Below, one piece after another: positions 1 through 64,000 of a stretch of DNA of 64,000 nt. Source of the DNA: Clostridium sp. BJN0013. Its GTDB lineage: Bacteria; Bacillota; Clostridia; Clostridiales; Clostridiaceae. Numbering within the stretch: the first letter of the stretch is position 1; each line of letters begins with the position of its first letter. The stretch covers positions 3,472,001-3,536,000 of the forward strand of contig NZ_CP162495.1 in NCBI RefSeq assembly GCF_040939125.1, read 5' to 3'. The notes under the pieces are model-generated. The model had not been told where the DNA came from, made no database searches, and saw only the letters and a list, made by a program, of their open reading frames with translations. The position numbers were made by a program, and so were the translations under genes.

Positions 1-382
1 GAAGACTTCCATTATCAAGCTGTACTGTCTCATAGGCTATAGATATAATTTTCTTTTTAATTAGTAATTCTGTAAGAGGTACATTGGCAGCAAGATGAAG
101 ATAGGTGAATAAAATTTGATTTTCTCTAAAAAGTTCATATTCTTCTTCTATGGGTTCTTTTACTTTCACTATTATATCTGATTCTTTAAATATTTCTACA
201 TTTGTATCTATTATTTTACCACCTACATCCTGGTACTCTCTATCCTCTATTCCACTTCCAATTCCAGCAGATTTCTCTATTAACACCTGGTGTCCGCCTT
301 TTACTAAAGCATGTACTCCTGCTGGTGTTATAGCTACTCTGTTTTCATTATTTTTTAATTCTTTAGGCACTCCTATAATCAC
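1..382 (-). CDS. ald: Alanine dehydrogenase, N-terminal part (cut by window edge)
   Basis: Reading the minus strand from a GTG at 382 gives an open frame running off the window. It begins VIIGVPKELKNNENRVAITP and continues with AGVHALVKGGHQVLIE. This is the substrate-binding N-terminus of alanine dehydrogenase, the NAD-dependent enzyme that interconverts L-alanine and pyruvate plus ammonia. Arg and Lys of the early substrate pocket (NRVAITP, then KEPIEEEY) are present. The start is chosen because a GGGGGAG ribosome site lies 6 bases upstream. The gene sits 16 bp behind an Lrp/AsnC regulator on the same strand, the classic arrangement for an alanine-responsive ald. Only about 127 residues are visible. 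Confidence 0.88.
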   Translation of the reverse strand, partial: MIIGVPKELKNNENRVAITPAGVHALVKGGHQVLIEKSAGIGSGIEDREYQDVGGKIIDTNVEIFKESDIIVKVKEPIEEEYELFRENQILFTYLHLAANVPLTELLIKKKIISIAYETVQLDNGSL

Positions 383-398
383 TATATACTCCCCCTAA

Positions 399-854
399 TT
401 ATTTAATTTGCTCAGGTATTATTGAATGGTTATTTTTAATTGTAGAAAGTGTAACTATTGTCTTAGTCTTTTGAACTCCTTTAATACACTTTATTTTATT
501 TAAAACTTTTTCAAGGGTTTCTGTATTTTCAGTAATAATTTTCAATGCATAATCAAACTCACCCGCTAAATAATGACATTCAACAATTTCATTTTCAACC
601 TGGATGATCTCTATAAATTTATCAATAAATGTTGGGTTTTCAAGACTTACAAACATTATAACCATGAGATTCTTATTAAATTTTTTATTGTTGATAATTA
701 TTGTATATTTTTCAATTAAGCTTGAAGCATCTAATTTTTTCAACCTGTCACTTACTGCAGGTATTGACAGATTAATCTTGCTGCTCATTTCCGAAATAGA
801 AATTCTAGCATTTTCTTGCAGCAATTTTAGTATTTTAATATCAATATTGTCCAC
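399..854 (-). CDS. Lrp/AsnC family transcriptional regulator
   Basis: 151 residues. The N-terminal AsnC-type helix-turn-helix covers about residues 1-60 (DNIDIKILKLLQENARISIS, then LSIPAVSDRLKKL). The C-terminal RAM/AsnC ligand-binding domain covers about 65-140 (VECHYLAGEFDYALKI is the typical GxxD core). Start is GTG at 854, with AGAGGG five bases upstream. It is immediately upstream of ald with a 16-bp gap, so it is probably co-transcribed and acts as the local alanine or branched-chain amino-acid sensor. The direct target is an inference from context. Confidence 0.85.
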   Translation of the reverse strand: MDNIDIKILKLLQENARISISEMSSKINLSIPAVSDRLKKLDASSLIEKYTIIINNKKFNKNLMVIMFVSLENPTFIDKFIEIIQVENEIVECHYLAGEFDYALKIITENTETLEKVLNKIKCIKGVQKTKTIVTLSTIKNNHSIIPEQIK

Positions 855-936
855 ACCGTCACCCTCTTAAATTTATTAAGCAAATTATAATACATATATT
901 AAAAAAATTAAATATATTTTATATAATTACATAAAA

Positions 937-967
937 AATAAGGTTAAAAATTTTTTAACCTTATTTT
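937..967 (-). terminator. Intrinsic terminator 3' of hemL
   Basis: A near-perfect inverted repeat (AAATAAGGTTAAAAA against TTTTTAACCTTATTT) lies 65 bp past the hemL stop. It is flanked by A-rich and T-rich runs on both sides, so it could work in either direction. It separates the hem operon from lrp-ald. Confidence 0.65.
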
Positions 968-1031
968 ATTAATCAATGTATATAAAATTATACCTTCAAA
1001 TTAAATATTTTAAGTATTTCTAAATAAAAGC

Positions 1032-2300
1032 TTAAAAAGTATTAACTGCCTGTAAGAATTTATCAATGTGTTCTTCTGTATGTTTCACATTTAAAAATAT
1101 AGCTTCAAACTGGGAAGGTGCTATATAAATACCTTGCTCAAGCATATGCTGAAAAAATTTAGCAAAAACACTGGTATCACATTTTCTGGCATCCCTATAG
1201 TTTTTAACTTCTGAGTCATTTGTAAAAAATATGGAAAACATGGCTCCACATCTATTTATTACCATAGGTATGTTTTTATCCTTTGATATTTGTTTTATAC
1301 CTTTGTCTAATTTTTTACCCAGCTTTTCAAGCTTAACATAATAATCAGGATTTTCATTCAGCTTCTTCAAAGTTGCAAGCCCAGCAGCCATTACAATTGG
1401 ATTACCTGACATGGTTCCAGCTTGATACACAGGTCCTAATGGAGAAAGTTTTTCCATTATATCTTTTCTTCCACCGTAGGCACCACAAGGCAGTCCTCCC
1501 CCCATAATTTTTGCAATGGTAGTAATATCAGGTTTTATTCCATATAAACTTTGAGCACCTTTATAGGCAACTCTAAATCCACTCATTATCTCATCAAAAA
1601 TAAGTAGACTTCCATATTCATCACAAAGTTTTCTCAATCCTTTTAAAAAATCTATTTTTCCTGGAATTACTCCCATATTTCCTGCTACAGGCTCTACTAT
1701 AATAGCTGCAATATCCTCACCATACTCTTGAAAAATATTTTCTACATTTTCAAGATCATTATATTCAGCTATAATGGTATTTTTTATACTATCTTCAGGA
1801 ACTCCTGCACTTCCCGGGATTCCTTCTGTCATAACACCTGAGCCTGCTTCTACAAGAAAATCATCAAAATGGCCATGATAACAACCTGCAAATTTTATTA
1901 TCTTATTTCTCTTTGTATATCCTCTGGCAAGTCTTACTGCACTCATAGTAGCTTCAGTACCTGAATTAACCATCCTAATCATTTCCATATTGTCTATAGT
2001 AGTACATATATATTTAGAAAGTTCTAATTCAATTTCTGTAGTAGCTCCAAAAGATATAGCACTTTCACTGGTGTATTTTATAGCCTTCACTACATCCTCA
2101 TCACAATGGCCTAAAATCATTGGTCCCCAGGAACAGACAAAGTCTATGTATTTATTACCATCTTCATCATATATATAAGCACCTTTGCCCTTTTTTATTA
2201 TAGGTGGATTTAAAGGGACATCCTTAAAAGCCCTCACTGGACTGTTCACCCCACCGGGCATATATAGTTTTGATTCTTCGAATATTTTATCATTTCTCAT
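1032..2300 (-). CDS. hemL: Glutamate-1-semialdehyde 2,1-aminomutase
   Basis: About 422 residues, full length for the family. It converts glutamate-1-semialdehyde to 5-aminolevulinate, the second step of the C5 tetrapyrrole pathway, using PLP. Seen: the N-terminal [13 protein letters not shown] signature, the PLP-pocket [28 protein letters not shown], and the PLP lysine in [17 protein letters not shown]. An upstream in-frame ATG (2321) exists, but GGAGAG lies 7 bases before the ATG at 2300, which is therefore preferred. It follows hemA by 23 bp in the same operon. No hemB, hemC or hemD is adjacent. Confidence 0.95.
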
Positions 2301-2323
2301 TTCATACTCTCCTATACACAATA

Positions 2324-3523
2324 TTATTTACAGAATATCTTGTTTATCAATCTAAGACACTCTTCCTCCGTACCCTTTAATTTTTCTTCCTTCATTACCT
2401 CTATGGCTCTGTTGATATAGAATCTAGCAGTACTTTCTATCATCGTCTTTACAAGAATATCATTATCTTTGGTATACTTTTTATTTTTAAATGTATTTAT
2501 TCTTTTTTCACATATTTCATGACCATACTCTTTTACTTTTTGTATTTCAGGAGAAAGTTCATATAATTTTTCCCACTTCACAAATTCATCTATGTGTTTT
2601 TTAAGGATATACTTATATTTTTCCATGATTTGTTTTCTTTTAATCTTGTTTTTTTCATCTATGACACTTATATCGTCAATATCATAAAGGTTGACATTAT
2701 CCAAAGTTAACACATTCTTATCTACATCTTCAGGTACTGCCAAATCAAATATGGTTAATTTTTTACAGGGAAGATCTACTTTAGAAATTATTTTACAAGG
2801 TGCAGAAGTGCAACTTACAATACAATCTACATCACCATAATAATCTTTTCTATCCTGAAAAGGTATAAATCTAGCCCACCCATACTTTTTATACAAATCA
2901 TCAATCTTGCTTAAATCACGCACTGCAATATATATGATTTCAACATGTAAATTATTTAGATATTTAAATAATAATTGTCCCATTTTTCCAAAGCCAATTA
3001 TCATATATTTTCTAATATTCATATTTAAAATTTCTTTTGCAACTATTGACGGAATTGATACAGGTGTCTTATAACTTTCACAAATATGTTTAAATTCTTT
3101 GCCGCAGGTTACTGCATTTTGAAAAAGTCTCTGAAGTTTACCTTTTATAGTTTTAGCTTTCAAGGCTGCCTCATAGGCTGTTTTAATTTGTCCTAAAATT
3201 TGATCCTCCCCTAAAATTTTAGAGTGAAAACCACAGCTAACTTCCATTAAATGCTTAATTGCATGCTTATCTTTTATGTAAAAAATATACTGTACAAGCT
3301 CATAATCCCAACCCATTCCACAAAATACGGTATTAATAAGTTCTTTTTCTTCTAAATTTGAATCTACATATATTTCTGTCCTATTACAGGTACTTAAAAT
3401 TAATACATCTCCTACAAGTTCATTAATATATTTTAATTTGCTCTCCAATACTTTGGAAGTAATAGAAAATTTTTGTCTTATTACAATATCACACTGACTT
3501 CTTATGCCAATAAGTTGTATCAT
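2324..3523 (-). CDS. hemA: Glutamyl-tRNA reductase
   Basis: 399 residues. It reduces glutamyl-tRNA(Glu) to glutamate-1-semialdehyde with NADPH, the committed step of C5 heme and corrinoid synthesis. Seen: the catalytic cysteine in [14 protein letters not shown] (about residue 47), the [19 protein letters not shown] motif, a Rossmann segment ([15 protein letters not shown]) near residue 175, and a C-terminal helical dimerisation region. The protein is somewhat divergent in the NADPH domain but all catalytic landmarks remain. First gene of a hemA-hemL operon on the minus strand. Confidence 0.93.
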
Positions 3524-3624
3524 TTTATCAACTCCAACATTTACAACTACAAAATATTCAGTTTCATTTTTAAAGAAAAAATCCTCTTAACTAAAGATGT
3601 TAGAAGGAATTTTATAATGTAACA

Positions 3625-3822
3625 TCAAATAATTCTTAGATTCAGATAGAGTTTGCTTATAAGAAATGCTTTTCTCCACCTGAACCTTATTAACAGTATT
3701 CTTAGTGTCTTTAGCACTTAGAATACGTTATCCTTTAGGGGAAGAACTTATCCAGAGACGTAGTGCTCATCCCCACTTTGAAAAAGATGAGGGTGATAGC
3801 CAGAATTGCCGCCTTAGGATAA
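3625..3822 (+). repeat. Dispersed structured repeat, copy 1 (full length)
   Basis: Full-length member of a repeat of about 200 bp seen throughout this window. It begins TCAAATAATTCTTAGATTC and ends near CTTAGGATAA. Three hairpins are visible: one with arms around 3636-3651 and 3675-3690, one at about 3695-3727 (TATTCTTAGTG / GCACTTAGAATA), and a decayed third near 3770-3800. It lies between hemA and the GT39 gene. Unlike most copies, it is oriented opposite to the flanking genes. Confidence 0.85.
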
Positions 3823-3908
3823 AATTATTTTTATTATAACATTATTGTAAAGATAATCAACTAAAATTAATAAGTAAAATTTTTTATCTCAAGATAATTA
3901 TCAAGAGA

Positions 3909-6140
3909 TTATTTCACACTACCTTTTAGATCATACAATACCTGTGAAGTCATACCATCAAATCCACCAGGACTATTATTTCTCATGCTGTTACCCAGTT
4001 TATCATTTATATTACTGTACATATCATAGTAGTTTATACCTGCATTTTTACTATAATTATCTATTTTAGAATTTACATCTTCTTTATTACCAGATTCAGT
4101 AGAATCCTTCCACTGATTTTCTGACACTATCTTGCCATTTTTCTCTACCCAATTCATAATATCATCCATGGAACCTCTTCCCATTCCTCCTGTAAGTACA
4201 TATCTAACTTCCCCATTTTTAACCATAGCTTTAAATTTATCTAATGTAAGTATCTTATCAGAGCCTGTAAAACCACCTAATGCCATTATCCCCTTACCAG
4301 TTTGTAGTATTATATCTTGGGCAGAAGTTGCACTGGAAACTACAAGAATATATTTCTCATCTGTAATATTACTCTCAAGGAATTTTATAAGTTTCTTATT
4401 ATTACTGCCCTCGGAACCTCTTCCTCCCATCATAAAATTACCAGATTCACTATTTGATAGAAGCTCCAATCCTGCTGAAGGCATAGTACCGTTCATCTTA
4501 TGATTTATAGTAGCCGCAGAGCCAATAGCAGGTGTTATTAAAATTCCTATAAAAGCAATGGCTGTCAATACCTTTCCAAACTTTATATTCCCCGGCTGCT
4601 CCAAGTTACCTTTCTTTATTACCTTATATATTATAAGCAATACAGATGCTGCAAAACACAGTATTAAAGAAGATACAATGACAGTTTTAATTGCAGAGGA
4701 TATATTGCTGTAATAAGATAACATTAAAAGCTGTACTAATCCATTTGCAATAAGAGATGCAGGTAGTAAAAGCCACCTTATATTTATACTCTTTTCCTTA
4801 TAAAGTTTCCACATAGAGGCAAGTCCTATTCCTGACAAAGCTGCAATAGGCGGAGCCATCATGGTTAAATAGTATTGATGGAATAGTCCTTTGGTATAGC
4901 TGAAATATAAAAATTCAGGAACAAGCCACAAAACCCATAACATTAAATCTAGTTTTTTTCTATTGTTAAAAGGAAACTTCAGCTTTTCCACTATTGCTGC
5001 TGCAATAAATCCAAATACAGCCAGAGGTAAAAACCACACTATCTGATCTGATAAAATATTTTTAGAGAACAATCTGGTAATGCCTGATTCTGTCTGACCT
5101 CCAAAGTTTCCTGCCATTCCTCCTTGACCGCCTCTTCCTCCAGGCATCTGACCTTCTGGTAATTTCATTTCCTCTGGAATGTTGTCATTTCCACCTAGAA
5201 AATTAGGCATACCTCTATTTTTACTGCCCTCTGCAGTCTTTTGTCTATTAGCCCAATTCCCATTTTGAGCATTTCCATTGCCTCTTTGATTTTGTGTACC
5301 GTATATATTACTATTTCTAAATTCTCCCGGTGCTTGTCTTCCTCCCATACCACTATTATTAAATCTCTCAAGTCCATTATGTCCTAATATAAGTTCCATA
5401 ACAGTATTATTTGTACTACTTCCTACATAAGGTCTATACTGTGCCGGCACAAAATCTACTATTACTGCCCAAGACAGAGATACTACCACAAGTACAACTG
5501 TACCTAAAGCTAGATGTTTTATTCTCTTTTTTACAGGTATTGCTGATGAAATGAGATAAATTACATATGCTGCCGGTATAATCATATAGGCTTGGAGCAT
5601 CTTTATATTAAAGCCTATGCCTATAAAAACCAAGCTTATTATAAGATATTTAAATCTACCCTTTTCTGCAGCCTTAGAGAGGAATACACAAGCAATAAGC
5701 AGTGTCATTACCAAAAGATTATCTATGGTATTATTTCTACTGGCAGCCACAAAAACAGGGGTAATTGCAAGGCAAAGAGCTGAAATAGTTCCAGCTGTAT
5801 TTCCAAAGGACTTTTTCACCATACAATATACAAGCCCAACAGATATAACTCCTGCAAGAGCCTGTGGAAACAATATACTCCATCCACTGAATCCAAATAT
5901 TTTAGCTGATATAGTTTGTATCCAAAAACCTAAAGGAGGTTTATCAATAGATACAAATCCTGAGGGATCAAAAGATACAAAGAAAAAATTTTTAAAATTT
6001 ACAAGCATGCTCTTTACACCAGCAGCGTAATATTCATTTCCATAACCTTCTATACTTAAATTTGTAAAATTCAATATGGCAGATAAAATTAAAACCACTG
6101 CTATTGGAAATTTTTCTTTTTTTAATTTTATGCTTTTCAC
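3909..6140 (-). CDS. GT39/GT-C family membrane glycosyltransferase (YkcB-like)
   Basis: About 743 residues. The N-terminal half has multiple membrane segments typical of the ArnT/PMT GT-C fold, which transfers sugars from polyprenyl-phosphate carriers outside the membrane. Seen: an acidic loop after the first TM (NLSIEGYGNEYYAAG, FDPSGFVSIDKPPLGFW), eight or more further hydrophobic segments to about residue 545, and a soluble C-terminal domain (about 575-743). A low-complexity Gly/Asn/Gln/Met-rich insertion fills about residues 255-355. An ATG at 6155 overlaps the gtrA stop (TAATG), but GGGAGGA lies before the GTG at 6140, which is preferred. Third gene of a GT2-GtrA-GT39 operon. The sugar and acceptor are unknown. 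Confidence 0.8.
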   Translation of the reverse strand: MKSIKLKKEKFPIAVVLILSAILNFTNLSIEGYGNEYYAAGVKSMLVNFKNFFFVSFDPSGFVSIDKPPLGFWIQTISAKIFGFSGWSILFPQALAGVISVGLVYCMVKKSFGNTAGTISALCLAITPVFVAASRNNTIDNLLVMTLLIACVFLSKAAEKGRFKYLIISLVFIGIGFNIKMLQAYMIIPAAYVIYLISSAIPVKKRIKHLALGTVVLVVVSLSWAVIVDFVPAQYRPYVGSSTNNTVMELILGHNGLERFNNSGMGGRQAPGEFRNSNIYGTQNQRGNGNAQNGNWANRQKTAEGSKNRGMPNFLGGNDNIPEEMKLPEGQMPGGRGGQGGMAGNFGGQTESGITRLFSKNILSDQIVWFLPLAVFGFIAAAIVEKLKFPFNNRKKLDLMLWVLWLVPEFLYFSYTKGLFHQYYLTMMAPPIAALSGIGLASMWKLYKEKSINIRWLLLPASLIANGLVQLLMLSYYSNISSAIKTVIVSSLILCFAASVLLIIYKVIKKGNLEQPGNIKFGKVLTAIAFIGILITPAIGSAATINHKMNGTMPSAGLELLSNSESGNFMMGGRGSEGSNNKKLIKFLESNITDEKYILVVSSATSAQDIILQTGKGIMALGGFTGSDKILTLDKFKAMVKNGEVRYVLTGGMGRGSMDDIMNWVEKNGKIVSENQWKDSTESGNKEDVNSKIDNYSKNAGINYYDMYSNINDKLGNSMRNNSPGGFDGMTSQVLYDLKGSVK

Positions 6141-6154
6141 ACATCTTCCTCCCA

Positions 6155-6610
6155 TTAACTGAACACCCAGAATTTATATAATGAAAAATTTATAACTTGA
6201 GCTATTAAAGTAACCATTACTTTGGATATATAAACATTTATACTAAAAGTATTTACTAAGAATTTCATACACAATACTGTAGTTACAAGAGAACAAATAT
6301 TAACTACAATAAATTGAATCAATTCACGATATACTTTCTTGTTAGAGGTTTCACTTTCAAATGTCCATTTTTTATTCAATATAAAACTATTTATTATTCC
6401 AAAACTATAGCCTAATACCTGACTTAAAGTATAATATATACCAAATAAACTTTCACATATAGTAAATACGCAAAAATCTACCAGAGTATTTATTACTCCT
6501 GTAGCAGAGAAGCGACTTAGGCATTTAAGTTTACCATTAAAAATACGATTAAATATAGAATACTTTGCTTTAGTTAACTGAGTCATGATTTTTATCAACC
6601 TTTCTATCAT
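6155..6610 (-). CDS. GtrA/GtcA family membrane protein
   Basis: About 151 residues with four predicted membrane helices (FSATGVINTLVDFCVFTICE, LGYSFGIINSFILNKKWTF, IQFIVVNICSLVTTVLCM, VMVTLIAQVINFSLYKFWVF). The NSFILNKKWTF stretch is the GtrA family signature. GtrA proteins are proposed to flip polyprenyl-phosphate-linked sugars across the membrane. It overlaps the upstream GT2 gene and its TAA overlaps the next ORF. ATG at 6586 is an alternative start; neither has a strong ribosome site. Confidence 0.85.
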   Translation of the reverse strand: MIERLIKIMTQLTKAKYSIFNRIFNGKLKCLSRFSATGVINTLVDFCVFTICESLFGIYYTLSQVLGYSFGIINSFILNKKWTFESETSNKKVYRELIQFIVVNICSLVTTVLCMKFLVNTFSINVYISKVMVTLIAQVINFSLYKFWVFS

Positions 6611-7538
6611 TTATAATACTTTCAATAATATAGTTAGGCCTTCTTTTACTTTCATCAAAAATTCTACCTATGTATTGGCCAATTATTGCTATACAGCTTA
6701 ACATTATACCGAACATAATTAAATCAATAGATATGATAAAGTTAAAATTTATTATATTTATTCCTCTAGTTAAATGTTTTATAATATCTAACACCATAAT
6801 TAGTATTCCTATAAAAAAAGATATTCCCCCCAAGTACCCGGAAATGACAAGAGGTTTATATGAAAATGAAGTTATGCCATCAAAAGCTAATTTTAGCATT
6901 TTTTTAATGGGATATTTACTATCCCCTGCAAATCTCTCCTGTCTTACAAACTCTACAAAAGTCTGTTTATATCCAATCCAGCTTACCAGTCCTCTTACAT
7001 ACCTATTCTTTTCCGGCAGTGAGTTCAAAGTATTACACACCTTTCTATCTATAAGCCTGAAGTCTCCTGTATCCACAGGTATATCAACATTAGTTATGTT
7101 TTTTAGTAACCTATAAAAAGTTTTAGCAGTAAATCTTTTAAAAAAAGATTCCCCTTCTCTTTTTATTCTTTTTCCATATACGACATCATAGCCTTCTTTC
7201 CATTTTTTAATCATTTCAAGAATAACTTCCGGAGGATCCTGAAGATCTGCATCTATTACAACTATTGCCTCTCCTACAGAAAATTCCATTCCTGCAGTTA
7301 TGGCACATTGGTGTCCAAAATTTCTAGAGAAATTAACAAGCCTTATATTCATATCCTTAACACACATTTTCTCTACCTTTTTTCGTGTACTATCACTACT
7401 TCCATCATTTACAAATATGATCTCGTAATTTTCTAAAGTAGAATCCATTATTTTTTTTAATCTTTTATAAGTTTCATCAACAACTAGCTCCTCATTATAT
7501 AGAGGTACTATTATAGAGTAAATAATACTTTTATACAT
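6570..7538 (-). CDS. GT2 polyprenyl-phosphate glycosyltransferase (GtrB/DPM1-like)
   Basis: 322 residues. The cytosolic GT-A domain (about 1-220) carries IIVPLYNEE, the nucleotide-sugar motif FVNDGSSDST, the DxD-type VVIDADLQDPPEVI and DTGDFRLIDR. Two C-terminal membrane helices follow (ISGYLGGISFFIGILIMVLD, IISIDLIMFGIMLSCIAIIG). Such enzymes charge undecaprenyl phosphate with a sugar on the cytoplasmic face. It is first in an overlapping operon with a GtrA flippase and a GT-C transferase, matching the known three-component glycosylation systems (CsbB/GtcA/YfhO-type). Confidence 0.9.
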   Translation of the reverse strand: MYKSIIYSIIVPLYNEELVVDETYKRLKKIMDSTLENYEIIFVNDGSSDSTRKKVEKMCVKDMNIRLVNFSRNFGHQCAITAGMEFSVGEAIVVIDADLQDPPEVILEMIKKWKEGYDVVYGKRIKREGESFFKRFTAKTFYRLLKNITNVDIPVDTGDFRLIDRKVCNTLNSLPEKNRYVRGLVSWIGYKQTFVEFVRQERFAGDSKYPIKKMLKLAFDGITSFSYKPLVISGYLGGISFFIGILIMVLDIIKHLTRGINIINFNFIISIDLIMFGIMLSCIAIIGQYIGRIFDESKRRPNYIIESIINDRKVDKNHDSVN

Positions 7539-7812
7539 TTAATTCACCTCATATATAGTTTAATATAATTTTTATATTAAAACCTTAAAAAACACTTAAA
7601 AACACCATTAATAAATGTAAACTAACTTTGAACATATAGTATATAATCCCATAATTTTACTTAAACATGTATTCAATGTTGTTTATATTGAGAATTTATC
7701 GTATATTGTTAATATATAATATATAGTATTGTTACTAAAAATTTTCAAAGATTTAAAATTTACCAATTATAATTTTTATGTAGATATACCTTATCATAAG
7801 GAGTGAATTACT

Positions 7813-8490
7813 ATGAGACTACTTTTAATTGAAGACGAAGTAATGCTTTCAGAGGCCCTAGTTTACATATTTAAAAAAAACAATTACAATGTGGATGTTG
7901 CCTACGATGGAATTAAAGGCCAAGAAATGGCAGAAATAGATATATATGATGTTATAATACTAGATAGAATGCTTCCTGGAAAAGATGGCCTGGAGATTTT
8001 AAAGGATATTAGAAACAGGGGCATCAGAACTCCTGTAATTATATTAACAGCTATGGATTCCATAAGCAGTAGAGTGGAAGGTTTGGATCAAGGTGCAGAT
8101 GACTATTTAATAAAACCTTTTTCCACGGAGGAACTTCTAGCAAGAATACGAGCTCTTGGAAGGAGACATATAGATTTTATTCAATATGGAACCATACAGT
8201 TGGCTTCTTTAACTTTTGATCCTTTAAGAGGAGAACTTCAGTATAAAGAAAATAAAGTTAAACTTACCTCTAAAGAGTCCCAGCTTTTGGAACTTTTAGC
8301 CCGTAATAAAAATCAAGTACTGACCAAAGATCAGATACTAGACAGGGTCTGGGGACCTGATTCGGATGTAGAAATGAACAACAATATTGAAGTGTACTTT
8401 TCCTATCTTAGAAAAAAACTTAGAAAATTAAATTGTAATATTATTATAGAAACCATAAGGGGTATAGGTTACTGTCTAAAAGAGGTTTAA
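7813..8490 (+). CDS. OmpR/PhoB-type response regulator
   Basis: 225 residues. The receiver domain (1-115) has the acidic pocket (LLIEDE), the phospho-acceptor Asp in VIILDRMLPGKDG (about residue 53), the conserved Thr (ILTAMDS) and Lys (YLIKPFS). The winged-helix DNA-binding domain occupies about 125-225 (LTSKESQLLELLARN, YLRKKLRKL, TIRGIGYCL). AAGGAGTGAATTACT gives the start. It is 3 bp from the histidine kinase gene and divergent from the GT2-GtrA-GT39 operon, which it may control. That target is inferred from position only. Confidence 0.92.
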   Translation: MRLLLIEDEVMLSEALVYIFKKNNYNVDVAYDGIKGQEMAEIDIYDVIILDRMLPGKDGLEILKDIRNRGIRTPVIILTAMDSISSRVEGLDQGADDYLIKPFSTEELLARIRALGRRHIDFIQYGTIQLASLTFDPLRGELQYKENKVKLTSKESQLLELLARNKNQVLTKDQILDRVWGPDSDVEMNNNIEVYFSYLRKKLRKLNCNIIIETIRGIGYCLKEV

Positions 8491-8493
8491 ATT

Positions 8494-9711
8494 ATGTTTC
8501 GAAAATTAAAAATAGAATTGATTCTAATTAATTTAGTACTAACAGGCTTGGTTTTAATAATCATATTTTCAGGTATATATGTATTAATGGAAAGAAGTTT
8601 TGAGCGTTCCTCATATATGCATATGATTAAAACATCACAGATGGAAGATATTCCTCCACCTCATCAATATCCAGACAAAGAATTGATATCCTCGGAAAAT
8701 TTTTTTATTAAGACAAGCAAATCTGGTAAAATCAAAGAAACTTCTACCAATTTTGCACTATCTGAAGAGGTATCTTATAACATAATAAAAAATGTTTTTG
8801 ATAATAAAAATCCAAGAGGTACAATTATCTATGAAAATTTCAATTTGAGGTATCTTAAAGTTCCAAAACAATATGGATTTATCATAGTTTTTCAAGATAA
8901 ATCCTTTGACAGTAAAGTATTAAGGCAATTAATTATTATATCTGTACTAGTATGTATAGCAAGTCTTATACTGGTATTTATAATAAGTTTATTTCTGGCT
9001 AATACATCTTTAAGACCTATTATAAGTGCATGGGAAAAACAACAATCTTTTGTTGCAGATGCTTCCCATGAACTTCGTACTCCCCTAGCAGTTATAACTA
9101 CCAATCTGGACATAGTTTTAGATAATGAAGATGAAACTGTAAAAACTCAAAGTAAATGGCTTGGAAATATCAAACTGGAAACAACTAGAATGACTAAACT
9201 TATAGAAGAACTTCTTTTTCTGGCAAGATCAGATTCACATAACACTGCATTATCTAGTTCCACCTTTAATTTAAGTAATGCTGTTACTGAATCAATAATA
9301 CCTTTTGAGGCACTTTATATAAAACACAAAATAGCTATTGTATATAACATACAACAAGAGGTAATTTTTTCAGGAAATGAAGGACGTATCAAACAACTTG
9401 TAGCTATTCTCATGGATAATGCTATAAAACATACTCAGGAAAAAGGTTCTATAGAAGTAAAGATGTATACCGTAAAAAATAAAATTGAACTTACTGTATC
9501 CGATACAGGAGAAGGTATTCCAGGAGAACACCTAGATAAAATTTTTGAAAGATTTTATAAGATTGATAAATCCCGTTCAAACAGAAATGGTAATTTTGGT
9601 TTAGGTCTGTCTATAGCAAAATCTATAGTTAATGAACATAGAGGAAATATAACTGTATCGAGTACTTTAGGCAAAGGTTCTACATTTAAAGTTATACTTC
9701 CTCTCAATTAA
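8494..9711 (+). CDS. Membrane sensor histidine kinase
   Basis: 405 residues. Topology: TM1 (about 9-31), extracellular sensor segment (32-145), TM2 (about 146-168), then a HisKA dimerisation domain with the phospho-accepting His in FVADASHELRTPLAVI. The HATPase domain follows with N box (AILMDNAIKHT), G1 (VSDTGEGIP), F box (ERFYKID) and G2 (FGLGLSIAKSIV). HAMP is very short or absent. Paired with the upstream response regulator; the signal is unknown. Confidence 0.92.
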   Translation: MFRKLKIELILINLVLTGLVLIIIFSGIYVLMERSFERSSYMHMIKTSQMEDIPPPHQYPDKELISSENFFIKTSKSGKIKETSTNFALSEEVSYNIIKNVFDNKNPRGTIIYENFNLRYLKVPKQYGFIIVFQDKSFDSKVLRQLIIISVLVCIASLILVFIISLFLANTSLRPIISAWEKQQSFVADASHELRTPLAVITTNLDIVLDNEDETVKTQSKWLGNIKLETTRMTKLIEELLFLARSDSHNTALSSSTFNLSNAVTESIIPFEALYIKHKIAIVYNIQQEVIFSGNEGRIKQLVAILMDNAIKHTQEKGSIEVKMYTVKNKIELTVSDTGEGIPGEHLDKIFERFYKIDKSRSNRNGNFGLGLSIAKSIVNEHRGNITVSSTLGKGSTFKVILPLN

Positions 9712-9722
9712 GTTTTTATTCT

Positions 9723-9756
9723 TATGGTGTTATTAATTCATAATTATAACACCATA
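9723..9756 (+). terminator. Terminator hairpin after the two-component operon
   Basis: Perfect 11-bp stem TATGGTGTTAT / ATAACACCATA with a 12-nt loop, 12 bp past the kinase stop and followed by TTTATCC. It abuts the end of repeat copy 2, so it may stop transcription convergently with the M20 peptidase gene. Confidence 0.65.
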
Positions 9757-9757
9757 T

Positions 9758-9957
9758 TTATCCGAACGCTGGAATTGACTAATACTCCCATTTTCTTCAA
9801 AATGGGAGATAAGCACTGCTATACACCTGGATAGGTTCTTCCCCTAAAGGATAACGTATTCTAAGTGCTAAAGACACTAAGAATACTGTTAATAAGGTTC
9901 AGATGAAGAAAAGTATTTCTCATAAGCAAGCTTCACCTGAACCTAAGAATCACTTGA
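9758..9957 (-). repeat. Dispersed structured repeat, copy 2 (full length)
   Basis: Full-length copy read on the minus strand from 9957 to 9758. The first bases (TCAAGTGATTCTTAGGTTC) overlap the last codons and TAG stop of the M20 peptidase gene. Hairpins: GGTTCAGGTGAAG with CTTCATCTGAACC, GTATTCTTAGTG with CACTTAGAATAC, and CTCCCATTTT with AAAATGGGAG. The end reads TCCAGCGTTCGGATAA. Confidence 0.9.
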
Positions 9958-11151
9958 TTTCAATTTAGAAAGTAATTTTAAAGCTGCATTGGACATAACT
10001 TCAACTCCATATAGCAATGCCAATTCATCTATATCATATTTAGGATGATGTTGAGGATAAACAATCCCTTTTTTAGGATTCCCTATACCTATAAAAATAA
10101 AACATCCTGGTACTTTTTGCAAGTAATAAGAGAAATCTTCACTACTCATACACGGCTTTACTTCATGAGCTCCTTCTCCCATTATTTCTTTTCCCGCCTC
10201 AAGTACAATATCTGTAATTTTAGAATCATTGTTAAGCACATAGGTACATGAACTTCTTTCAAGCCTGCAGTGCGCTCCTGCCATATCACATATGTGTTCT
10301 ACAATTTTTTTAATATGCAGAAGTACTTCTTTTCGCACATCTTCATCAAGGGATCTAATGGTTCCTTTTAATATAGCTTTTCCTGATATAGCATTATAAA
10401 TATGTCCCGACTGGAATACCCCCACTGATACTACAGCCTGTTTCATAGGATCTACATCTCTTCCTACAATTGTATTTAAGGCAACAACTATTTGAGAAGC
10501 TGTTAATATTGAATCTATAGTTTGATGGGGCATAGAAGCATGCCCTGCTTTTCCCTCAATAACTATTACAAATTCATCACTGGCAGCCATTACAGGTCCC
10601 TTTGATATTCCTACGGTTCCAATTCCAAGGGGCTGCCATAGATGAGCTCCTATAATGGCCTCCACACCTTCTAAGCCTCCATCCGCTATAATGGCTGCGG
10701 CTCCTGAACCATCGGCGACCTCTTCTTCACTAGGCTGAAATATAAATCTTAAAGTACCTTCAATTCTATGGCGAATATCATACAAAACTTTTATAACACC
10801 TATGAGCATAGCAGTGTGTCCATCATGACCACAAGCATGACATACACCTTTATTTTTAGATTTATAATCTTTGTTAATTTCATCATCTATAGCTAAAGCA
10901 TCCATATCCGCACGAATTGCCACTATTTTTCCAGGCTTTTCACCCTTTAGTTCCGCAATAACACCAGTTCCAGCTGCCTTTCTAATATTTAAATCCAAAC
11001 CATTCAATACCTCAATTATTTTCTTTTGAGTGTTAAACTCCTTCTTGCTAACTTCAGGATATGTGTGAAAATATCTTCTTAATTTTACTACCTCAGAATA
11101 GTATCTATTGGCCAGATGCTTTATTTCTTCAACTTCGCACAACTGTTCCAT
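9943..11151 (-). CDS. M20 family amidohydrolase/carboxypeptidase
   Basis: About 402 residues, of the M20D group (hippurate, IAA-amino acid, or N-acyl-amino acid hydrolases). Metal-ligand and catalytic motifs: AIRADMDALAID, HACGHDGHTAMLIG, FIFQPSEEEVADGSGA, GAHLWQPLGIGTVG, and MSSEDFSYY near the C-terminus. The lid/dimerisation domain is intact (EGKAGHASMPHQTIDSI). ATG at 11151 is chosen because GGGGAGGG lies 8 bases upstream; an earlier ATG (11169) overlaps that site. It follows carB by 41 bp and is probably co-transcribed. Its last residues (SSDS-stop) lie within a dispersed repeat. The exact substrate cannot be read from sequence. Confidence 0.85.
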   Translation of the reverse strand: MEQLCEVEEIKHLANRYYSEVVKLRRYFHTYPEVSKKEFNTQKKIIEVLNGLDLNIRKAAGTGVIAELKGEKPGKIVAIRADMDALAIDDEINKDYKSKNKGVCHACGHDGHTAMLIGVIKVLYDIRHRIEGTLRFIFQPSEEEVADGSGAAAIIADGGLEGVEAIIGAHLWQPLGIGTVGISKGPVMAASDEFVIVIEGKAGHASMPHQTIDSILTASQIVVALNTIVGRDVDPMKQAVVSVGVFQSGHIYNAISGKAILKGTIRSLDEDVRKEVLLHIKKIVEHICDMAGAHCRLERSSCTYVLNNDSKITDIVLEAGKEIMGEGAHEVKPCMSSEDFSYYLQKVPGCFIFIGIGNPKKGIVYPQHHPKYDIDELALLYGVEVMSNAALKLLSKLKSSDS

Positions 11152-11192
11152 AGCATAAACCCTCCCCATTTTACATTATCTTTTGATTTTAT

Positions 11193-14100
11193 CTATTTAT
11201 ACTCTGAAAATACTTCCAGTGCATTATCACTTATATCTTTCTTTTTTACATAAGTCATAGCTCTAAAAGTATCCAGTGATGTTATAACTTCTATGTTCCT
11301 CTCTACAGCCAATCTCCTTATATGAAATCCATCTCGCGTAGAATCATTTCCCTTGGTAGGTGTATTTATTACTAAATCCACTTCTTCATTTTTTATAACA
11401 TCTATTATATTTGGACTCTCCTCTTTCATTTTTCTAATCTTTTTTACTTCAATTCCATTATCACGTAAGAGTTTTGCTGTATTTTCCGTAGCTATAAATT
11501 TAATACCTAGTTTATGTATTTCTCTTGCTATAGGCAAAAACTCCTGTTTATCATGATCTCCTATAGTTGCAAGTATTACTCCATTTTTCATATTAAAAAC
11601 CATATCTGCAGCCAAAAGTCCTTTATAAAGTGCACCTTCAAGGTTACTAGATACTCCTAAAACCTCCCCTGTGGATCTCATTTCAGGTCCCAAGGAAACT
11701 TCTACATTAGGAAGTTTTTCTGTAGAAAACACTGGAACCTTTACTGCTACTATATTAGGTTCTCTGCATATTCCAATTCCATATCCAATATCTTTTAATT
11801 TTTCCCCCAGCATTACCCTGGTAGCAATATCAACTATAGGTACATTACTTACCTTGCTTATATAAGGAACAGTCCTTGAAGCCCTAGGATTTACTTCTAT
11901 AACATAAAGATTGCTTTCATATTCTATAAACTGAATATTTATCATACCTTTTATTCCTATACCTAAGGATAATTTCACAGTATACTCTAAAACTTTTTCT
12001 CTTATATCATCATTTACGTTTTGAGCAGGATACATAGTTATGCTATCTCCAGAGTGTACACCTGCCCTCTCTAAATGTTCCATGATTCCAGGTATAAGTA
12101 CATCCTCACCGTCACATATGGCATCTACTTCTATTTCCCTGCCCATTAAATATTTATCTATTAATATAGGATTTTTCTTATCTTTATTAAAAGCCACAGA
12201 AAGATAATATGCAAGTTCTTTTTCCGTGTAAGTTATTTCCATGCCTTGTCCTCCAAGTACATAAGAAGGTCTTACAAGCACAGGAAATCCCAGCTTTCTT
12301 CCTTCTTCAAGTCCCTCGTCTATAGTCCATACTCCTTTTCCTTTAGGTCTTTTAATGTTTAATTTTTCAAGAAGATCATCAAATTTTTCCCGATCTTCTG
12401 CCATATCTATCTGGTCCGCAGTGGTACCTAATGTAACTATATTTTTTTCTTTTAAGAATTCTGCCAGTTTTATAGCAGTTTCTCCCCCAAATTGCAATAT
12501 AACACCGTAGGGCTTTTCCTTATCCAATATACTTAGAACATCTTCTTCCGTTATAGGTTCAAAATACAGTTTATCTGAAATATCAAAATCTGTGCTTACA
12601 GTTTCCGGGTTATTATTTATTATTATAGTCTCTATACCGAGCTTTCTAAGTATTTTTATGCAGTGTACGGAAGCATAATCAAATTCTATACCCTGTCCTA
12701 TTCTGATAGGCCCCGATCCTATCACTATAACTTTTTTATTGTTTGAAACTTCCACCTCATCATATTCTTCGTAGGTAGAATAATAATAAGGAGAAAGTGC
12801 TTCAAATTCCCCTGCACAGGTATCTACCATTTTATAAGAGGGATTTATATTCCATATTTTTCTGAGTCTATAAACCTCATCTGGTGAAACCTTAAGCATG
12901 TCTGCTATTCCCTTATCAGAGAATCCTTTTTTCTTCAGCAGGACAAACCATTCTTTATTAATATCACTTATACTGCTGTTTTTCAATTTTTCCTCTTCAT
13001 CTATAATCCCTTTAAATTTATTTATAAAAAATTTATCTATACCGGTGATTTCAGATAATTTTTCAATTTTGTACTTTCGCCTTAATAGTTCTGACAGGGC
13101 AAATATTCTTTCGTCATCTGGATATGCTATTCTATTTTTGAGTTCGTCCATACTTAAATCTTTAAACTTTTTGTAATCTAAAGAATAAGTTCCTATTTCA
13201 AGAGATCTTATTCCCTTTAAAAATGCAGCTTCAAAATTACTTCCTATGGCCATTATTTCCCCTGTAGCCATCATTTTGGTTCCAAGTTCCCTTTCAGCTC
13301 CTTGAAATTTATCAAAAGGCCATTTAGGAATTTTTATTACCACATAATCCAGAGAAGGCTCAAAACAAGCATAGGTTTTCTGGGTAACTGCATTTTTTAT
13401 TTCATCCAAACCATAACCAAGAGCTATTTTAGCTGCCACTTTTGCAATAGGATATCCTGTGGCTTTTGATGCAAGAGCTGATGAACGGCTAACCCTAGGA
13501 TTTATCTCTATAACTACATATTCAAAGGAATGCGGATTCAAGGCCAGCTGAACATTACATCCACCTTCTATTTCAACTTCATTTATTATGTCAATAGATG
13601 CAGTTCTAAGCATTTGATATTCTTTATCTGATAAAGTCTGACTTGGTGCTACAACTATACTGTCCCCTGTATGAATCCCCACAGGATCTATATTTTCCAT
13701 ATTACATACTGTTATGCAATTCCCAAAACTATCTCTCATAACTTCATATTCTATTTCTTTCCACCCTTTTATGCTCTTTTCAAGTAATACCTGGCCTATT
13801 GAACTAAGTTCTAATCCAGATTCCAGTATGCTTTTAAGCTCCTCTTCATTGTCTGCTATTCCCCCTCCTGTACCTCCAAGGGTATAGGCAGGTCTTACTA
13901 TAACAGGATAACCTATTTTTTCTGCAAATCTTATGCCACTTTCCATATCTGTAACTATATCACTTTCTACAACTGGTTGATTTATTTTATTCATGGTATC
14001 TCTAAAAAGTTCTCTATCCTCACCTTTTTTTATAGACTTTATAGAAGTACCTATTATTTTTACATTATATTTTTCAAGTATTTTATTATCGTATAATTCA

Positions 14101-14399
14101 ACAGTAAGATTTAGTGCTGTCTGCCCGCCCATTCCTGCTAAAAGGCTATCCGGTCTTTCCTTTTTTATAACTTTTTCTATGAACTCTACTGTAAGCGGTT
14201 CTATATAGACTTTATCTGCCACTTCCCTATCTGTCATTATAGTGGCAGGATTACTATTTACAAGTACAACTTCCACTCCTTCCTCCCGTAGTGATTCACA
14301 GGCCTGAGTTCCTGAATAATCAAATTCTGCTGCCTGTCCTATTATTATAGGTCCTGAACCTATTACCAAAACTTTTTTAATATTTTTATTTAAAGGCAT
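11193..14399 (-). CDS. carB: Carbamoyl-phosphate synthase, large subunit
   Basis: About 1068 residues, the expected full length. It makes carbamoyl phosphate from bicarbonate, ATP and ammonia for pyrimidine and arginine synthesis. Two homologous ATP-grasp halves are visible: [19 protein letters not shown] with [20 protein letters not shown], and [20 protein letters not shown] with [19 protein letters not shown]-terminal MGS-like allosteric domain follows ([34 protein letters not shown]). Start ATG 14399 has GGGAG 9 bases upstream. Lies 49 bp behind carA. Confidence 0.97.
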
Positions 14400-14447
14400 A
14401 TAATCTTGCTCCCTTCTTTTCAATTCACAATGTACAATTTATAGTTT

Positions 14448-15497
14448 TTAAAGTGAATATTTACTAAATTCATCAAATATATAGTTATTATCCGAAGGTC
14501 CTGGACATGCTTCTGGATGAAACTGTATTGAAAATATAGGTAACTTTTTATGCCTCATCCCCTCAATAGTTCCATCATTTAAGCTTATATGAGTTACTTC
14601 CATCTCGTCAGGTAATTTATCCACATAATAACCATGATTTTGAGAAGTTATGTGCACTTTGCCACTGCCTAAATCCCTTACAGGATGGTTACAGCCCCTG
14701 TGACCAAATTTAAGCTTTGCCGTACTTCCCCCAAGTGCCAGAGCTAAAAGCTGATGGCCCAAACATATACCTGTAATAGGCTTTTTTCCTATAATTTTTT
14801 TTATATTTTCTATTTCCCAATTTAAATCACAAGGATCTCCTGGTCCATTAGACAAAAATATTAAATCAGGATTTTGTTTAAGAATATCTTCTGCCTTATA
14901 AGTTGAAGGAAATACCGTTACTTTATAATCTCTATCTAAAAATTCCCCTATTATGCTTTTTTTTATGCCAAAATCCAGTATAGCTACATGCTTTTTACCT
15001 TTACCTAATGTATAATTTTTCTTTGTACTTACCCTCTTCACTGCATCCTCATTGGAAAAACACTGTATTGTATCCTTTACTGTAGAAAAATTTACATTTT
15101 TCACAGTTATAATTCCTCTCATGGTACCATTTACCCTTAACATCTTTGTTAGTGCCCTTGTATCAATCCCCGAAAGCCCTACGATTTTATTTATCTTAAG
15201 ATAATCCTCAAGTTCTAATTCAGCTCTAAAATTACTGGAATAATTACAACTTTCTTTTACTATAAAACCTTTTACCTTGGGACTATCAGATTCCACATCT
15301 TCTAAATTTACTCCGTAATTTCCTATAAGAGGATAAGTCATAGTAACAATTTGTCCATAATAAGATGGATCAGTAAGTATTTCTTGATATCCTGTCATAC
15401 CCGTATTAAAAACTACTTCACCTATACTATCATTTAAATAGCCAAAGGCTTCTCCTCGGAATATATGCCCATTTTCTAATATAAGTTTTGCTTTCAT
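14448..15497 (-). CDS. carA: Carbamoyl-phosphate synthase, small (glutaminase) subunit
   Basis: 349 residues. The N-terminal CPSase small-chain domain (GEAFGYLNDSIGEVVFNTGM, MTGYQEILTDPSY) precedes a class I glutamine amidotransferase. That domain shows FLSNGPGDP, the nucleophile Cys in PITGICLGHQLLALALG, and the His/Glu of FSIQFHPEACPGP. It channels ammonia to CarB. AGGAGGTATATTTT precedes the ATG. The leader carries a PyrR-type attenuator, so pyrimidine control is likely. Confidence 0.97.
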   Translation of the reverse strand: MKAKLILENGHIFRGEAFGYLNDSIGEVVFNTGMTGYQEILTDPSYYGQIVTMTYPLIGNYGVNLEDVESDSPKVKGFIVKESCNYSSNFRAELELEDYLKINKIVGLSGIDTRALTKMLRVNGTMRGIITVKNVNFSTVKDTIQCFSNEDAVKRVSTKKNYTLGKGKKHVAILDFGIKKSIIGEFLDRDYKVTVFPSTYKAEDILKQNPDLIFLSNGPGDPCDLNWEIENIKKIIGKKPITGICLGHQLLALALGGSTAKLKFGHRGCNHPVRDLGSGKVHITSQNHGYYVDKLPDEMEVTHISLNDGTIEGMRHKKLPIFSIQFHPEACPGPSDNNYIFDEFSKYSL

Positions 15498-15559
15498 AAA
15501 ATATACCTCCTGTATTTTTACCTGTAAAAATACACTTAACTGAACCTAAATTAATACAC

Positions 15560-15607
15560 AAAAAAGGTAATAGAAAAATCTCACTTGAAAATTATTTTTC
15601 TATTACC
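15560..15607 (-). terminator. Attenuator terminator in the carAB leader
   Basis: On the minus strand, a perfect 14-bp stem (GGTAATAGAAAAAT / ATTTTTCTATTACC, loop 14) is followed directly by six U residues, about 65 bp before the carA start. It is a canonical intrinsic terminator placed inside the leader, downstream of a PyrR-like site. Confidence 0.85.
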
Positions 15608-15679
15608 TACATCTAATTTTTTAATATAAAACATTTCACTTTTTTTAACAAATAATAACACCCATACATTATAGATATA

Positions 15680-15712
15680 TACCCCTTTCTGGCCTCACAG
15701 GACCAATTTAAA
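15680..15712 (-). promoter_or_regulatory. Candidate PyrR-binding site in carAB leader
   Basis: On the minus strand the leader contains TTGGTCCTGTGAGGCCAGAA followed by AGGGG. This resembles the conserved PyrR anti-antiterminator loop (UCCNGNGAGGCU...AAGRGG) of Gram-positive pyr operons. It sits about 75 nt upstream of the attenuator terminator, as expected for uridine-nucleotide-dependent termination. Assignment rests on motif similarity; no pyrR gene is in the window. Confidence 0.7.
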
Positions 15713-15741
15713 GTGTATTTTTTACTTGATTCTTACGTTTT

Positions 15742-15770
15742 ATTCTAATTAAAATACATTTCCATGTCAA
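15742..15770 (-). promoter_or_regulatory. Sigma-A promoter of carA-carB
   Basis: Minus strand TTGACA (15770-15765), 17-bp spacer, TAGAAT (15747-15742). The predicted transcript start lies just before the PyrR-like site. Confidence 0.8.
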
Positions 15771-16343
15771 GTACTTATCAACTTTTTAAAATATAGTTTT
15801 TAAAATATATTTTAAAACTATAAATTCACTCTTATATTATTAATATACTAAAAAATTTTTATACTTTTAAGAATAACTGCAAGTTAATTTTCATTATATT
15901 ATTAATTTATTAAAATTATATCAGAATATTAGCTTGCAAAAAAATATACCTTGATATATTATTAAGACTTAAAAATATTAATTAAATAAATAAAATGACA
16001 TAAATATATTAATTATAAATTTAATATCAAATAAATATTTACATAATAAATTTCATTTGAAATACGAGAAAACATCTCCAAAATCAAGAAAAATACTAGT
16101 ATTTTATTAATATATCTAATTACTTGTAAAATGATATTTAAATATTATAAATTTTAAATATAAAATCTATTAATTCAACATGTATTTAAATAATAGTTGT
16201 TAAAAAGAAAAAAATATGCTAGTATTTATTTAAAAATGTTCTTAATAATGCATAATAAATACGAAATTTGAATGAATAAAATTTAAGCTGAATAATTTTG
16301 AATTAATACTTGCAAAAATTGTTTGGCTAGTAAGGAGAGTACG
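15771..16343. other. Long AT-rich intergenic region
   Basis: About 570 bp between the divergent carA promoter and the amino-acid permease. It is extremely AT-rich, with a TTTTAAAATATA-type inverted repeat near 15783-15820 and two occurrences of CTAGTATTTTATT/CTAGTATTTATT (about 16096 and 16218). No coding potential, RNA motif or convincing promoter was recognised. Confidence 0.5.
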
Positions 16344-17756
16344 ATGAGTAAACAAGATGCATTAAAAAATGAAAACTTAGAACGTGGTCTGGAAGAACGT
16401 CACATCCAATTGATTGCTCTAGGTGGAGCAATTGGAGTAGGATTATTCTTAGGATCAGCTACTGCTATTCAAGCAGCTGGGCCAGCAATTTTATTAGTAT
16501 ATAGTATAGCTGGATTTGCCATGTTTATTATTATGAGAGCTTTAGGTGAACTTGCAACTTCATATCCAGTTTCTGGTTCCTTTAGTGCTTATGCCAATGA
16601 ATTTATTGGACCTCTAGCAGGATACTTGACTGGATGGACTTATTGGCTTATGTGGGTTGTAACCTGTATGGCTGAAATTACTGCAGTAGGTGTATATGTA
16701 AAGTTTTGGATTCCAAATATGCCTCAATGGATACCAGCCTTGGCAGCACTAGTTATTATGACTTGTGTTAATTTAATTGCCGTAAAAGCTTATGGAGAAT
16801 TTGAATTTTGGTTTGCACTTATTAAAGTAGTTACAATTATTGTAATGATAGGCTTAGGTTTGCTTATGATTATATTTGGCATAGGTAATGGTGGAAAACC
16901 TATTGGTATTTCAAACCTATGGTCTCATGGAGGCTTTTGGCCTAAAGGTTTGTGGGGACCAATGCTTTCAATAGTAATGGTTATGTTTGCATATCTTGGC
17001 ACAGAGCTTATAGGTGTTACAGCCGGTGAAGCAAAAAATCCTGAAAAGACTATACCAGCTGCAATCAACAAGGTGTTTTGGAGAATACTTATATTTTATG
17101 TAGGAGCACTTTTCGTAATAATGTGTCTCTATCCCTGGAATAGCCTTGGTACAATAGGAAGCCCTTTTGTACTCACTTTTAATAAACTTGGTATTTCAGC
17201 AGCAGCAGGTATTATAAACTTTGTAGTATTAACCGCAGCACTATCTTCCTGCAACAGCGGTATATTTAGCACAGGACGTATGCTTTACAATCTTTCTCTG
17301 CAGGGATCAGCACCAAAAGTATTTAGCAAACTTAGTAAATCACATGTTCCAATAACAGGAATTGTAGTTTCAGCATTTTTCCTATTAATAGGAGTTGCCC
17401 TTAACTATCTTGTCCCTGGTAAGGTATTTACTTATGTTACTAGTGTTGCAACATTTGGAGCAATCTGGGTATGGGGAATAATTTTAGTGGCTCAAATTAA
17501 ATTTAGAAAAAGGCTTAGTCCTGAAGAAGTAAAAAAATTGCATTTTCCTGTATTTGGTTACCCATATTTGAACTGGATTACTTTAGCATTTTTAGCCTTT
17601 GTAGTTATAATGATGTTTTTTAATAAAGATACACTAATTGCCCTTATAGTTGCACCTATTTGGTTTGCTATCTTAATAGTTTGCTACTATGTGTTTGGTG
17701 TTACCAAAGTAAAATCTGTAAAAAATACTTCCTCAGTTGAAATTATGGGTAAATAA
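16344..17756 (+). CDS. APC-family amino-acid permease
   Basis: About 470 residues, with 12 predicted membrane helices. The N-terminal signature GLEERHIQLIALGGAIGVGL places it in the AAT subfamily (GabP, ProY, LysP, AroP-like). TM1 is unwound at GGAIGVGLFLGSA, and the consensus loop GELATSYPVSGSFSAYANEF follows. These proteins import amino acids with protons. Start ATG 16344 has GGAG 6 bases upstream; the frame extends further but without a ribosome site. Single-gene unit ending in a hairpin. Substrate is not assignable from sequence. Confidence 0.9.
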   Translation: MSKQDALKNENLERGLEERHIQLIALGGAIGVGLFLGSATAIQAAGPAILLVYSIAGFAMFIIMRALGELATSYPVSGSFSAYANEFIGPLAGYLTGWTYWLMWVVTCMAEITAVGVYVKFWIPNMPQWIPALAALVIMTCVNLIAVKAYGEFEFWFALIKVVTIIVMIGLGLLMIIFGIGNGGKPIGISNLWSHGGFWPKGLWGPMLSIVMVMFAYLGTELIGVTAGEAKNPEKTIPAAINKVFWRILIFYVGALFVIMCLYPWNSLGTIGSPFVLTFNKLGISAAAGIINFVVLTAALSSCNSGIFSTGRMLYNLSLQGSAPKVFSKLSKSHVPITGIVVSAFFLLIGVALNYLVPGKVFTYVTSVATFGAIWVWGIILVAQIKFRKRLSPEEVKKLHFPVFGYPYLNWITLAFLAFVVIMMFFNKDTLIALIVAPIWFAILIVCYYVFGVTKVKSVKNTSSVEIMGK

Positions 17757-17779
17757 AAAAACTGACATGGCTACATATT

Positions 17780-17812
17780 GCAGAAACTGCAAAATAGACA
17801 AGCAGTTTCTGC
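17780..17812 (+). terminator. Terminator-like hairpin after permease
   Basis: Perfect 11-bp stem GCAGAAACTGC / GCAGTTTCTGC with an 11-nt loop, 24 bp after the permease stop and followed by an imperfect T-rich tail. Confidence 0.65.
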
Positions 17813-17883
17813 TTAATAGAAACTTTTATATTATTTCCTATCAATGTTTTTATTTTCTATTCTATTTACATCAAATCATCCTA

Positions 17884-17934
17884 GGCTTAGTTAGAGTTTG
17901 CACATAAATAATACTTTTCATTTAAACCTTAGAG
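17884..17934 (+). repeat. Decayed fragment of the dispersed repeat
   Basis: Resembles only the first hairpin of the repeat family (TTAGTTAGAGTTTGC, then CTTTTCATTTAAACCTTA), with several mismatches. It lies 3' of the permease in the same orientation as that gene, like most other copies. Confidence 0.45.
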
Positions 17935-18099
17935 GAACCAAATTTAAAATATATAACTTTCCTCTTAATATCTTTAAAATTAAAAATAATTCTTACCTTT
18001 TACTATTTTTTTAAATAAATTATTTTTTTATCTTCCAAAACTACTGATTACTGCAAAATAATCAAAAAATTTCATAGTAGATAATTTAGAATAATTTTG

Positions 18100-18167
18100 T
18101 TGAATATGTAACTAAATGATCATATAATAAATATTGTTAATATACGAACAGTATCTATACAAACAAT
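18100..18167 (+). promoter_or_regulatory. Promoter and MarR-type operator of the efflux operon
   Basis: TTGAAT (18100-18105), 17-bp spacer and TATAAT (18123-18128) form a near-consensus sigma-A promoter. An imperfect palindrome with ATTGTT and AACAAT outer arms (18133-18167) covers the expected transcript start. A MarR regulator ends the operon, so this is a plausible autoregulatory operator. The promoter is seen directly; the operator role is inferred. Confidence 0.65.
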
Positions 18168-18185
18168 ATATGAGGAGGGATAAGA

Positions 18186-19157
18186 GTGAAATACTCTATT
18201 TTATCTTGTCTAGTTGCAGCAATACTTTTAAGTGGTTGTAGTTCTGTTACTAGTACAAGCACCATTACCAATAAAATTGTTAAACAAAGTACCAGTACCC
18301 AATTTTTAATGGGTGGTAAAATTGCGACAAATGAAGAAGCAGATGTAACTGCAAAGGTGTCAGCAAAAGTTTCCGAAATATCAGTAGATTTAGGTTCAAA
18401 GGTAAATGAAGGAGATATTATTATTAAGTTAGACACAACAGACCTACAAGGTCAGGTTGACCAGGCAGAAGCTGCCCTCAATACTGCAAAAGCTAACTTA
18501 ACAAATGCACAAAATAGTACACGCCCTGAACAAATAGCACAAGCACAAGCTACCCTAGACAGTGCATCCCAATCCTATGAAACAGTTAAAAAGAATTATA
18601 ATCGCGTGCAAGCTTTGCTTAATGAAGGAGCAGCAACTCAACAAGAACTAGATACAGCTAATCAACAGTTGTCTGCAGCTGAGGCACAATACAAAACTGC
18701 CCAGGAACAACTTATTATGTTAAATAATGGCCCTACCAAATCTTCTATAGATGTTTATCAGGCTCAAGTAACTCAAGCTGAAGTAGCCTTAAAAACTGCT
18801 CAGACATCACTTAATAATGCTATTATTACTGCACCTATTTCAGGGATAGTAAATACAAGAAATATCAATGTAGGAGACGTAGCCTCTGCAGATAAAGTAC
18901 TTGTTTCTATAACTAATGTCAGCAATCTGTATGTAAATGCCTATGCACCAGCAGATATAATAAGTAAAATTTCTGAAGGACAAAATGTAATTATTAAAGT
19001 ATCCGAAGTACCTGACAAAAAATTCCATGGTAAGATAGCTGTTATAAATTCCACCTTAAATTCCCAGAGTAGAGACATTCTGGTGAAAGTAACTTTAACA
19101 GACAAAGATCCAAATCTAAAACCTGGAATGTTTGCAGAAATTGGTCTGGATAAATAA
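18186..19157 (+). CDS. HlyD/EmrA-type adaptor lipoprotein with coiled-coil hairpin
   Basis: 323 residues from a GTG start with GGAGGG upstream. A lipoprotein signal (LVAAILLSGCSS, lipobox LSGC) anchors it outside the membrane. Order: lipoyl half (TAKVSAKVSEISVDLGSKV), a long Ala/Gln-rich coiled-coil hairpin (about residues 80-205, with internal repeats such as TAKANLTNAQ and TAQTSLNNA), the second lipoyl half (IITAPISGIVNTRNINVGD), and a beta-barrel (IIKVSEVPDKKFHGKI). First gene of an operon with a second adaptor, a DHA2 transporter and MarR. In a single-membrane organism it probably acts as an extracytoplasmic adaptor. Confidence 0.85.
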   Translation: MKYSILSCLVAAILLSGCSSVTSTSTITNKIVKQSTSTQFLMGGKIATNEEADVTAKVSAKVSEISVDLGSKVNEGDIIIKLDTTDLQGQVDQAEAALNTAKANLTNAQNSTRPEQIAQAQATLDSASQSYETVKKNYNRVQALLNEGAATQQELDTANQQLSAAEAQYKTAQEQLIMLNNGPTKSSIDVYQAQVTQAEVALKTAQTSLNNAIITAPISGIVNTRNINVGDVASADKVLVSITNVSNLYVNAYAPADIISKISEGQNVIIKVSEVPDKKFHGKIAVINSTLNSQSRDILVKVTLTDKDPNLKPGMFAEIGLDK

Positions 19158-19181
19158 ATCAAGAAAGAGGGTACCTTAATT

Positions 19182-19835
19182 ATGAAAGAAAAACGGAAAA
19201 TATTGATTATAGGAATATTAATAGTAATTGTAGCAGCACTTGGTAGTATTGGATGCTACTATTGGTATCAAAATACCTATTACGTTTCCACTGACGATGC
19301 AACAGTAAGTGCAGATTTAGTTAATGTAACTCCACAAATTAGTGGAAAATTATTAGAACTTAATGTAGAAGAAGGAGATACTGTTATAAAAAATCAAATA
19401 CTGGCACGCCAGGAAATGGTTAATCTTCCTGATTCAAGTGTAGATGAATCTTTAATAAGATCTCCTATTGACGGTATAGTCATTAAAAAGCAGGGAACCA
19501 TCGGTGAAATTTGGTCATCGGGTCAAACCTTGGCTACATTAATAGATCCAGATAAGCTTTACATAACTGCTAATATCGAGGAAACAAAACTGGGCAAAGT
19601 AAGAATTGGACAATCTGTTACCATTACCATAGACCAATATGGCTCAAAGAAATTTACAGGGAAAGTAAAGTCTGTAGGGGAAGCATCACAATCTGCCTTA
19701 TCTATACTACCTTCCTCAACTAGTGGTACATTTACAAAAGTAGTTCAAAGAATACCTGTAAAAATCTCCATTAATAAATTTAATAATAAAATACTTCCAG
19801 GCACCAATGCTGTTGTGAAAGTCCATGTTAAGTAA
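19182..19835 (+). CDS. Short EmrA/HlyD-like adaptor lacking the coiled-coil hairpin
   Basis: 217 residues, well below the usual 330-400 of EmrA proteins. One N-terminal membrane helix (ILIIGILIVIVAALGSIGCY) precedes the EmrA-like YYVSTDDATVSADLVNVTPQ. The two lipoyl halves (QISGKLLELNVEEGDTV, IRSPIDGIVIKKQGTIG) are separated by only about 25 residues, so the helical hairpin is missing. A beta-barrel follows (DKLYITANIEETKL). It sits between a hairpin-bearing adaptor lipoprotein and the DHA2 transporter, which suggests the two adaptors divide the usual EmrA functions. That split is an inference. Confidence 0.8.
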   Translation: MKEKRKILIIGILIVIVAALGSIGCYYWYQNTYYVSTDDATVSADLVNVTPQISGKLLELNVEEGDTVIKNQILARQEMVNLPDSSVDESLIRSPIDGIVIKKQGTIGEIWSSGQTLATLIDPDKLYITANIEETKLGKVRIGQSVTITIDQYGSKKFTGKVKSVGEASQSALSILPSSTSGTFTKVVQRIPVKISINKFNNKILPGTNAVVKVHVK

Positions 19836-19849
19836 TGAGGTGATACATA

Positions 19850-21439
19850 ATGGAAGAAAATAATCATGATTCTCTATACAGCTGGCTGGCATTAATTGTA
19901 GTTGTAATTGGTACATTTATGTCTATACTAGATAGTAGTATAGTTAATATTGCAATTCCCAAGATGATGGCTGTTTTTGGAGTATCAATGGATGATTCAA
20001 AATGGATACTTACAGCATATACCCTGGCACTGGGAGCAATTATACCTCTTACTGGATATCTTCAAGATGTTTTTGGCTCTAAAAAAATATATATGTTTGC
20101 ACTGGCAGTGTTTACTTTAGGCTCTATGTTGTGTGGATTTGCCTGGAACAACACATCAATGATATGTTTCCGTATTATTCAGGCCATTGGTGGAGGCATG
20201 ATAATGCCTGTTGGGATGGCCATGATATATGAAATATTCCCAAGAGAAAAAATAGGCCTGGCCCTTGGCATCTGGGGAATAGCCGCTATGGCAGCCCCTT
20301 CCATAGGACCAACACTAGGTGGATATATTATTGAAAAAATGGATTGGAGACTTATTTTTAATATAAATGTACCTATAGGCATAATAGGTGTATTATTGGC
20401 TGCCATTTTATTAAAAGATTCAAAAAGAAAACAATTGAAATCCTTTGATATAATAGGGTTCTTATCTTCTACAATAGGTGTAGTCAGTCTACTATATGTA
20501 CTAGGTGAATGGACCTCCATTGATTGGGGAGAAGTAAAATATCCTATACTTTTGACTCTGGGATGTTTAAGCATTGTATTATTTGTAGTAAATGAACTTA
20601 CTCATCCGGATCCACTGCTTGATTTGCGGGTTTTTAAACTATTTGATTTTAGTGCAAGTCAAATTATAACTTGCATTTTAACACTGGCATTAATGGGGGG
20701 AGTATATGTATTGCCTCTATTTTTACAAAATATAAGAGGTTATACTGCTATGGAAACAGGCATAATTATGCTGCCAGCCGCCCTAGTCACGGGACTTTTA
20801 ATGCCCATAAGCGGTAATTTATTTGACAGAGTTGGTGTAAAACCACTTGTAATACCTGGTATAATAATATTAGGACTAAGTTCCTATCATATTTCAACTT
20901 TAATAAACATGAATTCCAGTAGAGAAATGATAACTCTTGTTTTATGCTTGAGAGCAGTTGGAATAGGGCTGGCTATGATGCCAATTAATACTGTTGGAAT
21001 GAATGCAGTGCCAAAAAATTTAATTGGAAGGGCATCCGCTCTTTCCAATACTATACGTCAAATATCAGGTTCACTCAGCGTAACTATAATGTCGACAATA
21101 ATACAGAGTAAAACCAATTATAATTACTTGAAACTATCTGAACAAATAAATGTTTATAATGCAACTTCTAATAATACTATAAGCACATTAACACAAGCCT
21201 ATATGTATGAGGGAGAATCTTTAAAAACAGCTAAGTCTTCTGCAATATCCACATTAGCAAAAATGCTTCAAGGTCAAGCTACAATAGATGCCATGGCCTA
21301 TTCCCTGGCCATAATTTCTATTGTATTAGTTTTAGCTATAATTTTAACTTTAATGATGAGAAACAAAAAAATACCTAAAAAACAAAATAAGGAAGGTGAG
21401 CAGAACCATAATGAAGGAAGAACCGTCATGTTGGAATGA
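19850..21439 (+). CDS. DHA2 (EmrB/QacA) family drug:proton antiporter
   Basis: 529 residues with 14 predicted membrane helices. Family motifs: LDSSIVNIAIPKMM in TM1 (motif D1), WILTAYTLALGAIIPLTGYL (motif A region), and GLALGIWGIAAMAAPSIGPTLGGYI (motif C, antiporter-specific). It exports hydrophobic or cationic compounds using the proton gradient. GAGGTGATACATA precedes the ATG. Its 3' end overlaps the marR start by 29 bp. Confidence 0.92.
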   Translation: MEENNHDSLYSWLALIVVVIGTFMSILDSSIVNIAIPKMMAVFGVSMDDSKWILTAYTLALGAIIPLTGYLQDVFGSKKIYMFALAVFTLGSMLCGFAWNNTSMICFRIIQAIGGGMIMPVGMAMIYEIFPREKIGLALGIWGIAAMAAPSIGPTLGGYIIEKMDWRLIFNINVPIGIIGVLLAAILLKDSKRKQLKSFDIIGFLSSTIGVVSLLYVLGEWTSIDWGEVKYPILLTLGCLSIVLFVVNELTHPDPLLDLRVFKLFDFSASQIITCILTLALMGGVYVLPLFLQNIRGYTAMETGIIMLPAALVTGLLMPISGNLFDRVGVKPLVIPGIIILGLSSYHISTLINMNSSREMITLVLCLRAVGIGLAMMPINTVGMNAVPKNLIGRASALSNTIRQISGSLSVTIMSTIIQSKTNYNYLKLSEQINVYNATSNNTISTLTQAYMYEGESLKTAKSSAISTLAKMLQGQATIDAMAYSLAIISIVLVLAIILTLMMRNKKIPKKQNKEGEQNHNEGRTVMLE

Positions 21440-21893
21440 TGAATTAATAACCAAACAATCTGATGAAATAATTAATCTTTTTAAAACTATCCATAGAACT
21501 TTTAGGTGCAAATTTAAAAAGATAGCACAACAATATGGATTCACAGCCCCTCAGCTTACTGTTATATTTCATTTATATAAAACACCGGATATAACTCTTA
21601 ATGAATTAAGTGACCGTCTAATGCTCACTAAAAGCACAGTTTCAGGTATAGTGAACCGATTGGTCAGCCAGGGTGTAGTAATAAGAGAAATACCTGAAAA
21701 CAACAGAAGAATCGTAAAACTCTCTGTTTCTGAGGATTTTAAAAGAAATAATGATATAGTCAGAATGAAAGAACATTTTATTACCTACTGCATATCTAAT
21801 ACTATAAAGAATATAGATCCAACCAGCGTAGAAAAAATTATTCATGCATTAGAAAGTTTTATTTTATTATTAAATGAAGAGAATTGTAATTAA
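21411..21893 (+). CDS. MarR family transcriptional regulator
   Basis: About 160 residues. The winged-helix domain covers about residues 35-125: FTAPQLTVIFHLYKTPDI, recognition region LSDRLMLTKSTVSGIVNRLV, and wing VIREIPENNRRIVKLSVSED. Long N- and C-terminal helices make the dimer interface. ATG 21411 is preferred, with GGAAGGTGAG upstream; a GTG at 21396 is possible. Overlap with the antiporter gene implies translational coupling. Likely represses its own operon through the palindrome at 18133-18167. Confidence 0.88.
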   Translation: MKEEPSCWNDELITKQSDEIINLFKTIHRTFRCKFKKIAQQYGFTAPQLTVIFHLYKTPDITLNELSDRLMLTKSTVSGIVNRLVSQGVVIREIPENNRRIVKLSVSEDFKRNNDIVRMKEHFITYCISNTIKNIDPTSVEKIIHALESFILLLNEENCN

Positions 21894-21914
21894 TCTACAT
21901 TATCTAACTTTTTA

Positions 21915-21950
21915 TATAACTGGGAATTAAATTTTCCAGTTATATTTTTA
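21915..21950 (+). terminator. Terminator of the efflux operon
   Basis: Stem TATAACTGG / CCAGTTATA, with GGAA/TTCC extending toward the loop, followed by TTTTTA. Lies about 20 bp after the marR stop. Confidence 0.8.
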
Positions 21951-22374
21951 TTTTTAAATATTTAATTATAAGTGCCAAAAAAATTTAATCTTCATATAAT
22001 TTAGTAAACCTTTATTACGAAAATAATACTCAGTTAAAATTTACCTATGACAAATATATTGACAATAATAACGGAAAACCATATAATAGTTGCAATAAAC
22101 CCCTCATTATAATAAATTAAATACTTAAATTATTAAAGTATAAATTTATCTAATTGCAATTATATAAAAATAACTATTTTTATTCTACTTTAAATCAACT
22201 CTTTGAAAATCTAATAATATATACTCCTTTTTAACATAACAACTACGTAAAGGATGATTTGAACATATTTACTTAATTAATTTGAATTGTACAGTTATCT
22301 ATTATCATAATCATACATAATAAATATTCATCATGCGTAGTATGTAATAGATAAAGTAAAAAGGAGAGGAGAAT
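21951..22374 (+). promoter_or_regulatory. prkA upstream region with leader inverted repeat
   Basis: A 10-bp perfect inverted repeat (TTATCTATTA at 22295-22304, TAATAGATAA at 22345-22354) with an inner CATAC/GTATG pair ends just before the prkA ribosome site. CATACATA at about 22312 resembles a sigma-E -10 element, but no convincing -35 was found at the right spacing. The remainder is AT-rich with no recognised gene. Confidence 0.45.
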
Positions 22375-24297
22375 ATGAACTTTAAAGATATAATTGAAAA
22401 AGATAGAGAGCTAAGAAAAAAACATGAATTTGAAGGCACTTTTTTAGAATATCTACAAATCGTGAAGGATAATCCTCAAATAGTAAAATTAGCTCATAAG
22501 AGAATGTATGATATTATAATAGATAAAAAATACGAGGTATTAAACCCTGAAGAAAACCCTAAAATTAAAAAATTGCATGGAAATGAACCTATAAGAAGAT
22601 ATAACTTTTTTAAAAATGATTTTTTTGGTATTGATAAAGTGATAATGAAATTGGTTAATTACTTCCATTCAGCTGCAATGAAAGGAGAAGAATCAAGACA
22701 AGTACTCTACCTAGTAGGACCTGTAGGTGCTGGAAAATCTTCTTTAGTTGAATCCATAAAAAAAGCCCTTGAAACATCAGAACCAATATATGCACTTAAA
22801 GGTTGTCCTATGAGAGAAGAACCTCTTCATTTAATACCCAATCATTTAAAACATGATTTTGAAAAAATTTTGAATGTTGAAATCGAGGGAGATCTATGCC
22901 CTATTTGTAAATACAGACTTAAACATGACTATAATGGGCAATATGAAAAATTTCCTGTAATAACTACTGATTTTTCTATTCGTTCCAGAAAAGGAATCGG
23001 CGTAGTACCTCCTGTGGATCCTAATAATCAGGATACTTCTGTACTCACAGGTTCTATTGATATATCAAAGATGGACATTTACCCTGAAGATGACCCTAGA
23101 ATATTTTCTCTTAATGGTGCATTCAACGTAGGAAATCGAGGATTGGTAGAATTTATAGAGGTATTCAAAAATGACGTTGAATATCTTCACACTATAATTA
23201 CAGCTACCCAGGAAAAATCTGTTCCATCTCCTGGAAAAGGATCAATGATTTATTTTGACGGAATTATTTTAGCACATTCTAATGAATCAGAATGGAATAA
23301 ATTTAAATCGGATCATACCAATGAAGCAATTCTTGACAGAATAGTAAAAATAGAAGTTCCATATTGTATGGAATTAAACGAAGAAGTTAAAATATATAAA
23401 AAAATACTTGGTAAAAGTCAATTTAACGCCCATATAGCACCACATACTATGGAAATTGCAGCAATGTTTGCCATTTTATCCAGGCTTTCGCCTTCGAACA
23501 AGGTGGATCCTATGACAAAATTAAAAATTTATAATGGAGAAGATATAGTAGAAAAGGGAAGTACTAAAAAAATTGATTTTTCAGAATTAAAGGAAGAAGC
23601 TGGCATGCGAGAAGGTATGACAGGAATATCCACAAGATTCATTATAAAAGCTTTAGATCAGGCACTTTCTAATTCAGAATATAATTGTATAAATCCCCTA
23701 AGTGTAATGGAAAGTTTAATAAAATCAGTTAAGGATTTAGATATTGCAGAAGACGACAAAAAGAAATATCTAACATTTTTAAAAGATACCATAAGAAAAG
23801 AATATAATAAACTGCTTGAAAAGGAAGTGACTAGAGCCTTTATACACAGTTTTAAAGAACAGGCAGAAAGTCTTTTTGATAATTATCTGGATCATGCCGA
23901 AGCTTATGTAAATAAAAATAAAATCAAAGATCATTCCACTGGAGAAGAACTTGAGCCTGACGAAACCTTTATGAGATCTATAGAACAGCATATAGGAGTT
24001 TCTGAAAGCTCCTCCAAAGGTTTTAGAACAGATGTCACCTCATATATGTTCTACATTATAAGAAATGGGGGTAAAATTGAATATACTTCCTATGAACCAC
24101 TTAAAGAGGCTATTGAAAAAAAGCTTACGGCATCAGTAAAAGAATTATCTAGAATTATAACTAAATCCAGAGTTAGAGATAAAGACCAAGATGTAAAATA
24201 CAATTCCATGGTAGAAGAACTAAAGGCAACAGGTTACTGCGATCACTGCTGCGATGTTATCTTAAAATATGCTGCCAACAATTTGTGGAAGGATTGA
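22375..24297 (+). CDS. prkA: PrkA family serine protein kinase/AAA+ protein
   Basis: 640 residues, full length. The N-terminal AAA+ PrkA domain has Walker [21 protein letters not shown] (about 118-137), the Zn-like CPMREEPLH and CPICKYRL segments, and [10 protein letters not shown]-type sensor elements. The C-terminal kinase-like domain carries the [18 protein letters not shown] region. AAAGGAGAGGAGAAT precedes the ATG. PrkA proteins act in sporulation and stress, and homologues (YeaG) are studied as kinases or AAA+ proteases. First of a tight three-gene operon with yhbH and spoVR. Confidence 0.95.
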
Positions 24298-24301
24298 TCT
24301 T

Positions 24302-25513
24302 ATGGCTATTTTCAGAGAATTTGATGTTAATGATCATCATGACAGATCTTTAGAAGATAGAAGACGCCATAGACAATTGGTAGAAAAATCTATTAAAGAT
24401 AATTTGGCGGACATAATATCTGAAGAAAGCATCATAGGTCAAAGTAAAAACAAAAAAGTTAAAATTCCCATAAAAGGTATAAAAGAATACCAATTTATAT
24501 ATGGAGACAATAATTCCGGAGTAGGCAGCGGAGATGGCTCCCAAAAAAAAGGGGATAGAATTGGAAAAGCCATAAAAGACAGAGATGGAAAGGGTAATCA
24601 AGGTGCAGGTAATCAAGAAGGAGAAGATATGTATGAAATAGAAGTTACCATAGAAGATGTTTTAGATTACCTGATGGAAGATCTGGAGCTTCCTCTAATG
24701 GATAAAAAGAAATTTTCACAGATTCTCTCTGAAAATTCTCCTAAAAAATCCGGTTATCAGAGAAGAGGAATAAACCCAAGACTTGCTAAAAAAAGAACCA
24801 TGGTAGAAAAATTAAAAAGACAGCAGGGTACTAAAAGAGCTTTACGTGAAATTCATGGGGAATTGGAGTCTGAGCCTAAAAATAAACTGCCAGAAGATAC
24901 AACTATAAAATCCAGATTTCCATTTAAACAAGATGATTTAAGATATTTCAGAGTAAAAAGGAAACCAAAACTAGAACTAAACGCTGCAATTATTTGCGTA
25001 ATGGATACATCAGGTTCTATGGATAGTACTAGAAAATTTTTAGCTAGATCTTTTTTCTTTGTCTTATATAGATTTATAAAAATGAAATACAATAATGTAG
25101 AAGTAAAATTTATTTCTCATTCTACTTCTGCTAAAGTAGTTACAGAGAATGAATTTTTTCATAAGGTAGAATCTGGTGGAACTTATATATCCAGCGGCTT
25201 AAAAAAAGCTTTAGAAGTAATTGAAGAAAATTATAACCCTGCTTACTGGAATGTCTATACTTTTTATGTTAGTGATGGAGATAATTGGAGTGAAGATAAT
25301 AGTCTGGCATTAAAATGTGCTAAGGACCTATGTAAAGTATGCAATCTTTTTAGCTACGCTGAAATTATTCCAAGCCCTTATGGAAGCAGCATAAAACACA
25401 TTTTTCAGAATAAAATTACTGATAATAATTTTACCGTAGTGACTATTCATGAAAAACAAGACTTATGGAAATCCCTGAAAAAAATACTGAGTAAAGAATT
25501 GGAAGAGAGGTGA
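24302..25513 (+). CDS. yhbH: YhbH/YeaH family protein (DUF444, VWA-like)
   Basis: About 403 residues. Seen: a charged N-terminus ([20 protein letters not shown]), a Gly/Lys-rich linker (about 75-110), and a VWA-type fold with a MIDAS-like motif in [15 protein letters not shown] plus [16 protein letters not shown] and [11 protein letters not shown]. Start 24302 is chosen because GGAAGG precedes it; the frame upstream overlaps prkA. Partner of PrkA in sporulation/stress cassettes. The biochemical role is unresolved. Confidence 0.92.
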
Positions 25514-25518
25514 TTTCC

Positions 25519-26784
25519 GTGGAATATACAAATAAGGACTTAGAAACCTGGGGGCATATCATAGAGTCCAAAGCTGAAGAATCAGGCCTTGACTTTTACC
25601 CTCAGGAATTTGAAATCATAAGTTATAAGGATATGATTGCCTATGAAGCTTATGTGGGCATGCCCTCTAGGTATCCCCATTGGAGCTTTGGAAAGGCCTA
25701 CGACAGATCAGAATCACTATATAAATATAATCTTACAGGTCTTCCTTATGAAATGGTGATAAATTCAAATCCTTGCCTTGCCTATTTGATGAAAGACAAT
25801 ACACTGCTTCTACAAATTCTTACTATGGCCCATGTATATGGTCATAATGATTTTTTTAAGAATAATAGACTATTTAAAGAAGGTACTAATGCATCCTATG
25901 CTATCGAAATGTTTAAAAACCACGCAGATATGATAAGAGAATATGTAAATGATCCTAGCATTGGATATGAAGAAGTAGAAAAAATTTTAGATACCGCCCA
26001 TGCCATAAGATTTCAAACAGTGAGAACTGTTGGAATTAAAAAAACAGAAGAAGAATGTAAAGATGATATTATTGCATTTATAATAAATCACGGTACTTTA
26101 GAAGAATGGCAAAAAAATGTTTTAAATGTGGTTAGAAATGAAACCTTATACTTTATACCTCAGATTGAAACAAAAATTATGAATGAAGGCTGGGCAAGCT
26201 ACTGGCATTACAAAATTTTAAATCAACTTAATCTCACAAGTTCCCTTTATGTAGAATTTATAAAAAGGCATAATGACGTCATAGCACCTACTATGGGAAG
26301 TGTAAATCCTTATTATGTTGGTTTTAAAATGTTTGAAGATCTAGAAAAAAAATATGGACTGGATAAGATATTTGAAGTACGGATGTTGGAACGGGATGAG
26401 TCCTTTATAAGAAGATACCTCACCGAAGAACTATGCTATGAATTAAACTTATTTGAATATGGCAAAAGAGGAGATGACTATGTAGTAAGAGAGATTCCAG
26501 ATGGAGACGGCTGGCTTAAAATTAGAAATACCCTTTGCAATCTATGCGGTATGAATTTAATCCCTAATATTGTTGTTGACAGCATATCAAAAAAAGATAC
26601 TGCCCTTGTTTTAAATCATATTTATGAAGGAAGGGAATTAAATTCAAGTTATATGGAAGCCACTTTAAAATACCTTTATGAACTTTGGGGATATCCAGTT
26701 AAATTAAATACAAAGTTGAAAGATGAAAGTGTACAGGTTTGCTGTAGTGAAAATAAAAAAATTTCATATACAACTTTGAGATAA
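25519..26784 (+). CDS. spoVR: SpoVR family stage V sporulation protein
   Basis: About 421 residues. Recognised by VGMPSRYPHWSFGKAYDR, YEMVINSNPCLAYLM, the His-rich TMAHVYGHNDFFKNN and MNEGWASYWHYKIL segments. SpoVR proteins are needed for normal spore cortex in Bacillus; the enzymatic role is unknown. GTG at 25519 is preferred since AGAGG lies 8 bases upstream; a GTG at 25510 overlaps that site. Last gene of the prkA-yhbH-spoVR operon, ending at a strong terminator. Confidence 0.94.
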   Translation: MEYTNKDLETWGHIIESKAEESGLDFYPQEFEIISYKDMIAYEAYVGMPSRYPHWSFGKAYDRSESLYKYNLTGLPYEMVINSNPCLAYLMKDNTLLLQILTMAHVYGHNDFFKNNRLFKEGTNASYAIEMFKNHADMIREYVNDPSIGYEEVEKILDTAHAIRFQTVRTVGIKKTEEECKDDIIAFIINHGTLEEWQKNVLNVVRNETLYFIPQIETKIMNEGWASYWHYKILNQLNLTSSLYVEFIKRHNDVIAPTMGSVNPYYVGFKMFEDLEKKYGLDKIFEVRMLERDESFIRRYLTEELCYELNLFEYGKRGDDYVVREIPDGDGWLKIRNTLCNLCGMNLIPNIVVDSISKKDTALVLNHIYEGRELNSSYMEATLKYLYELWGYPVKLNTKLKDESVQVCCSENKKISYTTLR

Positions 26785-26788
26785 TTTT

Positions 26789-26841
26789 AAAAAAGTCTTT
26801 AATAAATTAAAGAGCATTTAGCATTTATTGAAGACTTTTTT
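26789..26841 (+). terminator. Bidirectional terminator, spoVR and HAD gene
   Basis: Stem AAAAAAGTCTT / AAGACTTTTTT with an A/T-rich extended loop between convergent genes ending at 26784 and 26860. U-runs are present on either strand. Confidence 0.8.
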
Positions 26842-26859
26842 AAATTCTAATTTTCATAC

Positions 26860-27705
26860 CTAAATTAATTTACCTTTAAAATTTTTATATTTATGGTAAA
26901 GAAATTTAGCTACTCCATCCCTATCATTAGAGGGAATAATTCCAGTGGCAATATCCTTCAATGGTTTGTAAGCATTTTCAACTGCATACCTTTCATCCGC
27001 TAATTCAAAAAGAGATTTATCATTTAAGTTATCTCCAAAACAAATAAGTTCATTAATCTTTAAATAATCTTTCAAAAATTCTGCAGCAGATTTTTTATTA
27101 GCATAGGAATTCGTAACCTCCAGCCAGAAAAAACCTTTTGAATAAATTTCTTCTGTATAATGGCAGGTAGCATCTATAGTATTTTTAAATAATCTATAAG
27201 AATAATCTAATTGACTTCTTTTTTCTATGGCAAATATATTTATAATATTGTATTCTCCAATCTTTGAAAAATCCTTTACTATAGTGAGTCTCTTATCCTC
27301 TTGTCTTTTTCGCGAATTTATATATATTCTCTGACCTTCATTAAAAATACCTTTATAAAATATTTTTTTATTTCCATTAAAATCTATTCCAGATACAAAA
27401 GGAGAAATTTTCTTTAAACTATAATGCCTTAAAATAAACTCAACTATACTTTTATCTAAATAATTTTCTCTGATATTTTTATTCAAAGAAGGATCATATA
27501 TAAAAGATCCATTATTTAAAATTATAGGTAAATTCAAATTCAGTGGCTTTAATATATTTTTTGAAGCCTCATAGGATCTGGCAGTAGCAACAGTGAATTT
27601 TATACCCAGTGCTATTAATTTATTTACAATTCTAATGGAATACTCACTTATAACCTGCTCTGAATTTAACAATGTTCCATCTAAATCTGAAATATATAAA
27701 GTCAA
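26860..27705 (-). CDS. HAD superfamily Cof-type phosphatase
   Basis: About 281 residues, HAD-IIB. Motif I YISDLDGTLLNS at the extreme N-terminus, motif II FTVATARS, a C2B cap in the middle, the SAAEFLKDYLKI motif III Lys region, and motif IV ICFGDNLNDKSLFELAD. TTG at 27705 is preferred because GGAGG lies 8 bases upstream and the protein then begins right before motif I, as usual; the longer frame starts with a TTG inside that site's spacing. Probably dephosphorylates a sugar phosphate or cofactor; substrate unknown. Confidence 0.82.
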   Translation of the reverse strand: MTLYISDLDGTLLNSEQVISEYSIRIVNKLIALGIKFTVATARSYEASKNILKPLNLNLPIILNNGSFIYDPSLNKNIRENYLDKSIVEFILRHYSLKKISPFVSGIDFNGNKKIFYKGIFNEGQRIYINSRKRQEDKRLTIVKDFSKIGEYNIINIFAIEKRSQLDYSYRLFKNTIDATCHYTEEIYSKGFFWLEVTNSYANKKSAAEFLKDYLKINELICFGDNLNDKSLFELADERYAVENAYKPLKDIATGIIPSNDRDGVAKFLYHKYKNFKGKLI

Positions 27706-27918
27706 AATATTTTCCTCCAATTTAATTAAATCATCAATATTGAATTTAGGTACATTCTTTATTTCATTGTAATTTATCTTTATTATATTCTAGCATAAAT
27801 AATTGCTCTACATACATTAGAGTATTTTATTGTATTAAAAAAGTGGATATCAAGAAATAAAATGCCATTTAAACATATTTAATCTTAATATCCTAAAATA
27901 CATAAATATATTACACCT

Positions 27919-28797
27919 TTATGCTTTAAAAGTAAAATTATCTATAAGCCTAGTTATTCCTATATATACTGCAATTGCAACTAAAATAGAAGAATGTATA
28001 CTCTGTACAGGTTTCAAGCTTAAACTATCCACAATTTCAATATAATCTATCCTGACTAAAGGCTCTAAGCTTAACTTTTCAGTAATTATATCCCTTATTT
28101 TATCCGCATTTCTTTCTCCTGAATTTAAAGCCTTTTTAGCTAAAACAAGACTTTTATTTAATATAGAAGCTGCCTTCCTTTCTTTTAAAGAGAGATAAGT
28201 ATTTCTTGAACTTTTTGCAAGACCATCAAATTCTCTCACTATAGGACAGCCTACTATTTCTATATCAAAATTTAAATCTTCTACCATTTTCTTTATAACT
28301 GCAAGCTGCTGTGCATCTTTTTCACCAAAATAGGCCCTATCAGGAGTTACAATATTAAATAATTTTGAAACTACCAAACAAACTCCCCCAAAATGAACAG
28401 GTCTTTTTGCACCACATAACCCTTCTGTCAAACCATTTACATTTACAACAGTACTTGCATCTTTATAATACATCTCTGAAGGTTCTGGATTAAATATTAA
28501 ATTAGCCCCAGCTTTTTTACACAAAATCTCATCTCTATTTATATCTCTAGGATAGGATCCTAAATCTTCATTTTTGCCAAATTGTGTAGGATTTACAAAT
28601 ACACTAACTACTACCTTGTCATTTTCTTCTGCCGCCCTTTTAATAAGACTTTCATGACCTTCATGCAAAAATCCCATAGTTGGTACAAGACCAATAGTAA
28701 AGCCTGCTTTTTTCCATTTTTTTATCTTCCTTCTCACTTCTTCTACTGTCTGTACTCTTTCTATATTACTATATTTTTTTAATACAACCGTTTCCAT
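27919..28797 (-). CDS. panC: Pantothenate synthetase (pantoate-beta-alanine ligase)
   Basis: About 292 residues. It condenses pantoate and beta-alanine with ATP. Seen: the HxGH nucleotidyltransferase motif in VPTMGFLHEGHESLIKRA, VFVNPTQFGKNEDL, YFGEKDAQQLAVIKKM and the KMSKS-like LAKSSRNTYLS. AAGGTG precedes the ATG at 28797. Third gene of panG-like/panB/panC. panD is not present here. Confidence 0.96.
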   Translation of the reverse strand: METVVLKKYSNIERVQTVEEVRRKIKKWKKAGFTIGLVPTMGFLHEGHESLIKRAAEENDKVVVSVFVNPTQFGKNEDLGSYPRDINRDEILCKKAGANLIFNPEPSEMYYKDASTVVNVNGLTEGLCGAKRPVHFGGVCLVVSKLFNIVTPDRAYFGEKDAQQLAVIKKMVEDLNFDIEIVGCPIVREFDGLAKSSRNTYLSLKERKAASILNKSLVLAKKALNSGERNADKIRDIITEKLSLEPLVRIDYIEIVDSLSLKPVQSIHSSILVAIAVYIGITRLIDNFTFKA

Positions 28798-28811
28798 TTT
28801 ATACACCTTCT

Positions 28812-29639
28812 TTAATACAACTTATCTATAATACTATCATCTATTTTAAAGCTGTGTTTTTCATCAGGAAAAATACCCTCTTTAACTTCAGTAATATAAT
28901 CTTTAAATGCTTTTCTTATAACCTCTCCTGCATTTCCATAAGATTTCACAAACTTAGGTCTAAAATCGGAAAATAATCCCAACATATCCTGATATACCAG
29001 TATTTGTCCATCACAATACTTTCCTGCACCTATTCCTATAGTAGGTATAGACACTGTTTCTGTAATAATTTTAGCCAATTTATAAGGTATTCCTTCCAAA
29101 ACAATAGAAAAAGCTCCTGCTTCTTCAAGTCTTTTTGCATCTTCAATTATATTTTTTGCCTTAGATTCATCCTTGCCCTGAACTTTAAAGCCACCAAATA
29201 CATTAACAGACTGAGGGGTAAGACCTATATGTCCCATTACAGGAATTTGAGCTTTAACAATGGCTTTTACCTGTTCATACACTGAAACACCCCCTTCAAG
29301 TTTTACAGCTCCTGCCAATCCTTCCTGGATTATTCTTCCTGCATTTTTTACAGCATCATATACTGAGGTTTGATATGACATAAAGGGCATATCTCCAACT
29401 ACAAGTGCATTCTCTGCCCCTCTTGTAACTGCTTTTATATGGTGAAGCATATCTTCCATAGTAACACTTAAAGTATCCTTATATCCCAGACATACCATTC
29501 CCAGAGAATCACCTACTAAAATACCATTGATGCCAGACTGATCCATGAGTTTAGCCATAGAATAATCATAGGCAGTAAGCATTGTAATCTTTTCATTATT
29601 AAGCTTTGCATTAACAAAAGTAGAAACATTATTTTTCAT
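28812..29639 (-). CDS. panB: 3-methyl-2-oxobutanoate hydroxymethyltransferase
   Basis: About 275 residues. It makes ketopantoate from ketoisovalerate and methylene-THF. Seen: [19 protein letters not shown], the metal-binding [47 protein letters not shown] and [20 protein letters not shown]. The start lies inside the end of the upstream gene (overlap of 11 bp), with GGAGG upstream. Confidence 0.96.
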
Positions 29640-30495
29640 GACATTCCGTACCTCCAAGTTCATTTTTTATTTTATTCCATTTTGTTCCCCCATGTTTTTT
29701 TTCCGATAAATCTACTAGATTTAAAGATAATATTCTATATAAATTTTTATGTGCCTCTGGTATAACTTCAAGATGATGTCTAATAGTCTCTATATCCCCA
29801 CGCTCCACAGGACCAGTTAATGCATTTATAAAACCCTTGTTCTTTATATTAGTTAAATTATTGTCAATCAAAGGCATAAGTGCAGTAATTGCATCATCTT
29901 TATTAATACCACAGTCTTCTAAATACGCACATCCTATATTCAATAGAGAAAGCACTAAATTAGAAACTGTCACATTAGCAAGGTGATATAAGGGTTTTTT
30001 GCTTTTATCCAGTACAATAATTTTATTGCCCATTTTTTCAAAAAGCCCTTTTAAAGCTGTAATATAAGTATTATGTCCTTCAATGGAAAAATAAATCTTA
30101 TATAATGTTTTATAGGTATTAAACTTATCTGAAAAAGCACACATGGGATGGATAGAATATCCGAATGCTCCTAAAGTGTCAATATCTGAAAAGATTGAAG
30201 AGGACAAAGAACCACTTGAATGGCAGATTATTTTATCTTTTAGTTTGTATTTTTTTATTTTATTCCATATTTCTTTTATAATATCATCAGGGGTTGTTAT
30301 AAAAATAACATTACAATCTTCTATTAAGGTTTCCAGTTCTTCATAATAATTGCTGGATGTAAAATCAGCGGCTTCTTTTGCTGAACCTTTACTTTTACTG
30401 TAATAACCTTTCAATTTTAATCCATTAACAGAAAAATATTTACCCAAGGTTACTCCTACTCTACCAGCTCCAACAAAACCAATATTAAATTCCAT
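29629..30495 (-). CDS. Rossmann/DUF2520 protein, probable PanG-type ketopantoate reductase
   Basis: 288 residues. The N-terminal NAD(P)-binding Rossmann domain has [20 protein letters not shown]. The C-terminal helical DUF2520 domain includes [30 protein letters not shown] and [20 protein letters not shown]. It overlaps panB and begins the panBC operon, which has no classical panE. PanG proteins of Francisella and some Firmicutes reduce ketopantoate, and this gene fits that role. The assignment combines family resemblance and context, so no gene symbol is given. Confidence 0.72.
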
Positions 30496-30702
30496 GGCAT
30501 CACCATCTCTTTACAATACAAAAATACAAACAAAATTTTAAAATCAAATCGTAACCTGTCTCTTTCAAAAATTGATATGAGCAGAATATAAGTTATTAAC
30601 ACTTATGGTGCAGCTCAAAATGATACTACCCAAAGTTATTTTAGCACACATTAAATTTCTATTCAAGTACTTATATTTTGTTTAATTTCACGGTATAGTA
30701 TG

Positions 30703-30736
30703 TTTAAAGTCCAGATAGAGAAAAGCATTTCTTATA
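30703..30736 (-). repeat. Left half of a dispersed repeat split by an insertion
   Basis: The sequence AAAGTCCAGATAGAG followed by AAAAGCATTTCTTATA matches one arm and loop of the repeat's first hairpin. It stops at TTATA (30732-30736), directly against the inserted element. The matching other arm resumes with TTATA at 35971. Confidence 0.8.
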
Positions 30737-30967
30737 GGGGTAATACCCCATAGCCATCAAGCTAAGCCATATTAGATAATAATGGACTCTCATTAGGGAC
30801 TATATTTTACTAATATTGTTTGACTTCTATGAGTACCGATAATATATTATTAAGTATACATTAGTATTTAAACAATTTTATGGCATAACAAAAAAAGCCA
30901 TGTATGGGGTGGGAAAAATTACAATTATATTCAGTTAATTTACGAAGATAATTTAAACTATGCCGAT

Positions 30968-32383
30968 TTATGCTACGATTTTAGTCCTCTCTAATATTCG
31001 TTTACAACGAATTCCTAAAATATCAAAAACAGTTTTCTTGTCTTTCCTATGAGCTTTCACACCATTTTTAACTACATTTTCAAACACTAATTTTATAAGT
31101 TCAAAATATAGTCTTTCAATATATCCATAGACTATCTGAGAAACTTTCATTTCACTGACTTCAAGTCCTTTGTTTTCTACAGCCAGAGTCCTCATTTTAA
31201 ACATCACAGTAGAACTCAAGAGCAGCAAAATGAGCTTCTCATAAAGCTGACATTGAAACCGTTCTATTTTAACTGGCCTTACAATCTGTACATGAAATAT
31301 AGATTTCCATGTTTTAAATATTATTTCCACCTGCCAGCGTAATGAATAAAACTCATGAACTTGTTCTGTACTTAAAACTTGTCCATCAATATTCATTATA
31401 TAAATAGATATACCCAACAATCCAATTGTTGTAGCACTCTTTTGAATACCTTTCTTTTTAGAATTTTTCTCGCATTTTTCTGTTCTTTTTTTCAATTGTT
31501 CTTTTGTTAGTTTATATAAAATAAGTCTGGTTTTTAACTTCTTTTCCTTGCTTATATAGGCATCCTTAATTTCATAGCGTTCCTCATCTTCCATCTGTTT
31601 CATAATGTCAGAAATATAAATTCTTTTAAAGAGGCCTGATTTTTTAGGGGTGCCATTCTTATAATACTCCATATCATTATTTTCTATATATACTGCTATA
31701 TTAGGTTTGAGTCTTGATATATAAAAGGCTTTTTTCTTCTCCATATCCAAAAAATCTTCAAAGCTAAAATATCCAGATCTCTTAATATAAGCTCCCCTGC
31801 TTTGATGCTATCTCTTACCTTGCTTCCAAAAGTATTATCATTTTCTGAACCAGCGCCCTACTTCTAAATTAATAAAATTTCCTGATCTTAATTCATATTC
31901 AAGTCGTATTTTTACCCCTGAAGGTTGAGAGCACCCACCAGAACCCGGATAAGTATCTTTATATCTTTCTGGTACTTGGAAAGCAGTAGAATCAAGTATT
32001 CTTATCCGTTTAAAATGCTTATCCCATGCACTTTTTACACAAGTATTTTTTATTATTGTCTGACGTAATAGTTTTTCAAAAATCTTCTTTAAAAACTCCA
32101 CACATGCTCTATTTAAACGTTGATCTAATGCCTGACTAGAAATAACTACACCTATTTTGGCACTAAGTTTTGTACATAAAATGACGGGTGTATTATGAGC
32201 AACCTCTACATCCATAAAACAGCATAGACAAACGAATTGCCATGCTTCAATTTTGCCTTTTCTTTTCACAAAACCTGTTTCTCTTGCTATTTCTTCAATT
32301 TCCTCTTTTGAAAAACATTCTTTGAGCTCATCTCCTAAATGTTTTATATTTTCATCCAATGTTAATTTCTCTTCTTCTATCAT
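30968..32383 (-). pseudogene. IS4-family (IS231-like) transposase, two frameshifts
   Basis: The N-terminal part (32383-31838) includes RIRILDSTAFQVPERY (first catalytic Asp) and GSGGCSQPSGVKIRLEYEL. The C-terminal part (31750-30968) has the YREK signature in FYSLRWQVEIIFKTWKS. The two parts are in the same frame, but between them an extra base near 31857 and a missing base near 31765 put a TGA in the reading frame. Translating between the two lesions restores AGSENDNTFGSKVRDSIKAG, typical of this family. No right-hand inverted repeat matching the left end was found beyond 32383. Confidence 0.85.
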
Positions 32384-32768
32384 TTGTAAGTTTCTCCCTT
32401 ATGATATAATATTTATAAGAAAATAAAAGATTTTTAGTTAGCCACCTTCCAGGTTTTATTTCTCACAAAGAGGTCATTGCGATTAATTGACAACAGAAGA
32501 GGTGGCACAATGAGTGATGATATTGTTATTACATCTATAGTACGGGTACAGCCGACATACATGTAAAAATAGGCCACATACTGGAATTAATCTCCACAAT
32601 GTTGCCTATTTTTATTTCATTAGTAACTGGTGAACATTATTAGAATAATGAGAAATTAGCATAAATGAGTAAATCTTTTATAAATGCTTAAAACATTATT
32701 TGCTTTAAAATTGATTATCTATTCTACTTATGCTATAGTGAATGTATAATAGTTTAAGGAGTGATTTC
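32384..32768. other. Intergenic region between transposase and PadR gene, with hairpins
   Basis: Contains GCCACC/GGTGGC arms (32441 and 32511) bracketing about 65 nt, and a terminator-like stem TAAAAATAGGC / GCCTATTTTTA (32564-32574 and 32604-32614) followed by TTTC. These could insulate the cargo genes from transposase transcription. No gene is seen. Confidence 0.5.
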
Positions 32769-33344
32769 ATGTCATTATCATACACCCTATTAGGTTTGCT
32801 AAATTATGCTTCTATGACTGGTTATGATTTGAAAAAGATTTTCGATGATTCTATTAACTTTTTTTGGTCGGCTCAAACAAGTCAAATTTATCGTGAATTA
32901 AAAACATTAGAGGAAAAAGGTTACATAGTTTCTGTAGTAAAACCAAGTGATAAGGGTCCATCTAAGCGTATATATAGCATTACTGAACAAGGGTTATCTT
33001 ACCTGAAAGAATGGCTTACTAATGTCCCTGATGAAATAAACGAGGATAACCGTAATGCTTTTTTATCGAGAGTTTTTTTATCCTCAAATGTAGGTTTTGA
33101 AGAATTATTTTTTCAGCTTCAAGAAAGATTAAAAAAGTATAAAAGAGATTATGAAAGCCTTAAATCAGTTGAAAATAAACTTGGAGAATATCTACAAATG
33201 TTTGATAGAAAGGATGAAGTTTATTATTGGAAAATAGCACTTAGTAGAGGTTTTCATGATGTTGAATCTCACATTCATTGGGCTGAAGAAAGTTTAGATT
33301 ATATTCGAGAAATAATTAATAATAAGAAAAGTGAGGATAGTTAA
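32769..33344 (+). CDS. PadR family transcriptional regulator
   Basis: About 191 residues. The N-terminal winged helix has LSYTLLGLLNYASMTGYDLK, the recognition region TSQIYRELKTLEEKGYI and the wing KGPSKRIYSITEQG. The C-terminal Vir-type helical domain (about 90-190) makes it a long PadR (AphA-like). Start 32769 has AGGAG 7 bases upstream. It precedes the 532-residue cargo gene by 5 bp and probably controls it. Both lie inside the inserted element. Confidence 0.87.
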   Translation: MSLSYTLLGLLNYASMTGYDLKKIFDDSINFFWSAQTSQIYRELKTLEEKGYIVSVVKPSDKGPSKRIYSITEQGLSYLKEWLTNVPDEINEDNRNAFLSRVFLSSNVGFEELFFQLQERLKKYKRDYESLKSVENKLGEYLQMFDRKDEVYYWKIALSRGFHDVESHIHWAEESLDYIREIINNKKSEDS

Positions 33345-33349
33345 ATATA

Positions 33350-34948
33350 ATGAAAAAAAAACGTTTAATTACAATAATATCTATACTTGTAATGATAATT
33401 TTAATTTGTTTAGGAAGTTTTATTTATAAAAGTGTTACGTCAATTTCAGAAATATTTCGTTTAAACAGCAAACTTCAAGCTGAAGGCTACTATATGGGGC
33501 AATTTGAATTTAAAATGCTTGGATGTGCTTATTATCTCGACAAGGGACATTACATAACAGCATTTTCTAAATTGAATCAAATACATAAGCAGTTAGAGAC
33601 TAAAGAAGGTTTAATAAAAGTTCCGAAATTCACTAGCAAAAAAGAGGAATTTGAGTTTTATATTGGTCTACAAAATCCTAAAACGGGGGCGTTTATGGAT
33701 AACTCTTACCCACTTTTTACATATATTGGCTCAACTTTAAACATGATTAAGCATCTTGAATCTTTATCAGATGATACAGGTCAGCCTATAAAACTTAAAT
33801 ATCCAATTAAATTTTTGGATGAAATCAATTCACCTGAAAAGCTAAAGCCCTTTTTAGATGACTTATCTACAATTGGGTTTATAGCATCTAAACTTCCAAG
33901 AACACCTTATGTTGAAATAGCTGAACTATGCTATTATAACGACTTTGAACATACTAATTTATACACTTTTTCTCCTGAGTGGAAACAAGCACTCTTACAA
34001 TGGCTATACAATAATCAAGATAGTAAAACAGGCTTTTGGGGTCCAAGATTAAGGAGCAACGGAAAGCTTTTAGATTCTGGGGACTTAGGATCTACTTTCC
34101 ATATTATCAAGTTGTTTGTAAATGAAAATGGAGACAACATACATAGTGAGTTTCCTTTACGCTATAATAATGAGATAATAACAACAGCCATTAATAAACT
34201 TTCTCAGCCTGCACCTAAAGATGCAAATTTGAGTGAACTACATGACTGGAACTTAACAAGGTATCAAGGAATAAGCTTGATTACAAATTATTTGTGGCAA
34301 GGCATTTCCACTGAAAATAAAAATAAATCTAAGGAATTCATGGAGAATATCGTAAGAAATAAATTCGAAAAATATTATATTGAAAGTGAAGGAGGTTTCA
34401 GTTACTATCCTGGATTAGCAGAGGCTACTTTAGATGGTACTGGAGATGCATTATCTTTACTTAGAATTGTTGGTGCATTATCTCTGAACAGGCAAAAGCA
34501 ATTATGGACAACTCCAACGAATAACATCATAGACTTAGGCGTGTACAAAATTTCAGAGTTAAAGGAAAATGACTTTACTTCAATTAAAAAATTCCAAGAC
34601 ATAAATTCATTACGTTTATATAGTAGTGAACCAGGTCCAGATGATTATTTATCTAATGTTGTTGGTATTATTTATCCTAAAAAGACATCAGTCCTTGATA
34701 TTATGGACTTGTTGCTAAGAGTAACTCAATGGGTTAGTACAACATCACAGAGCATGGGAAACTGGACAACAAAAGAACAGATTATACAAGACCTTTCTAC
34801 TGTAAAAATATCATCTGTTCAAGTTTTAAATAGAAATAATTTTCTTAAACAAGCAAATGGACTGCTAAATAATAACGGGAAATTGATCGTAATTGGATTT
34901 GATATTCTCCAAGTACCAAAATACAAAATAACATTTTATATTAAATAA
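33350..34948 (+). CDS. Membrane-anchored alpha-toroid-like protein of unknown function
   Basis: 532 residues. Lys-rich N-terminus plus one TM helix (LITIISILVMIILICLGSFI) without a clear cleavage or lipobox site. The rest is exterior. Repeated motifs of the QNPKTGAFMD, QDSKTGFWGP and EGGFSYYPGLAEATLDGTGD type recur about every 120-200 residues, resembling the QW/prenyltransferase-cyclase alpha-toroid repeats of squalene-cyclase-like folds. The catalytic DxDD of cyclases is not evident, so enzymatic activity is doubtful. A metal- or glycan-binding or structural role is possible. No specific family was recognised. Cargo of the element, behind PadR. Confidence 0.7.
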   Translation: MKKKRLITIISILVMIILICLGSFIYKSVTSISEIFRLNSKLQAEGYYMGQFEFKMLGCAYYLDKGHYITAFSKLNQIHKQLETKEGLIKVPKFTSKKEEFEFYIGLQNPKTGAFMDNSYPLFTYIGSTLNMIKHLESLSDDTGQPIKLKYPIKFLDEINSPEKLKPFLDDLSTIGFIASKLPRTPYVEIAELCYYNDFEHTNLYTFSPEWKQALLQWLYNNQDSKTGFWGPRLRSNGKLLDSGDLGSTFHIIKLFVNENGDNIHSEFPLRYNNEIITTAINKLSQPAPKDANLSELHDWNLTRYQGISLITNYLWQGISTENKNKSKEFMENIVRNKFEKYYIESEGGFSYYPGLAEATLDGTGDALSLLRIVGALSLNRQKQLWTTPTNNIIDLGVYKISELKENDFTSIKKFQDINSLRLYSSEPGPDDYLSNVVGIIYPKKTSVLDIMDLLLRVTQWVSTTSQSMGNWTTKEQIIQDLSTVKISSVQVLNRNNFLKQANGLLNNNGKLIVIGFDILQVPKYKITFYIK

Positions 34949-35025
34949 ACATTTAATATCTCTTAATAATTTTAGTAAAAAATTAAATGAAGTTTTATAC
35001 CATATAAATTTAATAGCCATTACTT

Positions 35026-35470
35026 AAATTAACCCGTTGAGCTAAAAGATGAATTTTCATAACCAGAATATATAATCCATAATAAAATAGTATAGTATTC
35101 CTAAAAATTCTAGAATATATATTTATATATTTAAGAAAATTTAATCAAATATCAATTCTTTGATTTTTGATATATTTGGATTAATATTTAGTGTTTTATT
35201 GATAAAATAGCACAGATTGTGAACTAAAATTTTATTTGTTATTCTGCTTATTAATCCCCAAATAGATTTGGCAAGTACTCTTTGTATACTTAGATGAATG
35301 GATAATTGAGAAAAAGTTGTTTCAATTCTCCGTCTTGCTTTAAATATTAATTGCCTGAATCCTTTTGGAAATTGATTTGTATCTTTCTTTCTCTTTATTG
35401 TAACAAGGTTGATATTTCTGTCAGATTGTAAATGTTGCTAGTCAATTTAACTAGCACAACGGGTTAATTT
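35026..35470 (-). mobile_element. Internally deleted IS982-type element
   Basis: Inverted ends TTAACCCGTTGAGCTA (35029-35044) and TAGCACAACGGGTTAA (35452-35467) match at 15 of 16 positions. About 445 bp remain, enclosing only the C-terminal part of the transposase. The remnant could still be moved by a transposase supplied in trans. Confidence 0.72.
35141..35424 (-). pseudogene. IS982-type DDE transposase, C-terminal remnant
   Basis: The minus-strand frame ending at the TAA at 35141 reads FKARRRIETTFSQLSIHLSI then QRVLAKSIWGLISRITNKIL and HNLCYFINKTL. This is the conserved C-terminal block of IS982 transposases, including the catalytic Glu in RRRIETTFSQL. About 95 residues remain; the N-terminal two thirds and first two catalytic acids are missing. 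Confidence 0.75.
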
Positions 35471-35671
35471 AATTATGAAATATCTATACCATTTTTTAAT
35501 ATAGCATTTTTCATACTAATACCTTTTGTATTTGAAGGTCAACCAAGGTATAACTTTCCTGTATTATTTTTACTTGCAATATGTACAACTAATTATATAG
35601 AAAAAATATTTAATTTTATAAAAAACAATCAACTTATAACAAATTTAATTGGAAGATTCCGTTTAAATTGA
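35470..35671 (+). pseudogene. Fragment of a multispanning membrane protein
   Basis: A plus-strand frame running to a TGA at 35671 reads IPFFNIAFFILIPFVFEGQP then RYNFPVLFLLAICTTNYIEK. It resembles the last membrane segments of a GT-C type glycosyltransferase (FExQPRY-type motif). It starts directly at the right end of the IS982 remnant with no start codon or ribosome site, so it is a truncated remnant. Confidence 0.5.
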
Positions 35672-35970
35672 TATACTCAGCAGAAACTTCATGGGGTAAT
35701 GGAAGGGTATAACTGATGTGTACTGCAAAGTAAATGAAATTAATTTGTATAGTAAAAGCTATAAGGGATGTAGCCAACATTTCCGACATATCTATACTTC
35801 ACCTTATGAAAGCAGCTTACTTAGCCAACTTCAACGTTACTAATATGTACTCAATGTAGTGTTAGAAATGCCTCCAAGATTTGAAGTTGGAGGCTAACTT
35901 TTATCATAAATTTTTCCCTGTAAATACATAACTACTTTGCCCCTGGTTACAGAGCTGCTGGTATTACCCC
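35672..35970. other. Right end of the inserted element
   Basis: No coding frame. A hairpin GCCTCCA / TGGAGGC (35870-35876 and 35888-35894) followed by TAACTTTT looks like a plus-strand terminator. The last 11 bases are the right inverted repeat. Confidence 0.5.
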
Positions 35971-36012
35971 TTATAAGCAAACTCCACCTGAACTTTAGAA
36001 TCACTTGATAAA
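35971..36012 (-). repeat. Right half of the split dispersed repeat
   Basis: Starts with the duplicated TTATA and continues AGCAAACTCCACCTGAAC to ATCACTTGAT, the standard beginning of the repeat (read on the minus strand). It lies a few bases past the stop of the FlxA-like gene, the usual position for this family. Confidence 0.82.
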
Positions 36013-36018
36013 TATTCC

Positions 36019-36366
36019 TTAAGCAAATACATCAACTATATTATCAGAATTATTCCCAGTAGTATTTGTTTTATTAGTATTGTTATTTTCCATTATTTCT
36101 GACTTTATATTATTCATAGAAATTTCACTTTTTGATACTTTTTGTGATTGCATTTGCTGAATTTGTGATTCAATTTGCTGTAATTGCGCTTGTAACTGCT
36201 GAATTTTAGCCTGTTTTATCTGCTCATCATCATCACTTGCACTTTCTTCTTGTATTTGCTGCTTAATACTAGCTGCTTGCTTTTCTAACTGGCTTGTATC
36301 ACTACCGCTATTATATGAAGTTATAGTTGTACTGGTTGACATAGAAGAAATTGATGAAATATTCAT
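36019..36366 (-). CDS. FlxA-like small coiled-coil protein
   Basis: About 115 residues. Ser/Thr-rich N-terminus (ISSISSMSTSTTITSYNSG), then a strongly Gln-rich amphipathic helix (about 30-85: QAASIKQQIQEESA, QAKIQQLQAQLQQIESQIQQ), then an Asn/Thr-rich tail. This is the FlxA-like family pattern, whose function is unknown. ATG at 36366 has GGAGG 7 bases upstream; the frame upstream to 36390 has no site. No signal peptide. Confidence 0.75.
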   Translation of the reverse strand: MNISSISSMSTSTTITSYNSGSDTSQLEKQAASIKQQIQEESASDDDEQIKQAKIQQLQAQLQQIESQIQQMQSQKVSKSEISMNNIKSEIMENNNTNKTNTTGNNSDNIVDVFA

Positions 36367-36503
36367 ATTAATACCTCCTAAAAATTTCATTATTATATTC
36401 CTTTAGGTAAATTTACTATATTAATATTAATATTTCCTTAAAATTTATATCTTTGTCGAAGATACAAACTAAAATTTTTTAAAATTATAATGTTCTTAAT
36501 ATA

Positions 36504-36668
36504 TTTATCAGAATTCTATCTTTACTAACATCCTCAGCTTCTTCGAAGTGGGAATGAGTAATGCTACGCCCTTTATAGATTCTCTAATTTTATAAGTTCT
36601 TTAAGGTTTAAATGGAAAAAACATTCCCTATGAGTAAATTCTATCTGAACCTATGAATTACTTGATTT
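36504..36668 (-). repeat. Dispersed structured repeat, decayed copy
   Basis: Read on the minus strand from TCAAGTAATTCATAGGTTC (36668) to TTATC-like sequence near 36504. It keeps the first hairpin region (GATAGAATTTACTCATAGGG) and a third-hairpin core (CTCATTCCCACTTCGAAGAA), with the middle eroded. It provides the last codons (SSNS) and the TAG stop of the DUF134 gene. Confidence 0.75.
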
Positions 36669-37031
36669 AACACAGCCATCATACTGTCTATATTTATTAC
36701 AAATACACTGACTGCAATTCTCTTTATTATTAAAATCACTGCAAAGTTTATAACTACCTCCCTCTATTTTTAATATTTTCCCATTTACTAGGCTTTTTGC
36801 TATCTTTCTACGGGCATCATCATATATTCTTTGTATAGTAGACCGTGCCACTCCCATTACACTTGCGCTTTCTTCTTGATTTAATCCTTCCAAATCCATA
36901 AGCCTTATAGCTTCGTATTCTTCTACAGTCATTACTATTGATTCATTTATACATTTTGATACATCTACAGGCCCAAATTTGCTGATTTGTGGCAATTTAC
37001 AGACTTTTCTCCATTTTCTCGGCCTTGCCAT
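36651..37031 (-). CDS. DUF134 family putative DNA-binding protein
   Basis: 126 residues. [20 protein letters not shown] is the DUF134 start. A sigma-factor-like helix-turn-helix follows ([40 protein letters not shown]). The C-terminus has Cys residues ([18 protein letters not shown]) that could bind metal. AGAGGTGATAAA precedes the ATG. A second DUF134 protein is encoded at 39483. The final SSNS-stop is repeat-derived. Target unknown. Confidence 0.85.
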
Positions 37032-37101
37032 TTTATCACCTCTTTAGTTTTATCATACCAGAATATTATAATGCAATTCTTGACTTTTTTACATACTAAA
37101 A

Positions 37102-37125
37102 TAAGAGGTGAACAATCACCTCTTA
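37102..37125 (-). terminator. Terminator of the Fe-S/acyl-CoA dehydrogenase unit
   Basis: Minus-strand stem TAAGAGGTGA / TCACCTCTTA with a 4-nt loop, followed by TTTTAG. Lies beyond repeat copy 37131-37234 and before the DUF134 gene. Confidence 0.75.
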
Positions 37126-37130
37126 CAAAA

Positions 37131-37234
37131 TTATCCGAACGCTAGAATTAGCTAACACCCCTAATTTCTTCAAAGATGGGGAATAAGCACTGCTATGCGC
37201 CTGGATAAGTTCTTCTAAGATTCACTTGATAAAT
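37131..37234 (-). repeat. Dispersed structured repeat, internally deleted copy
   Basis: Begins (minus strand) with TCAAGTGAATCTTAGAAG, then jumps straight to AACTTATCCAGGCGCATAGC and runs to the AGCGTTCGGATAA end. The first two hairpins are missing. It supplies the SSES-stop of the acyl-CoA dehydrogenase fusion gene. Confidence 0.85.
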
Positions 37235-38924
37235 TCTTTTTTAAAGCCTCAGTAAGTAGTGGTACAATTTCATATAAATCTCCTACGATACCATAATCTG
37301 CATTTGAAAATATAGGAGCATTTTCGTCTATGTTTATAGCAGTTATAATTCCAGCATTTTCAATACCTTTTAAATGTTGAACTTGTCCTGATATACCAAT
37401 GGCAAGATAAAATGTCCCACTGAATTTCTGTCCCGATATACCTACATAATGATCAAGTGGCAGCCACTCTCTTTCCTCAGCCACAGGCCTGGAGCAGCCA
37501 AGTTCAGCACCAATCGTATCCGCTAGGGATTGTATTAAAGGCAAGTCCTTTTTATCCTTTAAGCCCATTCCTATACTGCATACTTTATCTGCATCTCTGA
37601 TACTTCCTCCAGAAATTACAGTTCTACTAATATTTATATTTTCACTTTTAATATAATTTAAAAATGCATCTACCTTTTCTTTTGGAGAGCCTTCTTTTAT
37701 AATAACCCTCCTACGGTTTCCCGTTATAGGTTTTGCTTTATTAACTTTATTCTCTTTATTTTCCTCAATGGGTTCTTTTTTAGGTTTGCCTAAAATATCA
37801 CTGGAGATAATAAGTTTTTGAATCTCATTAGTTCCTTCATATATTGTACAGATCTTAGCATCACGGTACATACGCTCTACAGGGAAACCTTTAATAAAAC
37901 CTGAACCACCATATATTTGTACTGCATCATTAACAACTTCCAGACAAATATCAGAAGCGTACAATTTCGCCATAGCAGATTCCATTCCATAATTTTTATG
38001 TTCCTGCTTTAATACAGCTGCACTATATACCATAAATCTAGCCGCCCGAATTTTAGTAGCCATATCCGCAAGTTTAAATGCTATGGATTGTTGTCTTGAA
38101 ATAGGTTTTCCGAACTGAACCCTTTCCTTGGAGTAGCTTAGTGCTTTCTCATAAGCACCCTGGGCAATTCCAAGTGCCTGTGCCGCAATACCTATTCGCC
38201 CGCCTTCCAAAGTCTGCATGGCAATTTTAAAACCTTCATTTTCTTTTCCCAAGAGATTATGTTTTGGTACCTTCAAATTTTTAAATAAAAGTTCTGCAGT
38301 AGCGGAAGAACGTATACCCATTTTATTATAATGAGTACCAAAAGTAAATCCATCCATACCCTTTTCAATAATAAAGGCACTTATCCCTTTGGTTCCCAAA
38401 CCCGGAGTTGTAACTGCAAATATTACATAAGTATCTGCATAATCCGCATTTGTTATAAATACCTTAGAGCCATTTATGACATAATGATCACCTTCTAAAA
38501 CTGCTGTAGTTTCTGTCTTGCCGGCATCACTTCCAGCATTAGGTTCTGTAAGACCAAAAGCAGCAATTTTTTTGCCAGAAGCCAATGGAACCAGATATTT
38601 TTCTTTTTGTTCTTTCGTTCCAAATTCCATAATAGGCCATGTTCCAAGGGATGTATGTGCAGATAATATAACACCCACACCTGCATCTACTCTTGATAAT
38701 TCTTCTACAGCAATAGCATAACTTAACACATCTTTGCCAGCTCCCCCATATTCCTGGGGATAGGGAAGACCCATAATAGATAGTTCCCCCATTTCATTAA
38801 CTATTTTTTCGGGGAACATATTTTTTTCATCTAGTTGAAATGCAATAGGCTCAATTTTTGTTTCTGCAAATTTTCGAACAGTGTCTCTAATCAATTGCTG
38901 TTCTTTAGTAAGTTCAAAATCCAT
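37215..38924 (-). CDS. Acyl-CoA dehydrogenase fused to EtfA FAD domain
   Basis: 569 residues, about 190 longer than a normal acyl-CoA dehydrogenase. Residues 1-378 are a complete dehydrogenase: FGLTEPNAGSDAGKTETTAV, FITNADYADTY, KMGIRSSATAELLFKN, YGGSGFIKGFPVERMYRDAK and the catalytic Glu in IYEGTNEIQ. After a Lys/Glu/Asn-rich linker (about 380-410), residues 415-565 match the FAD-binding C-terminal half of EtfA: GLKDKKDLPLIQSLADTIGA, ELGCSRPVAEEREWLPLDHY, VGISGQKFSGTFYLAIGISG and INIDENAPIFSNADYGIVGD. It probably carries two flavins. GGGAGATGATTTT precedes the ATG. No EtfB is adjacent. Acyl substrate unknown. Confidence 0.88.
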   Translation of the reverse strand: MDFELTKEQQLIRDTVRKFAETKIEPIAFQLDEKNMFPEKIVNEMGELSIMGLPYPQEYGGAGKDVLSYAIAVEELSRVDAGVGVILSAHTSLGTWPIMEFGTKEQKEKYLVPLASGKKIAAFGLTEPNAGSDAGKTETTAVLEGDHYVINGSKVFITNADYADTYVIFAVTTPGLGTKGISAFIIEKGMDGFTFGTHYNKMGIRSSATAELLFKNLKVPKHNLLGKENEGFKIAMQTLEGGRIGIAAQALGIAQGAYEKALSYSKERVQFGKPISRQQSIAFKLADMATKIRAARFMVYSAAVLKQEHKNYGMESAMAKLYASDICLEVVNDAVQIYGGSGFIKGFPVERMYRDAKICTIYEGTNEIQKLIISSDILGKPKKEPIEENKENKVNKAKPITGNRRRVIIKEGSPKEKVDAFLNYIKSENINISRTVISGGSIRDADKVCSIGMGLKDKKDLPLIQSLADTIGAELGCSRPVAEEREWLPLDHYVGISGQKFSGTFYLAIGISGQVQHLKGIENAGIITAINIDENAPIFSNADYGIVGDLYEIVPLLTEALKKNLSSES

Positions 38925-39051
38925 AAAATCATCTCCCTATAATATAATTTTCAACATACATGCAAATAAGAAAAGCACATTCACTAATTACAATAATAGT
39001 TACAAGTAAATTATATCATTATGTACCTGAATTTACTATATAGTATAACTC

Positions 39052-39459
39052 TTAGCCTCCATATTTTAAAGCATTTGATTTTTTATCCCTATGCAGATAA
39101 TCTTCAATAGCACTTCTTAAGGCTTTAACACCAAGATTAGAACAGTGTTTTTTATGATCCGGCAATCCTCCTAGGGCATCTATTATATCATCTTCTCCAA
39201 TGGATAATGCCTCTTCCAAGGTTTTCTTCTTTGCTAGTTCTGTTGTCATACTGCTTGTGGCTATAGATGCAGGACATCCATAAACTAAAAAACTGATATC
39301 TTCTATTATATTGTTTTCTACTCTAATATATATATTTAATGAATCTCCACAGGATGCACCTCCAGCTTTTCCCTCACCATTTGAATCATCTATGATACCT
39401 ACATTTCTAGGACACATAAAGTGCTCAATAACAGTATCTGTATATTCACTTGTAAACAT
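39052..39459 (-). CDS. NifU/IscU-like Fe-S scaffold
   Basis: About 135 residues. Three scaffold Cys are in the expected contexts: GGASCGDSLNIYI, FLVYGCPASIA and DHKKHCSNLGVKALRSAI. The IscU LPPVK loop is not conserved, as in NifU-N proteins of anaerobes. It assembles and passes on [2Fe-2S] clusters. ATG 39459 has GGGGG nine bases upstream; ATG 39468 is too close to it. Ninth gene of the Fe-S/metal cluster. Confidence 0.85.
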   Translation of the reverse strand: MFTSEYTDTVIEHFMCPRNVGIIDDSNGEGKAGGASCGDSLNIYIRVENNIIEDISFLVYGCPASIATSSMTTELAKKKTLEEALSIGEDDIIDALGGLPDHKKHCSNLGVKALRSAIEDYLHRDKKSNALKYGG

Positions 39460-39482
39460 ACTTTTCATCCCCCTAAAATATA

Positions 39483-39929
39483 CTACTCACACTTATTATT
39501 CTTACACCATTTTGTGCAAAAATCTGCTTTTTTACTGCATAAAACCCTTTGTGAACCACAAACAGGACAAAGAAGTCTGTCCTGTTCATAATTCACTTCA
39601 TATAGTTCACCACAATCAAAACACTTGAATTTACAAAAATTAGTTGTGTAATTTCCTCCACTTATTCTTATAGCATTTCCCTGTGTCAAAGCTACAGCCA
39701 CCTTTTTTCTTGCACTATCAATTATATTTTGAAAAGTCTGTCTGGATACCTGCATCTTTTCGGCACATTCTTCCTGATTCAATTCCTCAATATCTTTTAA
39801 CCTCATGGCCTCAAGCTCTTCCACTTTTAAGACTGTTTCACTAATTTTGCATTTAGCCTTTCCCCAAGGTACAAAATAGGTGCTTTTAGGGAAAAATTCT
39901 ACTTTCCTAAATTTTATTGGTCTTGCCAT
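39483..39929 (-). CDS. DUF134 family regulator with C-terminal zinc ribbon
   Basis: 148 residues. It shares the DUF134 start (MARPIKFRKVEFFPKSTYFV) and helix-turn-helix (LEAMRLKDIEELNQEECAEK, MQVSRQTFQNIIDSARKKVA) with the gene at 36651. Here the C-terminus carries a two-knuckle zinc ribbon (CKFKCFDCGELYEV, LLCPVCGSQRVLC) and a further Cys-rich tail. AAGGAGGATAAGAC precedes the ATG. It is 3 bp from the Fur-type gene, so the two regulators are likely made together. Confidence 0.85.
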   Translation of the reverse strand: MARPIKFRKVEFFPKSTYFVPWGKAKCKISETVLKVEELEAMRLKDIEELNQEECAEKMQVSRQTFQNIIDSARKKVAVALTQGNAIRISGGNYTTNFCKFKCFDCGELYEVNYEQDRLLCPVCGSQRVLCSKKADFCTKWCKNNKCE

Positions 39930-39932
39930 GTC

Positions 39933-40373
39933 TTATCCTCCTTTGCATTTACTGCATAGTCCTGTTAACATGATATCTACATCGTATATTTCTAAATTAT
40001 TTTTCTCTTCAATTTTTTTATTTAACTTGATATATGAAAGATCTAGATCAAAATTATCTACATCTATTATACTATTACACTTATTACATTTAAAATGTAT
40101 ATGGAGAGGTTTCCCGCTAAAAATTTTTATTTCATAGTAATTGATATCATCAATATTAATTTTTTTTACTATGCCCAATTCATTAAATATCTTTAGACTT
40201 CTGTATATTGTAGCAAGGCCAATATTTTTGTCTTTAATTCTTTCATAAATTTGCTTTACAGATAAATGAGTATTGGCATTTATCATCTCTAAAAGTAAAA
40301 TTCTCTTTTGTATAGTGAACTCATATCCATTATTTTTAATTAACTTCTTGTATAACGAAAGATCCTTATCCAT
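39933..40373 (-). CDS. Fur family metalloregulator (Fur/PerR/Zur group)
   Basis: 146 residues. The N-terminal winged helix (YEFTIQKRILLLEMINANTH, IYERIKDKNIGLATIYRSLK) is followed by the dimerisation domain with metal ligands HIHFKCNKCNSIIDVDN and a C-terminal CSKC. Both CxxC structural zinc motifs are kept. Whether it senses iron, zinc or peroxide cannot be decided. Position inside an Fe-S operon suggests iron control. The start lacks a strong ribosome site. Confidence 0.86.
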   Translation of the reverse strand: MDKDLSLYKKLIKNNGYEFTIQKRILLLEMINANTHLSVKQIYERIKDKNIGLATIYRSLKIFNELGIVKKINIDDINYYEIKIFSGKPLHIHFKCNKCNSIIDVDNFDLDLSYIKLNKKIEEKNNLEIYDVDIMLTGLCSKCKGG

Positions 40374-40384
40374 ATTATAAAATA

Positions 40385-40741
40385 TTACTCGCCGCAGTGA
40401 CCTTCATGGGCATGTTCAGTACATACACTACCTGTGGATTTAAGTTCACCTTTTATAAATTTTTCTACGGCAGCACCGCATAAACCTTCAGCTCCTACCA
40501 CAACCTCTATTCCATTTTCATTGAAAAGCTCTTGAGCAGTAACACCCATTCCTCCTGATATTACTACATTTACATCAAGTTCCTTTAAAAATACCGGTAA
40601 ATATCCTGGCTTATGTCCTGGATTAGGTTTAAATTCCTCATTTTTTATTTTTTCATTGTCTATCTGATAAATTGTAAATCCATCACAATGTCCAAAATGT
40701 CCACTTATATATTTTCCCTCACTTGCAACTGCTATTTTCAT
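40385..40741 (-). CDS. NifX/NifB-like dinitrogenase cofactor domain protein (His-rich tail)
   Basis: 118 residues. Single Nitro_FeMo-Co domain: MKIAVASEGKYISGHFGHCD, NVVISGGMGVTAQELF, GVTAQELFNENGIEVVVGAE. The tail EHAHEGHCGE could bind metal. These proteins bind Fe-Mo or Fe-S clusters in transit; in non-nitrogenase operons the cargo is unknown. AAGGAGGATATTTTT precedes the ATG. Confidence 0.85.
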   Translation of the reverse strand: MKIAVASEGKYISGHFGHCDGFTIYQIDNEKIKNEEFKPNPGHKPGYLPVFLKELDVNVVISGGMGVTAQELFNENGIEVVVGAEGLCGAAVEKFIKGELKSTGSVCTEHAHEGHCGE

Positions 40742-40782
40742 AAAAATATCCTCCTTAAATAGTATGTTTTATTATTATAAAA

Positions 40783-41142
40783 TTAATCTATATACTCTTT
40801 TAAAACACCATGGGTATATTCAATTATTTCAGCACAGGATACACCCTTTTTCTTTAATTCTGCACACTGGAATGTTCCATATTTCTCCTTTATTTTACCC
40901 ATAATTTTTTTTGTATAATCTCTTGACTGATTAGGTTCCACTGCTTCTTTTCTTCCTTTTATTGCACCTAAAGCCATAAGTGCTCCTGTTATTGCCCCAC
41001 AACTGCTTCCCACAGTCATACCCCTTCCAAAAGGACTTGCTATTGATACGGGAATATTTAAATTCTTTTCCTCATTTACCACCTTTATTATAGATTCTGC
41101 GCAATTATATCCTTCTTCATAAAAGTCCACTGCTTTTTTCAT
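40783..41142 (-). CDS. C_GCAxxG_C_C family redox protein
   Basis: 119 residues. It shows the family's Cys pattern: YEEGYNCAESIIKVV, GMTVGSSCGAITGALMALGA, then FQCAELKKKGVSCAEIIEYT. Such proteins are thought to bind Fe-S or other metals; no enzymatic role is proven. Overlaps the upstream MinD-type gene by 26 bp, with GGAGG before its ATG. Confidence 0.85.
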   Translation of the reverse strand: MKKAVDFYEEGYNCAESIIKVVNEEKNLNIPVSIASPFGRGMTVGSSCGAITGALMALGAIKGRKEAVEPNQSRDYTKKIMGKIKEKYGTFQCAELKKKGVSCAEIIEYTHGVLKEYID

Positions 41143-42016
41143 TTATATATTCCTCCATTCTAAAATTTTTAGTAAATATGTTTTTTATGTTAACCCACAT
41201 TTCCTTAACGGATCTACAGGCCTCACTATCTTCATAGTATATAATTGATTTCAACTCATTTATTGATTTCATTACGGTATCATCATAAGGTATTTTTCCC
41301 ACTAACACTAACTCTTTTTCTGCCACAAACTTTTCTATTTCTACGGTGATATTGTAATTTATATCATACTTATTTATACACACCATAATAAATACCCCAA
41401 AACTCATACATAATGCAGTTACTCTCATCAAATCCTCAAGTCCAGATTTTGTAGGTTCAGTAACAAGTAATACTGCATCACTGCCAGTTATAGATGAAAT
41501 AACAGGACATCCTATTCCAGGGGAAGCATCAATAATTGTCAGTGTATCTTCTGCAGCAAATTTTTTTCCATTATTTCTTAAAAAAGTAACTAACTTTCCT
41601 GAACCATCGCTGCCTATATCTATCTGCGCTCTAGAAATTATACCCTTGTCTGTACTTGTAATAAAAGTTTCAGCTGACTTATTCTCCACCAGCTTAATTG
41701 CTTTTTCAGGACATATTAAAGTACATGCCCCACAGCCTTCACAGAGAAAATCATCTACCATATAATCTTTTATGACATTAAATTTACATGTGATTTCACA
41801 TTTTCCACATCTATTACAATAATCCTCATTTATAACTGCCTTTTTACCACTATAAAAACTTTTTTTTTCTATATCCACACCCTTGTAAAAAAGATATAAA
41901 TTAGGGGCATCTACATCACAATCTATTCTGACCACATCTTTGGCAAGTTCTGATAACGCTGTTGCAATTGTGGTCTTTCCGGTGCCTCCTTTTCCACTTA
42001 ATATTACTAGTTCCAT
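41117..42016 (-). CDS. MinD-superfamily P-loop ATPase with inserted ferredoxin domain (second)
   Basis: 299 residues. Deviant Walker A VILSGKGGTGKTTIATALSE, a 2[4Fe-4S] ferredoxin insertion (DYCNRCGKCEITCKFNVIK, DFLCEGCGACTLICPEKAI; about 65-120), then switch and Walker B regions (TIIDASPGIGCPVISSI). Paralogue of the preceding gene (42007-42837). Such pairs are common in anaerobes beside Mrp and NifX-like proteins and are assumed to couple ATP hydrolysis to cluster or metal handling. GGAGGTGCTAAA precedes the ATG. Confidence 0.87.
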   Translation of the reverse strand: MELVILSGKGGTGKTTIATALSELAKDVVRIDCDVDAPNLYLFYKGVDIEKKSFYSGKKAVINEDYCNRCGKCEITCKFNVIKDYMVDDFLCEGCGACTLICPEKAIKLVENKSAETFITSTDKGIISRAQIDIGSDGSGKLVTFLRNNGKKFAAEDTLTIIDASPGIGCPVISSITGSDAVLLVTEPTKSGLEDLMRVTALCMSFGVFIMVCINKYDINYNITVEIEKFVAEKELVLVGKIPYDDTVMKSINELKSIIYYEDSEACRSVKEMWVNIKNIFTKNFRMEEYINEKSSGLL

Positions 42017-42837
42017 TTTAGCACCTCCAATACACTTTCTGCCATGTCGTCAAACGCCTTTTTATATTCTGCATTATTATATAGAATTTCTCCCTTTGAA
42101 TAAATTTCAGCTATATTTTTGCTATAGGCAATACTGCCTATTAAAGGTATATCTTTTTCCCTGCAGTACTTTTTTATTATATTGTCTTCACCATTATCTT
42201 TATTTATGACTATTCCAAAAGGAATATTAAACACTTTTACCAGTTCTATAGCCATTTTAAGGTCATGAAATCCAAATTCAGTTGGTTCTGTAACGAGTAT
42301 TGCCCCTTTTGCATATCTCATAATGTTTACTACATTACATGAGGTACCTGGACTGCAATCAACTACATTTACTCCCTGTGGAACATTTTCCAAGAGCTGT
42401 TTTATTACAGGTACTGCCATAGGTTCTCCTACATTAAGTACTCCTCTTAGACATTCTATATTTTGTGCGTAACCCTTTTCTATTTTACCGGTATTTCTAT
42501 ACCTATAACTTAAAGCATCCTGTTTACATATAATTTTACAGGCTCCACAACCATGACATAACTTCTGAAATAATATAATATCATCTTTAACCTTTGCAAG
42601 GGCATTAAATTCACAGACCTTTACACATAAGCCACAGGAAATACATTTTTCATCATCTATAAATGGATATTCTACCTTAACCTGTTCTGTCTCTTCAATA
42701 TGTGGTTTCAAAAATAAAAATCCATTTGGTTCTTCTACATCACAATCTACATAATTGGCCTTTAATGCAAAGGCAATATTTGTAGACACAGTAGTTTTAC
42801 CTGTACCTCCTTTTCCACTTAATACTGCTATATTCAA
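42007..42837 (-). CDS. MinD-superfamily P-loop ATPase with inserted ferredoxin domain (first)
   Basis: 276 residues. Walker A AVLSGKGGTGKTTVSTNIAF, two [4Fe-4S] motifs (EKCISCGLCVKVCEFNALAK, KLCHGCGACKIICKQDALSY) at about 60-115, and VNVVDCSPGTSCNVVNIMRY. It overlaps its paralogue by 10 bp. AAGGAGGAAGTAACTTGA precedes the ATG. Likely partner of the adjacent small NifX-like protein. Confidence 0.87.
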   Translation of the reverse strand: MNIAVLSGKGGTGKTTVSTNIAFALKANYVDCDVEEPNGFLFLKPHIEETEQVKVEYPFIDDEKCISCGLCVKVCEFNALAKVKDDIILFQKLCHGCGACKIICKQDALSYRYRNTGKIEKGYAQNIECLRGVLNVGEPMAVPVIKQLLENVPQGVNVVDCSPGTSCNVVNIMRYAKGAILVTEPTEFGFHDLKMAIELVKVFNIPFGIVINKDNGEDNIIKKYCREKDIPLIGSIAYSKNIAEIYSKGEILYNNAEYKKAFDDMAESVLEVLKWN

Positions 42838-42862
42838 GTTACTTCCTCCTTAAAATTCTATT

Positions 42863-43222
42863 TTAAATTCCATGATGCGCCGTTCCTGACTGTGTTAGCT
42901 CTTTAAGTTCACCCTTTTGAAATTTTTCTAAGGCAGAACTCACAGCAATACTTTCGCACTTATAAACTTTAATTCCTGATTTATCAATAATTTTAAAAGC
43001 ATTAGGTCCTAGACTTCCAGTGATTATAGCCTCCACATTTTCATCAAGCACTTGTTGTGCCGCCACAATACCGGCACCTCCCCCTGAAAATTGGCCTTTA
43101 TTTTCCAGTATCTTAATTTCTCCTCCTTCAGTATTATGAATTTGAAAATACTTACACCTTCCAAATCTAACATCCAATAAACTGTCTACTTCTGCTCCAT
43201 GTGCCGAAATTGCTATCTTCAT
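42863..43222 (-). CDS. NifX/NifB-like dinitrogenase cofactor domain protein
   Basis: 119 residues. MKIAISAHGAEVDSLLDVRF then RFGRCKYFQIHNTEGGE and AIITGSLGPNAFKIIDKSGI form a single Nitro_FeMo-Co domain. Start overlaps the mrp stop (4 bp), with GGAGG upstream. It differs from the 40385 copy in lacking the His-rich tail. Confidence 0.85.
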   Translation of the reverse strand: MKIAISAHGAEVDSLLDVRFGRCKYFQIHNTEGGEIKILENKGQFSGGGAGIVAAQQVLDENVEAIITGSLGPNAFKIIDKSGIKVYKCESIAVSSALEKFQKGELKELTQSGTAHHGI

Positions 43223-44055
43223 TTTTTTTCCTCCAAACCATTTATAATATTAGTAACAATAGGACTAAAAATCTTTTTAAGACTTTCATCTATATTCTCA
43301 TTTCCCTGCTCTGACAAATTGCTTACACTGTTTAGCATAGGAAGTTCTCCTAAAAACTTCAAATTCATCTCTTTTAAAAACTTCTCTGTATTTTTCCCAT
43401 TGAAGAATTTTATCTTCTTTCCACAATCAGGACAAGTTATATAACTCATATTTTCAATAACTCCCAAAATATTAATATTCATAGCTTTAGCCATATTCAC
43501 AGCCTTTGAAACTATCATAGAAACTAACTCCTGCGGTATAGATACCATGACCAAACCACTTATAGGAATAGACTGCATTACTGTAAGTGCAACATCTGCT
43601 GTTCCAGGCGGCATGTCAATTACCAGATAATCAAGTTCTCCCCATATTACATCTGTCCAAAATTGTTTTACTGCTCCAGATATTAGCGGTCCCCTCCATA
43701 TAACCGGTTGGTTTTCATCTTGTAAAAGTAAATTTAATGATATCGTTTTTATTTCACTTTGTGTTTCCACAGGTAATATAAATTCTTCATTGGTTTCTGC
43801 TTTCTTCCCTCTTAAACCCATTAAATTAGGAATACTTGGTCCTGTCACATCTGCATCTAAAATTCCTACACTATAACCCATATCTTTCAAGTGTCTGGCT
43901 ATAAGAACAGATATTGATGATTTTCCCACTCCCCCTTTGCCACTCATAACACCAATAATTTTCTTCACATTGTTATAGGGATTGTTTTTAACCATACAAT
44001 TTTCCTTATCCTTGCTGCACCCATCATTTGACGGGCATGAATTGCACTCTGACAC
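43219..44055 (-). CDS. Mrp/NBP35 family Fe-S carrier ATPase
   Basis: About 278 residues. N-terminal CNSCPSNDGCSKDKENC gives NBP35-type Cys. Then a deviant Walker A (VMSGKGGVGKSSISVLIARH), DADVTGPSIPNLMGL, VIDMPPGTADVALTVMQSIP and the C-terminal CPDCGKKIKFF cluster-binding CxxC. It transfers Fe-S clusters. The frame is open to 44124, but GTG 44055 has AGGAG 8 bases upstream, gives the usual family N-terminus, and lies just after a consensus promoter at 44124-44096. First gene of the metal/Fe-S operon. Confidence 0.9.
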   Translation of the reverse strand: MSECNSCPSNDGCSKDKENCMVKNNPYNNVKKIIGVMSGKGGVGKSSISVLIARHLKDMGYSVGILDADVTGPSIPNLMGLRGKKAETNEEFILPVETQSEIKTISLNLLLQDENQPVIWRGPLISGAVKQFWTDVIWGELDYLVIDMPPGTADVALTVMQSIPISGLVMVSIPQELVSMIVSKAVNMAKAMNINILGVIENMSYITCPDCGKKIKFFNGKNTEKFLKEMNLKFLGELPMLNSVSNLSEQGNENIDESLKKIFSPIVTNIINGLEEKK

Positions 44056-44095
44056 AAAATCATCTCCTATATCTATATTGGCATTTGCCATTTTC

Positions 44096-44124
44096 ATAAT
44101 ATCACTATTTATCGTTATTGTCAA
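44096..44124 (-). promoter_or_regulatory. Sigma-A promoter of the Mrp/Fe-S operon
   Basis: TTGACA (44124-44119), 17-bp spacer, TATTAT (44101-44096) on the minus strand. The predicted start is about 33 nt ahead of the GTG at 44055 and inside the longer open frame, which argues against any earlier start codon. Confidence 0.8.
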
Positions 44125-44141
44125 ATGCTAATTTAAAAAAA

Positions 44142-44170
44142 TTGAAAATAAATTATTCATATAGTATTAT
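44142..44170 (+). promoter_or_regulatory. Sigma-A promoter of methyltransferase-hutP
   Basis: TTGAAA (44142-44147), 17-bp spacer, TATTAT (44165-44170), divergent from the Mrp promoter. Confidence 0.72.
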
Positions 44171-44232
44171 GAGAGAAGAAGCACTAAAAAATAAACTCAT
44201 TAATAATATATTGGGAGGTGATTTTGTAACTT

Positions 44233-44808
44233 ATGGCTCATAAATTTGATGCAAAAAACAAGCATAAATTGGATAATGCCACCAGGAGGAGATTACTTCC
44301 CCCTGAAGAAACCCTTATAAAACTTGGATTACAACAGGGCGATATAATGGCAGATATAGGCTGTGGAATTGGATATTTCTCAATACCAGCATGTAAAATT
44401 GTAGGAGAGAGGGGAAAAATATTTGCAATGGATATTCTGCCTGAAATGCTCCAAGAAGTTGAAATAAATAAAAAGAAACATAACATTGTTTCTAGTATAA
44501 AGACTTTATTAACAACAGAAAATAATTTAAAATTGGAAGACGGCACAATATCTTTTGCCTTTATAAGTAATGTACTTCACGAAGCATTAGATAAAGAAAA
44601 ACTTCTAAATGAAATTAGAAGAATTCTCTCTCCTAAAGGACGACTAGCTATTGTAGAATGGGAAAAAATTCAAGGAGAATTTGGCCCTCCCCTAGAACAT
44701 AGATTAGATAAATTTCACCTTATGAAGGTATTAGATAAAATTAAATTTTCAAATATATCCCTTGTAAGTATAGGTGAAAACTTTTATGGCTTAACGGCAC
44801 AAAAATAA
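44233..44808 (+). CDS. Class I SAM-dependent methyltransferase
   Basis: 191 residues. Motif I MADIGCGIGYFSIPACKIVG, motif II FAMDILPEMLQEV, and a post-motif ISFAFISNVLHEALDKEKLL followed by LSPKGRLAIVEWEK. This is a UbiE/ArsM-like small-molecule type, but the substrate cannot be assigned. GGGAGGTGA is 12 bases from the ATG. 26 bp ahead of hutP and likely co-transcribed; divergent from the Fe-S operon. Confidence 0.85.
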   Translation: MAHKFDAKNKHKLDNATRRRLLPPEETLIKLGLQQGDIMADIGCGIGYFSIPACKIVGERGKIFAMDILPEMLQEVEINKKKHNIVSSIKTLLTTENNLKLEDGTISFAFISNVLHEALDKEKLLNEIRRILSPKGRLAIVEWEKIQGEFGPPLEHRLDKFHLMKVLDKIKFSNISLVSIGENFYGLTAQK

Positions 44809-44834
44809 TTTATTTAATTATGGAGGCGAAATAT

Positions 44835-45251
44835 ATGATTATAGAAAGTACTGATGTGGCAAAGGCTTCTATAGAAATGTCCATCTCCTCTAGGGAAAAT
44901 GAAAAAAAATTAGAGGAGTTTTTTGAAAATAAAGGTATTTTAACTGCTGCTGTAGACATAGGTGGAAATATCAACAACAGTATACCAAAAATAATTGAAA
45001 GAGCCCTGGTAGCATCTAAAAAGAGAGGACTTATAAGAGAAAATTATCATGTACATGATGGTGCTATAGCAGGTGCTACAAGAGAGGCACTTTTTCAGAT
45101 TATTCAAAAAGCAAATGGACTGAATGTAGGGGGTAAAATTGGTATAGCCAGAAATAAGGAACATATAAGTGTATGTATATTTATGAGCATAGGATTGTTG
45201 CATTTAAATGAAGTAGTGATTGGCCTGGGACATCGTTCTATTCCCATATAA
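44835..45251 (+). CDS. hutP: HutP family RNA-binding antiterminator
   Basis: About 138 residues. Matches HutP along its length: VHDGAIAGATREALFQIIQK with the metal-binding His pair (NYHVHDG), GKIGIARNKEHISVCIFMSI, and the C-terminal VVIGLGHRSIPI with the third metal-site His. B. subtilis HutP binds UAG-rich RNA with histidine and Mg2+ and prevents termination before the hut genes. No hut genes are nearby here; a UAG-rich leader with a terminator and an ABC importer follow instead. ATG 44835 has GGAGG 8 bases upstream. Confidence 0.88.
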   Translation: MIIESTDVAKASIEMSISSRENEKKLEEFFENKGILTAAVDIGGNINNSIPKIIERALVASKKRGLIRENYHVHDGAIAGATREALFQIIQKANGLNVGGKIGIARNKEHISVCIFMSIGLLHLNEVVIGLGHRSIPI

Positions 45252-45311
45252 TCTTTTGCAAAATAATTTAAAAATGATGATAAAGGCCGCCAAGAAGTAC
45301 ATTTATGGTGT

Positions 45312-45340
45312 TTGACAAGCTATGATATATAAAGTATAAT
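45312..45340 (+). promoter_or_regulatory. Consensus sigma-A promoter downstream of hutP
   Basis: TTGACA (45312-45317), exactly 17-bp spacer, TATAAT (45335-45340): a perfect consensus. It starts a leader RNA that ends at the 45546-45578 terminator. Confidence 0.9.
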
Positions 45341-45346
45341 TATGTC

Positions 45347-45545
45347 GTGTATTTTATATATTGTAGTATTGTAGGCTAGTTTTATGTTAAAGGACATAAT
45401 GTAGTATAACAAAATTTGTAGCATAGTAATTTTTTAATAAAAATACTATATTAAACTTAATTAAGTAGAATTGGTAGTTTATGTAGAACATAATATAGTC
45501 TAAAGATATAAAAATTTTAAGTTTCACAAAATTTTTTTGTTATCT
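45347..45545 (+). ncRNA. UAG-rich leader RNA, candidate HutP target
   Basis: Ten TAG triplets occur between 45364 and 45498 (starts 45364, 45372, 45377, 45402, 45419, 45424, 45466, 45475, 45484, 45496). They fall in clusters spaced 5-12 nt. Two small TTATGT...ACATAA hairpins (about 45382-45400 and 45479-45494) sit among them. The region lies between a consensus promoter and a strong terminator. HutP sites in Bacillus are UAG triplets with 4-nt spacers; spacing here is looser, so binding is a hypothesis. Confidence 0.55.
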
Positions 45546-45578
45546 AAGTTCTGCTAACACAGAACTTTTTTTATTTTT
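45546..45578 (+). terminator. Strong terminator ending the hutP-proximal leader
   Basis: Perfect 8-bp stem AAGTTCTG / CAGAACTT with a 6-nt loop, followed by TTTTTATTTTT. It sits between the leader promoter and the ABC importer genes, so readthrough would be needed for importer expression from this promoter. Confidence 0.88.
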
Positions 45579-45629
45579 ATTATATAACGTATACACTGCA
45601 ACTAAAATTCATAGCAAAAGTATATGTTG

Positions 45630-45778
45630 TCAAGTAATTTTTAAATTCAGATGGAGTTTCCTATAAAAAATACTTTTCTCCATCTGAATCTTAAAAAAAC
45701 TTATCCAGGGACACAACAGTGCTTATACCTCACTTTGGAGAAAATAGAGAATTAGTTACTTCTGGCCTTCGGATAAAG
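45630..45778 (+). repeat. Dispersed structured repeat, near full-length copy
   Basis: Begins TCAAGTAATTTTTAAATTC. The first hairpin is intact (TTCAGATGGAG / CTCCATCTGAA), the second is missing, the third is eroded, and it ends CTTCGGATAAAG. It lies between the leader terminator and the ABC importer. Confidence 0.82.
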
Positions 45779-45822
45779 TTTTTTTCAGTATATATAAATA
45801 TTATTTTTGGAGGATGAGTAGT

Positions 45823-46839
45823 ATGGTAGGAAAGAAAAAACTTTCATTTCTTGCAGCATTTTTATTGGCTGCATCAATTTTAGGTGGATGTACTAGAACA
45901 TCGTCAAGCAATTCTAAATCAACTCTTAAAGACAAAGAAGTAATTAAGATTGGTATTACCCAGGTTACAGAGCACCCGGCTCTTGATTCTGCTAGAAAAG
46001 GTTTTATAGCGGCATTAAAAGCTAAAGGATATGAAGATGGTAAAAATATTAAGATAAATTATCAGAATGCCCAAGGTGACATGCCTACAACCCAGAGCAT
46101 AGCTCAAAACTTTGTATCCCAGAAAGAAGATTTAATCCTTGCAATAGCAACTCCTTCTGCCCAGGCAGCTTATAATGCTACCAAGGATATTCCTATACTT
46201 ATAACTGCAGTAACAGACCCAGTTAAGGCAGGAATTGCAAAATCTCTTAAAAACTCTGGAACTAATGTAACAGGAACTTCAGATGATCTACCAATAGGAA
46301 AACAATTTGAGCTTTTAAAGAAATTAGCACCTAATGCTAAAAAAATAGGTATTGTATACAATACCAGTGAAACCAACTCACAAATTCAGGTGGAAAATGC
46401 TAAAAAAGCTGCTCCATCTTACGGAATGGAAATCGTAACAGCAGGAGTTACAAATGTAAGTGAAGTCCCTCAATCTTTAGATTCTATAGTCGGAAAAATT
46501 GATGCATTATATGTACCTACAGATAATGCAGTGGTTTCATCCATAGCTACAGTAGTAAACACATGCTACAAGAAAAATATACCTGTAATTGGTTCTGAAA
46601 AAGGACAGGTAACCAGCGGTGCTCTTGCCACTACAGGTATTGATTACACTAAATTAGGTTACCAAACAGGTCTTATGGCAGTAGAAATAATAAATGGTAA
46701 AAAACCTAGTGAACTTCCTATTACAACTTTAAAAGACATGCAGCTTGTTATAAATGAAGATGCAGCTAAAAAGCTCAACATAACTATCCCAAGTGATTTA
46801 AACTCCAAAGCTGAAAAAGTAAAGGGAGGAGTTAATTAG
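45823..46839 (+). CDS. ABC importer substrate-binding lipoprotein (TrpX-like)
   Basis: About 338 residues. Lipoprotein signal FLAAFLLAASILGGCTRTSS with lipobox ILGGC. The mature domain is ABC_sub_bind type: IGITQVTEHPALDSARKGF, SQKEDLILAIATPSAQAAYN, ITAVTDPVKAGIAKS, and GQVTSGALATTGIDYTKLGY. Members carry amino acids such as tryptophan, but the ligand is not certain. ATG 45823 has GGAGG 9 bases upstream. Its stop overlaps the permease GTG (TAGTG). Confidence 0.88.
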   Translation: MVGKKKLSFLAAFLLAASILGGCTRTSSSNSKSTLKDKEVIKIGITQVTEHPALDSARKGFIAALKAKGYEDGKNIKINYQNAQGDMPTTQSIAQNFVSQKEDLILAIATPSAQAAYNATKDIPILITAVTDPVKAGIAKSLKNSGTNVTGTSDDLPIGKQFELLKKLAPNAKKIGIVYNTSETNSQIQVENAKKAAPSYGMEIVTAGVTNVSEVPQSLDSIVGKIDALYVPTDNAVVSSIATVVNTCYKKNIPVIGSEKGQVTSGALATTGIDYTKLGYQTGLMAVEIINGKKPSELPITTLKDMQLVINEDAAKKLNITIPSDLNSKAEKVKGGVN

Positions 46840-47729
46840 TGGATATACTAGTAAGTGTATTACAACAAGGACTTATATTCTCCATAGCAGCTTTTGGAAT
46901 ATATATAACATTTAGAATATTGGATTTTCCGGATTTATCCGTAGACGGTACATTTCCTTTAGGCGCCGCTGTAACTGCTATGTTCATAGTAAAAGGAATG
47001 AATCCCTTTGCAGCATCTATTTTATCCTTTGGAGCAGGATGTATTGGAGGACTTTTTACAGGAATTCTCCATGTTAGATTAAAGATAACTAATCTTTTAT
47101 CAGGTATTTTAGTTATGATAGGCCTATATTCTATAAATTTAAGAATAATGACAAAATCCAATGTACCTTTATTTGGACAAAAAACTATATTCTCGAATAA
47201 TATAAATCTTCTATTAATACTGTTTATTATTATGATTATAGTAAAAGTAATTTTGGATTTATTTTTAAAAACCAAAATGGGATTTGCATTAAAAGCCGTA
47301 GGAGACAATGAACAATTAGTAACTTCTCTTAGTCTTAATAAAGATACTATAAAATTAATCGGACTTGCCATCTCAAATGGACTGGTGGCTTTATCTGGTT
47401 CGATGATGGCTCAATATCAGGGCTTTTCCGATGTGGGAATGGGAACTGGAACTGTAGTAATGGGTCTTGCAGCAGTTATTTTAGGAGAATCTATATTTGG
47501 AAAGATAAAGTTATTGAAACCTACAACTACGGCATTATTGGGATCAATACTATATAAGGCTGCAATAGCATTAGCTCTACTATGTAACCTTCAGTCCAAC
47601 GATTTAAAATTGGTAACTGCCTTAATAGTAATTTTGGCTTTATCTTTAAATGGAAAGAAATTGAGCTTTAAAACCAAGAATAATAATCTTGGAGGTGAGT
47701 CTTATGTTAAAAATACAAAGACTGCGTAA
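46839..47729 (+). CDS. ABC importer permease (BPD_transp_2 type)
   Basis: 296 residues from a GTG start. Eight or so membrane helices; the family's LDFPDLSVDGTFPLGAAVTA segment, AASILSFGAGCIGGLFTGIL and VVMGLAAVILGESIFGKIKL are present. Forms the membrane channel for the preceding binding protein. Overlaps its neighbours at both ends (1 bp upstream, 26 bp with the ATPase gene), implying coupled translation. Confidence 0.88.
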   Translation: MDILVSVLQQGLIFSIAAFGIYITFRILDFPDLSVDGTFPLGAAVTAMFIVKGMNPFAASILSFGAGCIGGLFTGILHVRLKITNLLSGILVMIGLYSINLRIMTKSNVPLFGQKTIFSNNINLLLILFIIMIIVKVILDLFLKTKMGFALKAVGDNEQLVTSLSLNKDTIKLIGLAISNGLVALSGSMMAQYQGFSDVGMGTGTVVMGLAAVILGESIFGKIKLLKPTTTALLGSILYKAAIALALLCNLQSNDLKLVTALIVILALSLNGKKLSFKTKNNNLGGESYVKNTKTA

Positions 47730-48501
47730 AGTATTCAACAAGAATACTTTAAATGAAAATATATTATATGATAATTTATCCTTAACTGTAGAAAAAGGCG
47801 ATTTTGTTACCATAATAGGCAGTAACGGTGCTGGAAAATCAACCCTTCTCAATTTAATATGTGGCACTTTAAGTGCCGATGAAGGTTCTATAATATTAAA
47901 TGGTGAAGACATAAGTAAACTGCCTGAATATAAAAGAACCAGACACATAGGAAGAGTATTTCAGGATCCTTCAAAGGGCGTTTTGCCCAATATGACTATA
48001 CTAGAAAATATGTCTATAGCCTACAATAAAGGAAAGAGATATGGACTCACAATGTGTGTAAATAAAAATAATACTAAACTTTTTATTGAAATGCTGTCCC
48101 AAATCAATCTGGGATTGGAAGATAAACTCAATACAAAAGTAAATCTTTTATCCGGCGGACAAAGACAGGCTTTATCTTTAATAATGGCAGTAATGTGTAA
48201 ACCAGAACTCTTACTTCTAGATGAGCATATAGCAGCTTTGGACCCCAAAACTTCAGAACGTATAATAGAAATTACAGATAAAATAATAATGGAAAATAAA
48301 ATAACTACACTTATGGTTACCCACAACTTGAATCATGCCATAACCCTAGGAAATAGATTATTTATGATGCACGAAGGAAAAATAATTATGGATGTAAGAG
48401 GGGAAGAAAAAAGCAGACTAACTATAGATAAACTATTGAAATCCTTTGAAAGAGTTCAAGGAAAACAAGAAGGGTTAAGTGACAGAGTTTTATTTTCCTA
48501 A
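47704..48501 (+). CDS. ABC importer ATP-binding protein
   Basis: About 265 residues. Walker A TIIGSNGAGKSTLLNLICG, Q loop VFQDPSKGVLPNMTILEN, signature LLSGGQRQALSLIMAV, Walker B LLLLDEHIAALDPKT and the switch His in TLMVTHNLNHA. The start is set by GGAGGTG 6 bases before the ATG at 47704. Last gene of the importer operon, ending at a strong terminator. Confidence 0.93.
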   Translation: MLKIQRLRKVFNKNTLNENILYDNLSLTVEKGDFVTIIGSNGAGKSTLLNLICGTLSADEGSIILNGEDISKLPEYKRTRHIGRVFQDPSKGVLPNMTILENMSIAYNKGKRYGLTMCVNKNNTKLFIEMLSQINLGLEDKLNTKVNLLSGGQRQALSLIMAVMCKPELLLLDEHIAALDPKTSERIIEITDKIIMENKITTLMVTHNLNHAITLGNRLFMMHEGKIIMDVRGEEKSRLTIDKLLKSFERVQGKQEGLSDRVLFS

Positions 48502-48511
48502 AATAGTAAGA

Positions 48512-48560
48512 AAAAAGGTCATGAGATAAAGGTTAAATCACCTTTAATCATGACCTTTTT
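48512..48560 (+). terminator. Terminator of the ABC importer operon
   Basis: Long nested stem: AAAAGGTCATGA with TCATGACCTTTT, plus inner AAAGGT/ACCTTT, followed by T-rich sequence. Confidence 0.88.
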
Positions 48561-48564
48561 AATT

Positions 48565-48615
48565 AAATGACTCTTAGGTTTAAATGGACTTTGTTCATAA
48601 GCACTGTTTTTTCCA
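48565..48615 (+). repeat. Partial copy of the dispersed repeat (first hairpin only)
   Basis: ATGACTCTTAGGTTTAAATG, then GACTTTGTTCATAAGCACTG and TTTTTTCCATT match the start and first hairpin of the repeat with mismatches. It lies directly after the importer terminator, in gene orientation. Confidence 0.55.
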
Positions 48616-48772
48616 TTAATAATAAATGACTAACTTTGACATAATAAACACATAGGTAAATTGTTTCATCAAAATTTTTAAATAATTTAACTTAAAATAT
48701 AATATGTATAATAGAAAAATTAGACAAAATATGATAACATAATATGTGAATTATGTAGAAGGTGGCAAGATA

Positions 48773-49123
48773 ATGAAGAGTAAAATAGAAGGAACAAAAA
48801 GAGCAGAGATAAATATGCATTTTTCAGAATTTGAAATGCCTCCAATGCAGGATATATTAATAGTGGGCAAACATGCCCCAATTGGACCTGAAGCTGCAAG
48901 AAGAATGGTAGACGTATTATCTCCGGAACAATATGACATAATAAAAATTAAACATGATTATATCGAAGCAATTGTTGTTAGAAAATCTCTATTAAATATG
49001 CTTTCAGAAGATAAACTTATTCCCATAATAATGGAGGAAGGAGGAAAGATTGCTAACGAATCAATTATTGTAAAAGCACAGGTTAATATTATTTTACATG
49101 TTAGTAAATCTGTAGATTTATGA
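48773..49123 (+). CDS. Small protein of unknown function coupled to a CBS-GGDEF protein
   Basis: 116 residues; no family recognised. No membrane segment or signal. It contains a hydrophobic/acidic N-terminal block (NMHFSEFEMPPMQDILIVGK), a Pro/Gly loop (HAPIGPEAARRMVDVLSPEQ) and a C-terminal alternation typical of beta strands (ESIIVKAQVNIILHV). ATG 48773 has AAGGTGG 7 bases upstream. Its TGA overlaps the next gene's ATG (ATGA), so the two are translationally coupled and probably act together. Confidence 0.7.
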   Translation: MKSKIEGTKRAEINMHFSEFEMPPMQDILIVGKHAPIGPEAARRMVDVLSPEQYDIIKIKHDYIEAIVVRKSLLNMLSEDKLIPIIMEEGGKIANESIIVKAQVNIILHVSKSVDL

Positions 49124-49986
49124 ATAAAAAGGCTATTAACATAGCAGAAAAAAATTTTATGAAGGTAGACATTTTAGATGGGGTAAGGAGAACTCAAAAT
49201 ATTTTTTGTGAAAATGATATAGACTGCTTCATAGTCTATGAAAACAAAAAATTAGTAGGTATAGTTACTAAGAAGGAATTAGTCAGAGCACATCCAAATA
49301 GGATACTTGCAGATATTATGTCTGATAGATATATTTGCATCAATTGCTATGTACATATTTGGAGAATTAAAGAAACTTTTGATTTGAATAAAAATATTAA
49401 CGTTATACTTTTAGAAAATGAACATGATATTATTGGTTACATATCAAGGACAAGCTTAAATGTTGAATTTAACAAACATATTGACTTACTTACAGGACTA
49501 TATAAAAGTGACTATATATTTTACAATGCACATAAATTTATAGAAAATAAACAAAATACAACCATTATATTTTTAGATCTAAACAACTTTGGCTTTATAG
49601 ATAAGAAATACGGTCACATAAATGGAGACATTATATTAAAAAATGTGGGTAAAATATTGAAAAAAAGCATTCCATCAGACTGTTATCTGTGTAGATATGC
49701 AGGAGATGAATTCGCCATATTAACCCCATATTGTATAGATAAAAGCAAATTAATTTGTCAAAACATATTAAGCACTATTAATTCATATAAATTTCCAAAT
49801 AATATACAAGTTTCTGCATCTATTGGCATTGCAAGTTGTAATGTACATAATTGTAATAAAACAATTGATAGTTTAAACATAATAAATAAATTAATAAATA
49901 CAGCAAGTTTATTATCTACAAAAGCAAAACAAAACACCAACACTCCAATTATTACTGGTAATTTAGATATAGATGCAATTGCTTAA
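49120..49986 (+). CDS. CBS-pair plus GGDEF diguanylate cyclase
   Basis: 288 residues. An N-terminal CBS-type sensor pair (about 10-120: DCFIVYENKKLVGIVTKKEL, INVILLENEHDIIGYISRTS) precedes a GGDEF domain (about 130-280). It has DLLTGLYKSDYIF, the metal/nucleotide FLDLNNFGFIDKKYGHINGD, and the A-site RYAGDEFAI, an AGDEF variant found in active cyclases. The RxxD inhibitory site is not present at the expected place, so product inhibition is doubtful. Likely makes c-di-GMP in response to an adenylate-type ligand on the CBS pair. Confidence 0.85.
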   Translation: MNKKAINIAEKNFMKVDILDGVRRTQNIFCENDIDCFIVYENKKLVGIVTKKELVRAHPNRILADIMSDRYICINCYVHIWRIKETFDLNKNINVILLENEHDIIGYISRTSLNVEFNKHIDLLTGLYKSDYIFYNAHKFIENKQNTTIIFLDLNNFGFIDKKYGHINGDIILKNVGKILKKSIPSDCYLCRYAGDEFAILTPYCIDKSKLICQNILSTINSYKFPNNIQVSASIGIASCNVHNCNKTIDSLNIINKLINTASLLSTKAKQNTNTPIITGNLDIDAIA

Positions 49987-49997
49987 ATCATGATAAA

Positions 49998-50027
49998 AAG
50001 CTGCTAAAATTCAATTATTGGCAGCTT
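49998..50027 (+). terminator. Hairpin after the CBS-GGDEF gene
   Basis: AAGCTGC / GCAGCTT stem with a 16-nt A/T-rich loop, 12 bp after the stop. No clear U-run, so efficiency is uncertain. Confidence 0.5.
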
Positions 50028-50194
50028 CCAAAATTATATAGTATTTAATTTAAATTCACATGCAGGTCATAATGTTTAATATTACATCATCTGCTTCTTT
50101 TAATCCCTTTGTACCAAGTTCACATAAATTTTTTATGGTCTTTGTGCAATGATTTAATCATTCCTTCATACATAGCAACATTCCTTTTTTAATT

Positions 50195-50743
50195 TTATTT
50201 AAATACCTGTATATGGTAGCCTTCTGATGAAATTTTATTCATAAGCCTGTAAATACTATCCTTACTATGAAATTTAACAACTTCCGTAGATGCACAATAT
50301 TTATCCACGAGCATCACTATAAAAGATTCCTTATATTTAGGTAATTTCAACGTTAAAGGCCACATGTGTTTTACTATAATATCTTTTTCCATGTCATTTA
50401 ACTGAAAAATCCTGCTTGCATTCTCTAGTGCAGTATAGGGATGGGTAAATCCATGCAATCCCTTATCATACCTTTTTACATGCCAGTCATATAGAAAGAA
50501 ATCATGCAGTAATCCTCCTCTGGCAGCAGAATTATAGTCAAGACTTAAATCCTTACAAACTAAATAACTTATATATGATACATATATACTATGTTGAAGA
50601 CAATTTATATCACTATGCTGTATGAAATTTCCCATGGAAATTACATCTTCATGTTGGATCAAATCACTAATACATTTCTTATATTCATCATAATTATCTG
50701 AATCTCCTTTTAATGTCCAAATTGATTTTATTAAATCTATCAC
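50195..50743 (-). CDS. HD domain metal-dependent phosphohydrolase
   Basis: 182 residues. An HD-type fold: conserved His in CLQHSIYVSYISYLVCKDLS, the HD pair in RGGLLHDFFLYDW, then HGFTHPYTALENASRIFQL and VKHMWPLTLKLP. Predicted to hydrolyse a nucleotide or polyprenyl phosphate; no further specificity is visible. AGAGGAGGATTATAGTG leads to the start. It sits opposite the c-di-GMP gene, but a direct link is not shown. Confidence 0.82.
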   Translation of the reverse strand: MIDLIKSIWTLKGDSDNYDEYKKCISDLIQHEDVISMGNFIQHSDINCLQHSIYVSYISYLVCKDLSLDYNSAARGGLLHDFFLYDWHVKRYDKGLHGFTHPYTALENASRIFQLNDMEKDIIVKHMWPLTLKLPKYKESFIVMLVDKYCASTEVVKFHSKDSIYRLMNKISSEGYHIQVFK

Positions 50744-51615
50744 TATAATCCTCCTCTGTATAGCGGAATAATGCTATAAAACTTAATTTAAATTAAAAAT
50801 ATATATCATTATTGATTTTACTTCATTTATAAAAAAATACAATTATATAAATGTTAATTTTCCCGAAACACTCTAATATAATACACAGGCTCATACCATC
50901 AGGTGTTAGCAATAATAGATTTCGAATAAAAAAAGATTGATAACCATGTATGTATAGGTTTATAATAATCTTATTATAAGAAGTAATTATAGCCCTAAAT
51001 ATAGAAAAGGGGGTGATAAAATATAATAGAAAAGATGTCATTTAACTCAAAAAATACTAAACACAACTTTTAATTTCATGTACTCTAAAGGTTTACGGTA
51101 ATGTATCTTTGAAAAGTATATTAGTAAAGATTAATATTTATCTTCCACTTTGGGAAAGGTGGAAGTGTTAGGTAATTGCAACCTTCAAATAAAAAGCTAA
51201 AACCCAATATTATTCTGAAGTACTGTCTAAATGATACTGGAAACTTTTATAGGTACTGTAATTCAGGTTGTAGTTGACCATGAAAAGTATCCTTTAATTC
51301 ATTAAATGCACTCATACTATATTTAAATGAAAACACTATATTAAATCGACAATTTATTAAGTAAGCTACAGTATAATTGGTAATACTTAAAATTGTTATG
51401 TTACAACTTTTTTAATCCAAGCATCTTAATTATTATTGCATAAATTAAAATATTTTATTTAAAATAAATAGGATTACTACTTCTGACTATTGCATTTTCA
51501 ATAGGATGGTTCTTAGAATTTATCCATAAAAGTACCCTACATTTAAAAATTATAAATTTTCTGTGAGAAAGGGATGAATTTAAGGAATAACTTAATTATA
51601 AGGAGGAACTTTTAT
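50744..51615. other. 870-bp region without a supported gene
   Basis: Between the HD gene and the radical SAM gene. It holds a decayed repeat fragment (51105-51205). A 72-codon minus-strand frame at 50823-51041 lacks a ribosome site and a plausible composition. Remaining sequence is AT-rich. No known riboswitch or tRNA was recognised. The last 60 bp contain the ribosome site (GGAGG) for the radical SAM gene. Confidence 0.5.
51105..51205 (+). repeat. Decayed fragment of the dispersed repeat (third hairpin)
   Basis: Retains the third hairpin with changed but paired arms (CTTCCACTTT / AAAGGTGGAAG) followed by GTGTTAGGTAATTGC, corresponding to GTATTAGCTAATTCC of the full repeats. The end is eroded. 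Confidence 0.6.
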
Positions 51616-53004
51616 ATGGAACTTAATTTAGATAATTTTAAAAGAAAATTAAAAGAAACCGTAATAAGAACTGGCTTTCAAATAATTGATAAGAATCCAG
51701 AAAAAAATATAAATAAATTATTTGAGCTTGCTGAAAAGGCAAGTGGAGATGAATTCACAAAAAGCAAAATTATAAGTATTAAAGAATACTACAACGAAAT
51801 GCCATCGCTAAAAAGATATATTGAAAATATATTAAAGAATACAAATAAAAATTGCTTGAAAAAATTCTATTCCAATTTTATTGGCAATGCTATATGGTAT
51901 GGGGTTGCTAAAAGAGAGACAATAGGTATAAAAAATGACACAAAGATTCCCTTTGTACTACTTATCAGCCCTTCAATGAGATGCAACCTAAGGTGCACTG
52001 GATGTTATGCTGCAAATTACAGTAAAAAAGATGATATTACTTACGAAGAAGTAGATAGACTTATTAAGGAAGCCAGAGATGCAGGGATATACTTTGTAAT
52101 TATTTTAGGTGGGGAACCCTTTTTCAATGAATATATGTTAGATATTTATAAAAAATATAATGATATGTATTTTGCACCATTTACTAATGGTACTCTATTT
52201 AATGAAAAATTAGCTGATAAATTAGCTGAATTAGGTAATGTAATGCCAATGTTGTCAATTGAAGGATGGCAAAAAGAAACAGACTCAAGACGTGGAGGTG
52301 GAATTTTTAATTCTGTTATAAGAGGTATGGAGATGTTAAATGAAAGAGGCATACTCTTTGGGGCTTCTTCAGCCACATCTAATAGCAATGTTAATGTTGT
52401 TACTTCAGAAAAATTTATAGATATGCTTGTCGACAAGGGATGTAAAATGATCTGGTATTTTATGTTTATGCCTGTTGGAGATAATCCAGTGAAAGAAATG
52501 GATTATATGCTTTCTCCAAAGGAGAGGATAGAGCTTGGAAGAAGAAGTAGAAAAATCAGAACCACAAAGGAAATATTTACAATTGACTTTTTTAATGATG
52601 CTCCCTATGTAGGAGGATGCATCGCCGGTAAATATTATTGTCATATAAACTCAAAAGAAGATGTAGAACCATGCATATTTTCTCACTTCGCTACAATAAA
52701 TGTTAAGGATAAACCTCTCATGGAGGCATTTAAATCACCTTATTTTAAGAACTTAAGGAACAGACAACCCTATAACAAAAACTTATTAATGCCGTGTCCT
52801 ATGATTGATAATCCTCAGTGTATTCGGGATATTGTAAAAGAAACAGGAGCTTATCCTACTCATCCTAGTGCAGAGTTGATGATTAAAGATAAAGAATTTA
52901 TGGAAAAATTAGATAAGCTAGCCGAAGAATTCAATCCTGTTGCAAAACAAGTATTTAAAGAAGATTTTGATAATAATGGTAACTACAATATGTCAAAAGG
53001 TTAG
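51616..53004 (+). CDS. Radical SAM/SPASM-like protein
   Basis: About 462 residues. The radical SAM CxxxCxxC is MRCNLRCTGCYAANYSKKDD (about residue 125). The SAM-binding IILGGEPFFNEYMLD follows, and the barrel continues to about 330. The C-terminus has auxiliary-cluster Cys residues: YVGGCIAGKYYCHINS, EPCIFSHFA, MPCPMIDNPQCIRDIV. An N-terminal 110-residue extension is unassigned. ATG 51616 has GGAGG 9 bases upstream. Resembles clostridial SPASM proteins that modify peptides or proteins; no precursor peptide is evident nearby. Confidence 0.86.
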   Translation: MELNLDNFKRKLKETVIRTGFQIIDKNPEKNINKLFELAEKASGDEFTKSKIISIKEYYNEMPSLKRYIENILKNTNKNCLKKFYSNFIGNAIWYGVAKRETIGIKNDTKIPFVLLISPSMRCNLRCTGCYAANYSKKDDITYEEVDRLIKEARDAGIYFVIILGGEPFFNEYMLDIYKKYNDMYFAPFTNGTLFNEKLADKLAELGNVMPMLSIEGWQKETDSRRGGGIFNSVIRGMEMLNERGILFGASSATSNSNVNVVTSEKFIDMLVDKGCKMIWYFMFMPVGDNPVKEMDYMLSPKERIELGRRSRKIRTTKEIFTIDFFNDAPYVGGCIAGKYYCHINSKEDVEPCIFSHFATINVKDKPLMEAFKSPYFKNLRNRQPYNKNLLMPCPMIDNPQCIRDIVKETGAYPTHPSAELMIKDKEFMEKLDKLAEEFNPVAKQVFKEDFDNNGNYNMSKG

Positions 53005-53088
53005 ACATAATATTATAGAAAATAGGGTCTTGATATAATTTAACTTATTTTATCAAATTATTCATTTAAATGGATAAATATATTTTTT

Positions 53089-53820
53089 CTATAACTGAGT
53101 TATCTTCAATTTTAAAAAATCTTTTTCTATATCAAAAATATTTTTATAGGCACCACCTAATCTCAGTAACTTTTTTAAAAAATTTAGTTCTTCTAATGAT
53201 AATTGAAGTTCATTATACCAGGGCCTTGATTTTCTACTAGTTCTCTTAAAAGAAGAATAGTATAGATAAATAAGCAAATGACCTAAATATGAAAAATCCT
53301 CATAACATACATATTCTTTGTTATCTATAGGTCTTGCAAGTCCAAAATCAATAAGATACACATTTTTTTCATTAATAATCACATTGGGCAATCTTATATC
53401 TCTATGCACAATATTCTTTTTATGAAGATATTTTATTATTTCTATAAGCTTAATTCCTATAGTATAAATTTGATACGATGTAAATTTATGATTATCACCA
53501 AAAATCATCTGCTCTAATGTACTACCTTCTTTATACTCTAAAATATAACCATACATATTATCTCTATTTATTATATCAATTATTTTAGGAATCAAAGGAT
53601 GATGAACATCTGAAAGTATTTGTTGTTCAAATATAACTTTATTTTTATATTTTTTTATAATTTTAGGTTTAATTTCTTTAAATACATACTCTTTGTCATG
53701 GATATGAACTAGGTAGCATATACCAAACCGTCCTTCACCTATTAATTTTATAATTTTGTATTTGCCAACTAAATAGTCTGGTGGATATATTCTCTGCCTA
53801 AAAATAGGAATTAAGACCAC
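53089..53820 (-). CDS. Soluble Ser/Thr protein kinase
   Basis: 243 residues, a minimal kinase domain only. The Gly-rich loop IGEGRFGICYLVH, the ATP Lys in EYVFKEIKPKI, catalytic HRDIRLPNVIINE and the DFGLARP motif are all present. There is no membrane helix or PASTA repeats. The start is a GTG at 53820 with only a weak AGGA upstream, and it overlaps the preceding small gene by 10 bp. The Arg/Tyr-rich upstream protein is a candidate substrate or partner; that is inference. Confidence 0.85.
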   Translation of the reverse strand: MVLIPIFRQRIYPPDYLVGKYKIIKLIGEGRFGICYLVHIHDKEYVFKEIKPKIIKKYKNKVIFEQQILSDVHHPLIPKIIDIINRDNMYGYILEYKEGSTLEQMIFGDNHKFTSYQIYTIGIKLIEIIKYLHKKNIVHRDIRLPNVIINEKNVYLIDFGLARPIDNKEYVCYEDFSYLGHLLIYLYYSSFKRTSRKSRPWYNELQLSLEELNFLKKLLRLGGAYKNIFDIEKDFLKLKITQL

Positions 53821-54053
53821 GAGCTTTTATATCTTTTCCTATAATATCCTCTGGGTGGATACTTTCTTTCGTCATAATGGTATCTTTCACCTGGACTATA
53901 AGAATAATATTTTTTATATCTTCTACGTGAATTAGAACATGAATCAAACATCCTTAATATACGGCTAAAGAACCCCTCCCTTTTATAGTACCTGCTTCCC
54001 TGGTGATTATTTGCATATTTTCTTTTTCGTGATGATCTTGAAAAAAAACCCAT
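53811..54053 (-). CDS. Small Arg/Tyr/Ser-rich basic protein
   Basis: 80 residues, very basic, with no recognised family. It is rich in Arg, Lys, Tyr and Ser (FFSRSSRKRKYANNHQGSRY, SNSRRRYKKYYSYSPGERYH, YDERKYPPRGYYRKRYKSSW) and contains two FFSR motifs. No signal peptide. ATG 54053 has GAGG 8 bases upstream. It resembles low-complexity RNA-binding or spore-coat-like peptides. The overlap with the kinase gene suggests co-translation and a phospho-regulated role. Confidence 0.7.
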   Translation of the reverse strand: MGFFSRSSRKRKYANNHQGSRYYKREGFFSRILRMFDSCSNSRRRYKKYYSYSPGERYHYDERKYPPRGYYRKRYKSSWS

Positions 54054-54062
54054 TATATACAC

Positions 54063-54344
54063 CTCTTTTTAGACTATTTTCAAATATACACTCAACTAAT
54101 TATCAATTAAAAACATTTTTAATATTTTCATAATATGATATTCTTTTATATATGTCAACATTCATAACAATAAGTTAAATCAAAGTTAATTGTTAATTAA
54201 TAAAGATAGATACCATTACTCATCATTCCCTTTAAAGAAACCGGTGATGTTAGATGATTACATCCTTGGGATAAAATAAAAGGAACCGGTAATAAAATAT
54301 GCATTTACTGCCCTCATTCTAATTCCTTTTATTGAACCATATAT
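54063..54344. other. Intergenic region with trpS terminator
   Basis: Upstream half is AT-rich and includes the promoter region for the small-protein/kinase pair. Two ACCGGT sites (54239 and 54285) are present. The terminator of trpS is at its right edge. No gene seen. Confidence 0.5.
54275..54333 (-). terminator. Terminator of trpS
   Basis: Minus-strand stem AATAAAAGGAA / TTCCTTTTATT with a 37-nt spacer loop, followed by TTATCC. Twelve bases past the trpS stop. Confidence 0.65.
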
Positions 54345-55355
54345 TTATTTTGATACAGGTATACATCCTATTTTCTTTTGCATCTTTCTCAATATTTTGC
54401 TAGATACATAGTATGCTTTTTCTGCTCCTCTTTTATATATATTCTCTAAATACTCTTTATCCTTAAGTAAATCATTTACTCTTTCTTGAAGAGGTTTAAG
54501 TTCATTTATTATAGACTCTGCAGTATCATTTTTAAACTGTGCATATCCTTTTCCTACATATTTTTTTTCTATTTCTTCATGAGTTATTCCAGTTATTGCA
54601 CTTAATATAGTTATGAGATTTTTTATTCCAGGCTGATCGTCACTATATCTTACTTTTCCAATACTATCCGTAACACATCTGTTAATCTTTTTTCTTATAA
54701 TTTCAGGACTATCCATAATTAGTATATAGCTGTTCGGATTATCCGAGGATTTAGACATTTTTTTTGTAGGATTTTGCAAGTCCATTATTTTTGCACCATC
54801 TTCTGGTATATATCCTTCTGGTATATTAAATGTAGGGCTATAAAGATTATTGAACCTTTCTGCTATATCCCTTGTGAGTTCAATATGCTGCATTTGATCC
54901 TTTCCCACAGGAACAAGATCTGTATTATAAAGCAATATATCTGCGGCCATCAACACAGGATAATTAAGAAGTCCTGCACGTACAGAATCTCCTCCTCCAG
55001 AGTTTTGCGATTTACTTTTATATTGGGTCATCCTTTCAAGTTCCCCTACATAAGTAAAACAATTCAAAATCCAAGCTGCCTCACTATGTGTTGGCACATG
55101 GGATTGAATAAATATTGTATTCTTATCCGGATTTATCCCTGCCGCCAAATATATAGCCAATACTTCAAGGGTTCTTCTCCTTAGATCTTTTGGTTCTTGT
55201 TTTACAGTTATTGCATGTAAATCCACTACACAAAAATAACAATCATATTCATCCTGAAGTTTTACCCAATTTTTTAAAGCTCCTAAATAGTTACCTATGG
55301 TTAAATTTCCTGAAGGCTGAATACCACTAAATATTACTTTTTTTTTCTCTTCCAT
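54345..55355 (-). CDS. trpS: Tryptophanyl-tRNA synthetase
   Basis: About 336 residues, class I bacterial type. HIGH-like motif in GIQPSGNLTIGNYLGALKNW, IFIQSHVPTHSEAAWILN, the VPVGKDQMQHIELTRDIAER region and KMSKS in TKKMSKSSDNPNSYI. Charges tRNA-Trp. ATG at 55355 is chosen as GGAGG lies 11 bases upstream; an ATG at 55373 overlaps that site. No T-box sequence is present in the leader, only a terminator hairpin. Confidence 0.96.
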   Translation of the reverse strand: MEEKKKVIFSGIQPSGNLTIGNYLGALKNWVKLQDEYDCYFCVVDLHAITVKQEPKDLRRRTLEVLAIYLAAGINPDKNTIFIQSHVPTHSEAAWILNCFTYVGELERMTQYKSKSQNSGGGDSVRAGLLNYPVLMAADILLYNTDLVPVGKDQMQHIELTRDIAERFNNLYSPTFNIPEGYIPEDGAKIMDLQNPTKKMSKSSDNPNSYILIMDSPEIIRKKINRCVTDSIGKVRYSDDQPGIKNLITILSAITGITHEEIEKKYVGKGYAQFKNDTAESIINELKPLQERVNDLLKDKEYLENIYKRGAEKAYYVSSKILRKMQKKIGCIPVSK

Positions 55356-55393
55356 AATTTTCGCTACCTCCATATTTCAACGTCTAATGTATG

Positions 55394-55422
55394 AAAAATC
55401 CCTATGATACATAATCATAGGG
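55394..55422 (-). terminator. Terminator/attenuator hairpin before trpS
   Basis: Minus-strand stem CCCTATGA / TCATAGGG with a 7-nt loop, followed by ATTTTT, about 40 bp before the trpS start. It may end transcription from the glucan-synthase gene or attenuate trpS. Confidence 0.7.
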
Positions 55423-55565
55423 TATTATTGGCACTGTATCACCTAAATCCCAAAAGATTTAAATTTCACTAAATATCATCATATATTGTACTATAAACAT
55501 TTAAAAATTGCTATGTTAATTTCTACCATATAATATTATATAATATATACTCCTAATTATTAGAT

Positions 55566-55764
55566 TTATCCGAACGCTGAAATTAGCTAATACTCCCATC
55601 TCTTTCAAATGGAGATAAAGCACTGCTACGCGCCTGGATAAGTTCTTCCCCTAAGGGATAATGTATTCTAAGTGCAAAGACACTAAGAATACTGTTAATA
55701 AGGTTTAGACGGAGAAAAGCATTTCTTATAATCAAACTCCATCTAAACCTTAGAATCACTTAAT
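55566..55764 (-). repeat. Dispersed structured repeat, full-length copy
   Basis: Read on the minus strand from TTAAGTGATTCTAAGGTTTA to CAGCGTTCGGATAA. All three hairpins are intact; the first uses AAGGTTTAGA / TCTAAACCTT, a paired change relative to copy 2. It lies about 40 bp past the glucan-synthase gene stop. Confidence 0.9.
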
Positions 55765-55805
55765 TTAAAATTATAACCTCCCAAATAAATTTAGGAGGTA
55801 TAATT

Positions 55806-58800
55806 CTATATATTTACTTTTACTTCATGTTCTCCTCCATTTAGAAAGGGGACAACTTTATTGTGAATCATATTTCCATCAAGCCATATTCCTTTTTTGG
55901 AATCTCTCTCTACTTTTATATTATATATACATTCTCCTCTGGTATATTTTATAGTATATCCCTTCCAGCTAGTTGGTATACAAGGGGAAATTGTAAATCC
56001 ATAATTTTCATTAAGCTTCAATCCCAGAATTGTCTCTATGCCAGTTCTATACATCCATCCCGCAGCACCTGTATACCAGCTCCAGCCCCCCCTTCCCATC
56101 TGGGAGTCTATTGCATATACATCTGCTGACATTACATAAGGTTCTACCTTATAAATCTCACAATTCAAATAGGTTTTAGTATGATTTATAGGATTTATCA
56201 TGGAAAAAGCTTTATAAGCTCTATCATTGTGACATATCTTAGCAAGTGCCAAGACAGACCATATAGCGGCATGGGTATATTGACCTCCATTTTCTCTAAC
56301 TCCAGGTATATATCCTTTAATGTATCCAGGTTCCAGGGAAGATTTATCAAAAGCTGGAGTAAGCAATAACATAACTCCTTTATCTTCTCTTATAAGATTT
56401 CTTTCCAGAGCATCTACAGCCTCTCTGGCCCTTGATTCCTTTGCAGCTCCTGATATAACTGCCCATGATTGTGAAATTGCATCAATCTGACATTCATCAT
56501 TTTCAACAGAACCAAGTGGAGTCCCATTATCAAAATATGCCCTTCTATACCAGCTTCCATCCCATGCATTTCTTTCTATATTCTCTCTTATAAATTCTTT
56601 TAACTTAAAATACTCATCTGAATGTTTATCGTCTTTCTTAAATTTACATATGGATTGAAATCTATCCAATATACTATATAAGAACCACCCTAGCCATACA
56701 CTTTCACCCTGACCTTTATTTCCCACGGTACTCATACCGTCATTCCAATCTCCTGATCCCATGAGAGGTATATTGTGAGGGCCAAATCTTAGAGATCTTT
56801 CAATAGCCTTTATACAGTGTTCATAAATTGTTCCTTTCTTATCAGAAACATTGGCTATCTTATATCTTTCATCCTCTCCCTCTTTCAACTGTTCATCTTC
56901 AAGATATAGAACTTCTTCATCCAATATACTGTAATCTCCCGTATTTTGTATATAATCTGCTACTACATAAGGCATCCACAACAGATCATCTGAAAACCTA
57001 GTTCTTATTCCACTCTCCACATAAGGATGCCACCAATGCTGCACATCTCCCTCTAAATACTGTCTGGAAGCACTATATACTATATGCTCTCTTGTTATAT
57101 CAGGATTTAAATAACAGATAGCCATTACATCCTGAAGCTGATCTCTAAATCCATAAGCTCCACCAGACTGATAAAATGCAGTTCTTGCAAAGTATCTACA
57201 TGCTACCACTTGATACATAAGCCAGCCATTTAACATAATATTCATAGAAGTATCCGGAGTAGTAACCTGTATAACATTAAATAGTTTTTCCCAATAATCT
57301 TTAACTTTACCTAATTCTTTAACACAGTTTTCTATATTACTGTATTTTTTAATAATTCTGCTTATTTCTTCAAAACTGTCTTCCTGTCCCAAAAGAATTA
57401 AAATCTCATTTTCACTATTCTCATCTAACTCTATTTTTATACTTTCAGCAAAGCAAGGGTCAAACCCGACTCCTATCTTACCAGAAAAATTTTCATATTT
57501 TAAACCTTTTGGAGTTGATACGTCTCCCCCTCTTCCTATAAACTCTTCTCTACTTGAAGTATAGGACAAGTCCCTTCCTCCTAAAATCTTCATATAACAT
57601 ATGCCTTTGTTGAAGCATTCACTATAAGGATTTATAGCATATATATATTCTTCTTTACTGTTGAATCCTGTGTATATATACTGAGCTGTTTGTTCATGGC
57701 AAACTCCCAGTACTAACTTTGCATAATAAGTCAATGAAAGTTTTCTCTTACCTGCTCCAATATTTTTTAGTTTCACCCGACAGATTTTCACACTTTCCTC
57801 CATATCTGCAAATACAGTCATTTCCCCCAATATTTCATTAGCCTCATGCTTGAATGTAGAAAATCCAAAACCATGCTCTATTATATATTCTCCCGAATCT
57901 CTCACTGGTTTAGGAGATACACTCCATATCTGTTCTGTAATATCATCTTTTATATATAGCGCTTCAGCTTCTCCATCCACAATTGGATCATTTGACCATG
58001 TGGTAAGTTTATTTTCTCTGCTGTTTTTATTCCATGTATAAGACACTCCATTTTCAGAAATATGGAATCCAAATTTTTTATTTGAGATTACATTTATCCA
58101 GGGAGCAGGGGTATTACTATAATTTTTCAGTATTATAAAATATGATTTTCCATCTTTAGAAAATCCCCCTATATCATTAAAGTACTGAAGTTCCGAAATT
58201 TTAAAACTATAATTTGAAGTATTCTTCTTATACCTCTTATTTGTATTTCCATAAAGCCCTACTTTTTTCTGTTCAGTATCTTTAATATGCTTTATTAGTT
58301 CTCCCCTTTCAGCATCTATTACAACTCTGGATACAGCCATAAAAAATTCTATATCCTTCTTATTCATAGTACTGTTGTTATATATAAATATTCCTCCATG
58401 TATATTCTTTTTACTTGCTCTTCTTGAATTTACTGTATCCCTTATCTTATCCTGAAGTAATTGTACATAGGAGGTACCCTGCAGGTTCAACAAAACCAGA
58501 TCTACTGACAATCCTTTTAAACTCCAATATTCATGTGCACTTATAAGCTGCCTTACCAATTCCATATGTTTTTCATCTCTTATAATAAGAAGAACTATAG
58601 GTAGATCTCCTGAAATTCCATAAGGCCACAGTGCTGACTGGCCTTGTTCTATTTTAGTAATATATTCATATTTATCTTGAAACAAATTATTTATAAATAG
58701 AATCTTTGAAGCTATTTTTTGATACATATTTGCCTGATTTGATTTTATGCCCAAATATTTCATCTCCAATTGAGCTTCTGTCCAGGAAAGCTGGAATATT

Positions 58801-61800
58801 CTATCCACGTTGGACATATTCCTATACTTATTGGCAAGTTCAATTGCTTTTTCTCTGGAATTTGCAGTTATAGTGCTATAAGCCACTTTACAAGTCTTCC
58901 CAGGCTCTATAAGTACTCTAACTCTCATACTTATTATAGGATCAATTACTGCACCTACAGATTTAGTTAACTGTGCATCGGCATCCATAGCTCTGGGATT
59001 TGTAAGATTTCTATTCCTGCCTATAAAGTTAACTCTGCTGGTCTCATATTGAACAGAGCCTATCTGCTTTCCTTCTACTGCTATGGTTTGCATAAGCCAC
59101 AATCTCTCCTCCTTCGATTTAGGCCTTCTGCTTGCAATAATGCACATTGGTTCTTGAACAAATTCAGTTTCTATAAACAGATTACCAAAAGCAGGATGAA
59201 CTAAATCTGCATTATAGGGTGCAAGAGTTACTTCTAAATAGCTGGTAATTTCAACTTCTCTTTTATGACTACTGCTATTTGTAATTGAAATTCTTCTTAC
59301 TTCTCCTTCATCCTCTTGAGATACGGTAACTTCAGTATAGGTTCTTAAATTGCCATCCTTTCTTTTAAATTCACACTTATCAGGAAGAAATACAACTTCA
59401 TAATCTTCTCCCTCATATTTACAAGGTTCAAAAGTAGCACTCCAATACTCATTTGAATTTATATTTTTTATATAAAAGAACATTCCTGTATTATCGATGG
59501 TAACATCTTCGCGCCATCTATATACCATAATATCTTTTCTTTTACTATATCCGCTGCCGCTATTTGTCATCATTAAATAATAATTTCCATTTGAAATTAT
59601 ATTTGTCTCCGGAGCTTTAGTAACTGCAGTAGTATATTTTCTCCCCACCATATTTTCCTCTTTAAATAAAGGTTTGGCTTCTTTGCTATGCTCTTCTCTA
59701 TTATAAATAATAGTTTTGGTAACTTTTTCTTGCAGAAGAAGTTCCACAGATTTCACCCTTGGAATTTTATGAAACCTTTCTTGTAAAATATTTTTCATAA
59801 GTACATTATCCAGAGACATAAAACTCATTCCCTGATGGTGTATCATAAAACAATTTACTATAGCACTTTTCCTACCTTTAGACAACCTTTCGGAAGTATA
59901 GTCTATAGCATCATAAAATCCATATATTCCTTCAGCTTTAAGTTCTATAAGTCTTTTTATATTATCCAGTGCATTTTTAAAATCAACCTGAAGTGCCATT
60001 ACAGAAGCATAAGGAGAAACCACCAACTCATTAGTAAGGCCTCTTTTTAATCCTATGCCCGGAACTCCAAAAGCCTTATATTGATATATGGAATTTATAT
60101 CAAAATCATAATATGCGGATTCTGATATACCCCAGGGTACATGTTTTTTATCTCCATAGTTTTTTTGTACCTCAACTATATATTCATAAGTTTCACTAAA
60201 CAAAGTATCGGGAAATTTTTTCATAATTATAAGAGGCATCAAATATTCAAACATAGTTCCCGACCAAGAAACTAATCCTTTACCTCCGCCTACAGAAGTC
60301 ATGGCCCTTCCCAGGTTAAACCAGTGGGCCTGCTCCACTTCACCTTTAGCTATAGCTACAAAACTGGCTTGCCTTGCTTCTGATGCAAGCAGATCATAAT
60401 AATTTTTACCCTGAGTATCTTTTTCCACATCATATCCTATGGCAAAAAGCTGTCTCTTTTTATTATATAGCATACTGAAATTATGTTCTTTTCCCATATT
60501 GGATAAAGTATTTTTTATAGTTCTTATTTCAAATATAATCTTTTCTATATTTGACTTAGTCTGTAACAAACTCTCTTTCAAAGCATTTACATTATTATTT
60601 CCCTTTTGATGATCAAATTCATTAATTAATTTATCGACAGCTGCTGGAACTTTTTCTAAAGGTACTTTAACTGCTAAATCATTAAACCTATGTTTAAAAT
60701 CCTCAAATTGTAAATTTTCATCTATGAATCCAATGCAGGGGAAAATATTATTTAATTCTTCTAAAAACTTTATAGCCATATTGTAGACTTTCATATTCCA
60801 ATACAACTTTACAGATTTTTTATCGAATTCCATAGATTTTTTTATTAATTCATACAAAAATGACCTCAATAGGAATACATCGATTTTACCTTCTCCTCCA
60901 AATTTATTCAAATCATCACTAGAAAGCTTCTCTATAAAACTTTTGTATACCTGTTTAACTTTAAATTCTTTATAAATTTCATCTTCTGCTAATTTCAAAG
61001 TATCCTTTAAACCTAGAGGTAAATTTTTATTTATCAGTGGATATCCCATATATTCATCTAAACTTTCTTCTACAAGCCATATATATCCTACTAGATTGCC
61101 ACTATCTACTGTAGATACATACCTAGGATAAAGAGGAGTTTTATTCTTTATATTATACCAATTATAAAAATGACCCTTATACTTTTCTAAGGATTCCATA
61201 TTTAAAAGTATATTATGGAGTCTGTACTGCAGTTCTGATATGCCTATATATCCCAGGTCATAAGCCACTATATTTGAAGTAATACCCATAGCCATGTTAG
61301 TTGGAGAAGTCCTATAGGCTATTCCTTTATAGGGTTTTTCCTGATAATTATCCGGTGAAAGCCAATTGGTTTCTGAGGTTATAAAGTCTTCAAAATATGC
61401 CCAGGTTTTTCTGCTGAGTTTTCTTAATAAATCCCTATCTTGACTGCTTATTTGTTCATCTTTGTTATTATTTCTATCTGCACTTATATTAAACGCTATC
61501 CATGGTGAAAAGAACCAAACTAAGCAAAATGGCAATATTAAAAATGCTGTCTCTAAAGAATTCATGAATCCCAGAAAACCCACCATAACTGCAATAGCAC
61601 TACCTATCCACATTGATTTCAAATAATGGCCAAATTCTTTTTTTGAAGTTGCTTCCACATCTGCGGCAGTTTGCCATTGAAGCAAATTTTTCTTGCTTAT
61701 AAAAACCCTATAGAGTGTCCTTATTATAGCATCTAACATTAAATATGCCTGATAAGGCAAAAAACTCAATATAAGGAAAAACTGTTCTATAGCAACTTTA

Positions 61801-64000
61801 AAATTGCTTACTTTTCCTGAAAGACTTATACCTTTTACAGGAGAAACAACACTCTCTGATACGTCAAAAAATATAGGACAGAGTAGTGAAATAAGGGCTA
61901 TTAAAAGCAAATTATCTGAATTAGAAAATAGAGTTAAAGTTGCTATAATAAGTATTATAACTGCTGGACTTACAGCACTTCTCCTCAAGTTATCTACTAT
62001 TTTCCATTTAGATAGTTTATTTAAAGAACTTTTCTTGAACAGCCATGGTAGAAGCTGCCAATCTCCTCTAACCCATCTATGAAGCCTCTTACAACTGGAA
62101 TCATAATAAGCAGGATATCCATCTATAAGTTCTATATCTGTTACCAGCCCTGCCCTTACATAAGATCCTTCCAGCAAATCATGACTCAACACAGTATTTT
62201 CAGGTATTTCATTTCCTAAAATATTATTGAATATATCCACATCATAAATACCTTTTCCTGTGAATATACCTTCATCAAATAAATCTTCATATACATCGGA
62301 AATAGCACAGGTATATATATCTATACCTGTTTCGCCGGAAAAAATATTAGAATAAACTGTTTTATTTGCACTTAATACACTTACACTTACCCTAGGCTGC
62401 ATTAATCCATGCCCTCTTAATACCTTTTTACTGTCTTTATCAACATAAGGAACATTTAATGGATGGGCCATAGCTCCTATAAGCAATTTAGCCGTATCCT
62501 TTGGAAGTTTGGTGTCTGCATCTAATGTTATTATATATTTTGCACTGCATAAACTGGTTATATCTCCACTGATAACATTATAGCTGGTATTGTCGTTCCC
62601 CCTTATAAGGGAATTAAATTCCATAAGCTTTCCCCGTTTTCTTTCCCAGCCGATCCATTTTTCTTCTTTTTCATTATATTTTCTATATCTACTCAAAAAA
62701 TAAAATTTATCTTTTTCGCCATTGCCATATTTTTTATTGAGATTTTTCATTTCCTTTAAGGCAGTTTCTACTATTAATTTATCTCCGCTTTCCTCTTCAT
62801 AGAAGCTATCTTTAAAATCCCCCAATAATGCAAAGTACAAATTCTGTTCCTCATTAGCTAAATAATATACCTCCATATCATTTATAAGGCTTTTTAACCT
62901 ATCTACATCGTTTATAAGAGCTGGAATTACAACTATAGTACTAAATTCCTGCGGTATACCCTGTTTAAATTCCATTTTAGGTATAAACCTGGGTTCTACA
63001 AGTTTATTTATACTCCAATTAAATAAGGATATAAATATTTCACTACTTGGTATTAAAAATACTATAAATGCAACTAAGTATTTCCATAAGGACAGATTCT
63101 GAGTATAGAAGTTCATCCCATTTATCAATAAATCCAAAAAAATGGTACCAAATATTATAGTCCCTATGTAGAGATCTACTGTTATATTATTTCCAATTTC
63201 AGAATTAACTTTTTGGTACTCTTCTCCACTGGATTTTATCTTTTTCTTAAGGCAGGATATACCTTTGTCAATGAGATAATATCCTACATGCTTTTCATAT
63301 ACCTCTCCCGATGCTTCCTTTGCACATTCTATAGCCTTCCTTGCTATGAAGGATTCAGGTACATTTATCTTCTTAGATAATTTCTCTACTTTATGTCTGT
63401 AGTAATCTCTGGAATTAAAGTCCATAAGTTCATACATCCCTGAAGGATCTTTCCTTAACACCTGTTCTACATAACTTAAGCGTTCAAAATTTTCCTTCCA
63501 GTTCAACGCACCTACTTCCCTTATTCCATTAATGGAATTTTCCATGGATACTTGATATATAGCCTGCTTTTGATGGTTGATATTTACCACTCTTGTAGCA
63601 TTGCTATCTTCTTTGTCTAATTCTTCATCTATCCAATCATATATTTCAGCACTATCTATAAAATTATCTCTTAATATTTTTATAAATCTTTCTGTAAAGG
63701 GTGAAGTAAATTTTATTCTCTTTTTTCTGAACCGTTCAATTTCAAAATCTACATTACTGCCAGAATTTATAATACCTTCTGCTACAGATTCTGCTCTTTT
63801 TCTTTCCTTTTGCATAAACACTATATTTTCTGTTATATTACTTATATTCTGAATCAAGGCTATTCTAAGCATTATAGGCAATGCCCAGAGTTCACAGCTT
63901 TTTAATACTGTATTTTCCTCATAGGCATTTATAAAAGTCTCTATAGTCTCTTCACTTACTGTGCCATAACTGCACTGTAACATTTCCTTTGCTATGTAAT
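55806..64000 (-). CDS. Cyclic beta-1,2-glucan synthase-like protein (GT84 + GH94), 5' end outside window
   Basis: At least 2730 residues; the frame stays open to the window edge, so the true start is beyond 64000. Order: N-terminal domain; two TM (around 265-320); GT84 domain with YIITLDADTKLPKDTAKLLI, HDLLEGSYVRAGLVTDIELI and RLHRWVRGDWQLLPW; more TM (about 670-830); a glucoamylase-like domain (TWAYFEDFITSETNWLSPDN, MGITSNIVAYDLGYIG); two GH94 beta-sandwich units; and a GH94 phosphorylase catalytic domain (LMGSGDWNDGMSTVGNKGQG). NdvB/Cgs proteins polymerise, trim and cyclise beta-1,2-glucan at the membrane. A dispersed repeat follows the gene. Confidence 0.9.
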   Translation of the reverse strand, partial: YIAKEMLQCSYGTVSEETIETFINAYEENTVLKSCELWALPIMLRIALIQNISNITENIVFMQKERKRAESVAEGIINSGSNVDFEIERFRKKRIKFTSPFTERFIKILRDNFIDSAEIYDWIDEELDKEDSNATRVVNINHQKQAIYQVSMENSINGIREVGALNWKENFERLSYVEQVLRKDPSGMYELMDFNSRDYYRHKVEKLSKKINVPESFIARKAIECAKEASGEVYEKHVGYYLIDKGISCLKKKIKSSGEEYQKVNSEIGNNITVDLYIGTIIFGTIFLDLLINGMNFYTQNLSLWKYLVAFIVFLIPSSEIFISLFNWSINKLVEPRFIPKMEFKQGIPQEFSTIVVIPALINDVDRLKSLINDMEVYYLANEEQNLYFALLGDFKDSFYEEESGDKLIVETALKEMKNLNKKYGNGEKDKFYFLSRYRKYNEKEEKWIGWERKRGKLMEFNSLIRGNDNTSYNVISGDITSLCSAKYIITLDADTKLPKDTAKLLIGAMAHPLNVPYVDKDSKKVLRGHGLMQPRVSVSVLSANKTVYSNIFSGETGIDIYTCAISDVYEDLFDEGIFTGKGIYDVDIFNNILGNEIPENTVLSHDLLEGSYVRAGLVTDIELIDGYPAYYDSSCKRLHRWVRGDWQLLPWLFKKSSLNKLSKWKIVDNLRRSAVSPAVIILIIATLTLFSNSDNLLLIALISLLCPIFFDVSESVVSPVKGISLSGKVSNFKVAIEQFFLILSFLPYQAYLMLDAIIRTLYRVFISKKNLLQWQTAADVEATSKKEFGHYLKSMWIGSAIAVMVGFLGFMNSLETAFLILPFCLVWFFSPWIAFNISADRNNNKDEQISSQDRDLLRKLSRKTWAYFEDFITSETNWLSPDNYQEKPYKGIAYRTSPTNMAMGITSNIVAYDLGYIGISELQYRLHNILLNMESLEKYKGHFYNWYNIKNKTPLYPRYVSTVDSGNLVGYIWLVEESLDEYMGYPLINKNLPLGLKDTLKLAEDEIYKEFKVKQVYKSFIEKLSSDDLNKFGGEGKIDVFLLRSFLYELIKKSMEFDKKSVKLYWNMKVYNMAIKFLEELNNIFPCIGFIDENLQFEDFKHRFNDLAVKVPLEKVPAAVDKLINEFDHQKGNNNVNALKESLLQTKSNIEKIIFEIRTIKNTLSNMGKEHNFSMLYNKKRQLFAIGYDVEKDTQGKNYYDLLASEARQASFVAIAKGEVEQAHWFNLGRAMTSVGGGKGLVSWSGTMFEYLMPLIIMKKFPDTLFSETYEYIVEVQKNYGDKKHVPWGISESAYYDFDINSIYQYKAFGVPGIGLKRGLTNELVVSPYASVMALQVDFKNALDNIKRLIELKAEGIYGFYDAIDYTSERLSKGRKSAIVNCFMIHHQGMSFMSLDNVLMKNILQERFHKIPRVKSVELLLQEKVTKTIIYNREEHSKEAKPLFKEENMVGRKYTTAVTKAPETNIISNGNYYLMMTNSGSGYSKRKDIMVYRWREDVTIDNTGMFFYIKNINSNEYWSATFEPCKYEGEDYEVVFLPDKCEFKRKDGNLRTYTEVTVSQEDEGEVRRISITNSSSHKREVEITSYLEVTLAPYNADLVHPAFGNLFIETEFVQEPMCIIASRRPKSKEERLWLMQTIAVEGKQIGSVQYETSRVNFIGRNRNLTNPRAMDADAQLTKSVGAVIDPIISMRVRVLIEPGKTCKVAYSTITANSREKAIELANKYRNMSNVDRIFQLSWTEAQLEMKYLGIKSNQANMYQKIASKILFINNLFQDKYEYITKIEQGQSALWPYGISGDLPIVLLIIRDEKHMELVRQLISAHEYWSLKGLSVDLVLLNLQGTSYVQLLQDKIRDTVNSRRASKKNIHGGIFIYNNSTMNKKDIEFFMAVSRVVIDAERGELIKHIKDTEQKKVGLYGNTNKRYKKNTSNYSFKISELQYFNDIGGFSKDGKSYFIILKNYSNTPAPWINVISNKKFGFHISENGVSYTWNKNSRENKLTTWSNDPIVDGEAEALYIKDDITEQIWSVSPKPVRDSGEYIIEHGFGFSTFKHEANEILGEMTVFADMEESVKICRVKLKNIGAGKRKLSLTYYAKLVLGVCHEQTAQYIYTGFNSKEEYIYAINPYSECFNKGICYMKILGGRDLSYTSSREEFIGRGGDVSTPKGLKYENFSGKIGVGFDPCFAESIKIELDENSENEILILLGQEDSFEEISRIIKKYSNIENCVKELGKVKDYWEKLFNVIQVTTPDTSMNIMLNGWLMYQVVACRYFARTAFYQSGGAYGFRDQLQDVMAICYLNPDITREHIVYSASRQYLEGDVQHWWHPYVESGIRTRFSDDLLWMPYVVADYIQNTGDYSILDEEVLYLEDEQLKEGEDERYKIANVSDKKGTIYEHCIKAIERSLRFGPHNIPLMGSGDWNDGMSTVGNKGQGESVWLGWFLYSILDRFQSICKFKKDDKHSDEYFKLKEFIRENIERNAWDGSWYRRAYFDNGTPLGSVENDECQIDAISQSWAVISGAAKESRAREAVDALERNLIREDKGVMLLLTPAFDKSSLEPGYIKGYIPGVRENGGQYTHAAIWSVLALAKICHNDRAYKAFSMINPINHTKTYLNCEIYKVEPYVMSADVYAIDSQMGRGGWSWYTGAAGWMYRTGIETILGLKLNENYGFTISPCIPTSWKGYTIKYTRGECIYNIKVERDSKKGIWLDGNMIHNKVVPFLNGGEHEVKVNI

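Follow-up and report, generated by a model that had tools for sequence, protein, structure and literature searches.

A structured non-coding repeat family of Clostridium with the properties of a mobile element inserted next to ATAAA

Introduction

Among published repeats, the nearest parallel to the family described here is bcr1, from the Bacillus cereus group, compared here by its described size, copy number, location, foldability and target motif. According to the pertinent papers, BCR elements measure 100-400 bp and bcr1 147-167 bp; bcr1 is present in up to 130 copies, intergenic and foldable, and the authors tied its mobility to a TTTAT motif (PMC6542083, PMC3446304, PMC2267715). As described there, bcr1 resembles the clostridial element in size, copy number, intergenic location, foldability and TTTAT, which is thus common to an element of clostridia and one of Bacillus, yet the hosts are different. 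In addition, PMC6542083 reports bcr1 on some plasmids, whereas blastn (E ≤ 0.01) with a copy of each type of the clostridial element, A and B (types defined by the left end, see below), yielded no match in 72,556 plasmid records.

Three further systems bear comparison. Non-autonomous IS200/IS605 elements (PATE-like) resemble it in that they insert on the 3' side of a fixed pentamer rich in T, without duplication (type A), and have subterminal hairpins; the internal pairing with the ends may be a counterpart of their guides. The difference is that no Y1 gene among the loci scanned had the ends of the clostridial element and that some repeat-rich genomes are devoid of Y1. REP/REPIN sequences with RAYT share the high copy number, hairpins and, by eye, GTAG words in the fold. 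On the other hand, REP/REPINs are given as 20-40 bp in PMC3733652, compared to 135-250 bp here, and the clostridial element has two different end domains, a fixed target and a weak association with RAYT. Finally, group A IStrons are described as having IS200/IS605 palindromes and TTGAT, ATTAT or TTTAT as targets, the last of which is shared (PMC4227781). Yet group A IStrons carry a group I intron, while the clostridial element had no group I match in Rfam.

Results

Copies in the window

The window, i.e. the whole stretch of 64,000 nucleotides of Clostridium sp. BJN0013 that was analysed, contained 12 family matches in the sense orientation of the repeat, on either strand of the window, at E ≤ 0.01 with an nhmmer family profile (Table 1) and, as a 13th match, an antisense shadow of hairpin 1 (3636-3688). 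All ten places at which the initial annotation had located repeats were recovered. In the reversed window and ten dinucleotide shuffles the best control had an E of 0.13 with the 150-copy profile. The input of this profile includes the full copies of the window, and an earlier profile consisted of three window copies. Because both profiles include such copies, the scores of the window's full copies are not independent.

Table 1. Members of the repeat family in the window and state of the corresponding loci in the relatives G003 and G004
Feature	Position	Strand	E	51-nt module	Locus in relatives, remarks
Full ~200-bp copy, type A	3624-3823	+	4e-55	3690-3740	G003, G004: GGATAAA-like remnant only
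Full ~200-bp copy, type A	9757-9958	-	1e-62	9842-9892	G003, G004: empty, one ATAAA (TTTAT on + strand)
Decayed left domain	17879-17931	+	2e-4		
Split copy, other side (hairpin 1, 3' arm)	30701-30738	-	0.002		
Split copy, left end	35965-36009	-	8e-9		
Decayed full-length copy, 163 bp	36504-36666	-	2e-20		Empty in G003 (GTAAA) and G004 (ATAAA)
Truncated copy, right-hand domain	37131-37218	-	1e-20		At 3' end of acyl-CoA dehydrogenase/ETF gene
Full ~150-bp copy	45630-45777	+	3e-26	absent	Diverged in relatives
Decayed left domain	48564-48615	+	1e-4		
Decayed right domain, hairpin CTTCCACTTT/AAAGGTGGAAG	51138-51192	+	2e-5		
Possible decayed right domain, weak	54211-54275	+	0.009		New compared to the initial annotation
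Full ~200-bp copy	55565-55764	-	8e-55	55649-55698	Empty in G003 (ATAAG) and G004 (ATAA)

One of the copies had been suspected to be split, and both pieces were indeed matched. A transposon of ~5.2 kb with inverted ends GGGGTAATACC / GGTATTACCCC and a duplication of TTATA (by eye) resides in the loop of hairpin 1 and therefore accounts for the separation of the two pieces.

Fold, covariation and modules

Two stem domains of the element are conserved in the fold, with hairpins close to both ends. The folding z-scores of two copies were -4.5 and -5.3. The notion that the hairpins co-vary held for the right-hand domain, where 42 copies showed 88 doubly changed cells compared to 30.2 ± 3.7 upon shuffling and 6-21 in slid controls; the formal covariation test covered this domain, with other genera included. 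Alignment A2 was made without L076, L079, L087, L104, L191, L298, L317 and L321, without the duplicates L138 and L140, and without own-genome and other-genus rows in which the script did not recognise a right-hand domain. The middle hairpin is different within the own genome. It corresponds to a module of 51 nt, carried by 48 of the 110 copies there with an identity of 97.0%, as opposed to 80.3% for the remainder of the element, and because it is nearly invariant it displays little covariation in this genome.

On the tree of the shared part at least 31 changes of the module were counted, more than expected if it had been gained once. Yet a tree with all carriers in one clade was compatible with the data (p_AU 0.179), and for 31 of the 48 carriers the nearest relative was a carrier as well. 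We dismissed the module as an independent mobile unit, because 46 of 46 places with up to 3 mismatches were inside copies (compared by eye).

The internal stretch ACTTATCC pairs with the left end (AGT) on one side and with the right end plus target (GGATA) on the other. The eight pairs were of the Watson-Crick type in 87 to 107 of 110 copies, taken from 150 listed own-genome copies, which reflects conservation and not covariation; no guide change was seen in this pairing to go along with a change of target. Since the stretch pairs with both ends, it brings the two termini together in a closing helix that becomes complete with the target. The guide-like segment is located at the inner side of an end domain and closes its stem, which is probably unlike the layout of guide segments in IS608. 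The family may constitute a new class of non-coding RNA, another proposal of the initial annotation: the conserved fold fits, but conserved single-stranded DNA would look alike.

Distribution and genomic setting

A profile search of host and relatives gave at least 150 copies among the matches scored in the own genome and identified the family in 72 of 206 Clostridiaceae genomes, where scoring extended to at most 12 places in each. Within the genus, nine of 13 genomes had at least 20 scored copies each, ranging from 20 to at least 150, with 119 in G006, and G011 was free of repeats. Thus many Clostridium relatives harbour the element, in part with dozens of copies each or still more. It comes in forms of ~135-150, ~180-200 and ~250 bp, which are assembled from hairpin modules. 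A phage search with the type A copy and a search of viral contigs with two exact patterns uncovered no carriage. An already known Rfam family, which had been considered as a possible explanation, did not emerge either. No covariance model matched the repeat at gathering score in the window and at eight other loci; the window merely contained an unrelated pan motif, and the eight loci a purine riboswitch beside a copy and nothing else. One copy searched at E up to 10 produced sub-threshold matches only. In the literature searched, the family was not described among the matches listed.

To assess the genomic context, 30 copies of the ~200-bp form were taken from the own genome. None was inside an ORF as defined by a crude ORF caller, and the upstream gene had the same direction as the copy in 17 cases and the opposite one in 13, which does not support the suggestion of a 3' UTR RNA. 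Very improbable, too, is a cis-acting RNA, be it a terminator, a 3' UTR or a riboswitch-like sequence, with the repeats having spread as passengers. The strong fold, the covariation and the intergenic placement would agree with such a role, but the orientation relative to genes is unbiased, orthologous loci differ in the presence of a copy, and the sequence has no U run after the hairpins.

Insertion rule

Comparison of filled and empty sites between close relatives afforded 21 clean cases (by eye). The repeats thus represent a mobile element that is non-coding and non-autonomous, which bears out one option of the initial annotation. Left uncounted were the window sites 3624 (remnant in relatives) and 45630 (diverged), event 4, and J7:911, J7:64498, R9:75780 and R9:119769, which are rearranged, truncated or diverged.

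The empty allele was exactly ATAAA in 17 of the 21 cases and ATAAG, AGTTA, ATAGA or ACAAA in the remainder. The element is positioned directly 5' of ATAAA in a single polarity, equivalent to 3' of TTTAT on the complement. Among 110 own-genome copies the right pentamer was ATAAA in 96 and the left one ATCAA in 95, and the flanks beyond both pentamers were AT-rich only. At the compared sites type A had the left end ATCAA (one ATTAA, one ATAAA) and most empty alleles were ATAAA. Because the left end is ATCAA and the empty site has one ATAAA, no target is duplicated or lost with type A. The left end of type B is ATAAA, so that at most sites a duplication is indistinguishable from a copy brought along by the element. 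At a type B site with the target ACAAA, filled in G006 and G007 and empty in G009, the right ACAAA was kept and the left pentamer was ATAAA. A conflicting type B site, filled in G007 and G009 and empty in G006, had ATAAA in the empty allele and ACAAA on the right of the filled one. At three more sites the filled right side was ATAAA and the empty allele differed from it. The element has no terminal inverted repeats; a DDE-type MITE does not match an element lacking these and, in type A, a target duplication. The insertion rule is clean enough for a direct test of the mechanism.

A host or resident recombinase acting site-specifically on a 5-bp core, a mechanism mentioned for BCR elements in PMC6542083, is an unlikely cause of this pattern. 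ATCAA and ATAAA could serve as donor and target cores, and the mutually conflicting occupancy of G006, G007 and G009 would be expected from precise excision. Yet a core dyad was not seen, the left pentamer is constant instead of matching earlier targets, and the conserved single-strand fold would be superfluous.

Movement by reverse transcription, which we consider improbable, would start from transcription and folding of the strand in which the initial annotation read the repeat. With AUAAA at or next to its 3' end the RNA would anneal to a nicked TTTAT-3'OH and be copied in a target-primed reaction by a reverse transcriptase provided in trans. The TTTAT primer fits the invariant 3' side and the expected insertion product equals the observed one. 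The raw folding energy, too, was lower for this strand in 127 of 147 copies, but its z-score against dinucleotide shuffles was better in just 85 of 147. Thus most of the difference in raw energy is due to base composition, and the control largely removed the strand preference. Reverse transcriptase matches were present in G000, G003, G004, G007 and other genomes, but G005 and G006 have repeats without an RVT_1 match and G011 has RVT_1 without repeats; therefore reverse transcriptase was rejected as the mobiliser. Copies made by target-primed reverse transcription are usually truncated at the 5' end. The best 40 own-genome BLAST matches all reached the 5' end, although this set is biased to complete copies, and no A tail was seen. 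Quite improbable is the special case of a SINE-like bacterial RNA retro-element, in which a structured RNA of ~135-250 nt from the same strand would be copied into TTTAT sites, the guide would pair with its own ends and the AUAAA target, and nested hairpin modules would enlarge the element.

Single-strand movement and candidate enzymes

In its insertion the element follows the rule known from the single-strand elements of IS200/IS605, with TTTAT on the complement as the target. By a little more than even chance, we favor the view that the element moves in a similar way. It would do so as a folded single strand, which an enzyme acting in trans would cut and rejoin in the manner of IS200/IS605, and the short internal guide would recognise the cleavage sites, as guides do in these elements. 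Hairpins of IS200/IS605 elements act on the strand with the target 5' of the element; here either strand may fold, the raw folding energies above having favored the opposite one.

Against this view, no Y1 gene was located inside repeat ends in a scan of all 15 Y1 matches of the own genome and of 30 among the 59 in relatives. Copies were near scanned Y1 matches at two places, neither of which enclosed the gene. At E ≤ 0.001 there was no Y1 match in G004, G006 and G107, and G004 and G006 harbour many repeat copies, of which at least one in G004 (K4:50455) is absent from both G003 and G000; G006 was without a Y1, Y2 or RVT_1 match at this threshold. The IS200 of the own genome, present in nine near-identical copies besides others that are truncated or broken, was discarded as a source of the ends, since its own are different (11 of 15 loci aligned).

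Mobilisation by a rolling-circle (IS91/Y2-like) or a RAYT-type enzyme, where the strand being processed has the target 3' of the element, is rather unlikely. The polarity of element followed by target fits, and G000 has four Y2 matches. Yet the Y2 transposase was confined to two of the 13 genomes (G000 and G001), in contrast to the wide occurrence of the repeats, and was rejected as the mobiliser for this reason. RAYT-like Y1 proteins of 181-330 aa exist in many repeat-bearing genomes. They were found in 42 of 72 genomes with repeats and 58 of 134 others (p 0.04 ignoring kinship, with query rows drawn from repeat genomes), but in none of G000, G003, G004 and G006, and the weak association with repeats led us to reject them as well. 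The mobiliser may be a not-yet-recognised enzyme, or one since lost, as the many copies in G006 without any of the three enzyme types illustrate.

Finally, the orientation of the copies relative to the replication fork was considered. In G000 93 of 150 copies had the predicted direction, with the origin taken at base 1. The bias was restricted to this genome and was dropped as a general feature: among the copies listed, hand tallies came to 18 of 35 for G004 and 12 of 21 for G003, and G006, with 3 of 14, pointed the opposite way.

Insertion of the repeat at ATAAA

With a profile of 150 copies, which included the window's own full copies, nhmmer matched the window at 12 forward places (E ≤ 0.01), while the best E value in the controls, i.e. 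the reversed window and ten dinucleotide shuffles, was 0.13. Thus the dispersed repeat family of the initial annotation was recovered. Syntenic stretches of the window's own genome (G000) and its relatives G003 and G004, and likewise those of the relatives G006, G007 and G009, showed the same sites filled in one genome and empty in another. At 21 sites taken as clean, as judged by eye, the empty allele consisted of the left flank, about 5 bases and the right flank. The pentamer was exactly ATAAA in 17 of the 21, the others being ATAAG, AGTTA, ATAGA and ACAAA. Filled alleles were of two types, both ending in CGG followed by ATAAA and the right flank. Next to the left flank, type A begins with ATCAA(G) and type B with ATAAACAG. 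The empty allele holds a single ATAAA, from which the left pentamer of type A differs; type A therefore inserts without target duplication. In type B the left pentamer is ATAAA itself. At a type B site with the target ACAAA, the filled alleles of two species kept ACAAA on the right and had ATAAA on the left, which suggests that the left pentamer is borne by the element. At an opposite type B site, filled in G007 and G009 and empty in G006, the filled right side read ACAAA and the empty allele ATAAA. G003 and G004 lacked the copies that the window has at 9757-9958, 36504-36666 and 55565-55764. Taken together, the repeat is almost certainly a mobile element that is non-autonomous and inserts with one polarity at ATAAA.

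Filled sites were shared by G006 and G009 twice, by G006 and G007 once and by G007 and G009 once; the occurrence of all three pairings fits precise loss or lineage sorting. At K3:28490, in the compared stretch of G003, a full copy corresponded to a short ATCAAGT footprint in the G004 stretch (K4), as imprecise loss would leave. Between G007 and G009, one species has a further insertion of about 150 bp (G007:C4 120125-120278 versus G009:C66 71824), which did not match the repeat-family profile and seems to contain inverted repeats.

Fold and covariation

On the strand that reads CGG and then ATAAA (the reading strand), type A has the left end ATCAAGTGATTCTTAGG and then hairpin 1, which is followed in part of the copies by a 51-nt module; next come GAAGAACTTATCCAGG, a right-hand domain built of stacked helices, and CGG. 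Pairing of the internal ACTTATCC with both ends, AGT on the left and GGATA on the right, brings the two termini next to each other in the fold, and 3-4 bases of the closing helix are supplied by the target. Type B follows the same plan in different letters and coexists with type A in G006, G007 and G009 as well as in several other genera. Two full copies folded far beyond their own shuffles (z -4.5 and -5.3), and so did the complement of one of them (z -5.5).

Covariation was assayed in 42 right-hand domains (997 cells) with a structure derived from one row. Standard pairs filled 89.6% of the cells compared with 80.9% in shuffles and 31-53% in slid controls. Both sides had changed in 88 cells versus 30.2 ± 3.7 in shuffles and 6-21 in slides; for the covariation score the values were 0.271 versus 0.111 and ≤0.095, respectively. 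Less telling were the pairs with both-side change (9 versus 8.8; 304 of 500 shuffles as high) and further pair types (31 versus 26.4; 14 of 500 as high). The co-varying hairpins proposed initially were thus borne out for the right-hand domain. A known Rfam family, envisaged as a possible explanation, did not account for the repeat: the window search gave a pan motif only, and one copy searched at E up to 10 had sub-threshold matches only.

Hairpin modules

Among 110 own-genome copies the 51-nt module was present in 48 and missing in 62. It was 97.0% identical among carriers versus 80.3% for the remainder of the same copies; two carriers were barely more alike (80.3%) than a carrier and a non-carrier (79.8%). 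For 31 of the 48 carriers the nearest relative was another carrier. The module lay inside element copies at all 46 places found, never alone, and on visual inspection it looks like a shorter repetition of the left-end domain (AACAG..TTCTTAG-hairpin-CTTAGAA..CGTTATCC). In two inspected copies of about 250 bp (loci L061 and L062) the right-hand domain carried a second hairpin module of about 50 nt in its apical loop. Gene conversion may have spread the modules, or selection may hold them. In a G007 stretch (J7, G007:C4, reversed position 64498) one right-hand hairpin loop held two tandem hairpin modules of about 50 nt (GATTTGG..CCAAATC).

Distribution and published parallels

A covariance model built from 30 copies placed at least 150 repeats in the complete 4.10-Mb genome G000, those listed all at E < 4e-8. 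At E ≤ 1e-4 it matched 10 of 13 genus genomes: nine were rich in repeats (20 to at least 150 scored matches each), G001 had one match, and G010-G012 had none. A family scan, with stricter filters and no more than 12 scored places per genome, found repeats in 72 of 206 genomes, which belong to 19 of 46 genera. Exact patterns in named genomes hit 92 stretches, every one titled Clostridium or Clostridiaceae, with C. carboxidivorans, C. drakei, C. ljungdahlii ERI-2, C. ragsdalei, C. muellerianum, C. luticellarii, C. uliginosum and others as hosts. Plasmids did not match a type A or type B copy, phages did not match a type A copy, and viral contigs did not match two exact patterns.

Passages of earlier papers link BCR elements with TTTAT (PMC6542083), find bcr1-3 in transcripts (PMC3446304), report targets of group A IStrons (PMC4227781), present Clop-1 and Clot-1 as stem-loop families of two clostridia (93 and 74 bp; PMC2267715) and treat GTAG repeats and RAYTs together (PMC3733652). 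Passages of the C. autoethanogenum genome paper mention many repeats and do not describe this family (PMC4022347). Searching a limited collection by title or abstract start yielded no paper describing it.

Strand preference and candidate mobilisers

With RNA parameters the raw folding energy was lower on the reading strand, which is the G- and T-richer one, in 127 of 147 copies; with DNA parameters this was so in 116 of 147. Dinucleotide shuffles reproduced most of the difference: its mean in four sets was -7.75, -7.95, -9.46 and -8.39 kcal/mol versus -4.90, -6.87, -6.81 and -8.25 kcal/mol when shuffled. The z-score was better on the reading strand in 43/62, 24/48, 13/26 and 5/11 copies. At some single pairs G-U far exceeded A-C on this strand (e.g. 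74 versus 2 and 41 versus 2 of 110), which may reflect inherited states. Fork orientation was biased in G000 (93 of 150 listed copies, Fisher p 0.005, terminus at 2.05 Mb), in what we take to be the direction expected from the IS200/IS605 single-strand mechanism; GC skew of sampled G000 loci switched sign near 2.05 Mb. Hand tallies in other genomes did not repeat the bias, with 18/35 in G004, 12/21 in G003 and 3/14 in G006. We lean slightly towards the view that the element moves in the IS200/IS605 manner, folded as a single strand.

The Y1 class (IS200/IS605) was present in 17 of 20 repeat-bearing relatives searched and absent from G004, G006 and G107. Repeat copies lay near Y1 genes at two places only (L237 in G005 and L043/L044 in G000), and none of 45 loci scanned had a Y1 gene enclosed by repeat ends; the flank scan of relatives covered 30 of 59 matches. 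The IS200 of the own genome was rejected as donor of the repeat ends, its copies having other ends. RAYT-like (REP-associated) proteins occurred in 100 of 206 genomes, i.e. 42/72 with and 58/134 without repeats, and at a stricter, post hoc cut in 17/72 versus 10/134. Reverse transcriptases (RVT_1) were found in 10 of 13 genus genomes, the exceptions being G005, G006 and G010, and Y2 (IS91-like) in 2 of 13. G006 had no Y1, RVT_1 or Y2 match at E ≤ 0.001. Given these gaps, the mobiliser may be a still unrecognised enzyme or one that some lineages have lost. Some 8-9 kb from the chromosome record's end, G000, G003 and G004 all have a reverse transcriptase ORF (484-485 aa; G000:C1:4092343, G003:C2:3956100, G004:C1:4445828), unlike the multi-copy reverse transcriptases.

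Other features

The transposon of about 5.2 kb, missing in G003 and G004, holds two DDE_Tnp_1 transposase pieces, one under the curated cut-off, as well as a PadR regulator and a 532-aa protein without Pfam match. The minus-strand genes left of the pan motif presumably form a pan operon. The 70-nt direct repeat looks like a duplication within a gene.

Other features (window positions unless a locus is named)
Feature	Position	Strand	Details
Transposon, ~5.2 kb	30738-35965		inverted ends GGGGTAATACC/GGTATTACCCC, duplication TTATA
Pan motif RF01749	30552-30632	-	between split repeat and genes on its left
Diverged 70-nt direct repeat, 80%	12675-12744 and 14316-14385		within long ORF 11193-14423
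Purine riboswitch	L088:1863-1960		~180 bp from repeat copy, another genus
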